This document shows positions 1 to 64,000 of a DNA stretch of 64,000 nucleotides, piece after piece. The position numbers were made by a program, and so were the translations under genes. Numbering within the stretch: the stretch's first letter is position 1; the number at the start of each line of letters is the position of its first letter. This stretch comes from Tribonema minus. Taxonomy: Eukaryota; Sar; Xanthophyceae; Tribonematales; Tribonemataceae. The stretch lies in contig JAFCMP010000212.1 in the NCBI GenBank assembly GCA_017506865.1, forward strand, positions 620,001 through 684,000, in the 5' to 3' direction. The notes below the pieces were generated by a model. That model was not told where the DNA came from, ran no database searches, and was given only the letters and a program-made list of their open reading frames with translations.

Positions 1-2900
1 CATCGCCCAGCTGATCATTGCCATTGTGCTCATTGCTCTGCGTTTATCAATCATCTTAGTATGAGCCTTCAACACATTGGCGCGCGCGCCGTGGGTCAAT
101 GCGGGCACGTTCAAGCTTCAGCTGATTGTCAATGATTGTCGGCGCGCTGGAAACATCTGCTTTTCAGGTCTGTCACAATGCCGTTTGCGTACTGCGTAAT
201 AGATGCTTGGTAGTGATCACGTTGTCAGAGGCATATGATGCTTCAGGCGACGCATGATTGACTTCAAGTTGATGGCATGGGGCAGCGGGAGCTCTGCCAC
301 AATGGCGTACGTGAGAAGTGTCGGCGACGCACTTCAGCGGCAGTGAAAGAATGTAACACTCTGCTATGCTATTCCTGCAGCCATGTGGCCGTGCACAGTG
401 AAGATGGTAAAAAAAAGTGCACGGTGCTGCACACTCCAGTGCGCGTACCAGCGCGTCCCTACACAGGAGGTCGCTATCATCAAGCAGTACGCCCCTTAGG
501 TAGCTCGTAGCATCGCAGAAGAATATGACTTGGACGGAGCCGGGCACGCAGGACAGAATCTGCAGCAGCGCTCAGCACCTGACCTGGCGACAAGGTGCCG
601 TTCATCATCTGGAACACGTCATGCCCAGCGTCCACACATTGGGGCTCATGCGCCTGCGCATGCGGCGGCAAAGGGCAGCAGCGGAAAGAGGTAGTTTGTG
701 ACCATGAAGTGTTATCAGCGGCAGCGCCCGCAGCACTGGGAGGAGTGAGGGAGGCGCTTTTGCGGATGCGCGCTGCACCGTAAAGCGGTGATTGGTGTCT
801 GCTGTTCTAAGCGTGCAAGGTGTCATTCTGCAGCAGGAAGACTCGCAAGCAACATTCTACGAGCAGCGCAGCAGATACGGCAGGGCACGGTGGTGTTGTT
901 GAGGGCATGATGGTGATTTTGAGGTGAACTTGCCCAGGAACAATCGGAGGCGGGCGCCGTCAATCAGCAACAGTGTACAGCAGCGCTTGGTGTAGAGCAG
1001 CACTTTCATCAGCAATGCAGCAGCGCTCAGCAGCTGCAGTTGCAGTGCGGTGAGGCCACGCGCAGAGCGGTGCGCTGCAGCAGGGCTCAGCGACTGCGAG
1101 GCAGCGCTCAGCGATAATGCAATGCAGCAGAGCGTCACTGAAGTAAGGCTCACCTGCTCGCCGACAAGTTTGTAGTGTCGGCGCCACACATGCGGGCGCG
1201 CCAACGAACTTCGAACTTCGAAGCGCGTTTGTCATCAAAATCAATGTCCTGCGGCCACTCTGACAGCACACAACAGGGTAAGCAGCATAGAGGCAGTCAG
1301 AATGCAAAGTGCGTGCGCGACTGGACTCCAGCAGTGGTTGTGCTGTCCAGCTGGCCACGAGGGGGGGGGGGGGGGGGGGGGGGCAGTGCGTTGGTGCTCC
1401 GGCAACAAATATATTGGATGCGGAAGCGTGCGGCATCGAGCCTAGCGCTGTGGTATCCTGCAAATTACGCGCAACCTTATACATGATGTGTGCTGCTCAT
1501 ACATGCAAGGTGGCCGCTGCCTGCGTAAACCGACCAATGTGTTGCTCCTGGGCGTGCATTGCGCACTCTGGTGGACGAGAGGTGCCCAGTAACCAGGCAT
1601 TTATAACAGCAGCGAAGTGTACTTGACCACAAGTTCAACGGTGCCGTCGATTGAGGAATTGTCAAAGAGAGAGTGCGCATACTTCCATATGAATTGTATG
1701 CAGTGCTGTCTGGCAATGTGAAGTTGGTGGGGACGTCTGGATGCAAGGTGCCCAGCGCGCATTACATACTTGACAGCGACGGGCGTATCGCATGGTGCCC
1801 ATTGTTGCAGTTGATTGGACCTGCGTGCCTCACTGCGACCTGCGACATGACTCACCGCACTGGTTCGACAAGTTTTTAATGGCTGGTGCCCGGTCACTCA
1901 GCAGCAGCTGCTGCCACACACAACATCATGCCGCCGTGTGTGACAGCGCGGCCAAGTCGTGGCCGCCGCGGCGGTACTGCAGCCTGCTATGTCAGTACGC
2001 CCTGACTTGCTGATTGCGCATGCTACCAGATTCTCTACACGGCATTGCAGCTTTTGCAATCTCACCTTCATGACAGTGGCGCTAAAGTCAGCGATCCGGT
2101 TGCCGGGTTTAATGACGATGCACATCATGCCATATTTTAAGCGCAGGTTGGGATGCAGTCAATGAACTGCGGCAGCTGGGGGGGCGGGGCGGGGAGGCAT
2201 GCGAGGGCATCATCAGAGACAGGCATATGCAGACAGTGCGAGTGTTGCGGCATTGGTGTTGCTGTTGACATAGAAGTAGGATATGATGCTTGACTTGAGA
2301 AATACGGTTCCTGCAGTACATGATACTGGAAACTGTAAATTGGGCAGCGCACGGCCTTGCACGTGGCCTGTTGTTCTTGTGTTCAGGCTATAGGCGCACT
2401 TCAGGTTCATGTCTCAGCAGAGGTGCCAAGTGGATTCAATCGCTCCTCAATCTGCCAAAATTACACATCGAGAACCCCCCCAGGTCATATTTGCAACCCT
2501 AACCCTGCATAATGAGGGAGCCTGCGGACATGTCGCGCTGACGCAGTGACGCGCAACACACGCAACTGAGCAACTGCGGTGCAACACGATTCCTTGAAGC
2601 CGTACCGGATTGCATCACCACGGGCGGGCAAGTCTCCTGGCACGTACACGTCTGCTGCAAACTGCTGCCTGTCTCTGTGATTGCGCCAGTTGCAGTGCGC
2701 ATTCACCGCATTACCGTGCATACTTTACGAAGTACGACACAAACAACATTCGTGTCACCATCAAAACGCATACAGCTTTGCCATGCAGTACGTGCCTGTG
2801 TTCAAGTTGCCACATGAAGCATTTTCATATACTTCATCGAAGAAGATGGATTCACGACTACAGCATCCAATCATGTTGAAGTAGCCACGTTACGTGCCTG
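1..2900. other. GC-rich stretch, no supportable gene
   Basis: No frame here is long or protein-like enough to call. There are recurrent CAGCGCTCAGCAG-type triplet-rich blocks around 1000-1110, and a run of about 22 G at 1362-1383. A short minus frame at 480-671 reads plausibly as protein (it contains VFQMMNGTLSPGQ and is followed by a possible GT donor) and could be an isolated exon, but nothing else supports it. A degenerate telomere-like CCCTAACCCT occurs near 2499-2510. Confidence 0.4.
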
Positions 2901-2909
2901 CGCGCTCAC

Positions 2910-3401
2910 CTGCGGCCGCACGTATCACATCGGTACGCGTGAGACGGAACTGCCTTGAAAGGTGAGATGGAGCAGCGGGGCCGCCCTCATTGAAGTCCTG
3001 TAACATGTACAGCATGGCGCGTACCGTGGTCGCACAAGATGTGAGACGGGGCGTGCAGCAGCTGTGGGGGCATCGCGGCAAGAGAGGAAGCAGTGGAACT
3101 GCCGAGTATTCCGCACTGAGGCACCATGCACAGGCGTAGTACGTTATGTCAACAGCACCCGCATGCATGCCTACTCACCGACCGCAGCAGCGCGTACACC
3201 GGTGGCACTCGCTCACTCACCTCACCTTCCACGGCATGAAAAGATGTGGTGGCACATCAACTCAATGGTGGCCACTCGCGACGCAGGCTCGTGTGCATCT
3301 CGCATGGCCGCGTTGCTTATTGATGTTGCATAGCAGGCGCGCCACGAATTGTGTGTGGCAGCAGGCAAAGCACATTGCGTACGCATACAGACCCTACGGG
3401 T
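2910..3401 (-). CDS. Two phase-compatible exons of an unidentified gene
   Basis: I do not recognise the product. On the minus strand an exon from 3401 to 3226 (after a CGGCAG acceptor) ends in GGAAG before GTGAGG, leaving two bases of a codon. After a 164-base intron with a pyrimidine-rich end and a CCCCCACAG acceptor, the next exon runs from 3061 to 2910. It starts with the single base needed to complete the codon and ends at a good GCAG/GTGAGC donor. The joined reading frame has no stop and includes the segments ASRVATIELMCHHIF and VRAMLYMLQDFNEGG, which look like ordinary globular protein. The matching phases and strong splice signals argue for a real gene; both ends of the gene are unknown. 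Confidence 0.45.
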
Positions 3402-4207
3402 CTGCCGCAGGCGCAGGCGTGTACTCCACGCACCACACGACCATGTAGGACACGTGTGGAGCTTCAAAAGCGTGACGGTAGAGTAAGCGCCAGAAGAGTG
3501 CTGAGCGCCTGCTTCCGGTGCACCTGAGGACGGCGCGCACCCTGCTCATCCATGGCATGCTCGTCGTCATGTCGTCCACAACGTCAGCGGCTGGCTTGAG
3601 CACGCAGGTTTCAGTGCCAAATAGGTATGTACCTAAAAATGCCATAATCTCTGTGCAGAAATGCGCTCTGAATGACCCGCAGCACAGGCGCTTGCATTTA
3701 TGGCGTACTTGACGCAAATTTCCACGTGCCTGCACACTGTCAGGTGCAACGTCTTGTACTAGATACTTGGTATGCGTTGATGATTGGCGGTATGTAGCAG
3801 TGACATCAGTGATGGCGTCGTCAATTGCAGTAAGTGCAATCATTCACATCCACTTCTGCGTGTACAGTAACTGCTGTGGTATAAGCGTGGGCAGTGATAT
3901 TGATGCGACTGCAACGTGAGGCGTGCGAGCTCACGTTGGCCGGGCCTGAGCACGGACACACATCCGTGTTCTTCCTGCCAGACACCAGACGGATGTGGAG
4001 GCTCTCAAGAAATACGTGACCGTGAAGGTAGATGCGTGACAATATGAGCAGCAGTGATGATACGAGTAGTGACGATCCTACAGCATAAACCTCACTGAAC
4101 ACAGACTGTCTTGAATGTTGCAACAAAGCGGCACAGACTGCCGCACCTGCATGCCATTGAGGTTGCGCCGGCTGAGCCGTGGGGTGTCTATGTTGCCGTG
4201 CCCCCAC
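3394..4207 (-). CDS. Possible upstream exons with one membrane segment
   Basis: Two overlapping minus frames look protein-like. The upstream one (4207-3821) has a hydrophobic stretch (AVGSSLLVSSLLLIL) that could be a signal anchor or membrane helix, followed by an Asn/Thr-rich part with NVSS and NITA sequons, as in a lumenal domain. The second (3843-3394, 149 codons) continues with TYRQSSTHTKYLVQDV and FWRLLYRHAFEAP. The frames change near 3830 and again near 3400, so either short introns or frameshifts separate them. They may be the 5' part of the gene at 2910-3401. The function is unknown and this call is weak. Confidence 0.25.
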
Positions 4208-6390
4208 TCCGTAAGCACGGGGACATCGCGGGGTTGCCGGGTCCTGAGCGGAGGACAGGGGCGCGCACTCGGGCTGAGCGCTGCAGCGATGACAAACTTG
4301 AAGGACGCAGGCTGGCAGGGCTCTTTATGCGTTACATTTTCTTGTAGTCACCCTTTCTATGCCCTTATTGATCACGTTCTTGGATACTGTAGCTGCAGGA
4401 CGGTGGCTGCCGTGCTTGGGCTTCGCGTTCTGATGGCGCTGTCGCTCGCAACCATCAATTTCGCGCAGATGCGACACGACGTGCACCTGCAAGGCTTAGC
4501 ATGCGAGGGAGTTGCCGACCATACGCATGCGTTGTCTTCGCCGCGCGCGCGCGTCAACGTTGTTCCATGGCTCAACAATGCCTGACGCTGCAGAAAAGCG
4601 CTCCGCTCTCGCAGACACTGAGTGCGCCTGCAGCACCGTCGAACTTCGTTGAACTTTGTTGAACAACGTCATGTGTGCGCGGGTGATGCCAAACAACATA
4701 GCATGTGCGCGATCGTCGCGGCTTGCGCGCCCCTACTTGCCGTAACATACCGGGTAAACGACCCCCGAGGCTTGACTGGCAGAGGTCCTCGGTGCCGTAG
4801 ACCCGGCGAGAGGCACATTTACCACGCAGGAGCTACTTAAGCTGGCATAGACGCGCGCTCTGCAGGTCTTGCAGCACAGGCGCATATATGCTGCCGAGGT
4901 GTGCGCGCTCGCTCGGAACCCTAGCTTAACCCTAGCCTAAGCCCTTAGTCTGAGGTTCTGCAACAAGCGCGCGTGCATGCCACATGAGGTCAGCGAACGA
5001 GTTGTACCGCAAAGAAGAACATGGCTGTGGCACTGCTCCGCACGCATGCCGCGGAAGGTCACTACAGCCCGCACGCAACAAGGGCTGACCCCCCAACCCT
5101 AACCCCAACCCTAACTCTGACGAGAGCAACTACCCAAACCTTTTGAGATCATGTTCTCACACCCACGTACCTGGAACATAGCGCCCCCAGCTGCCACATG
5201 GCTGGACGGGGCCTGTTACATGGCTCGACAGGCTCAACAGGCCCTGCCGGCAATACGCATATGTAACGTGAGTGCTGATGTTTTTGATAGACACACACAC
5301 TCGCTGAGCATACGTAGGGGGTTTCAGCCCAGACTCAGTGGTGGTTTCACAGCACGTAACGGCTGTGTGTTACGATTCGATAACTTACAAATCAGTGTGG
5401 TGGCGACGCCTCTCAGCCCTCCGATGACGTTCGCGTTGCTTGCTGCCTTTGCGGGCATGCAGCGGTGAGCGCCATCATACGTACACACCAATGTATTCAT
5501 CTGGCCAAACACCCGGGCTGTTTGTCAGGCATGGGCTGCTGACCGATTGTGTCATAGGTTGTACTCATCAACGCATGATACTCATGATACTCTGAGCACA
5601 GCTGTGGCAACTTCTGTATAGCTCATGACCAAAGCATCAAATTGGCAAACGACCTTCACCATACAGGGGGGGCTTGAGGTGGCATTGGCCCCTGGCGCTA
5701 AGAGACCTCCGGGTCTCTTACCACGCGGTGGCTGTTTACCACTAGGGGGCTGCTTGCCCGGTACTTGTAATTATAAACATACCTCCTGACGCCGCCAGAG
5801 CTCGCCGCGCCGAGGCGCGAACAGCTGTCTGGCGCAGCTCACGGCGGTCGTAGACGTTGCAGCGATGGGAAAGGCAGCGGAAGTCCTGCGAGCGGGGACG
5901 GGGGCGCACGTGTGGGGCATGTGAAGTTCTTATGTGGCAGCGGGGGTTTGCAGATCGGGCTATGGCGCCGATGCTCACTGGTATCATAGGGCGCTGCCGC
6001 ACAGCGGCATGGCAATCAGAGTACAGCCACTGGGGGCGGGGCGCACGCATGCATCCCTGCTGCGCACGGGGCAGATTCATTCCGGCATTCCCGCCTGTGC
6101 CTCATAGGCACGCAGTTGCATCCATGTGCATGCTGCGGCGACGGTGCCGCTCTCACCTCCTTGACCAAGAGCATGCACACCATCGGCATGATGGCGCGGA
6201 TGGACGCATTGTGCGAGCATTCCCTGTCTTGGTGCAGCGTAAGCGACGCAAATGTACCCGGAGCTACTGCGCTCCTTGCGACAACATTCGCACTCATCCC
6301 CGACAAAAAAAAACTCTCTTCAACGGTATGCGTGTTGCTCAGGAGGAGGACGTCGACGCCCGCATGCAGCAAGCACCTGCGAGTTCGAGT
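4208..6390. other. Stretch with only weak coding signals and telomere-like tracts
   Basis: Telomere-like CCCTAA variants sit at 4918-4950 and 5093-5118. A plus frame at 5151-5468 (105 codons) has some protein character (GGFTARNGCVLRFDN). A plus frame at 6110-6330, which contains DALCEHSLSWCS and ends before GTATGC, could be an exon. Neither has a linked partner exon that I can show. Confidence 0.3.
5093..5118. repeat. Interstitial telomere-like tract (CCCTAA type)
   Basis: Three imperfect CCCTAAC units follow one another here. The same type of tract recurs through the GC-rich parts of the window. Confidence 0.6.
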
Positions 6391-6650
6391 TAGGATTAGG
6401 GGTAAGGTTGGCACCTGTGAGAGGGGTTTAGGGTCAAATGAGGGGTAGAAATAATTAGGGCAAGGGTTGACGCTCGCGCGCAGCAGGCACCTGCAAGCTC
6501 GGGGTAGGTATAGGGTTAGCGCCTGTGAGGACTCAGGGTTTGGTAAGGGCTAGGGCTAGCGTTATGATCGCGGTTAGGGTTGGGGGTACTAGTAGGTTAC
6601 GGTCTGGGTTACGGTTGGTCTTTGAGTTTGGTTATGGGCTAGGCTGACGC
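6390..6650. repeat. Long degenerate TTAGGG-like tract
   Basis: About 260 bases rich in TTAGGG, TAGGGT and GGGTTA variants, interrupted by ordinary sequence. It looks like a decayed telomeric array or repeated small TTAGGG insertions, not a functional telomere, because unrelated sequence lies on both sides. A smaller tract of the same type is at 7268-7320. Confidence 0.55.
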
Positions 6651-6954
6651 TGTGGTTGTCAGTGCTCGCTCGCAGCATGCGGAGGTGTGGAACCGTGCAC
6701 AACTGCAGGGCGCGGTCAAGGACTCGATGTCAAAGCTCAGTTGACGGCAAACCTCACGCCCCAGACGCACACGACTCGCCTCACTCATGACCCTGACTCA
6801 CACGACTCATACATGCGCCGCCGCCGCCGCCGCGCGCAGGTGCGACCGTGCGCAGCTGCGGAGCGCCGTCCAGGACTCGGCGCCATTGCTCAGCTGACGT
6901 CAAGACTTTGACCCAGACTCATACGACTCATTCATGTGATGTGTGCGCCGTCAA

Positions 6955-7184
6955 GGAGTGCCTCGCCAGTACAATGCCGACAGCAAGCCCCATGCCGCTC
7001 GTGCTCTTCGACGACGCACTGGAGCATCGCGCACGTGGTGTGCCAGCCGCTCGGCAACGCGCTGCTGCTGGGCGTCGGCGGCTCCGCGCACGCGCCTCGC
7101 GATGTTCATGCCGGACTACAAGCTGTGCCAGATCAAGATCACCGTAAGCTACAGCAAGGCGGAGTGGCACGAGGATCTGCGCAG
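6955..7184 (+). pseudogene. Dynein heavy chain AAA4-region exon, broken
   Basis: The family is axonemal or cytoplasmic dynein heavy chain, the ATPase motor of cilia. Pieces of the AAA4 region appear in order but in three frames: QYNADSKP, then MPLVLFDDALEH (from 6992), then QPLGNALLLGVGGS (the Walker A approach), then RLAMFMPDYKLCQIKI and SKAEWHEDLRR. In the family the P-loop continues GVGGSGKQSL before LTRLAAF; here that part, including the catalytic lysine, is missing and replaced by a frame change. The exon ends at GCAG/GTACAA (7184), a plausible donor. At least three indels in about 200 bases make this a pseudogene unless the assembly is wrong. The family assignment is strong because several conserved blocks occur in the right order and spacing. 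Confidence 0.75.
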
Positions 7185-7546
7185 GTACAAAGGCCAATGA
7201 ACATGGAGATTTTTGTGGCACGCTCGACGTCGGCCATCTGTGCTGTTTCGCGCCCCAAGCACGAATTAGTGAGGTTAGGGCGAGGCTTAGGGCTAGGTTA
7301 GTGTTAGTGTGAGGGTCAAGTTTGAGGTGAGAGTGCGACGAGCGCTCGGCACCGTGCGCAGTGCCACGGTCAGTCGTTGACGCGCAATGACGAGCCGTGA
7401 TTACCTGACGTCGTCGCTTGACGTTGTCGTCGTCGAGAGCAGTATGCGCTACGAGGCGGCGGGCACGCAGCAGTACGCTGTATTGAGGCGTGGCGCATCG
7501 CGCTGCTGAATTTCTGGGTGGCAGTTGACGCTCGCGCAGCATCTTG

Positions 7547-7577
7547 TAGCCCTAACCCTAACCCTCATTTAACCTCA
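7547..7577. repeat. Interstitial telomere-like tract
   Basis: CCCTAACCCTAACCCT is followed by degenerate units. It is a near-perfect TTAGGG-type repeat embedded in non-terminal sequence. Confidence 0.65.
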
Positions 7578-7908
7578 GCACCCAGATACAGTTGACCACA
7601 AGCTTTGATTGAACTTGTATGAGACAACCTCATGTCTAGCCAACCCTAATATGCGCCAGACCCCGAGCGTGGTGCTGCTGCAGAGGCTAGGCAGGTCCGC
7701 ATCGCTGTGCCCACCCAGCCCCGGGCATCGGCGGCCACATCTGACGAAGGCGACCTCTGACAGCGGCGCCAGTCATGAAAACGCTGGAGTAATTGGAGCA
7801 GGTAGGTACAGCGAAACGTCCTGTTGCGGACGATCTTGTGTGCTTATGCTATCCCCAATGAGTGAGCGCAGGCTTTCACTTGAAGAATCACAGCGGCAGG
7901 TTGCATCA

Positions 7909-7990
7909 GCCTAACCCTAACCCTAAGCCTAACCCTAGTCCTAACCATAAACCTAACCCCAAGCCTACCCCTACCCCTAACCCCCCCCAA
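7909..7990. repeat. Interstitial telomere-like tract, about 12 degenerate units
   Basis: An array of CCTAACCC, CCTAAGCC and CCATAAACC variants ending in a C-run. The units keep a six-base spacing but have diverged. Confidence 0.65.
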
Positions 7991-8589
7991 CCCTCCTTAC
8001 TAATCATATCCTGTACTCAACTTGAGCCTCAAGAGTACGCATCGCGTCATTGAGTCGCATGCCTGATCGCTGCTGCAGATGCGCGCGCGGGCAGAGGATG
8101 GGTCAGTAATGGGGTAAGGGTCATGGTCAGGCTAGCTTGCAGATGAGGGACGGGCCGACCCCTCAACCCTAAGCAGACGCTCACAGGCATCGCAATGAGG
8201 TTTATTCACAACAGCACTGCGAAATATAACGCGCAGGGCGGTCTGCCGCGACAGTGCGCATCGCACTTCCCCCCTACAAACAACGCAGCGGCAGCGCCTG
8301 CAGATGCCCCCACTCACCTCTTCGTACACCCGCGGATCCGTGCCGGGTTTTATGAAGTTCGCTACAGCGCCGCGCAGGCACCCTCCAAAACCGCTGCGGC
8401 ATCAAGTCCCAGGGGCATCGACACGTGACTGTTGCTGAGTACTGCGAACCAGGCCTTGTCTTCCACGTCAGCCGGTCCGCAAAGACGCAGCCGCACTCGT
8501 GCAGCCACAGGCGCGCTTACGCGGCGGGCGATGCTCCTACGCGGCGCGCAACCGTCATGAGCAGGCTCTGGAACACCTGCAACGGCGGC

Positions 8590-8807
8590 GGTGTCGGGCG
8601 GCGGTGGCGGGCGGCGGCAGCGGGTGGCGGCAGCGCGCGGCGGCGGATGTGGAGTCAGCAGTATGGGCTGAGCGCAACACGCTAATCACAGAGCGCGAAG
8701 AGCTGCGGCAGTGCAGGGTGGCGCTCGCGGCGAAATTGCTGACCGGCGAGCGAAATGTTGCAGCAGTGGAGCGACCGTATGGGGCAGAAGCGAACACTAA
8801 GATATGA
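8590..8807 (+). CDS. Possible coiled-coil exon
   Basis: The frame ending at the TGA near 8807 contains ADVESAVWAERNTLITEREE followed by LRQCRVALAAKLL, with charged/hydrophobic spacing typical of a coiled coil. It is Ala/Arg-rich upstream. No splice partner was found and no family is recognised. It could be a remnant like the dynein fragment at 7 kb. Confidence 0.3.
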
Positions 8808-9145
8808 GTGAGGTCCATATTGTAACATAAACAGCAATCGTCAGCCATGTGCATGCGTCTGCGCCAGGGAGTCTCGGGATTGCTCGCAGGCGCCGCTGCC
8901 CAACGCCGTTTTGTCCGCCGCCGGCGCAGAACGCCTTGCACACACGATTTCGTCGCAGACTGGTGTGCGTGGATATTGCAGCGAGCGTACGGCGCGCGCT
9001 TCCTCCCTTCCTACTCGACGACAAACACACACGCGACTTCTTTTCCACATGCGTCAACCACTGTTTCAGCGCAGCCACTCTACCTTTTGGCCTCACTTCA
9101 CGGCCGCGACAACTTGAACAACAGTGCGGTGCTCAGCGCCAAGTA

Positions 9146-9191
9146 GTGTTAGGGTTAGGGTTGGGGTTGGGATTAGGGCTAGGGTTAGCGT
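9146..9191. repeat. Interstitial TTAGGG tract
   Basis: Three consecutive GTTAGG-type units are followed by TTGGGG, ATTAGGG and CTAGGG variants. The orientation is opposite to the tracts at 7.5 and 7.9 kb. Confidence 0.65.
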
Positions 9192-9677
9192 CACCTTGGA
9201 AAGGTCCCTGAGATTTGCAGCGTCTGAAGCAAACACAGGACCCACGGGCAAGATCTATTTGCCTTTGACAAAATAAGCCCCCCAAAGATGAAAGAGCACA
9301 ACAACTGCGAATGACTTGCGGATGGGCGGTGCTCCGTGTCCTGCTCAAAGGCCAGCGCTGCCGTACAAGTTACGCACTCTTTGCACATACCAGTGCCTGC
9401 ACACTCCCAGCAACTAAAAGGTTATTGTGCAGCTTCATTGCGCCGCACGAGTTGCAAACATCGGGCGCACAAATGACGCAAGCATACCTGCCTGGCCTTG
9501 AGCACTGCTGCTTGAGAGAGCGGCCACTCCGCATGAGCTGCGTGAGGCCACCCCGGAGCCCGTGCCGCTGTCGCTATTGAGCCATGCTGCAATCGCCGTT
9601 GCGGTGAACTCGTTTGCCGCTGCCGCCGTAGTGCGCACGAGGGTGTGCTGCTGCCTGCTGCCGCACCAAGTACCGCG

Positions 9678-9712
<35 letters not shown>
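9678..9712. repeat. CTG/CAG trinucleotide repeat
   Basis: About 12 consecutive CTG units, ending in CCG CTG. It lies in the decayed duplicate gene and is expanded relative to the matching position near 11.35 kb. Confidence 0.85.
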
Positions 9713-9714
<2 letters not shown>

Positions 9715-10390
9715 GCTGGTGCGGCCGCCGCAACAGCGCTAATGTTGCTGCAGACCTGCAAGTGGTCATTACAGCGCGCATGTGGAATCGTGAGCGAATG
9801 GATGCCGACGAGGCGTGCGGCCAGTGCGGCCGTCATGCAGCAGCACAAGTCATGGGCGGCGCACACGGCACTGCGTGTCGCGACGCAGCAGCGCTTGTAC
9901 TCGTTTGCGGCACATCACATATTGGGACAGCAAGAGCGCGTTGCGCATCCGCTGACCCTCTGCGCTTTCAATCGCCGATGTCAATTTGCTCACCGCAAAC
10001 GTGCTGCGTGGCGACGTGACACGGCCGCGGAGCAGCGCGCACACGGCACGATGGTGCGCGTGACCGCTGCGCATGCGCCACCCTGTGTGATGCAGGGACT
10101 GTGCAGCGAAGCATGCACAAGTCAAGATTTGCACCGCACGGCCGCTTACCTCAGCTGCGCCTGGGCGGACGAACGCAGACTGGCAGCATGCCACGCACTA
10201 CGCCAACTGCAGTACGTCTGCAGTGGCAGCATCAGCGGCAGGACGGACAAGCAAGCAATGGATTTCAGCGAGGGACCACTCCAAATAACGCTGGCGCTGC
10301 GTCCAAAGGACCAATATCAACGCTGCCGCTGACGTTGCTGGACACCCGGCATGACCTCTAATCTAATGCTTGTCAGACCTCGTGGCACTG

Positions 10391-10479
10391 CTTTCTGGTG
10401 CGTAGGCTACAACAAAAACCTCCTTGATATGATTTCTGATATGCTTTCTGGTGCGTAGGCTACACCGAAGACCTCCTTG
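10391..10479. repeat. Tandem pair of a short repeat, third copy at 13,015-13,051
   Basis: CTTTCTGGTGCGTAGGCTAC followed by an ACCTCCTTG end occurs twice in tandem, starting near 10,391 and 10,443. It occurs once more at 13,015-13,051, beside the paralogous gene. The local tandem copy arose after, or along with, the larger segmental duplication. Confidence 0.7.
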
Positions 10480-11239
10480 CAGGCGGCTGCTCAGGCGCCG
10501 GCTCAGCGCGAGCATGCAGAACTCGGTGGCGTCGCTGGTGGCGGGAGGCTGCTGCTGCTTGCGCGCGCAATGAATAGACGGCGGCGGCGGCGGCACGTGC
10601 GTCACCTCTCGTGGCGTTCGAAGATACGCGCGAGCGAGGCGTTTTGCGGCAGCGGCATGCTGAGTGCGTGCGCGGGCGGGCACGCGCGGACCGCGGAAGC
10701 ACAGGGCATGCGCTGCCCACGCAGAGTCTACAGCATTGGTGTCATTCGTGTAATTGCCAACTCCTAGTCGAGAGATGCGGGCGGCGGCAGCGAGGCTCGG
10801 GCGGCGTGCGCCAAGCGGTTCACCTGCTGCACGTGCGCGTGGCCACGCATCGCCAGCAAAGGCATGGCACAGCAGCGCAGCAAGGGTCTCCCGCAGCGCT
10901 CCGCGCCGGCGCTGGCGCGGAGCGCGACAGCAGCGGCGCGTGCGCGCGCGCATCACGAGGCCGTCCTGCCACCTTCATAAATACACAACGCATATGTGTG
11001 CATGCGTCGGGCAGCTAGGGAGCACACCTGCGCCCGCTTGCCGGCATCTCCACGGGCCGCTGCTGCCGCCGCTGCTTCGCTGCGGGCGGCGGCGGCGCGG
11101 GCTTGCGCCCCGCCGGCTTGCCCGCAGCGCGCCGCCCCTGCTCGTCGTCGACGTCGCTGCGGCAGCGGAGCGGTGGCGCGCCGCGATGAGCGCTGCTGCT
11201 CGAGAGGGCTGCCGCGCCGCGTGAGCCGCACGACGTCAC

Positions 11240-13848
11240 CTCCGCGTTGCTGTCGCTGTGGAGCCACGCCACCACCGCCGCCGCGGTGAACTCGTCCGCC
11301 GCCGCCGCCGTAGCGCGCGTGCCGCTGCGCTGCTGCCTGCTGCCGTGCCGCTTGCCGAGCGCTGCTGCTGCTGCCGTCCCTGGCGCAGCCGCCGCCGCAG
11401 CGGCTGGCCCTGCTGCGGGTCTGCGAGCGGCCGCCACAGCGCGCATATGGAGCCGTGAGCGAATGCTGCCGACGAGGTGCGCCTCTAGTGCAGCCGCCGT
11501 GGAGCAGCGCATGTCATGGCAGCGCATGCGGCACTGCGCGCCGCGGTGCAGCAGCGTTCGTGCTCGTTTGCGGCACGGTGCGGGCAGCGATGGCGCGAGT
11601 GCCTTGCCCTGGCGTGCACGTCTGCTGACCCTCTGCGCTTTGCGCAGCCGCTGATGTCAATGCGTCAACAAAGACATGCCGCGCGGCGCCGGCGCGCGCT
11701 GACGCGGCCGCAGGCGCTGCGCAGCGTGTGCACGGCACGAGCGCGCGCGTGATTGCAGCGAATGCGCTACCTTGTGTGAGGCAACGAGTGCACAGCATGT
11801 ACAAGCCAGCATCCGCGCCGCGCTGCCGCTCACCTCAGCTGTGCCTGGGCGGGTGAATGCCGCGCGCTGCCGCCGCCGCCGCCGCCGCCGCTGCCGTGCA
11901 TCCTCTCCATGCGCACGCTGGAGCCATACGACAGCGGGCTGCCCTCGTTGCTGGAGGACCCCGACTCAACGCTCAGCAGTATCTCCGGCGACATGCTGCG
12001 TGGCGCACACCGTGTTGAGAAAAGGATGTCAGCAGCGATCACAGCGAGCTCCGCGGGTGCAGGCGTGCTTGAGTGCGGGCCCTCGGGGAGCGGCAGCAGC
12101 AGCGCTGACGGAGCCGCACGGGAGTAGCATCATCGGCGGCGGCGGCAGCAACGACGATGAGGGTGGCGAACAGAACAGAGCGATTCCGCAGTGCATGAGC
12201 ACGGCTGAGCAATGCCTGAGCTGCTGAGAAGCCAGGCCTCGGCACGCGACGGCGCTCTGCGCACTGCGCATAGGTCGCTGCAGCCAAGCCGCCGCTACGG
12301 CGGCGCCGCGCTGCCGCATAACGTACCTGCTGGGCGCCGGCGCCAACATTGCGCCCGACATGAGCAGCGGGTCCAGGCTCGGCCGCGTGCGCTTGCACCG
12401 CGCAGCAGCCGCGGCGCTCACGGTTGCGCGCTTGCCGCCGCTCGCGCCGCCGCCGCCGTGCGCCGCCGTCGCCGCCATGCTGTTGCTGGTGGCAGAGAGA
12501 GCGTCAGCGGCGCTGACGACAGCGGAATCACCGCTGCTGCTGCTGTCGCGCCGGGCGGCGGCCGCGGCGACGCGGCCAGGCACGTGCACCGCGCCTCCGC
12601 TTTTGCCCCCCCCCCCGCTCGCGCCGGTGCCAGAGCCTGCACACCAGCTGCCGCTGCCCCAGCTCTCCACGCTGCCGCTGCACACGCTCTGCACGCTGCT
12701 GCCGTTGGCGCTGAGCGTACCGGGCGTGCTGCTGGCAGCGGCAATGGCGCGCGAGCGCGGCGGGAACGGGGCGGCGTGCGCGGCGGCGGCGCCAGCGATG
12801 CCGCTGCCGAGCGGCAGGTCGAGATCGAGCGCCTGCGCCGACTGCAGTACGTCTGCGGCGGCGGCAGCAGCGACGGCACGGGACAAGCGAGCAGTGGGCG
12901 TTAGGGAGGAAACGCACAAAACAGAGCTGGGGCAGCGTCAAGAGGACCAATGTCAACACTGGCGCTGATGCCACTGGACACTTGGCATGTATGCTCATCA
13001 GACCTCATGGCACTGCTTTCTGGTGCGTAAGCTACAACGAAGACCCCCTTGATGTGCATGGGCAGCGTCGACGCATTCCGCCAGCGACGACATCACCGGC
13101 GAGAGCACTGTTGAGCACACAGCCGCACGTGCACCCTTCGACTGCAGCCGATGCGCATACCGATGCCAGCGCCGCAGAGCGGTGCTACGTGGCATACCTG
13201 CATCTGTCTCGCTGCCGCCGCCAATGCCGATGCTGTCTGACCACTGCTGCCGCTGCTGTCGCCGTCGAGCCAGGACTTCATCTCCTGCGCGTCCCTCTCC
13301 AAGAGCAGGCTGCAGCTGTTGTTGCTCACGCTCACAGCCAGCCCCTGCGCCGTCCCGTGGCCGCTGCCGCCGCGGCCGCCGCCACCGCCGCAACCGCTGC
13401 CGCCGCCACCACCGCCGCCGCTGCCGCTGCCGCAGTCGCTGCATGCCACGAACTCTGTAAAAAGCACGCCTTCATTTGCCGCTGCAGCTGCACTGTCAAG
13501 CTCTGTTCTCCAAGTTCTCCACGGTCATGAGTGGCGAGTCACGCCGCCGCCGCTGCTGCTGCTGCTGCTGCTGCTGCGACGGCGTTGACGATGAGCCCGA
13601 ACTGCACACCGACCGCGCGTGGCTGTCCTCGTCCGCCCACAGCTGCATGGTCGCGTGCAGCCCGGAGGCCGTGATGGTAGTCCAAGAAGCCCTATCGCCG
13701 CTGCCGCCGCAGTTGCTGTGCGGACTGCCCGCACGCGCCGCTGCGGCCGTTGCGGCGCACAGGCGCACGCGCTCGCTGCCCCACATCCCGCTGTCCTCAC
13801 TGATGCTGTCCTGCAGCCACTGCGCCATCTCCGACAGCTCCGTCCACA
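11240..13848 (-). CDS. Spliced gene for a Ser/Ala/Gly/Gln-rich low-complexity protein
   Basis: No known family is recognised. Five exons can be supported on the minus strand: 13848-13523 (begins VWTELSEMAQWLQDS, ends in a Q8 run and SPLMT), 13454-13198 (ends ALAAAARQMQ before GTATGC), 12852-12327 (ends MLAPAPS before CAG/GTACGT), 11995-11834 (MSPEILLSVESGSSS, ends CTGAG/GTGAGC) and 11420-11240 (ends WLHSDSNAE before GTGACG). The last two junctions fit in phase: two bases left by one exon are completed by the first base of the next, both times. The junction between 13198 and 12852 does not fit directly, so at least one small exon is missing from my model. The protein is mostly disordered, with SP motifs and poly-Gly, poly-Ala and poly-Gln; the first exon has an amphipathic stretch. 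Both ends are undefined. A broken duplicate lies at 9.4-10.5 kb. Confidence 0.5.
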
Positions 13849-14180
13849 CTGGAGGCACCGCGAGCGTTCACTGCCAGTCCCGCTATCGCGAGCCTATTCT
13901 TGAACAATATTATGTGCGACGGCAGCACCATCGCCGCCGCCTGCACGCGCGAACGCAGCTCACCGCCGCCACCGCTGCCGCCGTGCGCCGCCGTGCTTGG
14001 GCTGCGACTAGGGCTAAGCGAGCCCATGGGGCTGACGATGCGCGTCTGCAGCAGCAGCAGGGAGCTCGGCACCTGCGCGCCGCCGGCGCCGCCGCTGCTG
14101 CTGCTGCGCCGGTGCCTGCTGCCACCGCCATTGCTGAAGCTGACGCTGCTGGTGGTTGTGTGGTGGTGATGAGCGCGTCA

Positions 14181-14382
14181 AGATGACACGCGCGCAACAC
14201 AGAAGGCATGGGCGCGTGTTGGCTGATGCACGGGCGGCACCGTTGTGCAGCGACGCTGGGGAGGCGCGCTGCCGCGGCGGCGGCAGCAGTCAGCGGCTTG
14301 CTGTCCACGGGTGGGCTGCCGCCGCACTTGTGCGCCTGAGAGATGACGCGCGCGCAACACAGAAGGCATGGGCGCGTGTTGG
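14181..14382. repeat. Direct repeat of 42 bp, 160 bp apart
   Basis: The units 14181-14222 and 14341-14382 are identical except for one base. They contain ACGCGCGCAACACAGAAGG. I see no coding frame shared with a known gene. Confidence 0.85.
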
Positions 14383-14439
14383 TTTGAGAGGCGATGCGGG
14401 ATGACATAGATGGTGGTGTGTGTGAGTGCATGTGTGTAC

Positions 14440-14458
14440 GGGGGGGGGGGGGGGGGGC
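14440..14458. repeat. Poly-G run
   Basis: A run of about 17 G interrupts the GC-rich stretch. Similar C or G runs occur at 1362, 7981, 20831, 23090, 41551, 52427 and 59126. Confidence 0.8.
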
Positions 14459-14989
14459 GGCCGCGGAGGGTGCAGCATAGCTTTGGGAGCTGTCACAAGG
14501 AGCAACATCATTGCTTTGAAATGCAGCTTGCATTGCACAGGTCGGCGTGCAAGGCTCCGTGCACACTTGGCTTCAGAAACAGGCAGCACGCGGTTCGGGT
14601 CTGCCCTAACCCTAAACCTGCTGTGAGCGTGCGCGCAATTCAAGACCTGCTGCGAACACTGCAAAGGGAGGTGCTGGGCAATCATCCGCCGCATCACATC
14701 GGTACGCACCCTGGAGAATATCGGCGGTTCCGACGAAGGGGGGGAGGGGGGGGGGCAATGAGGCCACGCGATAGAGGTGCACTGCGCAGCACTGCGTTTA
14801 CAGTGCTGGGCGTTGAGCTCGCGCGCACCGCAGCCACGTGTCGCCTGCCATTCCGTACTTTTTTTCCACCGGATGACGACATCATGCTGCGATACAATGC
14901 TCCGCAGCGCATGCTGATCAACATAGTCACTGTGGCTCTAGCTGTCTCTTTACCTAGCAGGCAGAGACCGCGTGCAGCATCATGTTGAC

Positions 14990-15795
14990 GGCCGCGTCCT
15001 GCGTGCGCGCGCCGCCGGCAGTGCTCCCAGCGCCAGTGGCCTGTGAGAGTTACAAGAAATGGCAGTAATTTGAAGTGGGCAGGGCGACACCTCCCCCACA
15101 AGAGAATCCCACTCCTTCAAGCAGTTGTGATGAGAGCAACACACTCCTGCAGGAGCAAGGAAACATCGTTTACGCTGCCATGGCAGCAAGTAGGAGTGCC
15201 CAGGGAAGACGTCGATCATGCGCTCTGAGAAGATTGAGTCAAGCAATAGTGCGAGTGCAGAACATTAAAACGAGAGCACCGAACACATGCGCCGCACCCT
15301 ACACGATGACAGCCTTCACATTTACATCGGAGGAGCAGTCGGCATAAATCCATAGTGCAGTCGGCATTAGACTAGACAGACGACAACTACCCGCGTCAGT
15401 TTGCAAGGGGTATTCAGCTGGATCGAATTATTATGCAGCTGACACATGCACAGCAGCCAGTGCCAGTTGGGGGGGACAGACGCATCATGTGAATCAGGTG
15501 CCCTGAAGCGCGCTGCCATTTTTTCTTCAAAGTGCCCTTCAACGCCCTGTACTTCAAGCCCTAGCGCGTACGTGACGTGTCGTACAGCAGGCTTTTCGAC
15601 AATGTGATGATCCTGACAATCAACACGAAAGGGTTGCCTGAATTTCGGGGGTTTCCCGACTTTTCAGCTCTCTCTTGAACAAGCCGAGACGCCACAGGGC
15701 TGCCCGAAAGGTTCAGCAACGAGATGAGATCGACACGTGGTGGACACATGGGTGGTGGACACTGATGGACACACGGACACGACACCAAGGCTAAG
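14990..15795. other. Upstream region of the nucleotide-sugar transporter
   Basis: The sequence shifts from GC-rich to more AT-rich at about 15.3 kb. Immediately before the transporter start there are short repeated GGTGGACAC / GATGGACACACGG units (15737-15785), which could be 5' leader or promoter sequence. No TATA box or initiator is clear. Confidence 0.3.
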
Positions 15796-18700
15796 ATGAC
15801 CGCTGCTGAAAAGTCGCTGAAGAACTACCAAACAAAACGGCAGGTCCAGGCCATAGCGCTCGTTACCCTTGTGGTCCAAAACTCCGCATTGGCACTGTTG
15901 ATGCGATACAGCAGGCGCGTTCCAGTGAAGGAAGGGTCTCTCTACGCGGCGTCTACGGCTGTGGTGTGCGCGGAGGTGGTGAAGGTAGCTGCGAGCCTCC
16001 TGCTTCAACTGAAGGTGAGCCATAACTCACCGAGTGTGTTTGAAGTTAGTTTTTTGTTTGAACTTGAGAGTGGTGTGTGTCTGACTAACCCCCACTAACC
16101 CCCACCACAGGCACTCCTGGCCATGAGCGCGCCTCCGAGTCGATGGCATAGCTGGGCACAGATCGATGCGATTCGAAAGCAGACTGTCAGCTGCGCTTTA
16201 TATCACTCCAAATCGATCTGATTTTTTTTTTCATTGTAACTTTCTTGTAACTTTCTTACTGACAGACTGTGTTACAGTTACTGTAGAAGAACCAGGCGGA
16301 TCGAATCCAACGTTGCACTCGTCGGCTGTAAGCCCGCTTGAAGCTGCAGGTGTGCGCTTAAACATTCGATGCCCTTATGGACAAGTGACTTCGCCGACAC
16401 AAGCAAGTGCCAATGTTTGTGCATCGATTCGCTGACAGACCGAGAACTGGTCAACTCGTGGTTCTGATTGATGTGGTTAACTTACTGGCAGCCAACCACT
16501 ATTCAAGCACGCCCTGTCGTCAAGCTGGTACATCTGCAAGCGCTCCTGCAGGCACTTCCAACTGTATCAAAATCTCTACTTGTTCTAACTGTATCAAAAT
16601 CTCTCTTTGTAAGGTAGGCGCACTTTGCATCAGACTTCTCGACCAGATCCCCACTGGCCCAATTGCCTCACATGCATGCAGTGCGATTCACACTGCAGGG
16701 GCCCCTCTCCCCAAACTACCGCAACGGGTTCAATTTGCTAACAAACCAGACATAAAGTGTGGTGGATTTTCCCCAGATTCATTGAGCTGTTAAGCAGGGG
16801 CACTTTCACCCGCACTAAAAGGTATTTGCACTATCTGCCAGTGGTCGCGACCATGACGGTCCGACATACTACTGTCATTGACAATGTCTGTAATATCTTT
16901 CTCAGCAAGATTACCAGTTGCCCTATGTACATGTACATCGCACCACGTCAGGCTTCGGCGTGAAACCACCTAAACGTTATTCCTATTATTATATTAACAT
17001 GGGCTGCTACAGTAGCTTGAAAGCATTTCTTTTTTCAAATTGACAATTCAATTTGGTTGAATCCAAGACTATTTAGCGTAACCAGCTTACCCTAGTACCA
17101 GTCCTGCTATAACATTCTATGAAGAAACCGGGTGGCCCGGGGTCTAAAACTGCAGTCACTGTGGTCCACTAAACACCCCCCCCTCCCCCGCCATGCTGTC
17201 GCCGACGGGTGCGGCATGGGACCTGCGGAAAAGCGGCACAGTGCACACTGTGGCACAACATGATACAGTCCCGAGTATACTGGCTAACAAGTGCCTGATT
17301 CAGCACAACATCATATCATGATGGTACATTCAAGGCTTTCTGTTTAAGCTTTTCTGTTATCATGGATACTGTTACACAACAACATTCAACTTCAAGTTGT
17401 CAACATGCATGCGCCGCAGAGATGGGCCATACTAGTAGGGCCATTGTTCAACTGGTCGCGCTTACAGCGATATAATTCTGAACCATTGACAACTGCATGC
17501 ATCGCAGAGATGGCTCCTACTATGGTTTTACCAGGGCCGGTGTTGAACCGGTCGCACTTACCGCAATAAAAATCGGAACAAGTACGCGTGCAGCTACCTA
17601 CTCAACAACTTGTAGCAATGGCTACCATAGATGGATTGTTGAATGTCATATTATGCTAGAAGCTTGACATGTATGCACCATCTGCGGAAGCTGCGTGTGT
17701 TAGTTTGCTTTCACAGATTGCATCTAGGACTTCGGAAGAGGGCCGACCAACAAAAAGGCCCAGACAGCCTGAGCCTGAGCCTCCCAGAACGATAACACGT
17801 GCGTCTTACGCTTCGCTTTCAACCAGTCTTATGTCTGGCTAATGTGGAATCACCCACCCATGTGTGTTCGAGTTGGCGAGAGAATGTGTTATGGGAACGT
17901 ACCGTGTAGAGACCATCTGTGAAGAAATTTTGCAGTCAAGTCAACGGTTGCAATACTCAATGGACTGATTGATAGCACTCGATATGCCATTGGGATTATA
18001 TTTCTATGAAAGCCCAAGGGAATAACAGTACTATGTCCAGAACCAGACTGTGTGTGTCAATTGATGAATCAATGAATGTAGTTAAATGTATCAAGCCAAC
18101 CAGTATTATAGTAAGAATATATGATGACTTCAACTTCATAGAGATACTTCAATTTTGTTGTTTGGGCGATAAACTCATGTTGCTTAAATTGCATCCGGAG
18201 TCCGGTTCGCTTTCACGCCAAGTAAGACCGTTATGGCAGGTGTAACAGTTACAGTTTTGACAATAATATATACTATAAGGTACTAGCAGCAGTCACTGTG
18301 TGAATGAAACGGAGCTACAGATGAGAGGACAGCAGTGATGTTGAGATCAGGAAGTGAAGGCACCACTCAGACTGAGTGATGAAGTCCGAGTCGGCTGAAA
18401 GTCTCTGATGAGCACTGAATCAGTGCACTTCTCAAACGAACTTTTGAAATTGCACTTCCCTATTTGGCGCAATGACATTGATGTGTAAGTTCATTGAACA
18501 AGTTGATTATGTTATATCTCACTAACCTCAGCGTTAGGATCAAACCTGTTACGTATCGCATCTCTAGGCTTGAACATCTTTTTTCCATGCAAGCAAAACT
18601 GTAATTGAGCAAAATGCCATGTAAACGGTTCACACCTGACAGTGTGAGTCCCGGGGCCCACTTTGAAATCAGGTCCTGTTTTTGCAACTCAAATCTCATG

Positions 18701-21173
18701 GCGGCAAGCGCCGACGCAATTCATGCACAGCGTGACTTTTACACGCGTCAGGCACTGCCCAAGGCAATCACACTGACTATCACATTGCGACAGAATCTGA
18801 TGTGCACATGCCATCACTGACTTTGTCTTCAGCATGTCAGCATGTCCGGGACCTGGGTCACTTGCCACCAGACACCTTAAAAGGCCGGCCATATGCATGG
18901 TACTACATAGTATGGGCTCATTTGATTTGCAATCTGAAGATGGACGCAACCACTGTGACACTTGTTGATCACTTTTGTTCTGCATGACACTGTCAACAGG
19001 ATGACCGAGATCTCCGAGGGCTGTGGCAGACAGTCAAGAGGGACATCTTCTGCCAACCGTGGGACACGCAAAAAATGGCCGTTCCAGCAGCCCTTTACTG
19101 CATGCAGAACAACCTCGCCTATATAGCCATCTCCAACCTAGACAGCCCCACATACCAGTTGCTGTATCAAATGAAGATCCTCACCACGGCCACATTCAGT
19201 GTGACACTGCTCGGACATGCTTTGAATGCACAGCAGTGGGCAAGCCTCTGCATGCTTGTCGCTGGTGTGGGACTGGTGCAGCTGACTCAAAACAGCACAG
19301 CAAGAAGCAGCTACAGCAGTAGCGGCGGGAGCAGCAGCGAATTCGCTCAGAACAGTATGATGGGCCTTGCTGCAGTCGCTGCGGCTTGCGTGACCAGTGG
19401 CTTTGCAGGCGTATACTTTGAAAAGGTTCTCAAAGCCAGCAATGTATCCATTTGGATCCGCAACATGCAGCTTGCCGGGTATGGTGCTGCCATTGGCCTT
19501 GCAGGCGTGTACGCAGGACCAGATGCAAGAGCCGTTGTAGAACACGGCTTCTTGTATGGGTACAACTGGAAAGTGTGGGGCGCAGTGTTGCTGAATTCTC
19601 TGGGCGGGCTGGTGGTGGCGGTAGGTAAGAGCTGCACGACTAACAGAAGTAGTATACTTAGTAGCGTACTAGTGAATAATATGATACAAATCATTAATAT
19701 ATGTTGACATGTCATAGCATACAGTACAATTTGTTGACAAGAGCCACAATAATTGTGAGCTCCAGCGCAGTGGGTCTGCGACAATGTCCCATGGTATAAC
19801 TGTAAAACACAACCCAACTTGTTGAATGTACGCAACATCATACCTCATTCCGAAAGGTTAGGGTGGTCGGAAAGGATAGGGTGGTATGCATCTTGAAAGT
19901 TGGATCATCAGCATTTAACTGCTGCAGACGCCGACCACTATATAGTGTCCGACTGTCGGTTTGAATTGCGAGAAACGGGACCTGTATTCAAAACGGGCCC
20001 CACAGGGGTGAACTCTGCAGAATCTGATGGACTTTTCTGAATCATGATGATGTAGATGCAATAGTCAATTGCAAAAATATATATATTTTTTTCTACGGTC
20101 AGGATCTTGAGATATATTATGTTGAAGCTTGGACTTGAACATCAACCTCAACTGTGAAGTTTGACTAAGTACGGAAATTCAACTACAAATTGAAGTTTGA
20201 AAAGTGCAGTAGTACTCATCATGGTATCCTCACGAACTTCAACACTGGTCCCTTCCCCTAATAACCTCAACATTGTGTTGAAAATCAGCAGCGAACGCTG
20301 GCAGGGTTCAACCAGACTTCGCCAAAGTGGTTGGATGCTGGGTCCCGTTTTCGCAATTCAGGTCCCTTTTTCGCAATTCAATCCCTGACAGTCTTAGTAA
20401 CTTAGTCTTTTTTACATTGTCAGTCTGTGTCACAGTGAGAGCCATCTGTCGAGCTTCAAGATAAATCATTAAATATATCCTGTCGTTGATACATGCAATG
20501 CCTTGCAAGCTTGAGCTCATCACGTCAGTAACTTGCTGCTGCCTGGCTGCAATAATTTCAATGAAGGTTGAGATAATGCCATCAGAGCATGATGCCATCA
20601 GTGACCAAACTGCATCTGAGGTTGCCGCTTAAGTTGGTGCACAGTTGCAGAATGTTCAAGTTGGCTGCGCCCCCTATCATGACAAGCCTCAGGGCACAAT
20701 TTAAAATTGCTACTGATGCACACTTGAAGTCTGAGGCAGATGGTAGTTCACAATTGAGTCAATATGCTAAATTTGCATGATTAAATACATTGTATGCATG
20801 TGGCGGCCGTCAGCATATCTCAACCATGGACCCCCCCCCCCCCTCCCCCCCATGTCCACCTGCAGTGGTCAAATACGCCGACAACGTCGTGAAAGGCTTC
20901 GCCACGTCGATCTCCATCCTCATGACAAGCATTTTCTCATTAGTCTTCTTCAACTTCAACTTCAACATCCGGTTTATGGCTGGCGCTGCAATGGTCATCT
21001 ACAGCACGTACCTTTACGGGCAAGTACGCCCAGTTGCCTCTGCTGCAGCCGCTGCTTCTGGGCAGCTGGACCGCCTGGAGCTGAACCTCAAAGAAAGTGA
21101 CACAGATAAGGGAGATACGGTGGCGCAGGAGCCTTTACTGTTGACACCGCAGGCCTCAACCCGGGCGGGCTGA
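15796..21173 (+). CDS. Nucleotide-sugar transporter (UDP-sugar/CMP-sialic acid type), three exons
   Basis: A Golgi membrane antiporter that carries nucleotide sugars into the lumen for glycosylation. The exons are 15796-16014, 19000-19624 and 20866-21173. The junctions AAG/GTGAGC...CAG/GAT (phase 0) and TAG/GTAAGA...CAG/TGG (phase 1) join into an uninterrupted 383-residue protein, the usual size for the family. Typical family segments are visible: VVQNSALALLMRYSR in helix 1, MQNNLAYIAISNLDSPTYQL, QMKILTTATFSV, GVYFEKVLKAS and VVKYADNVVKGFATSISI. About ten membrane helices are expected and the hydrophobic pattern agrees. The substrate cannot be fixed from sequence alone. In exon 3 the usual hydrophobic stretch is FFNFNFNI, encoded by a TTCAAC repeat that is also widespread in the surrounding noncoding DNA. 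Intron 1 is about 3 kb and intron 2 about 1.2 kb; both contain MITE-derived sequence. Confidence 0.92.
17404..17585. repeat. Diverged tandem duplication in transporter intron 1
   Basis: Two related units of about 80-90 bases begin CATGCATGCGCCGCAGAGATGG and ACTGCATGCATCGCAGAGATGG. Both continue through a TTGTTCAACTGGTCGC / GTTGAACCGGTCGC block to a TCTGAAC / TCGGAAC end. Confidence 0.6.
18622..18692 (-). mobile_element. Fragment of the second MITE family (one terminus)
   Basis: On the minus strand this reads TTGAGTTGCAAAAACAGGACC and on through a GGGCCC/ACC-rich block. It matches the terminal part of the elements at 19961-20381 and 54365-54789. Only one end is present. It lies in intron 1 of the transporter. 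Confidence 0.55.
19961..20381. mobile_element. MITE-like element, family 2, in transporter intron 2
   Basis: About 421 bases, starting TTGAATTGCGAGAAACGGGAC and ending with the complementary TCGCAATTCAA; a second copy of the GAATTGCGAAAA(C)GGGACC motif lies just inside the right end. It aligns over most of its length with 54365-54789. It has no ORF, so it is non-autonomous, and no clear target duplication is visible. It sits wholly inside an intron, so transporter splicing must tolerate it. Confidence 0.7.
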
Positions 21174-21417
21174 CGGAAATGCGGTCAGGCACCAAACAAC
21201 TTCAAGTTGTAGCTTCAAGCGACGCTTTGAGCATGTGCGCAGTGTGCAGCAGCACTCAGTCTTGTTTGGCATCATACACAGACTGAGGGTTACAGTAGTG
21301 CTTGCAATGGGCATCCGACTCGATGCACTTCCAGGCGCGCAGCAGCGCATGTGACCACACATGTCACACCATGACAATATTTATGGAGCACACTGTGGCA
21401 CCTACCGTTCTACTGGC

Positions 21418-21600
21418 AGCGCCATTGCTGGGGCAGTTCGAGCCCTTGCTGCCAGAACCCGGGCCGCTACGGAGGCTTCCGCTCCAAGGTTTTCCACGTT
21501 TTCTGCTTTTTACAATCTTGACGCAAAAAGCGGCACTTTTGAGAAAAATAATGCAGCAGTTTCTGTGGAGTTTCTAGGACAGACACATAATCAGATATAT
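21418..21600 (+). CDS. Possible isolated exon downstream of the transporter
   Basis: After a CTACTGGCAG acceptor-like site the plus frame reads SAIAGAVRALAARTRAATEA and later SAFYNLDAKSGTFEKNN before VEFLG. It has ordinary protein composition, and an AG/GACAG boundary follows. No family or partner exon was found. Confidence 0.25.
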
Positions 21601-22104
21601 TGGTTGACATCATGGCCCATATGTTCAGTGAGGTACCGTACATGTCGTTGACAACAAATGTTTGCAGCATCCCATAACACATGCTGGCCTACTGGATGCA
21701 ATTTTGACTGAGCTGTGGCTGCATTGCACTGCAACCTTGGAGTTTGGCAGTTGCAGCCTGACTGAGTGTCACAGTAACTGACGCCAGCACCGTGACTGTG
21801 CCGGGGCCCAACCACGGTTTGCGCCCGCGTCAAGCGCCCACTCGCTGAGGTCATAGATTGCTGACGGCGCTGTCGCCCAGTGGCACTGTCTTTGTGCACC
21901 ACTTCGGTGCAGTGTTCGCCGCTAGTATGTTTTAGTTCTCCTGAGGCTGCAGTGTCTCATAAAGACTGCAGTCACTGTCACACACTGTGTCCGACGATTT
22001 ATCCCTCGTCGTTTCAAGTGTGAGCACGTTGTTTGCAAGGCTTCTTTCAAATTGCTATCCGCATCGCATGGCATCATCATAGTATCACATCGCCAGTGCA
22101 GCAT

Positions 22105-22545
22105 TCAGCATCGCTTTTTTGCATATACTATAGTATTTAATGGAATTCGCGGTCGCTTGTGACTGAGATGGCGTATCTTGAAAGTGGCAATTTTCCACTT
22201 GTCAGCCCCTGGGCCAGCACCCCATGTTTCAAGCTCCCAGTACATCCACTTTGACTCGTGATCAAACCACCTGTGCCTAATTATAGTATATGTGCCCACG
22301 CCATCAGTCACAGCCTGTCTCTATGTATTGTCTCCTCCACATGGTGCAGCAATTTTCACATAATGATTGTGGCGGACCTGGTCGAGAGGCTCATCAACAG
22401 GTTCGGGCAGGCTAGTAGTAGTACCGTGAATACTGCCCAGGGGCACGAGCCCTCACACACACGCCGGCTGCACGAGACTCTGTTGCGGACCTTCGAGCGA
22501 AGCCTACCAGGCGAGGCATGCTTGAAGCGGATCAAGGCGTAAACT
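22105..22545. other. Two short protein-like frames on opposite strands, unassigned
   Basis: A minus frame (22311-22105) reads TYTIIRHRWFDHESKWMYWE followed by LETWGAGPGADKWK. A plus frame (22258-22542) reads IVADLVERLINRFGQASSS and ends GEACLKRIKA before a stop. Both look like old coding sequence, possibly from mobile elements. They overlap only at their 5' ends. I cannot name either one. Confidence 0.3.
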
Positions 22546-22659
22546 TGAAGCTCAGGCACTAAACCGTCTCTTGCAGCCTTGCAAAGGTCCTGCATCGGCA
22601 CCCTAGCCTCAGGCTTGGGCAGCCGCTTAAGGATGTCGCTGACAAGTGAATTGCCAAAC

Positions 22660-22767
22660 TCGTCACAATGTCCTTGTCACTGTTGGCGACTGCGCTCATC
22701 AATCAGCATGTCCTCCATCGCGACCGCACCGCCGGTGTGCCGGCCAACTCCGAGTCGTCACAATGTC
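22660..22767. mobile_element. 82-bp insertion flanked by a 13-bp target duplication
   Basis: TCGTCACAATGTC occurs at 22660-22672 and again at 22755-22767. The 82 bases between them (22673-22754) recur, diverged, at 23400-23476. This is the signature of a small transposed copy, either a SINE-like or a truncated retroelement. No RNA polymerase III boxes were seen. Confidence 0.65.
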
Positions 22768-23399
22768 GTTTTTTGTGTCTAGGTCAAAATTTTAGCAAGC
22801 CGGTGCTATACTATAGTTACTGTAGTAGTTTTACCCTATACCAATGCCATGTGGCACAGCACTTGCTCACTGCACATATGAACACAGACACACAAAGACA
22901 CACACACACACAGTGACTGTGGCACATGCCACAGTGTGCGCGACAGTCACAGTGACTGTGTTATCTTGGTCACTGACAAGTAGCACTGCATTCAAGTTGC
23001 CTTTTTGGTGGAGAGGGGAAAGAGGGGGGGAGCCTGCAGCATGCTCCTAACCCCCTCTGGGGATCCGACCCTGAGGGGGCATGCAATTTGCCCCCCCCCA
23101 AACTTTGAACCCCAAACTTAGTCTACCCGGGGGCCCCCCTTTCTCCTCTCCTCCCTCCTCCCCCTAGTCTTCAAGTTGACCGAAATTTAAATATAGGGAG
23201 TGGTGGGTGGCTATCTCTTCAAAAGTTTTCGCTCCTCGTTGCCTTGGCTGTTGCTCCTCGCGTGCCTCGCACACTACGTAAGTGAAGGTACCGATGCTAT
23301 CATGTCGGCTCGTTGCGTCACACTTTGTGACCCCCCGACATGGGGACCTCTTGCATATTTCAAGTGTCGCAAAAACCTGCTTTGTCAAGCCAAAACATT

Positions 23400-23476
23400 G
23401 CGTCACTGTTGGCGACTGCGCTCAGCAATCAGCATATGTCCTCCATCGCGACCGCACCGCCGGTGTGCCGGCCAAA
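23400..23476. repeat. Second copy of the 82-bp dispersed repeat
   Basis: It shares GTCACTGTTGGCGACTGCGC and ATCGCGACCGCACCGCCGG with the copy at 22673-22754. Its flanks do not show an obvious duplication. Confidence 0.7.
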
Positions 23477-23654
23477 GGAGTGGCCGGGCCTCAAGGTCAC
23501 TGACGGCTTAAGTTTGAATCTACTAGTAATAGTTACTTACGGTACTACGGTATGTTGAAGTTCAACGAAGTTCCCGCCTTAAACTATATATGATGATTAT
23601 ATTATAATAGTGAAAATTACGTAGTAATACGGTCACGGTGACCGTACCTGCCAG

Positions 23655-23687
23655 TGGCCTCCCTTGGGCCTTCATAATACTCAAATA
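23655..23687 (+). repeat. Short tail fragment of retroelement family A
   Basis: GGCCTCCCTTGGGCCTT is followed by an AT-rich end that runs directly into GTAC, like the 3' tail of the element at 28405. GTACCTGC precedes it and GTACTAGC follows it, possibly a decayed target duplication. Confidence 0.45.
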
Positions 23688-24032
23688 GTACTAGCGCGCC
23701 GCAGCGGGCGCTCCGCGCCCGCCCCACTGGCAGGCGCCCCTGGGCCACTGGCAGGCGCCGTCGCTGCGCGCCGCCGCAGTCCGTCGCCTGACGCGGCGCA
23801 GTCGCTTGGAGTCGTGCACCGTCTGCGATGTGATCTGCCTGTCACACGGTGCTGTCGGACCCACAGTGACTGCTCCGAGTCCACGTTGAGTACAGTAACT
23901 GCAGCTACTAGTACTAGACTAAGTGAGTGAGCGCTGTGGTAATTACTTAAAAAAACATTTAATGATTTCAAAGTTATGGGATCACTGGCACTGGTCCAGG
24001 CATGCCATTAATATCATAGAATTCATATACTT

Positions 24033-24134
24033 GTGGACTTGTATGAAGGCCGGGCCCTAGCTGTTAGTTAGCTAGATATAGGGAGGCCGCCGGGTTGCCT
24101 ACATGCATGATATATGCAATCGAAAAGATTACGT
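24033..24134 (-). repeat. Tail fragment of retroelement family A with an internal insertion
   Basis: In minus orientation it reads CTTTTCGATTGCAT..., then GTAGGCAACCCGG, GGCCTCCC and ATACAAGTCCA, all in the order of the 28405-28482 tail. About 25 extra bases lie in the middle. Confidence 0.55.
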
Positions 24135-25512
24135 GTTCAAGTTGATGTACGCCAACGGGCACTGCTGCCAGACTGAGTGCGACTCGCCGACTCGGCATCA
24201 TGATTGCCAACCCACTGGCAACTTGAAGCTTACTAACTTCAAGCCTTGAAGTTGTTGCTGGTGTAATACAGTGTATGCAAACTGCCGCAGCGGCTTTGGT
24301 GACATACTATAATTATAGGCATGCAGTGAGCTGCATCACGCCAGAGCACAAGATGATCATCATATGATGGCACGTGCACTGCAGTGCTCAGCTGCTGAAG
24401 AAATGCCGCTGGGCTGCGCTGAGTCGGAGTGCTGCGTCGGCCTTCAAGTTGCATCCGAGTCCGATGCAAAGTTCAACAAGTTGCTGCACTGGCAGCTGCC
24501 AACTTAATGTGCCACTGGCAGTGCCAGTGGAACAGTCACGGTGACTGTCTGAGTGACCGCCAGTGCGCTGAAGCGCTGCGGCATCTGCGGCCGCCGCGCT
24601 GTCAGCGAGCCGCCGTGCCACGTCAGTGACTGAGTGCTCAGCCTGCTGGGTGACCGTCCGACCGTCAGTGCTACTGTGACAGTGACTGCCGCAACGCAGC
24701 GTTGCGCCGGAGCGCTGCGCTGTCGCCGCGACGACTCGGATCATCATGCCACATGATGCTCAGGCTCAGGCAGCCTGGCTGCTGCCAAGCGGCAACGGCG
24801 TCCAAAACGCTGTGCCGCTGATCATGATATCTGCAGACTGACTCGGAGCCTCTGAGTGCCAAGGTCACCGTGCCGAAAGTGCTGCTGGACCGTGACAGCG
24901 CTACGCCGGAGCCCTGCGCACTGCGGCACTGGCAGCCGCCGCATCACCATGATGATGAGTCGTAACAACTACTGTAGCAGCTGCTGCCTGGCAGTGCCAA
25001 GCAGGCACTACAGTATACTGTACTGCCGCAACTTGAATGTAACAGTTGAAGCGCGCGAAATTTCTGAGACTTGGCGGTAGCGGAGGGTTAGTGGTACATG
25101 CCAGACGCCCGCGTTCTCTTCGATAATTTCAGCGGTAGCGGAGGGCTGCTGTTCTTGCATTCGTAGCAATACTGAGTGTGTAGCACCTAGGGCGCCTCAC
25201 ATGTGTGCATGGCTTTCCACTTGCGGAGCAGAAGAGCCATGCAGGGAGCGTGTGTGGTGAGGCGACCCTAGGGGGAGCTGTTGTTGAAGTATACGGTTGT
25301 GCAACCGCCGGTACACGACATGCCTTTGTGCAATATATAAGATAACCAACACCATGACTTCCCGACAGGACTTCTCTCCACTGCCTTTGGCCGCTGGCTA
25401 TGCTCTCATTTGATATGAGTCTGCACACAGCACATGGGCATGTGGACCCTGAGGTCTCAGGAGTCGCAAGGTGTGTAGTTTCTAGCAGTAGTTCACAAAC
25501 ACAGCAGAGAGA

Positions 25513-25563
25513 CAACTCATGCTAAATATGTCCTGCCGAGATCGCCCTATTTAGCATGAGTTG
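25513..25563. repeat. Perfect 16-bp inverted repeat with a 19-base loop
   Basis: CAACTCATGCTAAATA (25513-25528) and its exact complement TATTTAGCATGAGTTG (25548-25563) face each other. This could be a hairpin, the paired ends of a tiny element, or the junction of two inverted termini. No T-run follows, so there is no sign of a terminator. Confidence 0.85.
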
Positions 25564-26821
25564 CCGGCGGAGACAGCCTGTGGTGTTGAGGGGTGGTTGT
25601 GCCTCAGACACTTGTAGGAGCGGACAATTTCCCTTTGACTTGCAACCATTGTTGTTTTGACCGCAAACCGGGTGGGGTTCATTGACGCTAGAGCGAGAGA
25701 TGACATACGGTGTCGCATGCCTGGCGTGTAATGGCAGCCAGGCAACATGCCGGAGCGTGGTCTTGGCGGGGAGGAAACCATGAGCCCATCTCTGTTATGG
25801 GGGGGTAGATACTATTGTTGGGCCGTTTCCAAGAATATTCGCGGGTAGCAGGAGCATTGTTGTTTTCACCGGCTATCTGGCTCGGTGGTGGGGCAGTCGA
25901 GGGTAAGAGCTCGCGTAAGTGCAGGCGGCACGTCTGGCGGAGGGAGTTGTCGTTACACGATACGGAGTGCCGTAAATTCTCTGACTGCTTACCCTAGTTG
26001 CTATGGGCATCAAGCGCCGCGAGTTTTCAAATGTGCAAGAGGGCACATGGTGTAGCTTAGCAATGACTGGCCACACACCCGTTCCACGCGGCCGAGTGCA
26101 GGATGTCGTCGTCACGCAGTTAACGCCTGAATTCTGCTGCTGGTTGCTCAGCGCCTAGAGGAGGCCGGGGCCGGGGTTCAGGGTACCAAGAGAGGCTGAA
26201 CGCGACCCTTCGCGTGATGAGGCGGACTACACAACAGGCACACAACAGCCTGGGACTTGGATATGTATATCCAGTGATGGCACAGCACACGCGCTTGCTT
26301 ATACCGCTGCAGGTTGTGCATGGATGCAGAGAGCACCATGCAGGGGGCGTATGTGGCAGCGGTAGGCAGAAGTGTGCAAAAACGCATGTTGAGCGCTGTG
26401 GTAACATTTGAAGTTGAAATTAAAGTTGAAGTTGAATTGAAGTTTGACAAGTGTTGAAATTGAGGTTGTATAATGTTCAACACACTCACAGTTGAGGTTG
26501 AGACTGGTCTGGAGTGGATGCTCAGCGGGCCGCACTGAGCAATGCTGCATGCATGTCATCTGGTGGATATTCACTGAACAACACCCAATTTCATGGATTG
26601 AAGACTTTCTTCTTGTTCAGCCACGGAGCTTGCTTGGATCGCTGTCATGACTTGACAGCACACTCCTTGGGCCCAAGGCCACACTACAGCCACTGGGGCG
26701 CAGTGTATCTGCATTCTGCACCCTACCTCCTGACCGTGCGCTGACGGACTCATACGCGATGGCCCCAACCGATATTGAGGAGTGGCTAGGCCGCTGGTGT
26801 ACGCCTCTTCTCCCTCCTTGC

Positions 26822-27156
26822 TGACACGGTCAGGGATATGTAAGGAGAATGCGTGCCGGGAGCATTCTCGAGTCTAGGGATCATGCCAGCGCGGGGCATG
26901 ATCCTAGTTGTCTGCCATATGATGACTGAACAGTTGCAGCGGTTTGTCTGTGGTCTTAACTGCAAGCCCTAGCTGGTTGGTGCGTAGGGTTTGACGGCAG
27001 TTTTCTGTGGGTCAGATTCGGGTTCACTCAACTCGCGGGAGCAGCTGGAATGCAGCAGCAGGGCAACGAAAGTCTGAGGCGAGCCCAATACACCACCGGT
27101 GCCACAAGTAAGACTATAGCTCAGCAATTCTCATACCAAGTACCCAACATGTTTCA
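26822..27156 (+). repeat. Left LTR, 335 bp
   Basis: TG...CA ends. It contains two consecutive hairpins: GAGAATGC/GCATTCTC with a 9-base loop, then GGATCATGCC/GGCATGATCC with a 7-base loop. Both stems are unchanged in the right LTR, while one loop base differs. Differences from the right LTR include single substitutions and a small indel near the GTGCCA motif. Confidence 0.92.
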
Positions 27157-27158
27157 AG

Positions 27159-27176
27159 TGGCAAGCACAAAGCAGT
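27159..27176 (+). other. Candidate primer-binding site
   Basis: TGGCAAGCACAAAGCAG starts two bases inside the left LTR. TGG pairs with the CCA end of a tRNA, as in LTR retrotransposons. The tRNA species is not identified. Confidence 0.5.
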
Positions 27177-27430
27177 CCTTTACCTCGCAACCCCCCCGTC
27201 ATATCTTTTATCGCATTTATCGTTTACAGCTGCTTCACCACTCGTTATCTCACGCGCTTATACACACTTATCACTCGCATTATCGTCAACCCTCATCCCT
27301 ACGGGCTCTGCGCACCGTGGTGGCAGACGTGCCCTGCGTTCTTGCGCACCCATTTGTTGAAATAAAATAGTTGTAGTTGGTAAGATAAGCTGTGCGTGCG
27401 CGATAACTGTGAAGCAGACGGACGGGGCTA

Positions 27431-27940
27431 GTGCAAGAGCATACCCAGTTAGTCTTGTTGCTGAGGCGACGCATTAAGCTTTGGCGTCCGCATCACACTG
27501 TGCAGTCGTGCTTTGACTGTTTGAGGTTGACGCCGAACCTCCAGTGTTCACAGTTGGGGGAAAAGCTAGGCTGGGTGGTTGACGAGCTATACACACGCTC
27601 ACCACAAGCTAGCTCGGCGGAAGTCGTGGCAATGCAGCAGCAATTTAGGCGCCATAAACAGCACTTGGAGTCTCGTTACGACAGCAACCTCCTGGGACAC
27701 ATGTGCCTGACCTTAGTGGGCCCCCCTGTTAGTCTGGCTGCGCCGTTGGATGCCTGGCGTAATCGTCCCAACGTGCACAGGACGTCTTACAGGTACGGAT
27801 TGATACCTGTTTGTACCAGTGCGTGTGGTCCAACGAACGGACGCGGCAGTGGCTGCGTTATACCCTGCCATCACGTGCATACTCTCGCGAATCAGCGGTT
27901 GTGCTTTCGATGCAACGCAACACTCACACGTAAAAGCTAG
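27431..27940 (+). CDS. Possible gag-region frame of the LTR element
   Basis: 169 codons on the element's coding strand, shortly after the primer-binding site, where gag is expected. It contains MQQQFRRHKQHLESRYDSN, a basic helical stretch. No zinc knuckle is present and the homology is not recognisable, so it may be a decayed gag. Confidence 0.3.
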   Translation: MQEHTQLVLLLRRRIKLWRPHHTVQSCFDCLRLTPNLQCSQLGEKLGWVVDELYTRSPQASSAEVVAMQQQFRRHKQHLESRYDSNLLGHMCLTLVGPPVSLAAPLDAWRNRPNVHRTSYRYGLIPVCTSACGPTNGRGSGCVIPCHHVHTLANQRLCFRCNATLTRKS

Positions 27941-28394
27941 GTCCGCTGCATTGCGACACGACACGATTGCGGCTTGCGTGTACTGTGCTCTGAACCAACA
28001 ATCACGGGCATGTGTGCATGCATGCATCAATCCCAAGCACGTTGGACCTCGTGGGGAGGCATGCCAAGTGCTCCGCGTTCGGATGGTACTCAGCATCTGG
28101 CGTTTACCACTTTGAAGCAAATGAGCAACACTGTGATGTGATCATGCTGCAGTACTCGGCACGGTTACGCGTTCATGTCATCTATTATTTGTTTCTGACA
28201 CGAGACGGGATATGTGATCGATACACGGGGCAGGAGGCAGTTGGAGCCCTATACCAACCCCTGCCATTATCAAGGCCATTATGAGCGGTGTTATGTGCAC
28301 TAGCGGTCACCCATTTGCATATTGCGTACACATGTGGCAAGCACCAGAAAAAAGGGAGGGGAGGATACAAAGATCATCACTGCAGTGTGCAGAC

Positions 28395-28404
28395 TAGGTG
28401 GTAC
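28395..28404. repeat. Target-site duplication, left copy (TAGGTGGTAC)
   Basis: Identical to 30530-30539. The two copies bracket the nested retroelement. The GTAC end touches the element's 3' tail. Confidence 0.85.
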
Positions 28405-30529
28405 GTATGGACTTGTATTTATAAAGGCCCAAGGGAGGCCGGGTTGCCTATGCAATCGAAAAGCTTGCGTCAACGCAGCAGCCTAGTCTGCGCTGTGCCC
28501 TAGGAGCTTGGATACCGGCGCCGCAACACAGCCCAGCATTCGCGCTCCACGTGTGTACGCCATGACGCGCTCCGCCAACTCCCGCGCCAGCGATATGCTC
28601 AGCTCAATGAGGATCTGACGCTTAGCTAACCCGGCCTTGCGTAACACATCTGCCTTCCCCCCCCCTGAGCACAGTGCTGAGTGCATTGCCAACTCCTTAA
28701 CAAAAAGGCTTGTCTGCTTGCCCAGCCGTCCGTACGACTCCTGCACGAATGGCACAAAAGCCCAAGATGACGTCAAGGTGCCGGTGTGGTGCTTGACCTT
28801 CGCGTCCTCCCCCACCCCAGCAACATAGCCGTCCGTGTTCGAGGCATTTGTTTTGCCTGTCAGGTACGAGCTCGCTGTGGGCGCGCGCACACTTGTGTCT
28901 AGCACTATTCCCTTGTTACGGTATGCACTGCTAAAGTGCAGACACCCTGGGTCAATGACTGTGTCCGCCCGATACCCCGGTACCTTGAAGACGCTAGCGT
29001 CCTCATTGCGGACAATAGAGACATGGTGCTGTCTCAAGATGCGCTGCAGGCACCGCTTTTGGGCAGTATGTGTCGCGTTGTGCCCCCGTATGTGCTGGCT
29101 GGGGCAGCTGATCGCATGCGTGGAGGTGGGGCTCACATCACTGCACCGCCATGGGCACACCTCGCCCTGTATGCCCCACCCGTCTATGAAGATCGCAATC
29201 AAAATCATCGTGGCTGCTGCCATACTGGACATGGGCGCCGCACCCGGGCGGTCATTGGCAGTGGGTGGCACGCTCATCCACGCCATTGCCCCGGACGCAC
29301 GCTGGCTGCGCAGCTGCGCCAGGACCCGTGCGCTAGCCTGTTGGCGGCGGCGGCTGGTGTCGCGCGAGTCACCAATAGGTGCAGCCTGCGTCGGCTTGCC
29401 CACGGCACCAGCCGAGGCAGCCTCTAGGTCCTCCACCAGGCAATCCTCGTATTGACGTCGAAGAACATTTGAAAGGCCGGCTTGTAGTCCGTGCGTGAAG
29501 TGACCGCGCCGGCGGCGGGGCACTACCTTCCTGCAGATCTCGTCAGCATAGGCCTCCCAGTCGTCGTCGTCGTCCTCCTGCCCGCCGCTGCAGCTGCTTT
29601 CTTCCGCGCTAGTTTGTGTTTTAGCGGGCGTGGAAGGGGCAGCCGCGGCAGCGGCTTGAGGGCCAGGTACGGTCGCCGCCGCAGCGGCCGCCTCGGCGCC
29701 AGGCACAATGCCGTGGGTGTGTGGGGCTGGCTCAGTGGTCACTGTCTCCGTGACGGCAGTTGCGGCGTAGATCGCTTGCACCGCAGTGGTGAGCGTCGAC
29801 GCTGCGGCCGTCGTATCTGCTGCCCACCGTAGCAACGATGCTGGGAGCTGCTCGGCCACAGCTGTGCGTGATTTTTCGCCGCCATCAGCTGTCAGCGCTC
29901 GCGTAGAGCGTCGCACGGCCTCGATGATTGGCGGCAGTCCCTGGTCCTCGCGTATTGCGCATGAGTGCTGCGCGAACCAGGTGACTGCGCCGTGTTCGTC
30001 AGTGCCGAGCCTCAGGGCCCCTGCTGCCACAGTGGCATGAATTATTGCCGGCCTCAGTGTTGTGCATGCCTGGGCCGTGTATGCGGCTGGTGCCAGTAGC
30101 CCCAAAAGCGGCATGCCCAGACCGCCTCGTCGCTCCGGCAACCGTGACGCCCGCAGTGGCACTGCGATGTCCGTGAGTTCTGGCGGGCCCAAGCGCGGCA
30201 ATACCAGCACGCTGCCACTGCTGGCTTCCTCATTGTCACCAGCAGTGCAGGCGGCCAGCAGGTGTGACTTCATGGCTGCCGCGGTAGAGCAGCCGTGCAG
30301 ATGCAGCATGCGTTCGAGCGTCCATGCACAGAACCCGTCAAACGCGTGCAACCATGTCTCACTCAAAGCCGTGTCAACGACCCGAGCTAAGAAGCCCATG
30401 CGCTTCGTCAGTGACCTGCGTAGAATGAACTGTGCTGCCTGTAGGTGATGCCGCGCCATTCCAGCTAGCTGCCACGACAATCGCCATGTCCCTGCGTCGA
30501 CCAGATGCTTGCTCATGGCAGCGTGCACA
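28405..30529 (-). mobile_element. Retroelement family A, 5'-truncated copy nested in the LTR element
   Basis: A 2,125-bp insertion bounded by the direct repeat TAGGTGGTAC (28395-28404 and 30530-30539). Read on the minus strand it enters inside the coding region at 30529, so the reverse transcriptase core is missing. It runs through the C-terminal coding part to a stop at 28483 and ends in a 78-base 3' tail (28405-28482) that contains GGCAACCCGG and the CCCTTGGG palindrome and finishes ACAAGTCCATAC. The next bases are GTACCACCTA, the duplicated target. 5' truncation together with a 10-bp duplication is the hallmark of target-primed reverse transcription. Confidence 0.85.
28483..30529 (-). CDS. 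C-terminal part of a non-LTR retroelement polyprotein (zinc knuckle and RLE nuclease)
   Basis: A long open frame of about 680 codons on the minus strand; the first few codons upstream of 30529 belong to the host LTR element and are not part of this protein. Early on it has RLPERRGGLGM, typical of the post-RT region of such elements. An Ala/Thr-rich linker and a DDDDDW acidic patch follow. Then comes a zinc knuckle of pattern C-x3-C-x8-H-x3-C (CPWRC...HAISC) with a GHN motif. Next is a restriction-like endonuclease pattern with RAD, LDTSV and DAKVKHH as likely active-site elements, then FVPFVQESYGRLG. The frame is fully open, so the copy is either recent or under little decay. RT motifs are absent because of the truncation. 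Confidence 0.8.
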
Positions 30530-30886
30530 TAGGTGGTACTTGCCTCAACAAACAATCAGTTGCATGGACTAGCATTTATTTGCAGCATCGCAGGCGCGCA
30601 TGATCGGCTACTTCAGGCGGAGCTCTTCGTGCTGCTCCAGTAGCAACATTGATGGGTGAGTCTGCTGTGGAAACCGAGTCATGTGTGTACATATATGTGC
30701 GTATCATTAGGTGGGGGAGTACTACGTAGCAGTGATGTTTTTGTGGAGCTGGCTACCGTGTTTGCGGCAAACACAGCGTTCCCTGTAGCTCCTGTGAAAT
30801 CGTGCTAGCGCCCACTCGCCTGTGTATTTTGTCAGTAGCAGCATGAGGTGTCGTGTTAGCGGCCAATGATTATGGCGTAATGCAAG

Positions 30887-31363
30887 TTGTCAGGATTGGG
30901 CACACGTTCACCTGCAGTACCGGTTTTGGACTCAGTACGCGATGCGCTACGGGCATGCAGCGATCTGGTTGTTCAGAATAGGGACGTGCAATGCGCAGAA
31001 CGGCGGCGGCGCTACAGTGGTGATGCTAGTGCACAATCAACAGATATGCAAGTTGAAGTTGAACAACACACGGTGAATGCGGCAACAGATGACAGTGAAG
31101 GATTGGCACCCCGAGATGGTGCTGATGCCTGTCTTCTCTTGCTTGTGCACAATTCGCCTGTCATGCAGAGCTCCGAAGCTGAAATATGCACGGAGGACGG
31201 TGCGACTCGTGACGCATGCTTCGGTGCACCGGTGTGCTACGGAACTGAGGGGTGGGACGAAGGTCCGGTGCATACAGCTTCTGCTGGGCTTGCGGCTAGC
31301 ACCGTACTTACCAATGACAAGTGCGCCCGCGTGTGTAAAGCCTGCAAGGAGCTGCAGCACTGA
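30887..31363 (+). CDS. Unassigned frame inside the LTR element
   Basis: 158 codons on the element's coding strand between the nested retroelement and the MITE. It contains RDALRACSDLVVQNRDVQ and a Cys pair near the end (CARVCKAC). It may be part of gag or protease. No family is recognised. Confidence 0.3.
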   Translation: MSGLGTRSPAVPVLDSVRDALRACSDLVVQNRDVQCAERRRRYSGDASAQSTDMQVEVEQHTVNAATDDSEGLAPRDGADACLLLLVHNSPVMQSSEAEICTEDGATRDACFGAPVCYGTEGWDEGPVHTASAGLAASTVLTNDKCARVCKACKELQH

Positions 31364-31413
31364 CTGATAGGGTAATGGTGTCTTGTCGTAGCGGAGCTGT
31401 CGCCAAAGCACTG

Positions 31414-31822
31414 AGGAGAGAATTATTTGGGGCAATCCCTGGATACTAAAAGGCACCACAGGACATTAATGCAATGATCAAGTTGAAGATTGCACAACCA
31501 TTTGGCCGAACATCAACAGTTCGCTTCAGCTCGCTCTGCGGATGATGGTGCAATCTTCAAACTTCAAATTGGACAAACTTGACTCGAGACGCTACTGTAA
31601 TTGAAGTACAACTTCAAGTTGAAGTTAAACATCAACTGTCACGCTCAGTATTGACCATCATCTTCAATTTGAAGTTTGACGGTTGCATCACCGTCCGCAC
31701 AGCATCCTGAAGCGAACTGTTGCTGTTCAGTCAAATGATTGTGCAATCTTCAACTCGATCATTGCATTAATGTCCTGTGGTGCCTTTTAGTATCCGGGGA
31801 TTGCTCCAAAAAATTCTCTCCT
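31414..31822. mobile_element. MITE, family 1, 409 bp, copy 1
   Basis: Starts AGGAGAGAATTATTTGG and ends with the complement CCAAAAAATTCTCTCCT. The terminal inverted repeats extend for more than 80 bases through GGATACTAAAAGGCACCACAG and TTAATGCAATGATC. ACTG lies directly on both sides (31410-31413 and 31823-31826), a likely target duplication. There is no ORF. The interior is itself largely palindromic and rich in TTCAAGTTGAAG. It is inserted in the LTR element; the second copy is at 43493-43901 in opposite orientation. Confidence 0.88.
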
Positions 31823-34403
31823 ACTGTCAGACGCTGACCCCGACTTGATCACCATGTCGCCACCATGCATGGGTTTTGTGGACGGATTGCGATTTGTGCG
31901 AGACGTAGCGGGAGTCACACGGCTTGCAGTACTGTGCAACAGCTTCATGTGAAGGCGCAACCCCGCTGCGTGCTCTTGAACTTGTCAGCGATGCTCAGCG
32001 GCTGGGCTAGAGCGTTAGCATTATTACAGGCGCGCGGCTGTAGCATTCTTACGAGCAAGCTGAAGTGCTCAAATGACAGCGTACTCTGTCACCGTTGACG
32101 CACTTCAGTGCTGATGGTGAAGGCGGGTGCGGCCGTCGACGCCGCGTTTGAGCTCTACAGAGCATTTTCTAAATGCACTTGCATGTTTGACTGCTAGGCT
32201 CTCTGCACGTGTCGTCCTGCGTTTTGCTGACCTCACACAAATTTGAAGCCATGCGTTGAAGGCGCGCCAAAGGATTCTACGATGCCAATGATTGCCTGCA
32301 ACGCCCTGTACAGATGTGACACCACTGGTACGGGTGACCAGTACTTGTACGTGCATGATGTTAAAACAATGATGCCGGTCCGGTTGCAACCGCACGTGTG
32401 TTTTCATTGCGCTAAGCAGACTTGCGTAGCAGACATTGACTAGTGGCGCGTCTGTGAACTTGGCGGTGCCTTACATGGTGTTCAATCTTTTAGGATTGCG
32501 GTATTCGGCTCCAGCATGCCAGGACTTCCTGTAGACTAAGTCACCGGCCCCACCGGGGTCTACATGGAAACGGCGCGATTGCACTCGGGTGCCTGCCAGG
32601 GTACGAGGGTACATGCATTGGAAGACGCCAACGGGTTGCGTGTAGCGAAGGTACGTGTAGCGGCTGTGGCAGAGGAATCTGGAAGTACTCCTCCTGTTTC
32701 TCATCTGCTGCAATGCTATGCATGTCCATCTGCGGTTTGCTGACAGCGGCACTGACGGCACAACAGACGTTGACAGTTTGCCAGACCTGTGGGACGATGC
32801 AAGAAATACGACATGAGCGGGGACCATACGGTTGAGTGGAGCACTGCCGCAACGGGAGAGAATCGGGTGACGACAGCGACGGAGCTACGCGGCTGCGGAC
32901 AATGGCGGTAACGGAGCTATGCGGTCAACGGTTGAGCGGTTGCAAGTGAGCGCCGGTGAGCGGGTTTGGGAAACACAAAAGTGAGTGCCATTGTGGCGGC
33001 GCACGGGGAAGTGCTGTCTGTAGATCTTCATCTACTGCAGCATGGTGAAGGGGGACTATGTAACGGTTACCGTGACATGTGACAGGTAAACTGGCTCAGA
33101 ACAAACCATGCTTTAGCAACCTGATGGTGCGCACACGGCGCGCAGCTGGTTGCTGAAAGAGGCTATGTCTAGGGCTATGCTGAACAGAGGTGCTGCGGAT
33201 ACCTCGCTTGTGGCGGTTGTACAGGCCACCAAATTGAACAACTCTTGGTGTCCTGGGCCCACTTGAAGTTCAAGGGGACCATACGTTGTTGAGCTTGCTG
33301 ATGACAGTACCCACATCAGGAACGCGGTTCACGTGATGCTGAGGTTCGGTAACAAGCTGGTGTGGCACAGGTTTTATGTGTTGACAATTGTCTTTGCCCA
33401 TTGCAGCCATCCTTGGCAGTGATTTGAGCGCATAGCACACTCGGCTGACAAAGTACAGACGTAATTTTGCGCATACATGACGCGCAGAGCTGAAACCACA
33501 CTCTATGAAACCAACGTGTGTGCTGACACGCTGGGCACGGAGCCCCAGGGCGGCGCCATTTGTCTTGTTGAGGACGTTACTCGGGAACGTTCTTCAAGAT
33601 GAATGTTGACTCCGGAAGTTACACTTTTCACTGAGTTGGGGCGGCAGCCGTTTTCTTTCTTAAAAGATTGTTGACCACTGTTCTCCGATATGAATGTTGA
33701 AGTTGCACTTCACCATCCGCGTTGAAGTTGAACTTCACCAGTAGCTGTATTTGGATTGAGCAGCGTTGTCTTGTTGAGAATGCTGGAACCGTTCTCCGAG
33801 ATGATGTTGAAGTTGCACTTTACCTGCAGATATTGGGGTACAGCGCATGGCGGCAGTGATTGCGCCAACTGAGACGCAGACATGTTGAACTTGCGGTACA
33901 AAGGTGCCAGTGGAAGCTAAAGTTTCAGTTGAAGTACGGCCCTGCGACTCCCTGCACACTTGCTCGCGGACCTGTGTGGTCAAGGCACACTCACTCAGTG
34001 AGGCTCAACCGGCCACGAAAACACGGCATGATAGTGCTGGAGGCGCCAACTTTCAGCCCACTACATTGCAGCCCACGAGAAAGCTGTCTACAGCGGCGAC
34101 TTCGGAACACTCTGACCCTTCATTGCGGCTGTCGGTGGTGCGAGTTCTGGCGGACATTAACAAGAAGTCAGGTACATTTATAAAGCGGCGGCGCACACAG
34201 CGCCCGCGACTACTGACGATATGCACAGGCACCACCTAGCCGTATGCGCACTCCTCAAGAGTTGTGCACTGAGGCAGAGTTGCGTGAAGTGCGTTGCCAG
34301 TTAAATAGGATTGTAAAAATGAATGCAGTCACCAAAAAGACAGCAGGGGTCTACGTGACATTAATGACATGAAGCACAACCTGCGGATTCAAAGTACATG
34401 CCT

Positions 34404-34690
34404 AGTATTGACAAGGCTGCGGGCTATTACGAAATAACTCTGCGGAAGCGACCAGGAGAAACCGGCATTTAGAACTCCTTGAGCGGCCTGTGATAATACA
34501 CAGTGGCCCCATTTGGCTTGGTGAGCTTGCCGGCATGCAGCAGTGCGCAGTTTACTATATAGGCTAATGCATGGCGTTCTCGGCGAGGCACTTGACTCAT
34601 TGTAGGCATATGCCACGGTTTATGTTGATGATGTACTGATCTACGACAAACCTATGGCTGAGCACAATGCCCACATGGAGACATCCTCGA
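34404..34690 (+). pseudogene. Decayed Ty3/gypsy reverse transcriptase core
   Basis: Three RT blocks occur in order: SIDKAAGYYEITLRKRPGE (from 34404), VAPFGLVSLPA (from 34503, the MPFGL block of the family) and VYVDDVLIYDKPMAEHN (from 34615), which contains the catalytic YVDD. The HN tail after the aspartates resembles the gypsy pattern EEH, not copia. At least one stop codon and one frameshift separate the blocks, so the element is not autonomous now. Strand and position agree with the LTR, PBS and PPT orientation. Confidence 0.75.
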
Positions 34691-36401
34691 GCGGATTAAC
34701 AAGGCAGCATTTCATTAAAAACCGGTTCTACACTAGTCTGAGACACAAACTAACTGATACATAATGAAAACGGGTCATGGGGCACGGTGACTGAGGCATG
34801 CGGCCAGGCCCTGAAAAGGTCAAGACTTGGGGGTCACGGGTGACATGAGACTCAGTGAGCACTCACGGAGTTCAACACAAACTTGAAGGCAAGCTCAGGC
34901 TGATGAACATACTACAGACACGCACACGGTGACTCTTCAAATTGTCATCATGCAGCACAAACGCTTGTGCGCGAGGCAGCGGCAGACTTGACGGCAAGAA
35001 AGCTACTGCTATGCCATGAGGACGTGGGCGCACTGTTGAGAAGAGAGGAAATGGATTTAGTGGTGACGAGTAGGCTATTTTTCTGAATTTAATTAGACTC
35101 GGTGCGAAACGTGAAATCAGGTGCCACTGCGTTGGAGTGCCTGGCTGTGGTTCTGCGCTGAGTCACGGCCGGCCCTACGTGTGAGGAAACCCGACGGCGT
35201 CGCGGTTGCTATGGATGCATCTGCCCTTTGTTGACTCTTGACCCTTCAAGAACACAATGGTGGAAGTTGCTTTGATCGGCGTGAACTTCATGGAATGTAG
35301 GCATTGTGGTGCACGGTGCAGCATACATAGAGCGGGTCTGACTATTTGTTCTGCGGATAGCCCCTCACTGTTGCCCATGCAATGTGAGTAGGAGGCCTGC
35401 GCCTTATAAACATAGTATGAGCACTGCGGCACACAGACGAACACATAGTTGCCTTTGCAGACTTGTGACTCTCCTCTTGAAGTTGCAGAGTTGTGAGCTC
35501 AGTGTTTCAGTTCGACAGAGTTTTTCTGATTGTATGTTCAGAGCGGCAGATGAGTATTGCACGGCAGCGCGCCTGGCAAGCTTGACATATACTGAAAGTG
35601 TCGAGTCTGCTTGAGAAGCGGGCCTCCTTGGAAGTCATTAAATGTGTAAACACTATCATGGGACTGGAGCGATCTCCCCACTAAATGCCTGGGCACCCCT
35701 GCCACAACGGATCCGTATGCAAGTTGGACGAGGCCTTGGAGTCTGAACGGAATTATGAGCGCGTCATCACTGCACGTACACGGACAGCAGCGCGTGAGCA
35801 CAAGATGCACCGGACTTTGCCACGGACTCATTATGACCGTCAATGTGACCGCAACTGGCCACCACTACTGTGGAGGAGCCTATGCTGGCGTCGCTGGGCC
35901 ATAAACATACTACAAGAAAGAGGCACTGTCTGCCTGTGCAGGGCCTGCTGAGATGTGATGTGTTCGTACTGGCTTTGCAGTTTGAGACTCATCAGAAGTG
36001 GTGCAATGTCGAGGACCAAATTTGCTCGTGCACTTGCCAATAGCCGGGCAAACACGAATGGGTAGTTTGGCGGAGGGCAGTGCTGGCAGTTTGAAAGTTT
36101 GCGTCCTCTTGCACTATGAAGCGATCACTGCTGGCACAATGATGCCACGGCGCGACATGCAGGAGTCAACGAGACACAGCTTAGGAATTCATGAGTTTGA
36201 GTGCTGATTAATAATGGTTCTGGCTCGGGCCCTTGTACTTGTGAAGCAGGGCCCACTGCCAGTAGCATGTGAGCAATAAAGTGTCACTTCACAGCGAACT
36301 TTGACGAGTCATACGAGGGTCAGACGGTTTGCGTCAATACCTCTTCAACGTTCACGGGCTGGAGCATACTTGATGTGATACTCGCTTTAAAATAGTTGAT
36401 G

Positions 36402-36508
36402 TCTTGCCTTGGCAAAGACACGCTCAGAGTGCAGTACAACGGTGTACCTGCTGGGCAGCTTGGCAAGTACGCGCTCAGAGTGCAATACAACGGTGTACCC
36501 GCTGGGTG
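36402..36508. repeat. Tandem duplication of about 54 bp inside the LTR element
   Basis: The unit with CGCTCAGAGTGCAGTACAACG and GGTGTACCTGCTGGG is present twice in succession with a few changes. It lies in the decayed pol 3' region. Confidence 0.75.
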
Positions 36509-37433
36509 GCTTGATATGGTCTGCTTGCGCGCCCAGGGTGCTACGTTGCAGCATCTGCGGCTGAGGCTCAAGATGGACAGAAGGGCAGGTGGAATGTCCT
36601 GTTGACATCTGTGGGAGCTGATAACCTTGTGAGTGATGATGTTGGCGCGGTAGTGAACGTTGTGAGTGGCGCATCCGAAACCAATGGGGACAGTGTGAGA
36701 ATTGTGTGAGCACGATGTCTTTGTGCGCCCAGGTGGTCAATGCGACGCATTTCGACCTGTACGACAATCTGCCGAGATCGCCATTGTTGTGGTGTGCCAA
36801 CCACAGAGGGTGAAAGTGTGTGAGACCCAGTCTCAACCTTGACTTGAAACAGCCGGAAATGCCCACTGCCTGGTGCCGTGGGAGGTGGACCGGAGCGCCC
36901 TCCCCAAGTGCAATATCACCCTGATATGCAAGCGTGGCTAAACAGGTAGAAGCAGAAGAAGCCGTGCCATGTTGAAGGTTAAAGTCGTGTCTGATTACTG
37001 CACAAAAGGCATTCGCAATGCAAGCCCTACTTCAACTACTGCTCCACCTAGGGTTGCCTCACTACATCTTCAACATTGGCAGTTACAGGTTGAAGTTGTA
37101 AGATGGCGCATACTATGTATATTGTGTACTTTTTATTAATTGTGTACTACCGCGTTATCGGACCGCGGACATGTGTTGTACAGTGTTGAATGTTTGTACT
37201 GTTATGGTGAATTCTGCGGATTCAAAGTCATACGGGGCCTCTGCTGAAGATCCTGCTAATCGAACCATATCTCAAGTATGCACCCGAACGCCGTTACAAA
37301 CATTGCCGGTAACGTGGCGCGGTGGGTTGAGGGTGACAACTAGTCTGACAGATTCCATGTTCCCACTTTGGTCAGAACTGCGCAACGTTGAGCCCTGTTG
37401 AGACGGCAGCGACTCTGGGGACAGAGTCGCGCT

Positions 37434-37447
37434 GAAGAAGGGGGGAG
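37434..37447 (+). other. Polypurine tract
   Basis: GAAGAAGGGGGGAG lies directly before the right LTR, where second-strand DNA synthesis is primed. It fixes the element's strand as plus. Confidence 0.8.
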
Positions 37448-37448
37448 T

Positions 37449-37784
37449 TGACACGGTTAGGGATATGTAAGGAGAATGCGTGCCGGGAGCATTCTCGAGT
37501 CTAGGGATCATGCCAGCGCCGGGCATGATCCTAGTTGTCTGCCATATGATGACTGAACAGTTGCAGCGGTTTGTCTGTGGTCTTAACTGCAAACCCTAGC
37601 TAGTTGGTGCTTAGGGTTTGACGGCAGTTCTCTGTGGGTCAGATTCGGGTTCACTCAACTTGCGGGAGCAGCTGGAATGCAGCAGCAGGGCAACGAAAGT
37701 CTGAGGCGAGCCCAATACACCACCGGTGCCATCACAAGCAAGACTAGCTCAGCAATTCTCATACCAAGTACCCAATATGTTTCA
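37449..37784 (+). repeat. Right LTR, 336 bp
   Basis: Aligns end to end with 26822-27156 with about ten substitutions. It is followed by TTGC, matching the left flank. Confidence 0.92.
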
Positions 37785-37853
37785 TTGCTGGACTACAGGC
37801 ATGCCCATATACTTGCAACACATCCAGAAAACTGCGCGCGTGGTTGAGCTCTG

Positions 37854-39876
37854 ATGGTCATCGGGTTTTCTCGCACCGCCCCACAAGGGTTTCAGATGCA
37901 ACTCTCAGTGCTCCAGCGCAGCTCGTGTGCAGGCCACGCGCGGGCTGTGCCAGGCGGTGAGACGCGCAGTCAGTGCAGCAGGATAGGGAATGGCAGCCAG
38001 CATGTCTCTGCAGGTGCCAAATTGACAATGTGCTCGGCGATCCAGAATTGCTCTGAGCCAGGTGACTCCAGCGCGAATGTGAGCCGACCTGTGCTGTTGG
38101 ACAACAGCAAACATGTTTCTGCCAACGGCGACCGCTTGGTGGCATTGCTGGGCAGGGGAGACTGCGTGCACATGGCGATCATGCACACGCAAGCACCGGC
38201 AGTGCTGCATTTACAGCAGTGTCTCGTAAGGCCATCAGCGCCAACAGAGCTACCACTCCTGTCACCCATAACTGCGGCATTGCCCCAACAATCATTGGCG
38301 GTGACACGGGCAGCAGCAGCGCACAAGCGTGCATGATCAGCATCGCTGGGACGGCGCTGAATTGCGTGTCGGTGGCGGTGATTGCAATGCCGGCGCAAGG
38401 CAGACAAGTGCTGTAGCGACACCTGCTCCAGCGATAGCAGAGACGCGTGTTTCGGCCAAAGCGCAGTCAGCAGCATGTGTTTCAGCCACAGTGCGGGCGA
38501 GAGCAGCTGCAGCACAAGCAGAGGTGATGGAGGCTGTTGCGGAGCACGGGGTGGAATCTGCTGGAGGAGAGTTCTCATCAGGTGTTTAGTCAGCTGCAAT
38601 GCCTGGCTGCCACTGCAAGATCTGCAGCAACTGGTGACGGCTACATGTGAATGTGGCAGCTATGAACGGAACTCAGAGGCAACCAGTAACATTGGTGTCA
38701 GTGCGCCTCTGTTCGTCAAGGGCGTCGATGGCAGTGCTCAGGGCTCGAGGGCAACATCTTTGCCGACGACGCTGTGCGAACCTGCATTGAGCACACCTCA
38801 GCAGCACATGCCTCAGGCAGAGGTGGTGTCAACAGCAGCGCAGGCGGGCGTAACAGCAGCACAGTCTGGTGCGAGTGGAGTGGTCGTAAAGCGTGGAAGT
38901 CAGGGCAAGGACACGGCATTTGCGGAGGTGGCACTTCAGTCAGCGGTACCACAGGGCAAGGACACGGCATTTGCTGTGGTGGCACATCAGTCAGGCACTC
39001 TGTCGCCTGCACTAGTGTCGCTGTCGCTGCCTGCAAAAAAATCAGCTAGTACTGCAGATGCGGGACCAGCTCATGGCATCTTGTCTGCCGACGCGCAGCG
39101 CTGCTGTCAGCCAGACGCATCAATGATGCTGGCACCGGATTGCAGTCTCTCAGCCATGCCGTTGTGGAAGGCACCAGCATGTGTGCCAACGCTGCTGAAA
39201 ATTGATGTGTTGGTAGCAGCGCACGCGGCTCAGCGACAATGATTGCTTGCCGGCATGGCAGCACTTCACAGTTCTCAGCACGGGCTGGTGCTTGCAATAG
39301 CGAAGCAGCAAATGACAGGCATTCTTGTCGGCTACTCACTGAACATAGCGGTGGCAACAGCTGGTCCGAATGGCCGTGCGCCGGCTGTAGCGGTGCTGCC
39401 TGAAAATCGAGGCAGCAACTAGTGCTCAGTGTTCTGCAGGGGTTGCAAGTGCCGTGTGTGAGTCCAGCAGCATATTTCGGAGTCCAGTGCCAACTTTGCA
39501 CGGTGTGGACGAAAGTGTACTGCTTTCAGAGTCGCTGATCAACAGTTCTGCTGGCAGTGCTCCGCGTCCAACTCCGACGGCGGAGGGTCATGGAAGCAAA
39601 TTCACGTGCTCTGAGCAACACACAGGCTCTACGGATCCACCTAGCGGTCATGCACAGAGGACAACGCAGCGGATCTCAAAGCCGCCTGGTCATTGCAGCA
39701 GTGCTCACAGCCCCATGCAGTTCTTGAACGCTGTTGGTGACCATGGCAGCACCGACCTCAGCATGGCACCACATATCGCTGGTCTGCATGGATACTGCCC
39801 GGGCCTTGGAGCTCAACATCGGAGACTAGTGCTGGCAGCAACTTATCGGACTGACATCGACAGACAGGAGCGATGA
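37854..39876 (+). CDS. Unidentified repeat-derived frames
   Basis: Three long plus frames (37854-38336, 38382-39242, 39454-39876), the first two in the same frame, have Ser/Ala/Gln/Cys-rich translations. The middle one holds a 17-residue tandem repeat with the core GKDTAFA (units starting at 38903 and 38954, 51 bp apart). The composition looks like low-complexity or mobile-element sequence, and I recognise no domain. A family A retroelement tail lies downstream at 40714, but these frames do not resemble that element's protein. Confidence 0.25.
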
Positions 39877-41173
39877 TGGCAGCGCTGGCGTCTCAACTCA
39901 GCTGACTGCCGGTAATCACAGCAGTGGACAAGACACTCAGTCTCCTCCATCCAATAGGTTGACTCCTGTTGGGGGCGGGGGCAGTTGTGAACAGTACTCA
40001 GTGCTGCGGACATATGAGTTTGGCAGCGATAACAAGGGCTGACAGTGTGTGCGGGTTGGAGGAGTCGGTGCTAGTCTAGACGACGAGGCCCTGGGACTCG
40101 AAGCAACTTGAACAGCACCTATGGCGGCAAGGCTAATGGCGGGTGACAGCAACACGGATAGCGTCACACAGTCTGCTTGCAGAGGTACTGGCCATGGCGG
40201 CACAACACACATGTTTGCACCTCTCTGTGGTGATCATGTCGGCATCCAGCTGTGTTCTGCAAAGGTTGCAGGAGCTGCTTGCGAGCATGGCAAAACGCAC
40301 GCAGCTGCTTAGCAATATCGGCTACTGGCTCTGTCTGCAGTACACCTGCCTCAGCGCTGCTGCAGCATCATGACTGGACCTAGCGGCAGTCACGGGGGTG
40401 CACAGTGTTCAGCAAGGGTTGCAGGTGCTGCAGGCATGGCAGCGACACACGCAGCTCAGTGCCATGCCACTATGTCTTGGCTTGACGGCAGTGATCTGCC
40501 CATTCTTGGTGGCTGATGCCACTGCGTCATCTAGCGCGCTTTTGCATCTCATCGTGCGAGAGCGTACATTCTCCTTTGCTTCCGCCAGACTGCTGTGTGA
40601 TGTGTGTGTTACAGGAAGCCGTGGTAGCTGATGACCACCAGATGTGCAGTCGCAGAATTAGCACTGCCACCTGCCAGTGGGGCTTTGTTGCTACACTGAC
40701 ACTACATGGCTGCTAGGCAACCCGGCCTCCCTTGGGGTCTTTATGAATACCAGTCCATAAGTATGCGGCTGCCACAGCGGCGTCTTCAAGCAAGTCTACT
40801 GCATTTCGCGCCGTCAAAACTTGAAAGGTCATTATTATTGCGGGCAGAACGTGTTTATTGGCTAAACCCTAGTGATAGTTCAGCCCTACTAGTAACTTCA
40901 ACATGAGGCTAATCCTAAACCCTAGCTGGTGATACCGCACGGTAAATGAAATCCGGCTGTTACCGCATACACACGTACGTACATACCCAAAAGTCCCGGT
41001 CTGGACAATGCTGGCGGAGGTACAAGTGCAACAGCACCTGTGTGGTGGTCAAAGAGAAATGCACATATTGCAACTCTGAGGTTCAAATTTATTTTAACCG
41101 AGGTTCAACTTGAAGCTGAGCAATCATCGATGCTGCTTGCAACTGCTGATAATCACTGGACACCTCAAACAAG
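39877..41173. other. Repeat-derived stretch without a clear gene
   Basis: Short Gln/Ala-rich frames on both strands, with the same GCAGTGCTCAG-like words as the preceding stretch, then more AT-rich sequence with TTGAAG motifs from 41.0 kb. Confidence 0.3.
40714..40759 (+). repeat. Tail fragment of retroelement family A
   Basis: TAGGCAACCCGGCCTCCCTT and then an AT-rich end finishing CAGTCCATA match the last 46 bases of the element at 28405-30529. The following AGTATGCGGCTGC partly matches the preceding ACTACATGGCTGC, perhaps a decayed target duplication. Confidence 0.6.
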
Positions 41174-41185
41174 CTGGAAGCGTAC

Positions 41186-41344
41186 TTTTTCTTAGTTCTC
41201 GCTCAGGGCGCGAAAAAGCCCAGATGATTGGCATCTAGCTGTAAGGAATCTACATGTCGTATGACAGTCTGAAAGTGTCGCAACGACAACCACTCAAACG
41301 CCGCCGCCGCCAAATGGCATCTCGGGGTCCTCCCCTACGTCCTC
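41186..41344 (-). mobile_element. Retroelement family B, 159-bp 5'-truncated insertion
   Basis: Flanked by CTGGAAGCGTAC at 41174-41185 and 41345-41356. In minus orientation it ends CTAAGAAAAA and joins GTAC directly. Its sequence matches the 3' end of the larger copy at 52249-53063. There is no complete gene, so it is a dead-on-arrival copy. Confidence 0.88.
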
Positions 41345-41380
41345 CTGGAAGCGTACCTCTCATGGACGTGGTCATTGTAC

Positions 41381-41601
41381 TTTTTATTAATTCTCGCTCA
41401 GGGCGCGAAAAAGCCCAGATGATTGGCATCTAGCTGTAAGGAATCTACATGTCGTATGACAGTCTGAAAGTGTCGCAACGACAACCACTCAAACGCCGCC
41501 GCCGCCAAATGGCATCTCGGGGTCCTCCCCTACGTCCTCCTCCATGTGCCCCCCCCCCTGGATTCTGCCATGTGTGTCATGACACGGCCAGAGTACGCCA
41601 T
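41381..41601 (-). mobile_element. Retroelement family B, 221-bp 5'-truncated insertion
   Basis: Flanked by GTGGTCATTGTAC at 41368-41380 and 41602-41614. In minus orientation it starts inside the end of the coding region (HMAYSGRVMTHMAES), carries the whole 3' untranslated part and ends TTAATAAAAA, joined directly to GTAC. It lies 24 bases from the preceding family B insertion, in the same orientation. Confidence 0.88.
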
Positions 41602-41792
41602 GTGGTCATTGTACATATGACTCCCGCCATGGAGATGAGTAGTGTTCAGACATGCCGTGGTTGCAAGGCCACATCTCCCCATAATGTGTGCGGCTCGCAA
41701 TGCAGTACGAGCATGGACGGGGTGCAAGCCACATCACATCACTGGCAGTAAGCACAAGCACCTGGTTCATTCATCTGAGTAGTACAAATAAA

Positions 41793-41862
41793 TCCAAGAG
41801 TGAGAACAAGGCGACACACCTACAACATGGCATTTCCACAGCCACAAGTGGAATATAATAAG
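41793..41862 (+). mobile_element. Retroelement family C, 70-bp tail insertion beside the glycosyltransferase stop
   Basis: Flanked by AGTACAAATAAA at 41781-41792 and 41863-41874. The insert (TCCAAGAGTGAGAACAAGG ... TGGAATATAATAAG) is the reverse complement of 53079-53147, the 3' end of family C. The tail again meets GTAC. It lies about 20 bases beyond the GT92 stop codon, so it probably forms part of that transcript's 3' end. Confidence 0.85.
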
Positions 41863-41881
41863 AGTACAAATAAATTATCGT

Positions 41882-44817
41882 CTACCAGACATTACCATAC
41901 CCTGCGGCACGCTCTGTCAACGCCATTCCAATCAGGCGCTTTTTGACTCGCTCCCAGTACAGTAGGGCGTACTCGTCCTGTTGCGCGGTTGCCTCCATGT
42001 CCGCCACGTTGACCCTGAAGCTGGCCATGTTTGTGAAGTGGCGGATATGGCCGGTTGTTATTGGGGTTCTTGGTCTACAAACTCCCAGGTAGGAATATTC
42101 GTCGTCTGCATGAATCCTGCATGACCCGGCCAAGTGGATTCCAGCAAAAAATGACTTGCTAGTGCGCGTGATTGTTTTCTGGCGCGAAGACTTGGCCTCC
42201 TTCATGCGAACGGTAAAATCAATGCCGTTCATATGTGTGCGCGGCACAGCAAGGTCCTGCGCCACCGTGTCGTATGAAAAGAAATTGGCGCCGCACCACT
42301 CAGGGCAATCGGGGCTGTCCAAGGTCTCAAGCACGTTGAGCAACGCACTCGATGACATGTCAGCAGCAGATGGCACGAAGTATTCGTCGATATCCCAAAT
42401 GGCCATGAACTTGGCGTGGCCCTTCGCATGAGCCAGGCAGACCTGTTCAAACATCACAGGGCGGTGTTACAGGGGCAACAGGAGGGCGAGTGCGTTTAGG
42501 TTATTGTAACAATCATGATCTGCGTTTTACGCGACTTGTGCTAACAAGGAATAGTAGCTGCTGAGTCACAAATGATAATCAAAAGCTTTAAGGTGGCCGA
42601 ATGATTGTGCCAGTTGCATCCTCCTTCGATTGGTGCACAATGACATGCTGCCTGCCACAACTTTGCAAGGCAATGCAGCATCTTTGAGTTGCTGCACTTA
42701 GTAATATAGATGCCAGTGATTCAACTTTGATCTTCAAGCCCCATTGCAGAATTCCAATGCCAGAATAGTGATCACTGCTAATGATGTATGTGACAGCAAA
42801 GAGCACGAGGGCTGTCCCGCGTCGCAATGCTACTGCTGCACTTCGTGCGGGAGGACCAATGCAGTCCAGAGTGGGAACGTACAACTTGAGTTGAACAACC
42901 AGGAGTGATATCAATGGGGCAAGATGGGGCAAGTTGTGCAGTACCAGCCTCCCTTGGGCCTTTGCAAGTACAAGTCCACTTCTGCACTTGGCTTGGCGGT
43001 CAGTGACCGTTTGATAGTGTAGATAGCGCATGTGTCACACGTTTGAGACAGAACATGTGTACACGAGTTGCATATTATGTGTTTCATAGGGTTTCCGCCC
43101 CTCAAGCAAAATTAAATAAAGTACCCTCAAGCAAAATTAAATAAAGTACAAGTCTACGAGTACCTCGTGTCCAACAGTATACCTTCTTCTAGAACACGTT
43201 ACTGTCATTGACAGGGGCTGACCCCAAGTCAATACCTGGCGGTGAGTCCTTGCAAGAGCCGTTACACAAACCCACAATTTTGTGCCTGTGCAGTCAGCAG
43301 AGTTGCCACTTTTTTGGATAGTCAGCAGCTGCCAATAATTGATATTGGCAACTGCTGAAACTAGTGCGAACATGCCATTGGATGATTGAAACAAAATTGT
43401 CTTTGGCCCGTTTTGCCTAAAAGTGGATGGTGACAGTCTGCGAGCTGCACTACTCACGTGACAACTCAGGTGCATGTGCAGAACACCAATTAAGGAGAGA
43501 ATTTTTTGGAGCAATCCCCGGATACTAAAAGGCACCACAGGACATTAATGCAATGATCGAGTTGAAGATTGCACAATCATTTGACTGAACAGCAACAGTT
43601 CGCTTCAGGATGCTGTGCGGACGGTGATGCAACCGTCAAACTTCAAATTGAAGATGATGGTCAATACTGAGCGAGACAGTTGATGTTTAACTTCAACTTG
43701 AAGTTGTACTTCAAATACAGTAGCGTCTCGAGTCAAGTTTGTCCAATTTGAAGTTTGAAGATTGCACCATCATCCGCAGAGCGAGCTGAAGCGAACTGTT
43801 GATGTTCGGTCAAATGGTTGTGCAATCTTCAACTTGATCATTGCATTAATGTCCTGTGGTGCCTTTTAGTATCCAGGGATTGCCCCAAATAATTCTCTCC
43901 TAATACTAATGCTTATTCCACGATGCAGCAGTGAAAGGAAGCAGGGAGTGCAAGCCGCGCACCTGGTACAGCTCCACTTGGGTTGCAATCGTGTTCAGGC
44001 TGCTCAGGAAGCAAGGCTCATGAACCATCAGCAGCACCACGGTTCCCTGGTGTATGAAGTGAGCCAGCTCCTGTTTAACTGCATAGAAGTTTTCCTTGTA
44101 TGTCCCCAGGTAGATGAGGCCTACACCAATCTGCAGGTGGTGGATGATCCACTCCCGTAAATATCGCACTGTCTTGCCGTACCCTCCGATAGCGCAAAGC
44201 ACGATTGGCGATGCATGCGCAAGTATGGGGCCAGCCGCCAATGGGCGGAGCACAGCGGCGCTGCCAACACCGCCATAATGAACTGGGATGTTCAGGTCGG
44301 TCACAACCTCCTCACTCTCTGTCACGATCTCAACGTTTAAATGCCCAGTAGGCGCTTGCAGCAGGTCCTGCTTTTTAATCAATGCAGTCACATTGCAGGA
44401 CCAAGTGTGCGTGACGCCTTGTACGTCAGGGTTAAGGCTGAGCTGTGGGTATAGCTGCATTGGAACTGGTGCTGCGGCACTGGACCTGTCATCGCCTGCC
44501 ACACCTGGAGCATGTACCCTGCAAAACAGTGTCTTTGCCTCTGTGGCCTTGCGATCAAACACTGTGTTATTGAGCAACATGACAGTGCTGTATGCTATCT
44601 CGTTCTCATCAAACAACTCCACAGGTCCTGGATGGCAATGCTCTTGGCCCGTCCACTCCCTGACCGATCGGACTGGCCGAGGTTCACCCCTGGTGATCCA
44701 AGTGGTCTTATCAGCGCCATGCAGAGTAATAAGCACGTCGTCTGTCGATCCATAAGTCGTGGTGATCTGTGCACCATGAAGATAAAGCTGACCATGCAAG
44801 AAGGGGCCGGGCATCAC
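41882..44817 (-). CDS. GT92-type glycosyltransferase, two firm exons
   Basis: A predicted Golgi or secretory-pathway glycosyltransferase of the GT92 (DUF23) family. Exon 44817-43963 follows a GGTGCAG acceptor and carries a beta-rich N-terminal part, then IGGYGKTVRYLREWIIHH and the GVGLIYLG block, the GT92 entry motif. Donor CAG/GTGCGC and acceptor GAACAG/GTCTGC join in phase 0, giving ELYQ-VCLAHAKGHAKF. Exon 42442-41882 follows with AIWDIDEYFVP, the DxD-type metal and nucleotide-sugar site, and ends at TAG. The two exons encode 471 residues with no break. The intron (43962-42443) contains a 409-bp MITE and a retroelement tail. A 5' exon is needed; 47393-47058 is a phase-compatible candidate. 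Donor sugar and acceptor are unknown. With the transporter at 15.8 kb it points to an active glycosylation pathway, though the genes are 20 kb apart. Confidence 0.85.
42941..42978 (+). repeat. Tail fragment of retroelement family A in the GT92 intron
   Basis: GCCTCCCTTGGGCCTTTGCA followed by AGTACAAGTCCA matches the last 35 bases of family A. It is opposite to the direction of transcription of the host gene. Confidence 0.6.
43493..43901. mobile_element. MITE, family 1, 409 bp, copy 2, in the GT92 intron
   Basis: Aligns as the reverse complement of 31414-31822 along its whole length and has exactly the same size. Terminal inverted repeats begin AGGAGAGAATT and end AATTCTCTCCT. The flanks (ATTA / AATA) do not form a perfect duplication. 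It sits about 60 bases into the intron after the 43963 donor. Confidence 0.88.
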
Positions 44818-45176
44818 CTGCACCCGCCAAGGGAGCAAAACGTAAGCTGGTCGTTCTAGAAGCTGCTGCTTTTAATTATTGTGCAATACCAAACCGATAT
44901 ATCCTGCAACAATCAATGAAAGATTATTGAACTACAGTTGAACTCATATGGTGTCTTAAAGTTTGTCGCATACCTTCAAGATGGACTTGTATACAGAGCG
45001 TCACGATGGACTGCTTGAAAAAACGGGGGACAACTAGATGATGCAAATGCAATTTTGATTACAACTTTTGATTATATTTGATGATAACGCAGAAGAAAGG
45101 AACATTTGGTACTGTAACAGTGGACAGTCGCAGCAGCATCATGATCGATGATAATGAGTACTTTAACCATTGGCAA

Positions 45177-46455
45177 TCAGGTGGTTGCAATTAGTTTGAC
45201 TTCTTTTGAGGACCTTTGTGTGGCTCTCTGACACGAGTCAGTCTGGCAGCGTATTTCTATTCTTGCAAGGGCACAGTACAAGCTCCTTGCAAACAGACTG
45301 CGTCTCCGCCTGCCAGTGGGCTGCAAGCTCCACGTGCCACCTTCGATCACATTTGTATGATTGCTGCATGTCTGGCAGAGACTGCGTTGCGTGGATCTGC
45401 GCACCAAGACCATCACGTCCAAGGAGTCCCCTATTGAAGTTACCTCAGATGATCGTGCGATATTCAATTTGATCAACGAATTTATATGATAGGTTGCATT
45501 CTCGCATCTGGGTTGCGCGCCAGAAAATTCTTCCCTCTCCATCAGCTCCCCATGCGTCACAGTAGGCAGTGTCAAACAAACTGAGACGGATGCTTGATGG
45601 TTCTGAAGTCAGAAGCCTTGAGGGAGCTGTGCTTACTGCATTGATCACTGAAGGTAAGTAGGTAATCTCTGTATGCCCGGCGTTCACCTCAATAATTCAG
45701 TGAACTTTGTCGAAGATTATGATACAACGCAAATGGCAGCTGCGCGTACACTCGATCGAGCCACCGTGACAGTGTGCGCCACTGCGGGGTCCTACTACTA
45801 GTAGAAGGCTGACAGTTTGACGAGCTACTCTCAGACTGCAGGACAGCCTTTGCCATGCGCTGTTGGACCTGCCAACGCCTTCATGCCATGCCATGGTACA
45901 GACTGAGGTTGTATTTGCGTGCAGGGCGCGTCGGCAAAAATTTGCAAAAATGAACGAAACGGATGACACATCCAGGATTACATTGAGCGATTGCGATTGA
46001 CCACGATTTGTCAGGCCCGCCAGTGAACTAAGAACGCCAGTGCCCCTGGGCCAGTGGTGGTGTGTCTGTCTGGGAGTTGTGACTTCATTCGTGTAGTCGG
46101 TTATCGGGTCATGTTTTGCCTTCCCGAGCTCTTGAGCGATGAAAGGCCAATAACCCCTAGCGTCGCTCCGCGCAGAGGCACTCACGCCAGCTGCACACTG
46201 TCAGGACCTGGTGTGTATCTCACTTCCAAATTGCCTCTGACTGCCACGAGTATAATAGTGACTGTTTCAACTGAGGCGCCACGTGCACCCGCAATTGCTG
46301 CATGGTTTGCCCCATCAGGGGTGGCCGCAAAAGTTGTTCCTCTCACTGAGTCTTATAGTATCGGTTCACTCCAGCGGCTAAGACCTAGGTTTGCCAAGGA
46401 ATACTATCATAATGTCAATTATCTTGAACTAGCAGTACCTGGACCCAGAGCCTAG
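45177..46455. other. Unassigned frames between GT92 exon candidates
   Basis: A minus frame (45600-45445) reads SSIRLSLFDTAYCDAWGADG and RIFWRATQMREC after a TTCAG acceptor-like site, and could be an exon of the GT92 gene or another gene. Plus frames at 45216-45437 (FYSCKGTVQAPCKQ) and 46054-46455 also look partly protein-like. A diverged direct repeat with GGACCCAG(A/T)GCCTAGCCA occurs at about 46440-46490 and 46721-46775. I cannot resolve this stretch. Confidence 0.25.
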
Positions 46456-47057
46456 CCACAGCAACGATATATACCTGACTCAACTTGATATGTACTGGAT
46501 ACTTGAATTTAAAGGTGTAGCGTACTACGTATAGTGGCAACACCTTTTATGCATGCAATCAATGCAATGCGAAGTGCTCCTTCCTCGTTTTGGTTCGCTC
46601 CTGGACCAGCGGCGAAAGCCTACACCACTAATTATGTATAGTATACTTAGTCTACTAGTATAGGATTGTAAATTACAAGCCTATTAGTAAGGTTATAAAC
46701 ATGTCGATTGTCTTAAAACCACTGGACCCAGTGCCTAGCCAGAGCAACAATATCATTATACCAGACTCAGTTGGCAGCAGTAGAGCTCACGAAGGTGTGT
46801 CAAAGTGCGCCAAGGTCGAACTAGAAGAGACCAAATGCGTCAACAGTACTCCAATCTTTAAAAAAGGTTTTAACTACTAGTAGTACATAGATTATATCTA
46901 TCCATGCAGGCTACACTAAGTCCTGCCTCAGTTCGGATCTAACCTCAAGAATGAGACTCCGGACAACCAGCCTGAGGCGCGCAAGAGTGAGGTTAAGTTT
47001 TCATTCATGGTTGTTCACCTGGCCTGAGGTTGAAAGTTTGCATTCATGGTTATTTAC

Positions 47058-47393
47058 CTGGCCCAGCCGGTCGGTATACCCAACGCCGTAAAAGCTGAAG
47101 CTGCGGTCGCCATTGTGTACGTTAAGCCTCCCCCCGTGCACACCATCGCATGAGAACTCCAGCATCAACCAGCAAAATGTCACGATGACCGTGAGGCTGG
47201 GCGCGGGCCAGCGCGCTGCTGTCATCTGGTCCAGGAGTTGTTTGCTGGTCAACGTCGACTTATTTGCACGCGCGTATTGTCGCTTCGGCAGCCCCGTTCC
47301 CTCGCGGGAGAGATTGATGGAGATGCGCTGGAACTCCCCTACGGCCTGAGCACAAGCCAAGTCTGCTTTAGCACTGGGTGTTGTATTTAGCAT
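47058..47393 (-). CDS. Possible first exon of the GT92 gene
   Basis: Begins at an ATG (47393), runs 112 codons and ends GYTDRLGQ at a CAG/GTAAAT donor in phase 0, which would join in frame to the GT92 exon at 44817. It includes a hydrophobic stretch (SLTVIVTFCWLMLEF), possibly the signal anchor of a type II membrane protein, though it is rather far from the N terminus. The intron would be 2.2 kb. It could instead belong to another gene. Confidence 0.35.
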
Positions 47394-47972
47394 CGTAAAA
47401 AAAAACAAAAAACAAGCATCTGGCTCGCCGCACCCTCTCGTGCCAAATACGATGCCCCGAATCGATGCACTCTTTCGGTTGGTCTGACATCAGGAGAGGC
47501 ATGCTTTCTTGGCCAGCTCGTCAAAAGGTCCAGCTAAAATCTTGGGGGGGCCGAGTATCCCACGGCAGCATCGAGCCTGGCTCATTGCAACCCTTTCGTA
47601 AAATCCACGACAGCTGGCGTCGCTGTGCTTGCGCTGTGCATGCTCTGTGCAGCTGGTTTGTTGCGTGCAGCGCACGCATCATAAAGTGTTGAAAAACATG
47701 ACGTTGCTCGCACAGGTGCAAGCACAGGTGCTAGCTACTGCAGCTGCCAACGCGCACGCGCGATGTGTGCTGCGACAACGCTGTTGTTTTGCTATCGAAT
47801 GATGTGCATGGCTATGACAAGCTGTACGCACAAGCTCTAGGTTGCGTGGTGTTCGTTGTGCAATGCCTGGCGGTGCAAAGACCACGCGTCATTGACTGCG
47901 AGCTATAGTCGCCTCCAATCTCGCCTCCTATCTTAGACGGCTACATTGTCGAGCAGGTATGACATCACCCCT

Positions 47973-48548
47973 CTAGCCGCCTAAGATTGCTGCCGGTCGG
48001 GGCGACGCGCCGCCCCACAGCAACAAGATTAACGCCATAGAAATCGCTAGCATACAATGTATGCTTACTTCAGCTACTTCAGCTACTTTCCGGCGTGTCT
48101 CTTCCGGAGCGCAGGTAGATGTGACGTCAAGTCTATGTGTGTTTGCCTGCTGGGGAATGGCGAGGACTCTGTGGGGTTGCAGCATGCACGCAGAGAGCGC
48201 CGGACCTGCTCTGCACTGAGACTCAACGAGTTGCCAACGCGCGGCAGCTGGCTTTTCAGGTGCGTTCTGGAGCAGCGGGGCTGCCTTGCACACCGCATTC
48301 ACGATGCCATCGAGATGCTGGGTGTGATTACACATCGACGTAAGGCTCGCATGACGCTCGCACGTGCAGCAGCAAAGTTGATTTTGCATGCAAACTTCAG
48401 TAGTTTGTGCGTGCTCTTGATGTGGGTCTCTGTTGAGGAGTGCTAGGTGTGTACCCGAAACCCATACATTCAATTCTGGGATACCCTGTATCGGCATGCA
48501 TTCGTGTGGCAACGTACCTTCCAGTTTCTTGGAGGCCCAGAGTTGCAT
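47973..48548. other. Overlapping open frames on both strands, unresolved
   Basis: The minus frame 48548-47973 (191 codons) and the plus frame 48057-48446 (129 codons) are both open. The plus frame has RTCSALRLNELPTRGSW and RIHDAIEMLGVITHRRK; the minus frame has VNAVCKAAPLLQNAPEK. Neither matches a family I know, and at most one can be real. Confidence 0.25.
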
Positions 48549-49226
48549 GTTTCAGGTATGATACATTTGCCCATCAAACTGTGTGCAACTCATCACCCCT
48601 TGGCATGAATGGCTGTCACAGTGATTGCACAACAAAAACAGGTGCAGCATTTCAAGACGATGCTGCATTGTAGAGCCTTTCATCGACACTCAGAACCAAC
48701 ACACTGCTCACGACTATCTTCATTCTCATTCGTGTCGTCGCCGTGTGCCGCTGCCGCCGCACTGGCCACTGCAGCCTCTGCCGCTGCCTGCGCCGTAGCC
48801 GCTGCATCTTCTTGGACTTAGGCCCAGGAATTATGCCGCCACCTGCGGCAGCAGGATGCGCGCGCCATGACGGCGACAAACTGCCCAACTCCAAGCGTCG
48901 CGAGGACGGAGAGGATGGCGCCGCGCCGCTATCCCTGTCAGCATGCGTGCGCGCGCACTGCCTCCGCAGCTCCGTACACGGGAAAGGCCATGGCCGCTCC
49001 GCCTTCCGCTCCTTTTCTGGCTAGTGGTGACGGCGGAGGCGCGGCAGGGCGACAGCGCCAGCGGTGGCGGCGGCGGCGGCAGCGACAGTGGTGGCGACGA
49101 CGCCGATGGCCGGGTCATTGGCGTGCACATGTTTGTATTGGCGCGCAAAGAAGGCGAGGACAATGAGCGCGCACGTGCGGGGCCGCAGAAGTCCTGGGCT
49201 AACGAGGTGCCAGACGAGCACTTGCG

Positions 49227-51060
49227 ATGCATCAGCATCCATCAGGCGAAGTAGAGGCGTGGGGCCAAGCGGCGGTGCCAGCCCTTGTGCACCACGGTGC
49301 CGTTTGCGATGCCCTGCAGCGCGCAAGCTTAGACGTCGTCATCAGCCAGCTCGCCGACGGCATGCTTACGTTTGTCGCCGCCAACACGCTGGTGGGCGAC
49401 GCGGTGGCGCGGCGGCGGCGGTGGCCGCGGACCACGTGGGCGTCGCCGAGCTGCGCACCGCGCTGTGCGGTGCGCTTGCGCTGCTGCGGCTGCAGGACGC
49501 GTGGGTGGCGCCGACGCGTCTGGGCAACCGGCAGCACCTCCTGACGCTCGCGAACCGCGCCGTGGGGGTGCTCGAGGTGGAGGCCCCGGCGCGCGCGTTC
49601 CACCGCCTCGGCGACGCCGGCATGGTGAGTGCCGCCGCTGCCGCTGCTGCCTGCTGTGCGCGACTGTAGTTGGTGTTTTGGCACTCACACAACGGAGAGC
49701 GCAAGGCCGGGAGAGGCGGTTGCTGGCAGGCGTGCCGACAGCGCGGCACAGCGCGTGCGGCGCCAGAATACACTTCAATTCACCTGACATACTGGTGAAG
49801 CGCAATACTCGTGACGCGGGCGCGCGCGGCCTCCAGTGCGACACAGCGGCCCAGCGAGGCGCATGCTCGCGATGGATGTGCACGTGCCTCTGCGCAGCGT
49901 GCAGTGTCGCAGCTCCGCGGCCGCAAGCATGCGGCGGCAGTAGTACAACGTACCGACCGTGATGCGCAGTGCGCAGCCAACATGGTACGGCTCGCCGCGG
50001 CGCAGAGCTGCGGCCGTCATGACAGCTTCATACCTGCCTTCATGCGCAGTGCTCAGCAAATCGTGGTGCGATGCGCAACGCGCCGTCGCAACGCAGGTGC
50101 GCGGCCTCGAGCGCGCGGCGGCGGCGGAGGACCGGCGCCTGCTCGCGGGCGAAATCGCGGCACTGTTCGGCGACTACGGCCCCGCGCAGGTCCTGGAGCT
50201 CACGCTGGGCAGCGCGCGGCCGCTGGCAGCGCTCGACATGCGGCGCAACCTGCTACACTGGGAGCAGGCGCTCAAGCTGGCAACGGCGCTGCGGCTGGGC
50301 GCCATGCCAGAGGTGCGCCGTCGTCGTCAACTTCAATTTTGTGTTGAAGTGCAATTGGGCGGAGCGCGTGCGAGGGAGGTGGCGCGCGTGTGGCGCGGAC
50401 GCTTCAAAGTTTCTTCATTGTTGTTGTGTGAATGTTGGTCGTGGTACATCGCGGTTGGCCCTGACCAATTCCTGGCCCTATACCCTTAACTCTAACCCTG
50501 ACCCTAACCCTAGCCATAACCCTAGGTGCTCGCTGCGGACGCCACCCTGGATGTTGAAGAATTGTCTATATTGGGATGTGCGCTTGCGTCTGAGCAGTAT
50601 GCTCACCTCATTGTAGTAGTAGCTGTAAATGTAATTCTCTCTGTCATGACCTCCGACCAGGTCCAGCACATCCTTTACCAATTAACTCAACTCAATGACC
50701 GATGCCCGTCTATGCCTGCAGGGCATGCGGAAGCGGTGCTGCCAACGCCGCCGGAGCACAGTCGATATTGACCATTCCCCCTCCCCCCTCCTCGCTTCTG
50801 CGGCTGCGTGGCAGATCAGCGCCGCATACGCGCAGCAGCTTGAGTCCTGCGGCGAGAGCGACACGGCGCTGCGCATGTTCCAGTAGGCGCTCGCGGGCCT
50901 CGACGACGGCGGCGCCGCCGCCGCCGCCGCCGGCGCCGCGCAGCTGCGTGCCACCTGCGCCGCTGGGCAGCACCGCCGCCGGCGCCGCGCAGCTGCGCGC
51001 CACCTGCGCCGCCGGCGTCGCGCGCTGCACGCTGCGGCTTAACGACGTACGGCGCAGCGT
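49227..51060 (+). pseudogene. WDR19: IFT144 (WDR19) C-terminal TPR-like region, broken
   Basis: IFT144/WDR19 is a subunit of the intraflagellar transport A complex, needed for retrograde transport in cilia. Three segments match the family in order: HHGAVCDALQRASLDVV... to RAFHRLGDAGM (exon end 49624 before GTGAGT); 50097-50312 (RRLLAGEIAALFGDYGPAQV and LAALDMRRNLLHWEQALKL, ending at CAG AG/GTGCGC); and 50815 onward (ISAAYAQQLESCGESDTAL, then RATCAAGVARCTLRLNDVRR). All exon ends have splice signals, and a long pyrimidine tract precedes 50815. Three defects are seen: a frame change in the GCG run near 49410, an in-frame TAG at 50884-50886, and a 49-bp tandem duplication (50931-50966 / 50980-51015) that shifts the frame. 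The N-terminal WD40 domain is not visible upstream. Telomere-like repeats lie in its second intron. Confidence 0.75.
50488..50527. repeat. Interstitial telomere-like tract in an IFT144 intron
   Basis: Consecutive CCCTAA-type units, including CTAACCCTGACCCTAACCCT. It lies between exons ending at 50312 and starting at 50815, so it is intronic. Confidence 0.65.
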
Positions 51061-51120
51061 CGCGCTGGCGTGGGCAGCAGCAGCCGGCGACAGTGGCGGC
51101 GACGGCGGCAGCGGCGGCAG

Positions 51121-51151
<31 letters not shown>

Positions 51152-51490
51152 AGCTACGGCGTGCGGCTGCTGCGCGTGTGCGCGGTGATACCGAATGATG
51201 GAGTATGATACCTACATACCCTACTTGCATGTGCATGCATACCTACACAGGTTTCTCCATTCTGGGAGTTTCTCCTGTTAGTCCACCACTGCATGTTCCA
51301 GCACCAGTCCGGTACTGTTCCGGCCCTGACTTAGAGCTAATTCTCCGCTTGCACAAGCACCTGCACAATAATCACTTCTTTGCAACTCCAGCCTGCCCTG
51401 GTCTAGTGCTGTTCTGCACTTTGCATTGGCCCACTGGCAGGGTCCACCTTGGGTGTCCTACTCTGCCACGGTGTTTAGTTTCGTCAGGTT

Positions 51491-51754
51491 ATGATGGCCT
51501 CCATGCGGATGGACACCAAGGTGCCGCTGCCACAGTTCGATGGGCAGCACGAGAACTGGGACCAGTTCTCTTACCTCTTCTTAGCCATCATGGCATCAAA
51601 GGGGTTCACCGGAGAGTTTCTCAACTTCCGGCTCTCCGACACGGAGGAGGCGCAGCTGAAGGCCAAGGACGACTACGCCAACTTGAAGATGAATCAACAC
51701 TTCTTCGGCTGTCTGGTGGCATCTATCAGCTTCACAGCCACAGCCGAAACTTGA
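51491..51754 (+). pseudogene. Ty1/copia-like gag fragment
   Basis: An 87-codon frame starting at ATG 51491 reads VPLPQFDGQHENWDQFSYLF and LAIMASKGF, then an Asp/Glu/Lys-rich part with KAKDDYANLKMNQHFFGCLV. This is the layout of the N-terminal gag domain of copia elements, including those of diatoms. It stops early at 51752-51754, and no protease, integrase or RT follows. The preceding TGTTAGTCCACCACTGC (about 51276) could be an LTR start, but no second LTR is in the window. Confidence 0.55.
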
Positions 51755-52236
51755 AGCAATCAGAGACCGTCACGGTCACGCCAATATGAGTGCTGATCAG
51801 TTGGCATGCAGACAATCGAGCGCTTATTAATCAGTTGATATTCAAGTTAACAACTGGTGCCGTCACGGTGCTTAATTCACTGTGGCACTGCAACGGTCGG
51901 ACCAAGCTGGCTAAAATCGAACTTCGTTGCACAAGCACTGCCATGGCAGGCTCACGCTCAGGCTGGAGCTCAACTTGAAACGGCAGCACGCTTTTGAATA
52001 TTATGATAATGTTGAACACAAGCACACATCGTCACGGTGTCGCGCAAAGCGAGCCAAGGCGGATGCTGAATCAGATGACGGTGCAAATGAGCGTGCAGTG
52101 CAAAGCAGCCGGGCACTGCATGGCATGCCAACGTTAAAGTGAATGGCAACATGCCATTGGATGCCATTGCAATATTGCACTGCCAGACTGAGTATGAAGC
52201 GATTGCAGTGGGAATGGGGCCTGAAGCGGAATAATT

Positions 52237-53075
52237 CTTGAGTTGTACTTTTTATTAATTCTCGCTCAGGGCGCGAAAAAGCCCAGATGATGGTCTGACT
52301 TGATGCTGCTGTACGGAATCTGCATGTCGTGTGACTTCTGAAAGTGTCTCAACGACAACCACTCAAACGCCGCCGCCGCCAAATGGCATCTCGGGATCCT
52401 CCCCTACGTCCTCCTCCATGTGCCCCCCCCCCCTGCCAGTGGATTCTGCCATGTGTGTCATGACACGGCCAGAGTACGCCATGTGGAGCGCTGCCGACAG
52501 TGCCGAGCGTAAGCGCGCCAGGGCGATGCCCTTGAGAGCTTTAGGGCGCGCTTCTCCGGGCACTGACATCCTGCTGGCATACTCCGTCGCCACAGCCTCC
52601 AGCAGCTTCCGCCCCTGCTCCCCGATGCTGCCAAAAGACCCGATTGCCAATTGGCTTTAAAGTTGCAAGTTTGTAGCAATTCTGGTCATAATGACCAGAA
52701 TAGTGGGATAATTTGGCGGCCTCTTGGTCGCGACAGCAGTGCTCGGGGTCTGCTGCAGTCTTCGCCGCCCGCGACGCCACCTGTGCCTCGAAGCAGGTGA
52801 CGTCCACCATGAGCGGTAGGTGGCGTGTCGGGTCGTCGTAGCCGGTCACCGGGAAGGCGTCGGCAGGCAGCACGATGTCCATCCTGCGACTCCCCGGCGG
52901 CCCGGCGGATCCCAGAAATGGCGTGTAGTCCTCGTCCACCAGTCCCGTTTTGAGGTATTGCCGCAGGATGCGCTGCGTAGCCCTCTTGACGCTATTGTGG
53001 ACGATGGTGTTGTGCGCCTTGACGCGTGGCGCTTGACACAGACGTGCATGCAGGGTGCCACCGCTTAAGTTGTAC
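52237..53075 (-). mobile_element. Retroelement family B, 815-bp 5'-truncated copy with target duplication
   Basis: CTTGAGTTGTAC (52237-52248) and CTTAAGTTGTAC (53064-53075) bracket the insert 52249-53063. Read on the minus strand the insert starts inside a zinc-knuckle region and ends with a 3' untranslated part and TTAATAAAAA joined to GTAC. The right-hand target copy is itself the bases at the 3' end of the neighbouring family C element, so family B inserted at the GTAC next to that element's tail. Confidence 0.85.
52363..53063 (-). pseudogene. Family B C-terminal RLE nuclease region, frameshifted
   Basis: On the minus strand the frame opens with the end of a zinc knuckle (LHARLC, then KAHNTIVHN), followed by RATQRILRQYLKTGL, which corresponds to RCLQRILRQHH in family A. 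A restriction-like endonuclease pattern follows: RRMDIVLP, LMVDVTCFEA and EAAKLSHYSGHY. After KLATL a frameshift near 52,650 leads into AIGSFGSIGEQGRKLLEAV, the counterpart of the YGRLG block, ending ALHMAYSGRVMTHMAES and a stop at 52363. The similarity to family A is clear but distant, so B is a separate lineage of the same group. Confidence 0.75.
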
Positions 53076-54101
53076 TTTTATTATATTCCACTTGTGGCTG
53101 TGGAAATGCCATGTTGTAGGTGTGTCGCCTTGTTCTCACTCTTGGATGTAGCATGCAAAGCTTGCACGCCACACCCCGCCCCCCACATCACCCCCAACAA
53201 AGCACCCGCAAGCGACTGTCCCCCACATACTAGCAGGGATACCAAACAAAGCTACAAGACTCTCCCCCCACAGACAGACCCGTCTTAGGGCCACCCAGCT
53301 CCACGCAGACTCCATCTCAAAGTTTTCATGCAGGCCAAGGTCACCATAATGGGCCCTGAACTGGAGATTGTGGCTATCTACGTGAACCCCGATGTCATGA
53401 AGATAAGCAGAGGGAGTCACTGGGCGCCAGGCGCTGACGCTAGAAAGAAAGGCTATATAACTAAGCAAAGCATCGCCTCCTTGATGAGCGGGACGGTGGT
53501 TCACCGGGCCTCCCATATCACCCCCAACAAAGCATCCGCAAGCGACTGTCCCCCACACACTAGCAGGGATACCAAACAAAGCTGCAAGACTCTCCCCCCA
53601 CAGACAGACCCTTCTAAGGGCCACCCAGCTCCACGCAGACTCCATCTCAAAGTTTTCATGCAGGCCAAGGTCACCATGATCGGCCCTGAACTGGAGATTG
53701 TGGCTATCTACGTGAACCCCGATATCATAGAGATAAGCAGAGGGAGTCACTGGGCGCCAGGCGCTGACGCTAGAGAGAAAGGCTATATAACTAAGTAAAG
53801 CATCGCCTCCTTGATGAGCGAGGTCACGGCTCACCGCAGGCTGCAAGCCTGACAAGATATTGCCATTTACCGCTGCGAGTAACTTGTGGTTGGTGCCGTG
53901 GCGTGCAGCCGACTCCGCTTGCTCTCCAAGCACGCCAAGCCGCTGCCTGTCCCTCCTCCGCACGCCAGCCAGGGCTTCCGAGACACCACCACACGTTTGA
54001 AGTTCTCTCGAAGGGGCTACGCACGCTGGCATCACCTGAGGGCCGCTGGTGCTAGCTTCTGCAAGCCCTGCAGCCCAGCCCACCCACCAAACCAGCCGCA
54101 T
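53076..54101 (-). mobile_element. Family C element with a tandemly duplicated coding unit
   Basis: A minus-strand open frame (54101-53136, 321 codons) is followed by a 60-base 3' tail that ends TGGAATATAATAAAA directly before GTAC. The frame contains a unit of about 106 codons twice in tandem (AHQGGDALLSYIAFLSSVSA ... GTVACGCFVGGD; about 330 bp of DNA per unit, roughly 53180-53505 and 53510-53830). Part of the opposite strand (53328-53798) is also open, so the coding strand is not certain. The tail orientation and the 70-bp dead copy at 41793-41862 show that the element moves as a retroelement whose 3' end is at 53076. No RT or nuclease motif is recognised. Confidence 0.6.
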
Positions 54102-54210
54102 TCGCTGCCACGCCTTTCGGCGTTAACGAGCTTGGGAGCTGTTCAATAGTATACTTCAAGTTGCTGAAACGGGCCCTCATTGCTGCATCAATGAAGCGGA
54201 ACTTTGAAAC

Positions 54211-54318
54211 TGACTCAGAGGTGCATGCCATTGAGCTCTGAGCCTTCTATAGGTCTTGACTGTACATGACTCAGAGGTGCATGCCATTGAGTTCTGAGCC
54301 TTCTATAGGTCTTGACTG
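54211..54318. repeat. Tandem duplication, 52-bp unit
   Basis: TGACTCAGAGGTGCATGCCA through AGGTCTTGACTG is present at 54211-54262 and 54267-54318 with one mismatch and a 4-base spacer. Confidence 0.9.
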
Positions 54319-54364
54319 CAGTGGCTGCCTCAGGCTTTGCTATAGATATATCATCGCATTGCTT

Positions 54365-54789
54365 TTGAATTGCGAAAAACGGGACCTGATTTCAAAACGG
54401 GGCCCACAGGGGTGAACTCTGCAAATGGACTTCTCTCAATTGTGATGACGTGAGTGTAATATTCATGCCTAGAAATAAATAAATGGAAGAAAGATTTTTT
54501 TTTGGCGCTCAGGATCTTGAGATATACCATGTTGAAATTGGACTTGACCTTTAACTTCAACTGTGAAGTTTGGCTAAGTACAGAAGTTCAACTCCATATC
54601 GAAGTTTGAAACGTGCTCAGTGCTCATCATGGTATCCTAACCAACTTCAACACTGGTCCCTCCACCTAATAACTTCAACATCATGTTGAAATTCAGCAGC
54701 GAACGCTGGCAGGGTTCAACCAGACTTCGCCAAAGTGGTTTGATGCTGGGTCCCGTTTTCCAATTCAGGTCCCGTTTCTCGCAATTCAA
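54365..54789. mobile_element. MITE-like element, family 2, second copy
   Basis: 425 bp, starting TTGAATTGCGAAAAACGGGAC and ending TCTCGCAATTCAA. It aligns in the same orientation with 19961-20381, with the highest identity in the terminal 80-100 bases (CAGCGAACGCTGGCAGGG is shared). It is non-coding. Confidence 0.75.
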
Positions 54790-55762
54790 TCCTGCAATTG
54801 CATCAGGGCAAATCAAAACATGTGAAGCGCTCAGCTGGCGAGCGCGCCAAACGCGCTCATGGTAGCTGTCTTTACAACACAGTGACTTTGCAGGCGCTGA
54901 AACGGGGGCGTTGTGTCCGGCGGGAGGAAATGCACTTTGTTGGCGCTACTGCAGTGTGACTGCGCCTGCCACGCTTCAAGGCTACAGCGGCAGCCCGGGG
55001 CCGTGAGCAACACACATGGCTGAAGCAACAAGTCTTAGACGAGTTCTTCCAAACCTAAGGTGACCGGGTGAAAGTTTGAAAGTTGAAGGTTTCAAGTTGA
55101 AGGCTTCTTGAGATGGAAGAGGGACCCGGTGCAGTTGCTTCAAGGTGAGTCAATACTATAGTAGAATTCACAGAAGCTGGTGCCGTTTGAAGTCGCGCGA
55201 CACACTGAAATTGTCACAGTCACTGGCGCACTCATATACTAGCACTCGGAGCGATCGCCGGCGAGCGCAATCAACGTTAACATGCATGTTCAACGGTTCA
55301 ACGCATGAGGTCATACTGCGGACTACTTACTCACTCTGTCAGGCACGTCATGTCATGCCTTTTTTGTTTTGCATGCACTGATTTTTGGCGCTTTGGCGCA
55401 ATACTACGCAAAGATTAACGCGCAAATAAATCGCACAGCCAGCAGCGCGTGTACAAGTACCGACAGCCACACCACAGACACAGCCGATGCTTGCTCGGTG
55501 GCGTTCTGCCGAGCGGTCACGTCGGTTCGGAGCTAGCTTGAGTTCTGCCGAGCGATCGGTTCGGAGCGTGCAGAATTGTCGTCAGTTCGTCAGTCGTCGT
55601 CTCGTCGTCGAGAGGAGAAGCCGGGGCAAGGTGTGGATAGGTGAGCTTGCTTGTGTGTTTGGTTGATCTGGTGACTAGCGATAAGAATGTTATATGCCTT
55701 GTCTTGCCTTTGTTTGCAATACTTTTTCGACCCCAGCGCCATCCTACTACTGCTCAGCAATA

Positions 55763-57342
55763 ATGCTGTCCCTGCATGCTGAAATCGCAGGCGCCATGCG
55801 AACAACGGCGGAACTGCTGTTCCTACTGAGCAGTTTTGCTGGCGCAGCGGCGTCTGCGGCGCACATGTCTTGGCGCCAGGTCAGTCAGGAAACCCAGCAG
55901 ACGTTGCTCACCGAGGCAGAACTGCAGAGCTTGCCCAGCTCGTCGGATCGACGCTGCGACGGCGATCAACCAGCGGCGTGCTGCATCGGGTCGCTCTCGG
56001 CTGGCGGGGCGGTTTCCTGGAAAAAAGAGCTCTGCCGTTTTCAGAGTTTCCTCCGTTATTCTGCAGTCGACGACAGTAGCAAGTCAGATCTGGCAACCAT
56101 GGCCGACGTAGCTTTGCAGCTTTCACAGTCCAACAGGACATTGGTGTTCGCGGGCGATTCCCTCACCGCACAGATAGGCGAGGGAGCAATATGCAGCTTC
56201 CTGCGGGCGCCAGGTTTTCGGCTAGACATGGGCAAAGAAGAGCGTTTATGGGCCGATGATCCTCGCTTCTGGTGGCGTGACAGGTCGGTTGTGATGCCGT
56301 TCACAGCGGGCTTCACGGATGCAGAGGGACAGCAACAAAGCGCCAAAATGCTAATTTGGCTCATGTATCGTCCGGAGTCCTGACCCCATGTTCAAGGGTG
56401 TGGATGCTTTGCTGCAGAATGCTCACATCTGGGTCATGAACTTTGGCCTACATTGGCTCATTACGGAGCAGGAGGACTATGCGGCCGCTGTCACCGAAGT
56501 GCTGCTTCGTGCACGCAGGCGCGTGCAACAAGGCCTCTCCTCCAGTAGCAGCAGCAATTATTATTATACAAACATCACACGCGACATCATGATGTGGCAG
56601 GGCACGGGTGAAGACGGCCATGGTAGCGGTGGCAATGACCGTCGGCAAGCTGCTCGTGATGAAAACCACAAAATCAGACGCAGACTCACACCCTACCTTG
56701 AAGATGTTCACACGCATCCGGCGGCCGCAGAGTCACAAGATAACAGCGACTCACTGGCAAAAATGGCTGGATTGGAGGATGACTTGGTGCCAAAGCATGT
56801 TGCCGGCTCACTGAGACGGAACATTGCTGTATGGCGCGAGACCAGCGCTCAACATCATGCGCTGGCACCAGGTGGGGAATGGGGGGGGGCAAATCCACAG
56901 CATCCAGACGCAGCCGCGCTGAACGCCACAGACAGTGCCGGCCTTGAAGCGTTCAAAGCACGCTTCATGTGCGGTCCCACCGAATGGTACCCTGATAATG
57001 TGCCCTACATGTGGCGTGAGCGTGTAGTTCTGCAAGCAGCAAGCGATGTCGGACTGCAAGTTGTGTTCACAAACCAAACAACAGCTGCCGAAGAGGCGGC
57101 GATTGCATGCGATGCCGCTGAGCTGTACATAGTGCCCTTTTACGAAATGACGAGGCAGCTGGGCCCGCATGGCCACAACATCGCTAGCGCAGATGGCAGT
57201 AATGGTGAGTGCACACTATTGCGGCTCACCATTTGTGTGGGAGCATGTTTACGACGGAATCTTCCGCGCAATAGACATAGACGACAGGCGCGCAGCACGG
57301 TGCGCCACTGGCACCTTTGCCGACGGCGGCATGGTGCGCTGA
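55763..57342 (+). pseudogene. Secreted GDS...CTH (PC-esterase/TBL-like) protein, two frame breaks
   Basis: The layout resembles PC-esterase/TBL acyl-esterases or acyltransferases, which modify glycans. The start at ATG 55763 (or 55796) gives a signal peptide (TAELLFLLSSFAGAAASA). Block I is VFAGDSLTAQIGEG, with the nucleophile Ser in GDS. The frame stops at MYRPES (56383) and resumes in another frame with MFKGVDALLQNAHIWVMNFG. Near the C terminus SNGECT is followed, in a third frame, by HYCGSPFVWEHVYDGIFRAI; rejoined by a 2-base change this is the family's CTH box (the usual D is E here). The stop is at 57340-57342. A GTGAGT inside the CTH box could mimic a donor, but the frame-shifted continuation is better supported. 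Either this is a young pseudogene or the assembly has two small errors; the rest is well preserved. Confidence 0.65.
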
Positions 57343-57399
57343 CGGTGCTGTGGACCGTCAGTGACGAGCGCGATTGGTGTGTATTGCAATGACCATGTG

Positions 57400-58217
57400 C
57401 GATGATCAATCATCTGCATAGACAGTGCTGTGTGTCTTCCTTCGCTGCTGCTGCTGTTGATTTGCTGTGACTTGCTGGCGTTCAATGTCCCAATAATTAG
57501 TGTATTCCGGCCTGTGTGTCAGCGATGCAATCATGTGCATCATGCATGTTGAAGCTTGTTGCCTGCGCATTTGCACCCAGGCAATTGACAATGATGGTTG
57601 ACAATTTCGCAATCATCATGATTGTACCGACATGCAACAGTTTCAAATTACCTGGGCGTAAAGGGTTACCGACACGGTGGCAGACCACAATCATGATGTG
57701 TGCGTATAACTCACCACTGTGACAGTTAATGTATTGTCTCCACTGGCACTTCCAGCAGTTAAAAATACGAGCAACCAACTTGTCAATGAAGAGACCCACG
57801 CAGGCACAAGGCTTGCGGCTATTATGATAGCTGCATATGCATGTAAGTTGTTGCAAGAACCGGAAGGCGAAAAACGATAGGCCACGTCAGTGCCCAGACA
57901 GGATCGTCAAACCTCAACTTGTGCTGAGCTCTGCGCTGTCATGCCTCAACAGAATCTGATGAATACTGGCAAGCTAGCTGGCTTATTGTTGAAGCATTGC
58001 CAAGTGCTGATGAAATGGTTGACAATGTGAGACAGATTTAGGCATTTTAGATGAAACCGAGTCTGATCCAGAGCAACAACAATTATTCCTAAAGTCTTAA
58101 ATCCGCCTACCTTCTGGCACAGTTGGAAGTGCCTCCAGGGGCGCTACCAGCTCTGTACCATGACAGGGCCTGGCAGTGCTTACATGGTGGTTGGCTGCTT
58201 GGTCATTGCAGTTACAC
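57400..58217. other. Intergenic stretch, nothing supportable
   Basis: AT-richer sequence with scattered ATGATTG words and short frames only. I see no gene or element here. Confidence 0.4.
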
Positions 58218-58358
58218 ATCGACCACAGTGGACTGCAGTAACTGTTAACCAGTTCTCAGTCTGAGTGCCTGACAGCCGCGGGACCAAAATTTGGTGTAAA
58301 TTGAACTGGTCTATCGACCACAGTGGACTGCAGTAACTGTTGACCAGTTCTCAGTCTG
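58218..58358. repeat. Direct repeat, 46-bp unit, 49 bp apart
   Basis: ATCGACCACAGTGGACTGCA through CAGTTCTCAGTCTG occurs at 58218-58263 and 58313-58358 with one difference. Confidence 0.9.
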
Positions 58359-58969
58359 TCGGTGAGTTGAGGCACAAACATTGGCACTTGTTGTTGTCAG
58401 TAAACCGAGCTCCTTGCGTATGAGGGCATAAAAAAAAAAATGATCGCTCACGCTGCAAGCGTGCTTACACTGTCAGCTCGCTCGCTAGCTGAGTGCAATG
58501 TTGGATTCAAGCCCGGACCGCCATTTTCAAATTTGAAAAATGCAGAAAAGTTGCAGATTTAAAATGCAGCTGGCAGTCTGCCATGAAGAAAATTCATCGA
58601 TCTGTGTTGTGCTTGTAGAACGTTCCAATGATTCCAATCCAGGGGGCCACTCATGGGCAGCATTATGTTTGTAAACATGTATCGATTCCGGGAATGTGCA
58701 TTAAAAAAAACCAAACAATTCAGCAAGACACTCTGTCAGCAAAACATAATGGCTCACCCATCAGCTGAGCATGCTGCAGGAGGCTCGCAGCTACCTTCAC
58801 CATCCGCGCACACCACAATGGTGGCCTACCTTGGGCTAGCGTGGGAGTTACAGGGCACACCCTTTCTCACGGCATCACGGGTTATTGCTGAGTCGACTCG
58901 GAGGTGGGAGCGGGGGCGGGTAGTCGACAGCGACTCCAGCAGCCACACACACGACAAACACATCAAGAG

Positions 58970-59095
58970 GCTGCCACACCCCAGTCCCCACAGTGGCAAC
59001 CAAGAGGACTTGAACCTGTAACCCCCCGCTTAGTGTCGTACAGGTACCGAGATGCTTTGTTTCGACAACACCTGGGCGCACATCAGCATTGACAA
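58970..59095 (-). mobile_element. tRNA-derived SINE candidate
   Basis: On the minus strand, GGTTCAAGTCC (complement of 59006-59016) fits the polymerase III B box. It is preceded by AAAGCATCTCGGTACC, which resembles the D-arm side of a tRNA, at about the right distance. The T stem pairs only partly and no full cloverleaf folds by eye, so this is not called a functional tRNA. Confidence 0.35.
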
Positions 59096-59472
59096 CCACT
59101 CTGGATGACCTCGCCAAATGGCACCCCCCCCCCCCTCCCTCTAAGTCCTCTCCAATCTGTACCCCCCTGGACTCCGCCATCATGCCATGGCATCATCATG
59201 CCATCATGCGGGCAGGCGCGCCACCATTGAATTGGCGTGGACGGCCCCTACTAGGCTATGCTGAAAAGCGCCGCCAATGCAAAGTTAGCCTTCCTCATAC
59301 CACAACAAATTGTGAACTGCACGGGAAAGGCGCGAATGGTATACTTTCAAGTTCACATTGAAGTTGATGAGCAAGACAAGACAACAATTCAACTTCATTT
59401 GATTGCTCAGTCTTTCCATCACGATTACCTTATAAAAAGTTCACCACATTGGAAACCTCTGAATCACATCAA

Positions 59473-59975
59473 TACTGTATCATCTACAATTAAGCCCATG
59501 GGGCGAGTTTTTTATGACTTTCCGAGCCCTCATAAAATGACGCCCCACCCTTAAATTTGGCTCATATAAATGTGCCCCCCCCCCCTTTATTCTCACATGC
59601 ATACGCAGCATGTACCCTCTGCGTACGTGTACTATGCACACTAAATGACTCACGCTACATCATGTAATGTGTGCGCCTGCATGTGCTGTCAGCAATGTGC
59701 AGAGCAGACAGAGACGCAGTTAAGCTGAGCTAACAATGCAGCCAAATCCACAAAAAGGCTCCGAGAGGCAGCAGCTGGCTTCCGAAAGCTGAACTGGTTT
59801 CAGGAGCGGCGTAGAAGCATGCTGGCACCTCATGATGGTGTTAGATGAGCTGAAATGGCTCAAACATTAATGCACCCCACCCTTCTTTTCTCCAAATATT
59901 AGTAGTGCCCCACCCCCCTTTTTTCGCTCACATAAAAAAACTCGCCCCATGGGCTTAATTGTAGATAATACGGTA
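59473..59975. mobile_element. MITE-like element, family 3, 503 bp
   Basis: The terminal inverted repeats are about 45 bp: TACTGTATCATCTACAATTA and on to GGGGCGAGTTTTTTATG at the left, and the complement ending GTAGATAATACGGTA at the right. C-rich and T-rich runs (CCCCACCC) lie just inside both ends. It has no ORF and no clear target duplication. Confidence 0.75.
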
Positions 59976-60292
59976 GGCTCTAAACCAGCGAAGGGCTTGA
60001 GAAATGCTGCCAAACTGACATCAAACGAGTACAAGGGGAGAACAGAACAAACTGGAGGCAGCAATACTGCTTGCAAAGCAGCCATGTCTCTTTTCAAACA
60101 TTGGTACTGTATTGTAATAGCGCACAGTGTCAAAGCATGAAAAGCACGCTGGCACGCAACCCCTCCACACGGGTTTGCCATGGTGGCTCAAGGAGAACCC
60201 TCTTGCGGGCCCACCAAAGCAGACGACTTGCTATTGTGACATGACTAATGGGTGAGTAATGTACAGCAGAACCTTGCTGCGTACAGAGAAGA

Positions 60293-60780
60293 ATGGCACT
60301 TAAAAGCCCAATTTCCAACACGGCAGGCTTTCTGCATCTCGCTTTTATACAGCCTACACGTACAGGCAGAGGCACTGGGGCTCGCCGACTTTCAGTAATG
60401 GTTTTGGTGAATCTGCCATCTTACAGAGCCATGCCCTGTCTCAATCTCAGTCTGCGGCTAAATATGCAGCAGGTGCTGCAGCAGCAGCTGCTGCAGCTGC
60501 AGCAAACAATTGTCCGACTGCCAGCACAGCAGCGCTGTGACACGCAGCAGTGCTGCATAGAGGCACTGCATGTCGCACAGAGCCTTGGCGCCGTCATGCG
60601 TTGTGTATCCACTGTTTGTCCCAGCTGCAGCTCAGATGCGGCAGCGGTGGGGTGTTGAGGCTACACCTTGGAACCATTCATTTGTGCCCGCAGGCGCTGC
60701 CTCTGCGAGTCAAAGCACAGAAAATTGTGCACAGGGTGAGCTGTTTTGGCAGACAGCATAGTGCCCATGATTGGGCCATC
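60293..60780 (+). CDS. Possible Gln/Leu-rich exons
   Basis: The plus frame 60293-60658 contains MQQVLQQQLLQLQQTIVRLP and EALHVAQSLGAVMRC, a helical Gln-rich stretch from CAGCAG/CTGCAG repeats. A second plus frame (60570-60761) reads MRQRWGVEATPWNHSF before a GGTGAGC donor-like site. They cannot both be used without splicing. No family is recognised. Confidence 0.25.
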
Positions 60781-61289
60781 GACAATGTGTGGCAAATCTT
60801 GTCATCAAGTGTCAGATCCACCTGCAGAGGCGTAGCATCCATTGGGTGCACTTGAGAGCTGGCAAGTGCATACACATGCATGAAACTGCATTGCAGAGTG
60901 CCTGTCCACTAACTTGAAACATGCCAGTGTCATAAAAGTGTTGATGAGCGTGGCCACCTGAAAAAACAACTCTTCAGTGGTGGTGCCAAACAGCAGAGTC
61001 GCGCGGGATGAGAAGGGCTAAGATGCTCACCGGGTGTAAACCCTACGATTGACATGCACTTGTAGCTCTGCCAAATTCATGTCGTTCAAAGAGTGCGTCC
61101 AACTGCGGTTCACTGCGACAAATTGATGACAGTTGCAGTCACGTCGCCTTTGTGAGATCAACAGACAGCCAATGCTCACCCACCAGCCATCAGTGGCGTC
61201 CATGTGCTGCTAAACTAGATTCAAAACTGCATCATGCTTCAAGTACCTCAAAGGTAGTGGGTGAATGAGCACAGCATCAGACAACCATG

Positions 61290-61645
61290 TCAATGCACAT
61301 GCCCCAGTGTCTTCAAAGCAAGATCAGTACTGATGCCATGAACGCTGAGTAGACGGTTTCTGCTGTCAAGTTGAGCACAGCAATCCCCATGGGGGTCATT
61401 GCAAAGGGGAGGCGCGTTCACTGGGGCAGTTTTCAGCTGCTCAGTTCTGAGCTGTTTAACAGCTTCGACCTCTGCTCTATGGAGGCCTAGCAGCACTTTT
61501 GGCACCGGATCTACACGCGGACCCTGACAAAACTGGCGAGGGACGAAACGTTTTCTGCGGCGTTCCGTTGGTTGCGGCGACGCGAGCGCAAATCCATTAT
61601 GAAGAAGAACGAAGTGCATAGCAGGCGATCTGTGTAGCCTTCTTA
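61290..61645 (-). CDS. Possible terminal exon, unassigned
   Basis: The minus frame 61691-61290 (133 codons) carries PAMHFVLLHNGFALASPQP and CCAQLDSRNRLLSVHGISTD and ends at a stop. The first 15 codons overlap a MITE terminus and are probably not coding. It may be the 3' end of the gene to the right. The identity is unknown. Confidence 0.3.
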
Positions 61646-61753
61646 AAATGCGTCCACCCCTTTTAATTAGCTCCGCAAAAAGCACGTCCACCCCCCCTTT
61701 TTACGCAGAAACAAAAAAGCCGTCCAGTGACCTTAATTATCGACAAGACGGTA
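61646..61753. mobile_element. Terminus of a family 3 MITE relative
   Basis: GCGTCCACCCC ... CAAAAAAGCCGTCCAGTGAC and CTTAATTATCGACAAGACGGTA match the right end of 59473-59975 in order (AAAAAACTCGCCCCATGGGC and CTTAATTGTAGATAATACGGTA). The left end was not found. Confidence 0.55.
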
Positions 61754-62010
61754 GCCAGCTGTGCTGGGAAAGATGATTTCAATACAACAGGAAGGGGGCG
61801 TTTACAAGGCCGGGGGGGCGGACCGCTGCAGCAGCAACAGGCATAGTACGCGCGGATGGCGATGCTAGATGCCTATAGAAGCAGTGACGGCGGCGTTGGC
61901 TGCTAGCAAGGCACTAACACTGAGTACTTGCTGCCACCAGCAGAACATCGCCTTCAGCAATTTTCAGGGCGGATTATGCGGGCTGTGGCCAAGAGAAAAC
62001 TACAAGTGCT

Positions 62011-64000
62011 TTACAAGGGGGAAGGGCAACATTGCCCACTTTGGCTTGCAACAATACCCATGAACGAGGGACCTTCATGAGCAAGTGGGCATTCAGCACG
62101 GCGCTTACCAGATTTGACTGCATTGACTGCATACACTTGCAAGACGATGGACATACTTTGGAGTAGGTTAGCATCGAGCTGGGGAGGGTGTCTATGATGA
62201 ACAGTGTACTTGGCAGCAGAATCAAATACTTCGGAAGTATGTAATTTCACAGCGTCCGAAAGCCTTGGCTTAGCGCTCATCATATGATAAAGCGATAAGC
62301 ACACGCTTATCACCACAGACTCTGCACTCCTCAATTATATCGGTCGCAAACATAGTGCACAAGCATGTGCGCAGGGTGCAACTTCGGCAATTGGTTGTCA
62401 CAATGCTAAGTTGAATCATGCAGCCACCTGCAGGTGCCCGCGCACTGCTGCTTGTACTCTGACGGCTGCCCGCCGTGACTCCTGCCGTGCCAGCGACTCC
62501 ATGGCGCGCTGCCGCCAGTCATTCAGCTCCTCCATTGACACAGATCTGCAGCATGCGGTCGCAGCAACAAGCATTGAAACCGACCACCTACAAGAACTGC
62601 TGCCCATCCACTAAAGTGGTTGGCAAAAGTGCCAAGGTGCTGCACAGGATGAGGTTTGAATAGTTGACATGGTAGCACTCGAACTAGTAGGTGCCCACTG
62701 CATAGGGTGCTGAAGAATTGTGTCATTCCGCTTTACCGACAAATCCAAGAAAGTCTGGATGTACTGTGCAGCAGCTCCGTGGCACGTATTGAGCTGCATG
62801 GACCCAGCATACTTGCCAAATGTTGCTTGTCATCTGCTAGGTGCTCATTGAGGTTCAGTAATCACGTAATAGCCTTCATTTATACAATGTAGCAGCGCTG
62901 ACACCAGCGCTGACACCAAAAGATCTGGGGAGGCGTCCGGCAGACCTGAAGACAGAAACATCTACTGATTTGTTGTTTGTTGCCACTTGATATTCGGCAG
63001 CCGCTCAGCTGAGCGGCAGAGGTAGCAATACGCTTTGAGTGCACATCAGCAAATGACAATGGTTGTGCTCCCCACATCACTGACCATGAACGCTCTAGCA
63101 TCCCGCAGATGCAGTGGCTGGATAAGTAATTAAAATACAAAAGGGTGTTTGGCAGCCCAGCGAGTGAGTATTCCGATTGCTATGTGGTGTCAGCTTTGAC
63201 ACATCCCGCAGTTGCTGGCTGCACTGACAACTTGTGAACAACAGTGAGGGCTACTGGAAAGGGCAGGGCTGGTGTCATCTACATCCGAGGAAGAGTTTGC
63301 CGCCACCTCGCCCCTCTCACAAACCCACTAGCTATGGAAAACCTGGGGCTTGACATTGAGCTCATTGCAGCCTCCAATTCACAAACATGATGCGTGCAAG
63401 AAGGTGCGCTGTGTGTACTGCCAATCAGTCTTGAACCATTGTGGTTGATGGCCACACCACATCCGGCTTGTTTCTTCCTCTTGTAAGTGTCTATCTGCAG
63501 TGCCTGTACGTGATGCATCATCTTTGTCCTTGCATGTTGAGTGCGCAGTGTGCGCAGCGTGTACCTCGTCACGGACAGACACGGCGCTCTTTGCAACTCT
63601 GAAAAACAGCTGTAGTTGGCACATTAAATAGGCCTCTGTGCCTGGGCATACGCCGAGCTAGAACATGCTGCTTCAGCCTAAGGTTTTACGCACCTCTCAC
63701 TAGTGCCGCTGGCACCACCCCCGCGCCACTGCAGCCACGACACCATCGGCCGCCGCAGGAAGCCGCTGCTGCCGCCACCGCAATCACTCCCTTCGCCAGT
63801 GGTGACACGACGGCTGCCACCGCGCTGGCTAGAGCCGCTGTGCCTTGCGACAGTGGCCCGCCCCTGTGCGCTGCTGCGTCCGACAGTGCCATCGCCTTGC
63901 TGAGCGTTGCCATTGGCACCACCGTCCCGTGCGCCCGTTTCCAGCGAACCGGTGGATGTGGCAGCCAGGCTCCGCGAGGAGGCGGAGGAGAGCTGCAGGC
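62011..64000 (-). CDS. Candidate multi-exon gene with an IQ motif, running off the right edge
   Basis: Several minus frames look like exons. The edge segment (64000 to about 63,705) is a Ser/Gly-rich disordered stretch (LSSASSRSLAATSTGSLE) ending at a GTGAGAG donor. 63110-62948 (GMLERSWSVMWGAQPLSFAD) ends CTTCAG/GTCTGC. 62535-62432 reads EELNDWRQRAMESLARQESR and AAVRVQAAVRGHLQ, an IQ-type calmodulin-binding motif, ending CTGCAG/GTGGCT. 62280-62011 reads HTSEVFDSAAKYTVHHRHPP. I could not prove that they belong to one transcript, and the phases are unchecked. An IQ motif after a coiled coil is common in cytoskeletal proteins, but no family can be named. Confidence 0.35.

Follow-up and report, generated by a model that had tools for sequence, protein, structure and literature searches.

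The N-terminal DNA-binding domains of R2 retrotransposons take part in recognition of the target site, and Dualen/RandI elements carry a cysteine protease. According to the available text of PMC4640811, R2 inserts at a single site in 28S rDNA that is long and fixed, NeSL/Utopia/R5 elements target SL or U2 genes, rDNA, tRNA genes or microsatellites, and Dualen/RandI elements combine an APE endonuclease with a restriction-like endonuclease (RLE); the available part of PMC3747384 places RandI in green algae. Entamoeba EhLINE1 has an RLE with the motif PD(X)10-14D and the preferred nick site GTATT, and its purified endonuclease shows a preference with nicking hot spots (PMC3118788, from the text available). 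The original prediction held that the targets of most RLE elements are long and fixed, which is a fair statement with EhLINE1 as a known exception.

Here we describe several families of copy-and-paste elements in the genome of Tribonema minus which, in thousands of copies, insert mostly at the four-base sequence GTAC. They resemble EhLINE1/EhSINE1 in the CCHC and putative PD-D motifs of families A and B, their short site, the target sites common to LINE and SINE, and duplications with single-copy empty sites. That families A, B, C and D share a junction GTAC, as EhLINE-like LINE/SINE partners share a short nick consensus, is a likeness in working, known from the junctions alone. In contrast to the nicking preference described for EhLINE1, 87% of 4309 junctions, drawn from four tail families, show the palindromic GTAC, and the acidic motifs of the putative endonuclease, 21 (A) or 24 (B) residues apart, are spaced more widely than the PD(X)10-14D of EhLINE1 (PMC3118788). 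On the published text available to us, EhLINE1 is a precedent for a short site and GTAC targeting is a variant of that known kind. Among the titles and abstract openings of the literature matches listed, none describes non-LTR elements that target GTAC.

Families A and B are like R2 in their reverse transcriptase (RT) profile match, in a single open reading frame with the RT followed by CCHC and endonuclease-like motifs, and in the signature of target-primed reverse transcription (TPRT). Unlike R2, families A to D occupy a dispersed site of 4-5 bp and not 28S rDNA. Families A and B share zinc fingers and, by motif, a putative RLE with NeSL/Utopia/R5 elements, some of which have an N-terminal cysteine protease; that protease is Ulp1-like (PMC4640811, in its available part), whereas family A has an OTU-like motif, recognised by eye and without a database match. 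Dualen/RandI also has the RLE that families A and B putatively encode, and a cysteine protease, which the OTU-like motif of family A may represent; the APE of Dualen has no counterpart found in A or B.

Insertions in the window

The window, the whole stretch of 64,000 nucleotides that was analysed, holds the following features.

28395..28404, no strand: family A target duplication at the 3' end, TAGGTGGTAC, with GTAC at the junction
28405..30529, minus strand: 5'-truncated copy of family A, 2125 bp long, with its 3' end at 28405 (from the sequence and two empty paralogous sites, 97% identity)
28888..28974, minus strand: putative RLE motif in family A (YRADTVID ... IVLDTSV), by eye
29104..29157, minus strand: CCHC zinc knuckle of family A (CPWRC...HAISC), by eye, in a region aligned with family B
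30530..30539, no strand: family A target duplication at the 5' end, TAGGTGGTAC
40742..40759, plus strand: diverged A/D-like tail joined to GTAT, a seventh insertion end in the window
41186..41344, minus strand: family B insertion, truncated, with the 12-bp duplication CTGGAAGCGTAC at 41174-41185 and 41345-41356
41381..41601, minus strand: family B insertion, truncated, with the 13-bp duplication GTGGTCATTGTAC at 41368-41380 and 41602-41614
41794..41862, plus strand: family C insertion, truncated, with the 13-bp duplication AGTACAAATAAAT at 41781-41793 and 41863-41875
52249..53063, minus strand: family B insertion at the GTAC just after a family C copy
53036-53050, 52865-52888 and 52796-52813, minus strand: motifs HARLC, RRMDIVLP and LMVDVT of that family B copy
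53076..54136, minus strand: family C copy, near full length, taken as non-autonomous

As predicted, all six insertions first recognised in the window are joined to GTAC at the 3' end, and five of them have a direct repeat that includes GTAC on both sides. One of these pairs, TTGAGTTGTAC/TTAAGTTGTAC around the family B copy at 52249..53063 (52238-52248 and 53065-53075), carries a single mismatch. No target duplication was seen in the sequence flanking the family C copy at 53076. Two of the original insertion limits are adjusted: the C copy at 53076 ends at about 54136 rather than 54101, and for the short C copy the first base lies at about 41794. The tails had been described as A-rich or AT-rich, and for family A it is the latter that applies (TTTATAAATACAAGTCCATAC). 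A scan of the window against Rfam gave nothing at gathering score, which places the insertion sites outside 28S rDNA.

Hairpins are predicted in all four tails, but between 16 and 102 of 200 shuffled sequences fold as well (z +0.10 to -1.52), and we therefore do not claim a conserved RNA fold. Four weak Rfam matches to bacterial sRNAs in the sequence L073 (E 2.9e-5 to 0.28, far below gathering scores), lie in a GC-rich frame and were taken as chance.

Proteins of families A and B, and family C

Families A and B each have a single long frame, of ∼2970 and ∼1786 codons respectively, with a reverse transcriptase, a CCHC knuckle and an endonuclease-like motif. The Pfam family RVT_1 matches family B at 41.1 bits, over its cut-off of 29.6, and family A at 29.0, just under it. 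This is the sole Pfam match at E≤0.5 for one full frame of each family, and an APE endonuclease is absent from it. Searching the PDB with a joint A and B profile of the RT returned only R2-type proteins, five sequences at E≤1: 8gh6 (the best, E 1e-5), 8ibw, 9nl3, 9dou and 9nl2. Three of these are named R2; the other two, 8gh6 and 8ibw, bear the name "Reverse transcriptase-like protein" and we take them to be R2 as well. When the complete A and B proteins were each searched against the PDB as single sequences, no retrotransposon protein was matched.

The two proteins are ∼25-30% identical, and their C-terminal regions can be aligned (24% identity, E 1e-4). It had been claimed that both families encode a zinc knuckle and an RLE. 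A CCHC knuckle and a PD-(D/E)xK-like motif are present at the C-terminus, the putative RLE being recognised by eye, with the C-terminal CCHC and endonuclease-like region of A and B having no Pfam or PDB profile match. At the other end of family A, the N-terminal finger region gives a sub-threshold match to zf-C4 (E 0.85), and the OTU-like stretch matched nothing in the Pfam and PDB searches. The best reading of these sequences is that A and B are R2-group (restriction-like-endonuclease) non-LTR retrotransposons, with an endonuclease that is putative by motif. Family C, of ∼1.06 kb, looks non-autonomous.

Target junctions across the genome

In exact-anchor counts over the whole genome, the 3' tail is joined to GTAC in 2194 of 2480 family B copies, in 426 of 449 family C copies and, for family A taken together with the related family D, in 1117 of 1380. 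From the frequency of GTAC in the window we would expect ∼44, ∼6 and ∼20 such junctions, respectively, and a reversed-pattern control gave 0 for B, 0 for C and 0 for A with D. Pooling the four tail families, 3737 of 4309 exact-anchor copies (87%) have GTAC directly after the tail, far above chance, and the copies are dispersed over many contigs at GTAC. A logo built from 95 different junctions, lined up at GTAC wherever it occurs, reads G 90, T 90, A 90, C 90, then A 71 (the window has 69 of 228; p ∼6e-19), with no further signal beyond GTAC and the mostly A position. The strong enrichment predicted for a genome-wide logo is thus found in B, in C and in A with D. A Gypsy and a Copia element are also present in the genome. 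The retroelement family considered as a control was identified as Gypsy, an LTR type, and was therefore not suited to stand in for non-LTR elements.

GTAC is absent from the expected place in 572 of the 4309 copies. Nine of ten sampled family B exceptions are single substitutions of it (GTGC in 4, GTAG in 2, GCAC, GTAT and GGAC), suggesting either that GTAC is a strong preference or that some copies have mutated.

At 31 of 83 GTAC junctions, at least 9 bases starting from GTAC are repeated upstream, where ∼2 would be expected with swapped targets; the remaining 52 show no clear duplication in the available sequence. When the duplication search did not require GTAC on the left, it was nevertheless there in 15 of 20 resolved duplications. 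The fixed 3' end, variable 5' truncation and target duplications of variable length together make up the TPRT signature. Empty sites were sought with ten queries, 40 of 115 candidates being scored, and two sites have near-identical empty paralogs. An empty site with GTAC is seen in two paralogs of the window family A site and in three paralogs of the family C site of L063; the same three paralogs provide an empty site with GTAC for the family B insertion of L079, which has GTAC at its tail and at most 3 duplicated bases. L051, L052 and L053 have only diverged paralogs (74-80%) in which the site holds no GTAC, and these count neither for nor against the target; L032 is a nested insertion that paired with another copy and gives no reading of its site; and four of the ten queries had no match across the junction.

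The original prediction had itself raised the alternative that GTAC is the final four bases of the element. Its presence after the tail in 87% of copies would suit that explanation, as would L079, with at most GTA opposite. However, empty paralogous sites, that of L079 included, and the 5' copies of the duplications already carry GTAC. GTAC is therefore target and not element, and we give the alternative practically no credence. We give equally little to the idea that these are DNA transposons or LTR elements whose target duplication is fixed as GTAC: the target is short and fixed, but the variable 5' truncation, the repeats of variable length and an RT profile matching R2 all speak against it.

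It is harder to dismiss base-pairing, in which element RNA ending in GUAC (or UAC) anneals to, and so selects, nicked GTAC ends, the nuclease itself being little specific. GTAC is self-complementary, the family A tail ends in CATAC, close to GTAC, and 3' junctions alone cannot tell cutting from annealing. Yet the tails end differently (AAAAA in B, AAAA in C, CATAC in A, CATAA in D) and the target is common to all four; moreover, in one B copy joined to GTAG the two flanks of a 10-bp repeat both carry GTAG, although this is an isolated case that falls short of the threshold applied to the 20 resolved duplications. We consider annealing unlikely. Breakage of the host DNA at GTAC, by a host endonuclease or at fragile sites, could supply nicks to opportunistic elements and would account for one site common to several families, but A and B each bring an endonuclease-like domain of their own. 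Since this region is similar in the two families, shared specificity is expected from descent, and host breakage seems to us very improbable.

A model of insertion and its meaning

We think it very likely that, taken as a whole, these are R2-group elements whose insertion by TPRT starts from a nick at TGTAC^ in the primer strand, made by an R2-type endonuclease. The element protein would recognise GTAC, with a preference for TGTAC in the primer strand, and would nick that strand directly 3' of the C, the endonuclease domain itself being the presumed reader of the site. The ...GTAC-3'OH end would then prime reverse transcription of the element RNA from its AT-rich 3' end, and a second-strand cut ∼9-14 bp away would produce duplications that begin with GTAC. 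Incomplete copying would leave many 5'-truncated copies. Families A and B would be autonomous, with family C presumably depending on mobilisation in trans. As the site lies within the duplication, each insertion would have GTAC on both sides, open to further insertions.

A more specific version, to which we give a little less than even weight, is that the endonuclease may read the five bases TGTAC^ in the manner of a restriction nickase. This specificity would have been kept through the divergence of A and B and would serve non-autonomous partners, and the palindromic, duplicated site, usable from either strand, would provide self-made landing pads and so clusters.

Target-primed insertion has in RLE retrotransposons both its models and its tools, and to our knowledge the way in which their proteins read the site has been worked out for few. 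With a strict site of 4-5 bp, copies in the thousands and numerous long open frames, this lineage amounts to a mutational scan made by nature, in which recognition of GTAC can be compared with that of GTGC, GTAG and GCAC, and so short a site opens the specificity of the endonuclease domain alone to simple in vitro nicking. The self-regenerating palindromic target would give a clean explanation for nested element clusters. If the endonuclease does read TGTAC^, these families would represent a compact, modular system for site-specific TPRT.

GTAC at the 3′ junctions of four tail families

The original prediction held that six retroelement insertions in the window join their 3′ tails to GTAC. All six were placed as described, save that two ends needed small corrections, and the GTAC-containing duplications claimed for five of them are present (10 bp for family A and 11–13 bp for families B and C, one with a mismatch). 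The remaining insertion, of family C, showed no target duplication in its sequence. One B copy in the window is located at a GTAC directly after a C copy, and the second of the two exons below has a short C copy nearby:

window 19075–19707, + strand: nucleotide-sugar transporter exon (PF04142, E 1.9e-66)
window 41882–42457, − strand: GT92 glycosyltransferase exon (PF01697, E 4.4e-9)

The expected genome-wide enrichment of GTAC at the 3′ junction was borne out. Screening 158 Mb in 554 contigs with exact tail anchors, so that copies with an altered anchor are left out of the counts, we found GTAC at 87% of 4309 junctions. It stood 8–12 bases past the anchor in 2194 of 2480 B copies (88%), and at the junction in 426 of 449 C copies (95%) and in 1117 of 1380 copies of A and D pooled (81%), where the GTAC frequency of the window predicts 44, 6 and 20 by chance, respectively. 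Reversed-pattern controls gave 0 matches in all six anchor searches. Family D, a fourth tail family related to A, has the tail TATAAATACAAGATCATAA; by eye, at least 15 D-type tails occur among the roughly 100 matches listed in the A+D anchor search. This tail is joined to GTAC in one sampled locus (L045) and to GTAG in another (L054), and is also found, reversed, in the 5′ flank of the B-containing locus L073.

The sampled loci hold 96 tails (12 A, 50 B, 34 C), of which 83 have GTAC within 16 bases (11 A, 40 B, 32 C). Ten B tails are exceptions: nine carry a tetramer one substitution away from GTAC, and the tenth has GTAC 13 bases downstream; one of the two C exceptions continues into another C copy. 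In a logo of 95 distinct junctions, with the alignment anchored on GTAC wherever it occurs, positions 1–4 read G, T, A and C (90 of 95 each) and position 5 is A in 71 of 95, without consensus further on. By comparison, A directly follows GTAC in 69 of 228 cases in the window (p about 6e-19).

GTAC as the target sequence

GTAC is the target sequence. It is not part of the element, a possibility raised with the original prediction, as it is found both in uninserted sites and in the upstream copies of duplications. We searched for empty sites using ten joined flank pairs. The window family A site was found uninterrupted at two other places (97% identity), both reading GGCAA-GTACCACCTA-GTC, and a family C site (L063) was found uninterrupted at three, with a single GTACAAGCAC. 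A fourth copy of the latter repeat (L079) holds a B insertion of about 50 bp, with a duplication of at most GTA, at a different GTAC 24 bases on from the C site; this GTAC is empty in the other three repeat copies. Each of the families A, B and C thus has one insertion whose tetramer was already there in the uninserted site.

Duplications point the same way. At least 9 bases from GTAC onward are repeated upstream at 31 of the 83 GTAC junctions, against about 2 expected from a swapped-target control; the repeat is 9–14 bases long in 30 and 18 in one. It reaches 0–2 bases left of GTAC in 19 of the 31, and in the remaining 12 the sequence just to its left usually closes with A's, in many cases as part of another element's tail. 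Most sampled loci include 1.5 kb upstream, so that the left ends of longer copies are not resolvable; 52 of the 83 had no resolved repeat. A second search, in which the left copy was sought using the bases after the tetramer alone (threshold at least 8 bases), resolved 20 of the 96 tails. GTAC was on the left in 15, and the other five left copies look like chance or element-internal matches.

Insertion geometry and choice of site

Because the resolved duplications start with GTAC on the element-sense strand, the primer strand would end in ...TGTAC-3′ at the nick, with the second cut about 9–14 bases away; which strand is cut first we infer from the model of target-primed reverse transcription (TPRT). 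GTAC is identical on both strands, so elements could enter in either direction. At one locus (L005) an A tail meets a C tail of reverse orientation at one common GTAC, the sole such case among the sampled junctions. As the duplication contains the palindrome, a fully duplicated insertion would leave usable sites on both sides.

The site might be chosen by the nuclease, by some other part of the protein that binds DNA, or by pairing between the RNA and the primer. Pairing as the selector of GTAC is at odds with the tail ends, which differ among A, B, C and D, and with a B copy joined to GTAG that has GTAG on both sides of its 10-bp repeat, albeit a single case below threshold.

Element proteins and comparison with known systems

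Among the best 64 of 7582 first-look candidate places, the C-terminal 683–690 residues of family A are 99–100% identical. In one copy (L070) a single frame runs from stop to stop over 2968 codons, and frames of 2968–2981 codons occur at nine further places. The frame carries zinc-finger-like cysteines (by eye) and RVT_1 at residues 2030–2241 of L070 (29.0 bits, just below cut-off), together with a CCHC knuckle and a motif resembling that of an endonuclease. An OTU-like cysteine protease motif (GNGNCL ... HFELL), noted by eye at residues about 1110–1310 on the L070 reverse strand, lies after the N-terminal fingers and ahead of the RT; this stretch had no Pfam or PDB match. The 1786-codon frame of family B, counted by eye in about 44 of 146 scored places, encodes RVT_1 (41.1 bits) along with a knuckle, an endonuclease-like motif and, by eye, C2H2-like fingers. 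Identity between A and B is 30% across the RT and 25% across the C-terminal part (tblastn E 1e-4). A joint A+B RT profile had five matches in the PDB. Three of these carry the name R2; the other two (8gh6, 8ibw) are entered as 'Reverse transcriptase-like protein', and we take them to be silkworm R2. Full A or B proteins as single queries gave no R2-type PDB match, and Pfam scans of both frames no APE endonuclease. The zinc knuckle and restriction-like endonuclease (RLE) ascribed to A and B are present as motifs. The C-terminal region had no Pfam or PDB match; the endonuclease assignment is putative, resting on motifs and an R2-like RT.

Family C is about 1.06 kb long and, by eye, extends to a common 5′ sequence, GCTCGTTAACGCC, in 11 of the 34 copies sampled. 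Within the element (window 53136–54101, − strand) a segment of about 320 bp is duplicated, the two copies being about 95% identical. Its 321-codon open frame has no Pfam match, for which reason we take C as probably non-autonomous. Both family C (5′ end in L050) and a C-like sequence on the 5′ side of the L073 B frame start with a short motif that looks like a hairpin (GTTAACGCC-GAAA-GGCGTGG, with variants); an Rfam search of three loci gave no ribozyme hit at E ≤ 1. Separately, three loci (L085, L086, L087) are near-identical Gypsy LTR element copies, the last diverging into a Copia-type gag-pol frame, read by eye. From these LTR elements, the two exons in the window and the size of the genome, we take the host to be a eukaryote.

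According to PMC4640811, most RLE elements are specific for repeated genes or microsatellites, and HERO includes many non-specific families. PMC3118788 gives GTATT as the preferred nick site of the EhLINE1 endonuclease, so precedent exists for short-site RLE elements; the acidic motifs, 21 (A) and 24 (B) residues apart, are more widely spaced than those it describes. The paper titles and abstracts surveyed in the open-access literature mention no GTAC target. What seems new is the strictness of the site across the genome, a target made up of a palindromic tetramer plus a favoured fifth base, the sharing of one site by four tail families, and the retention of long open frames in many copies.
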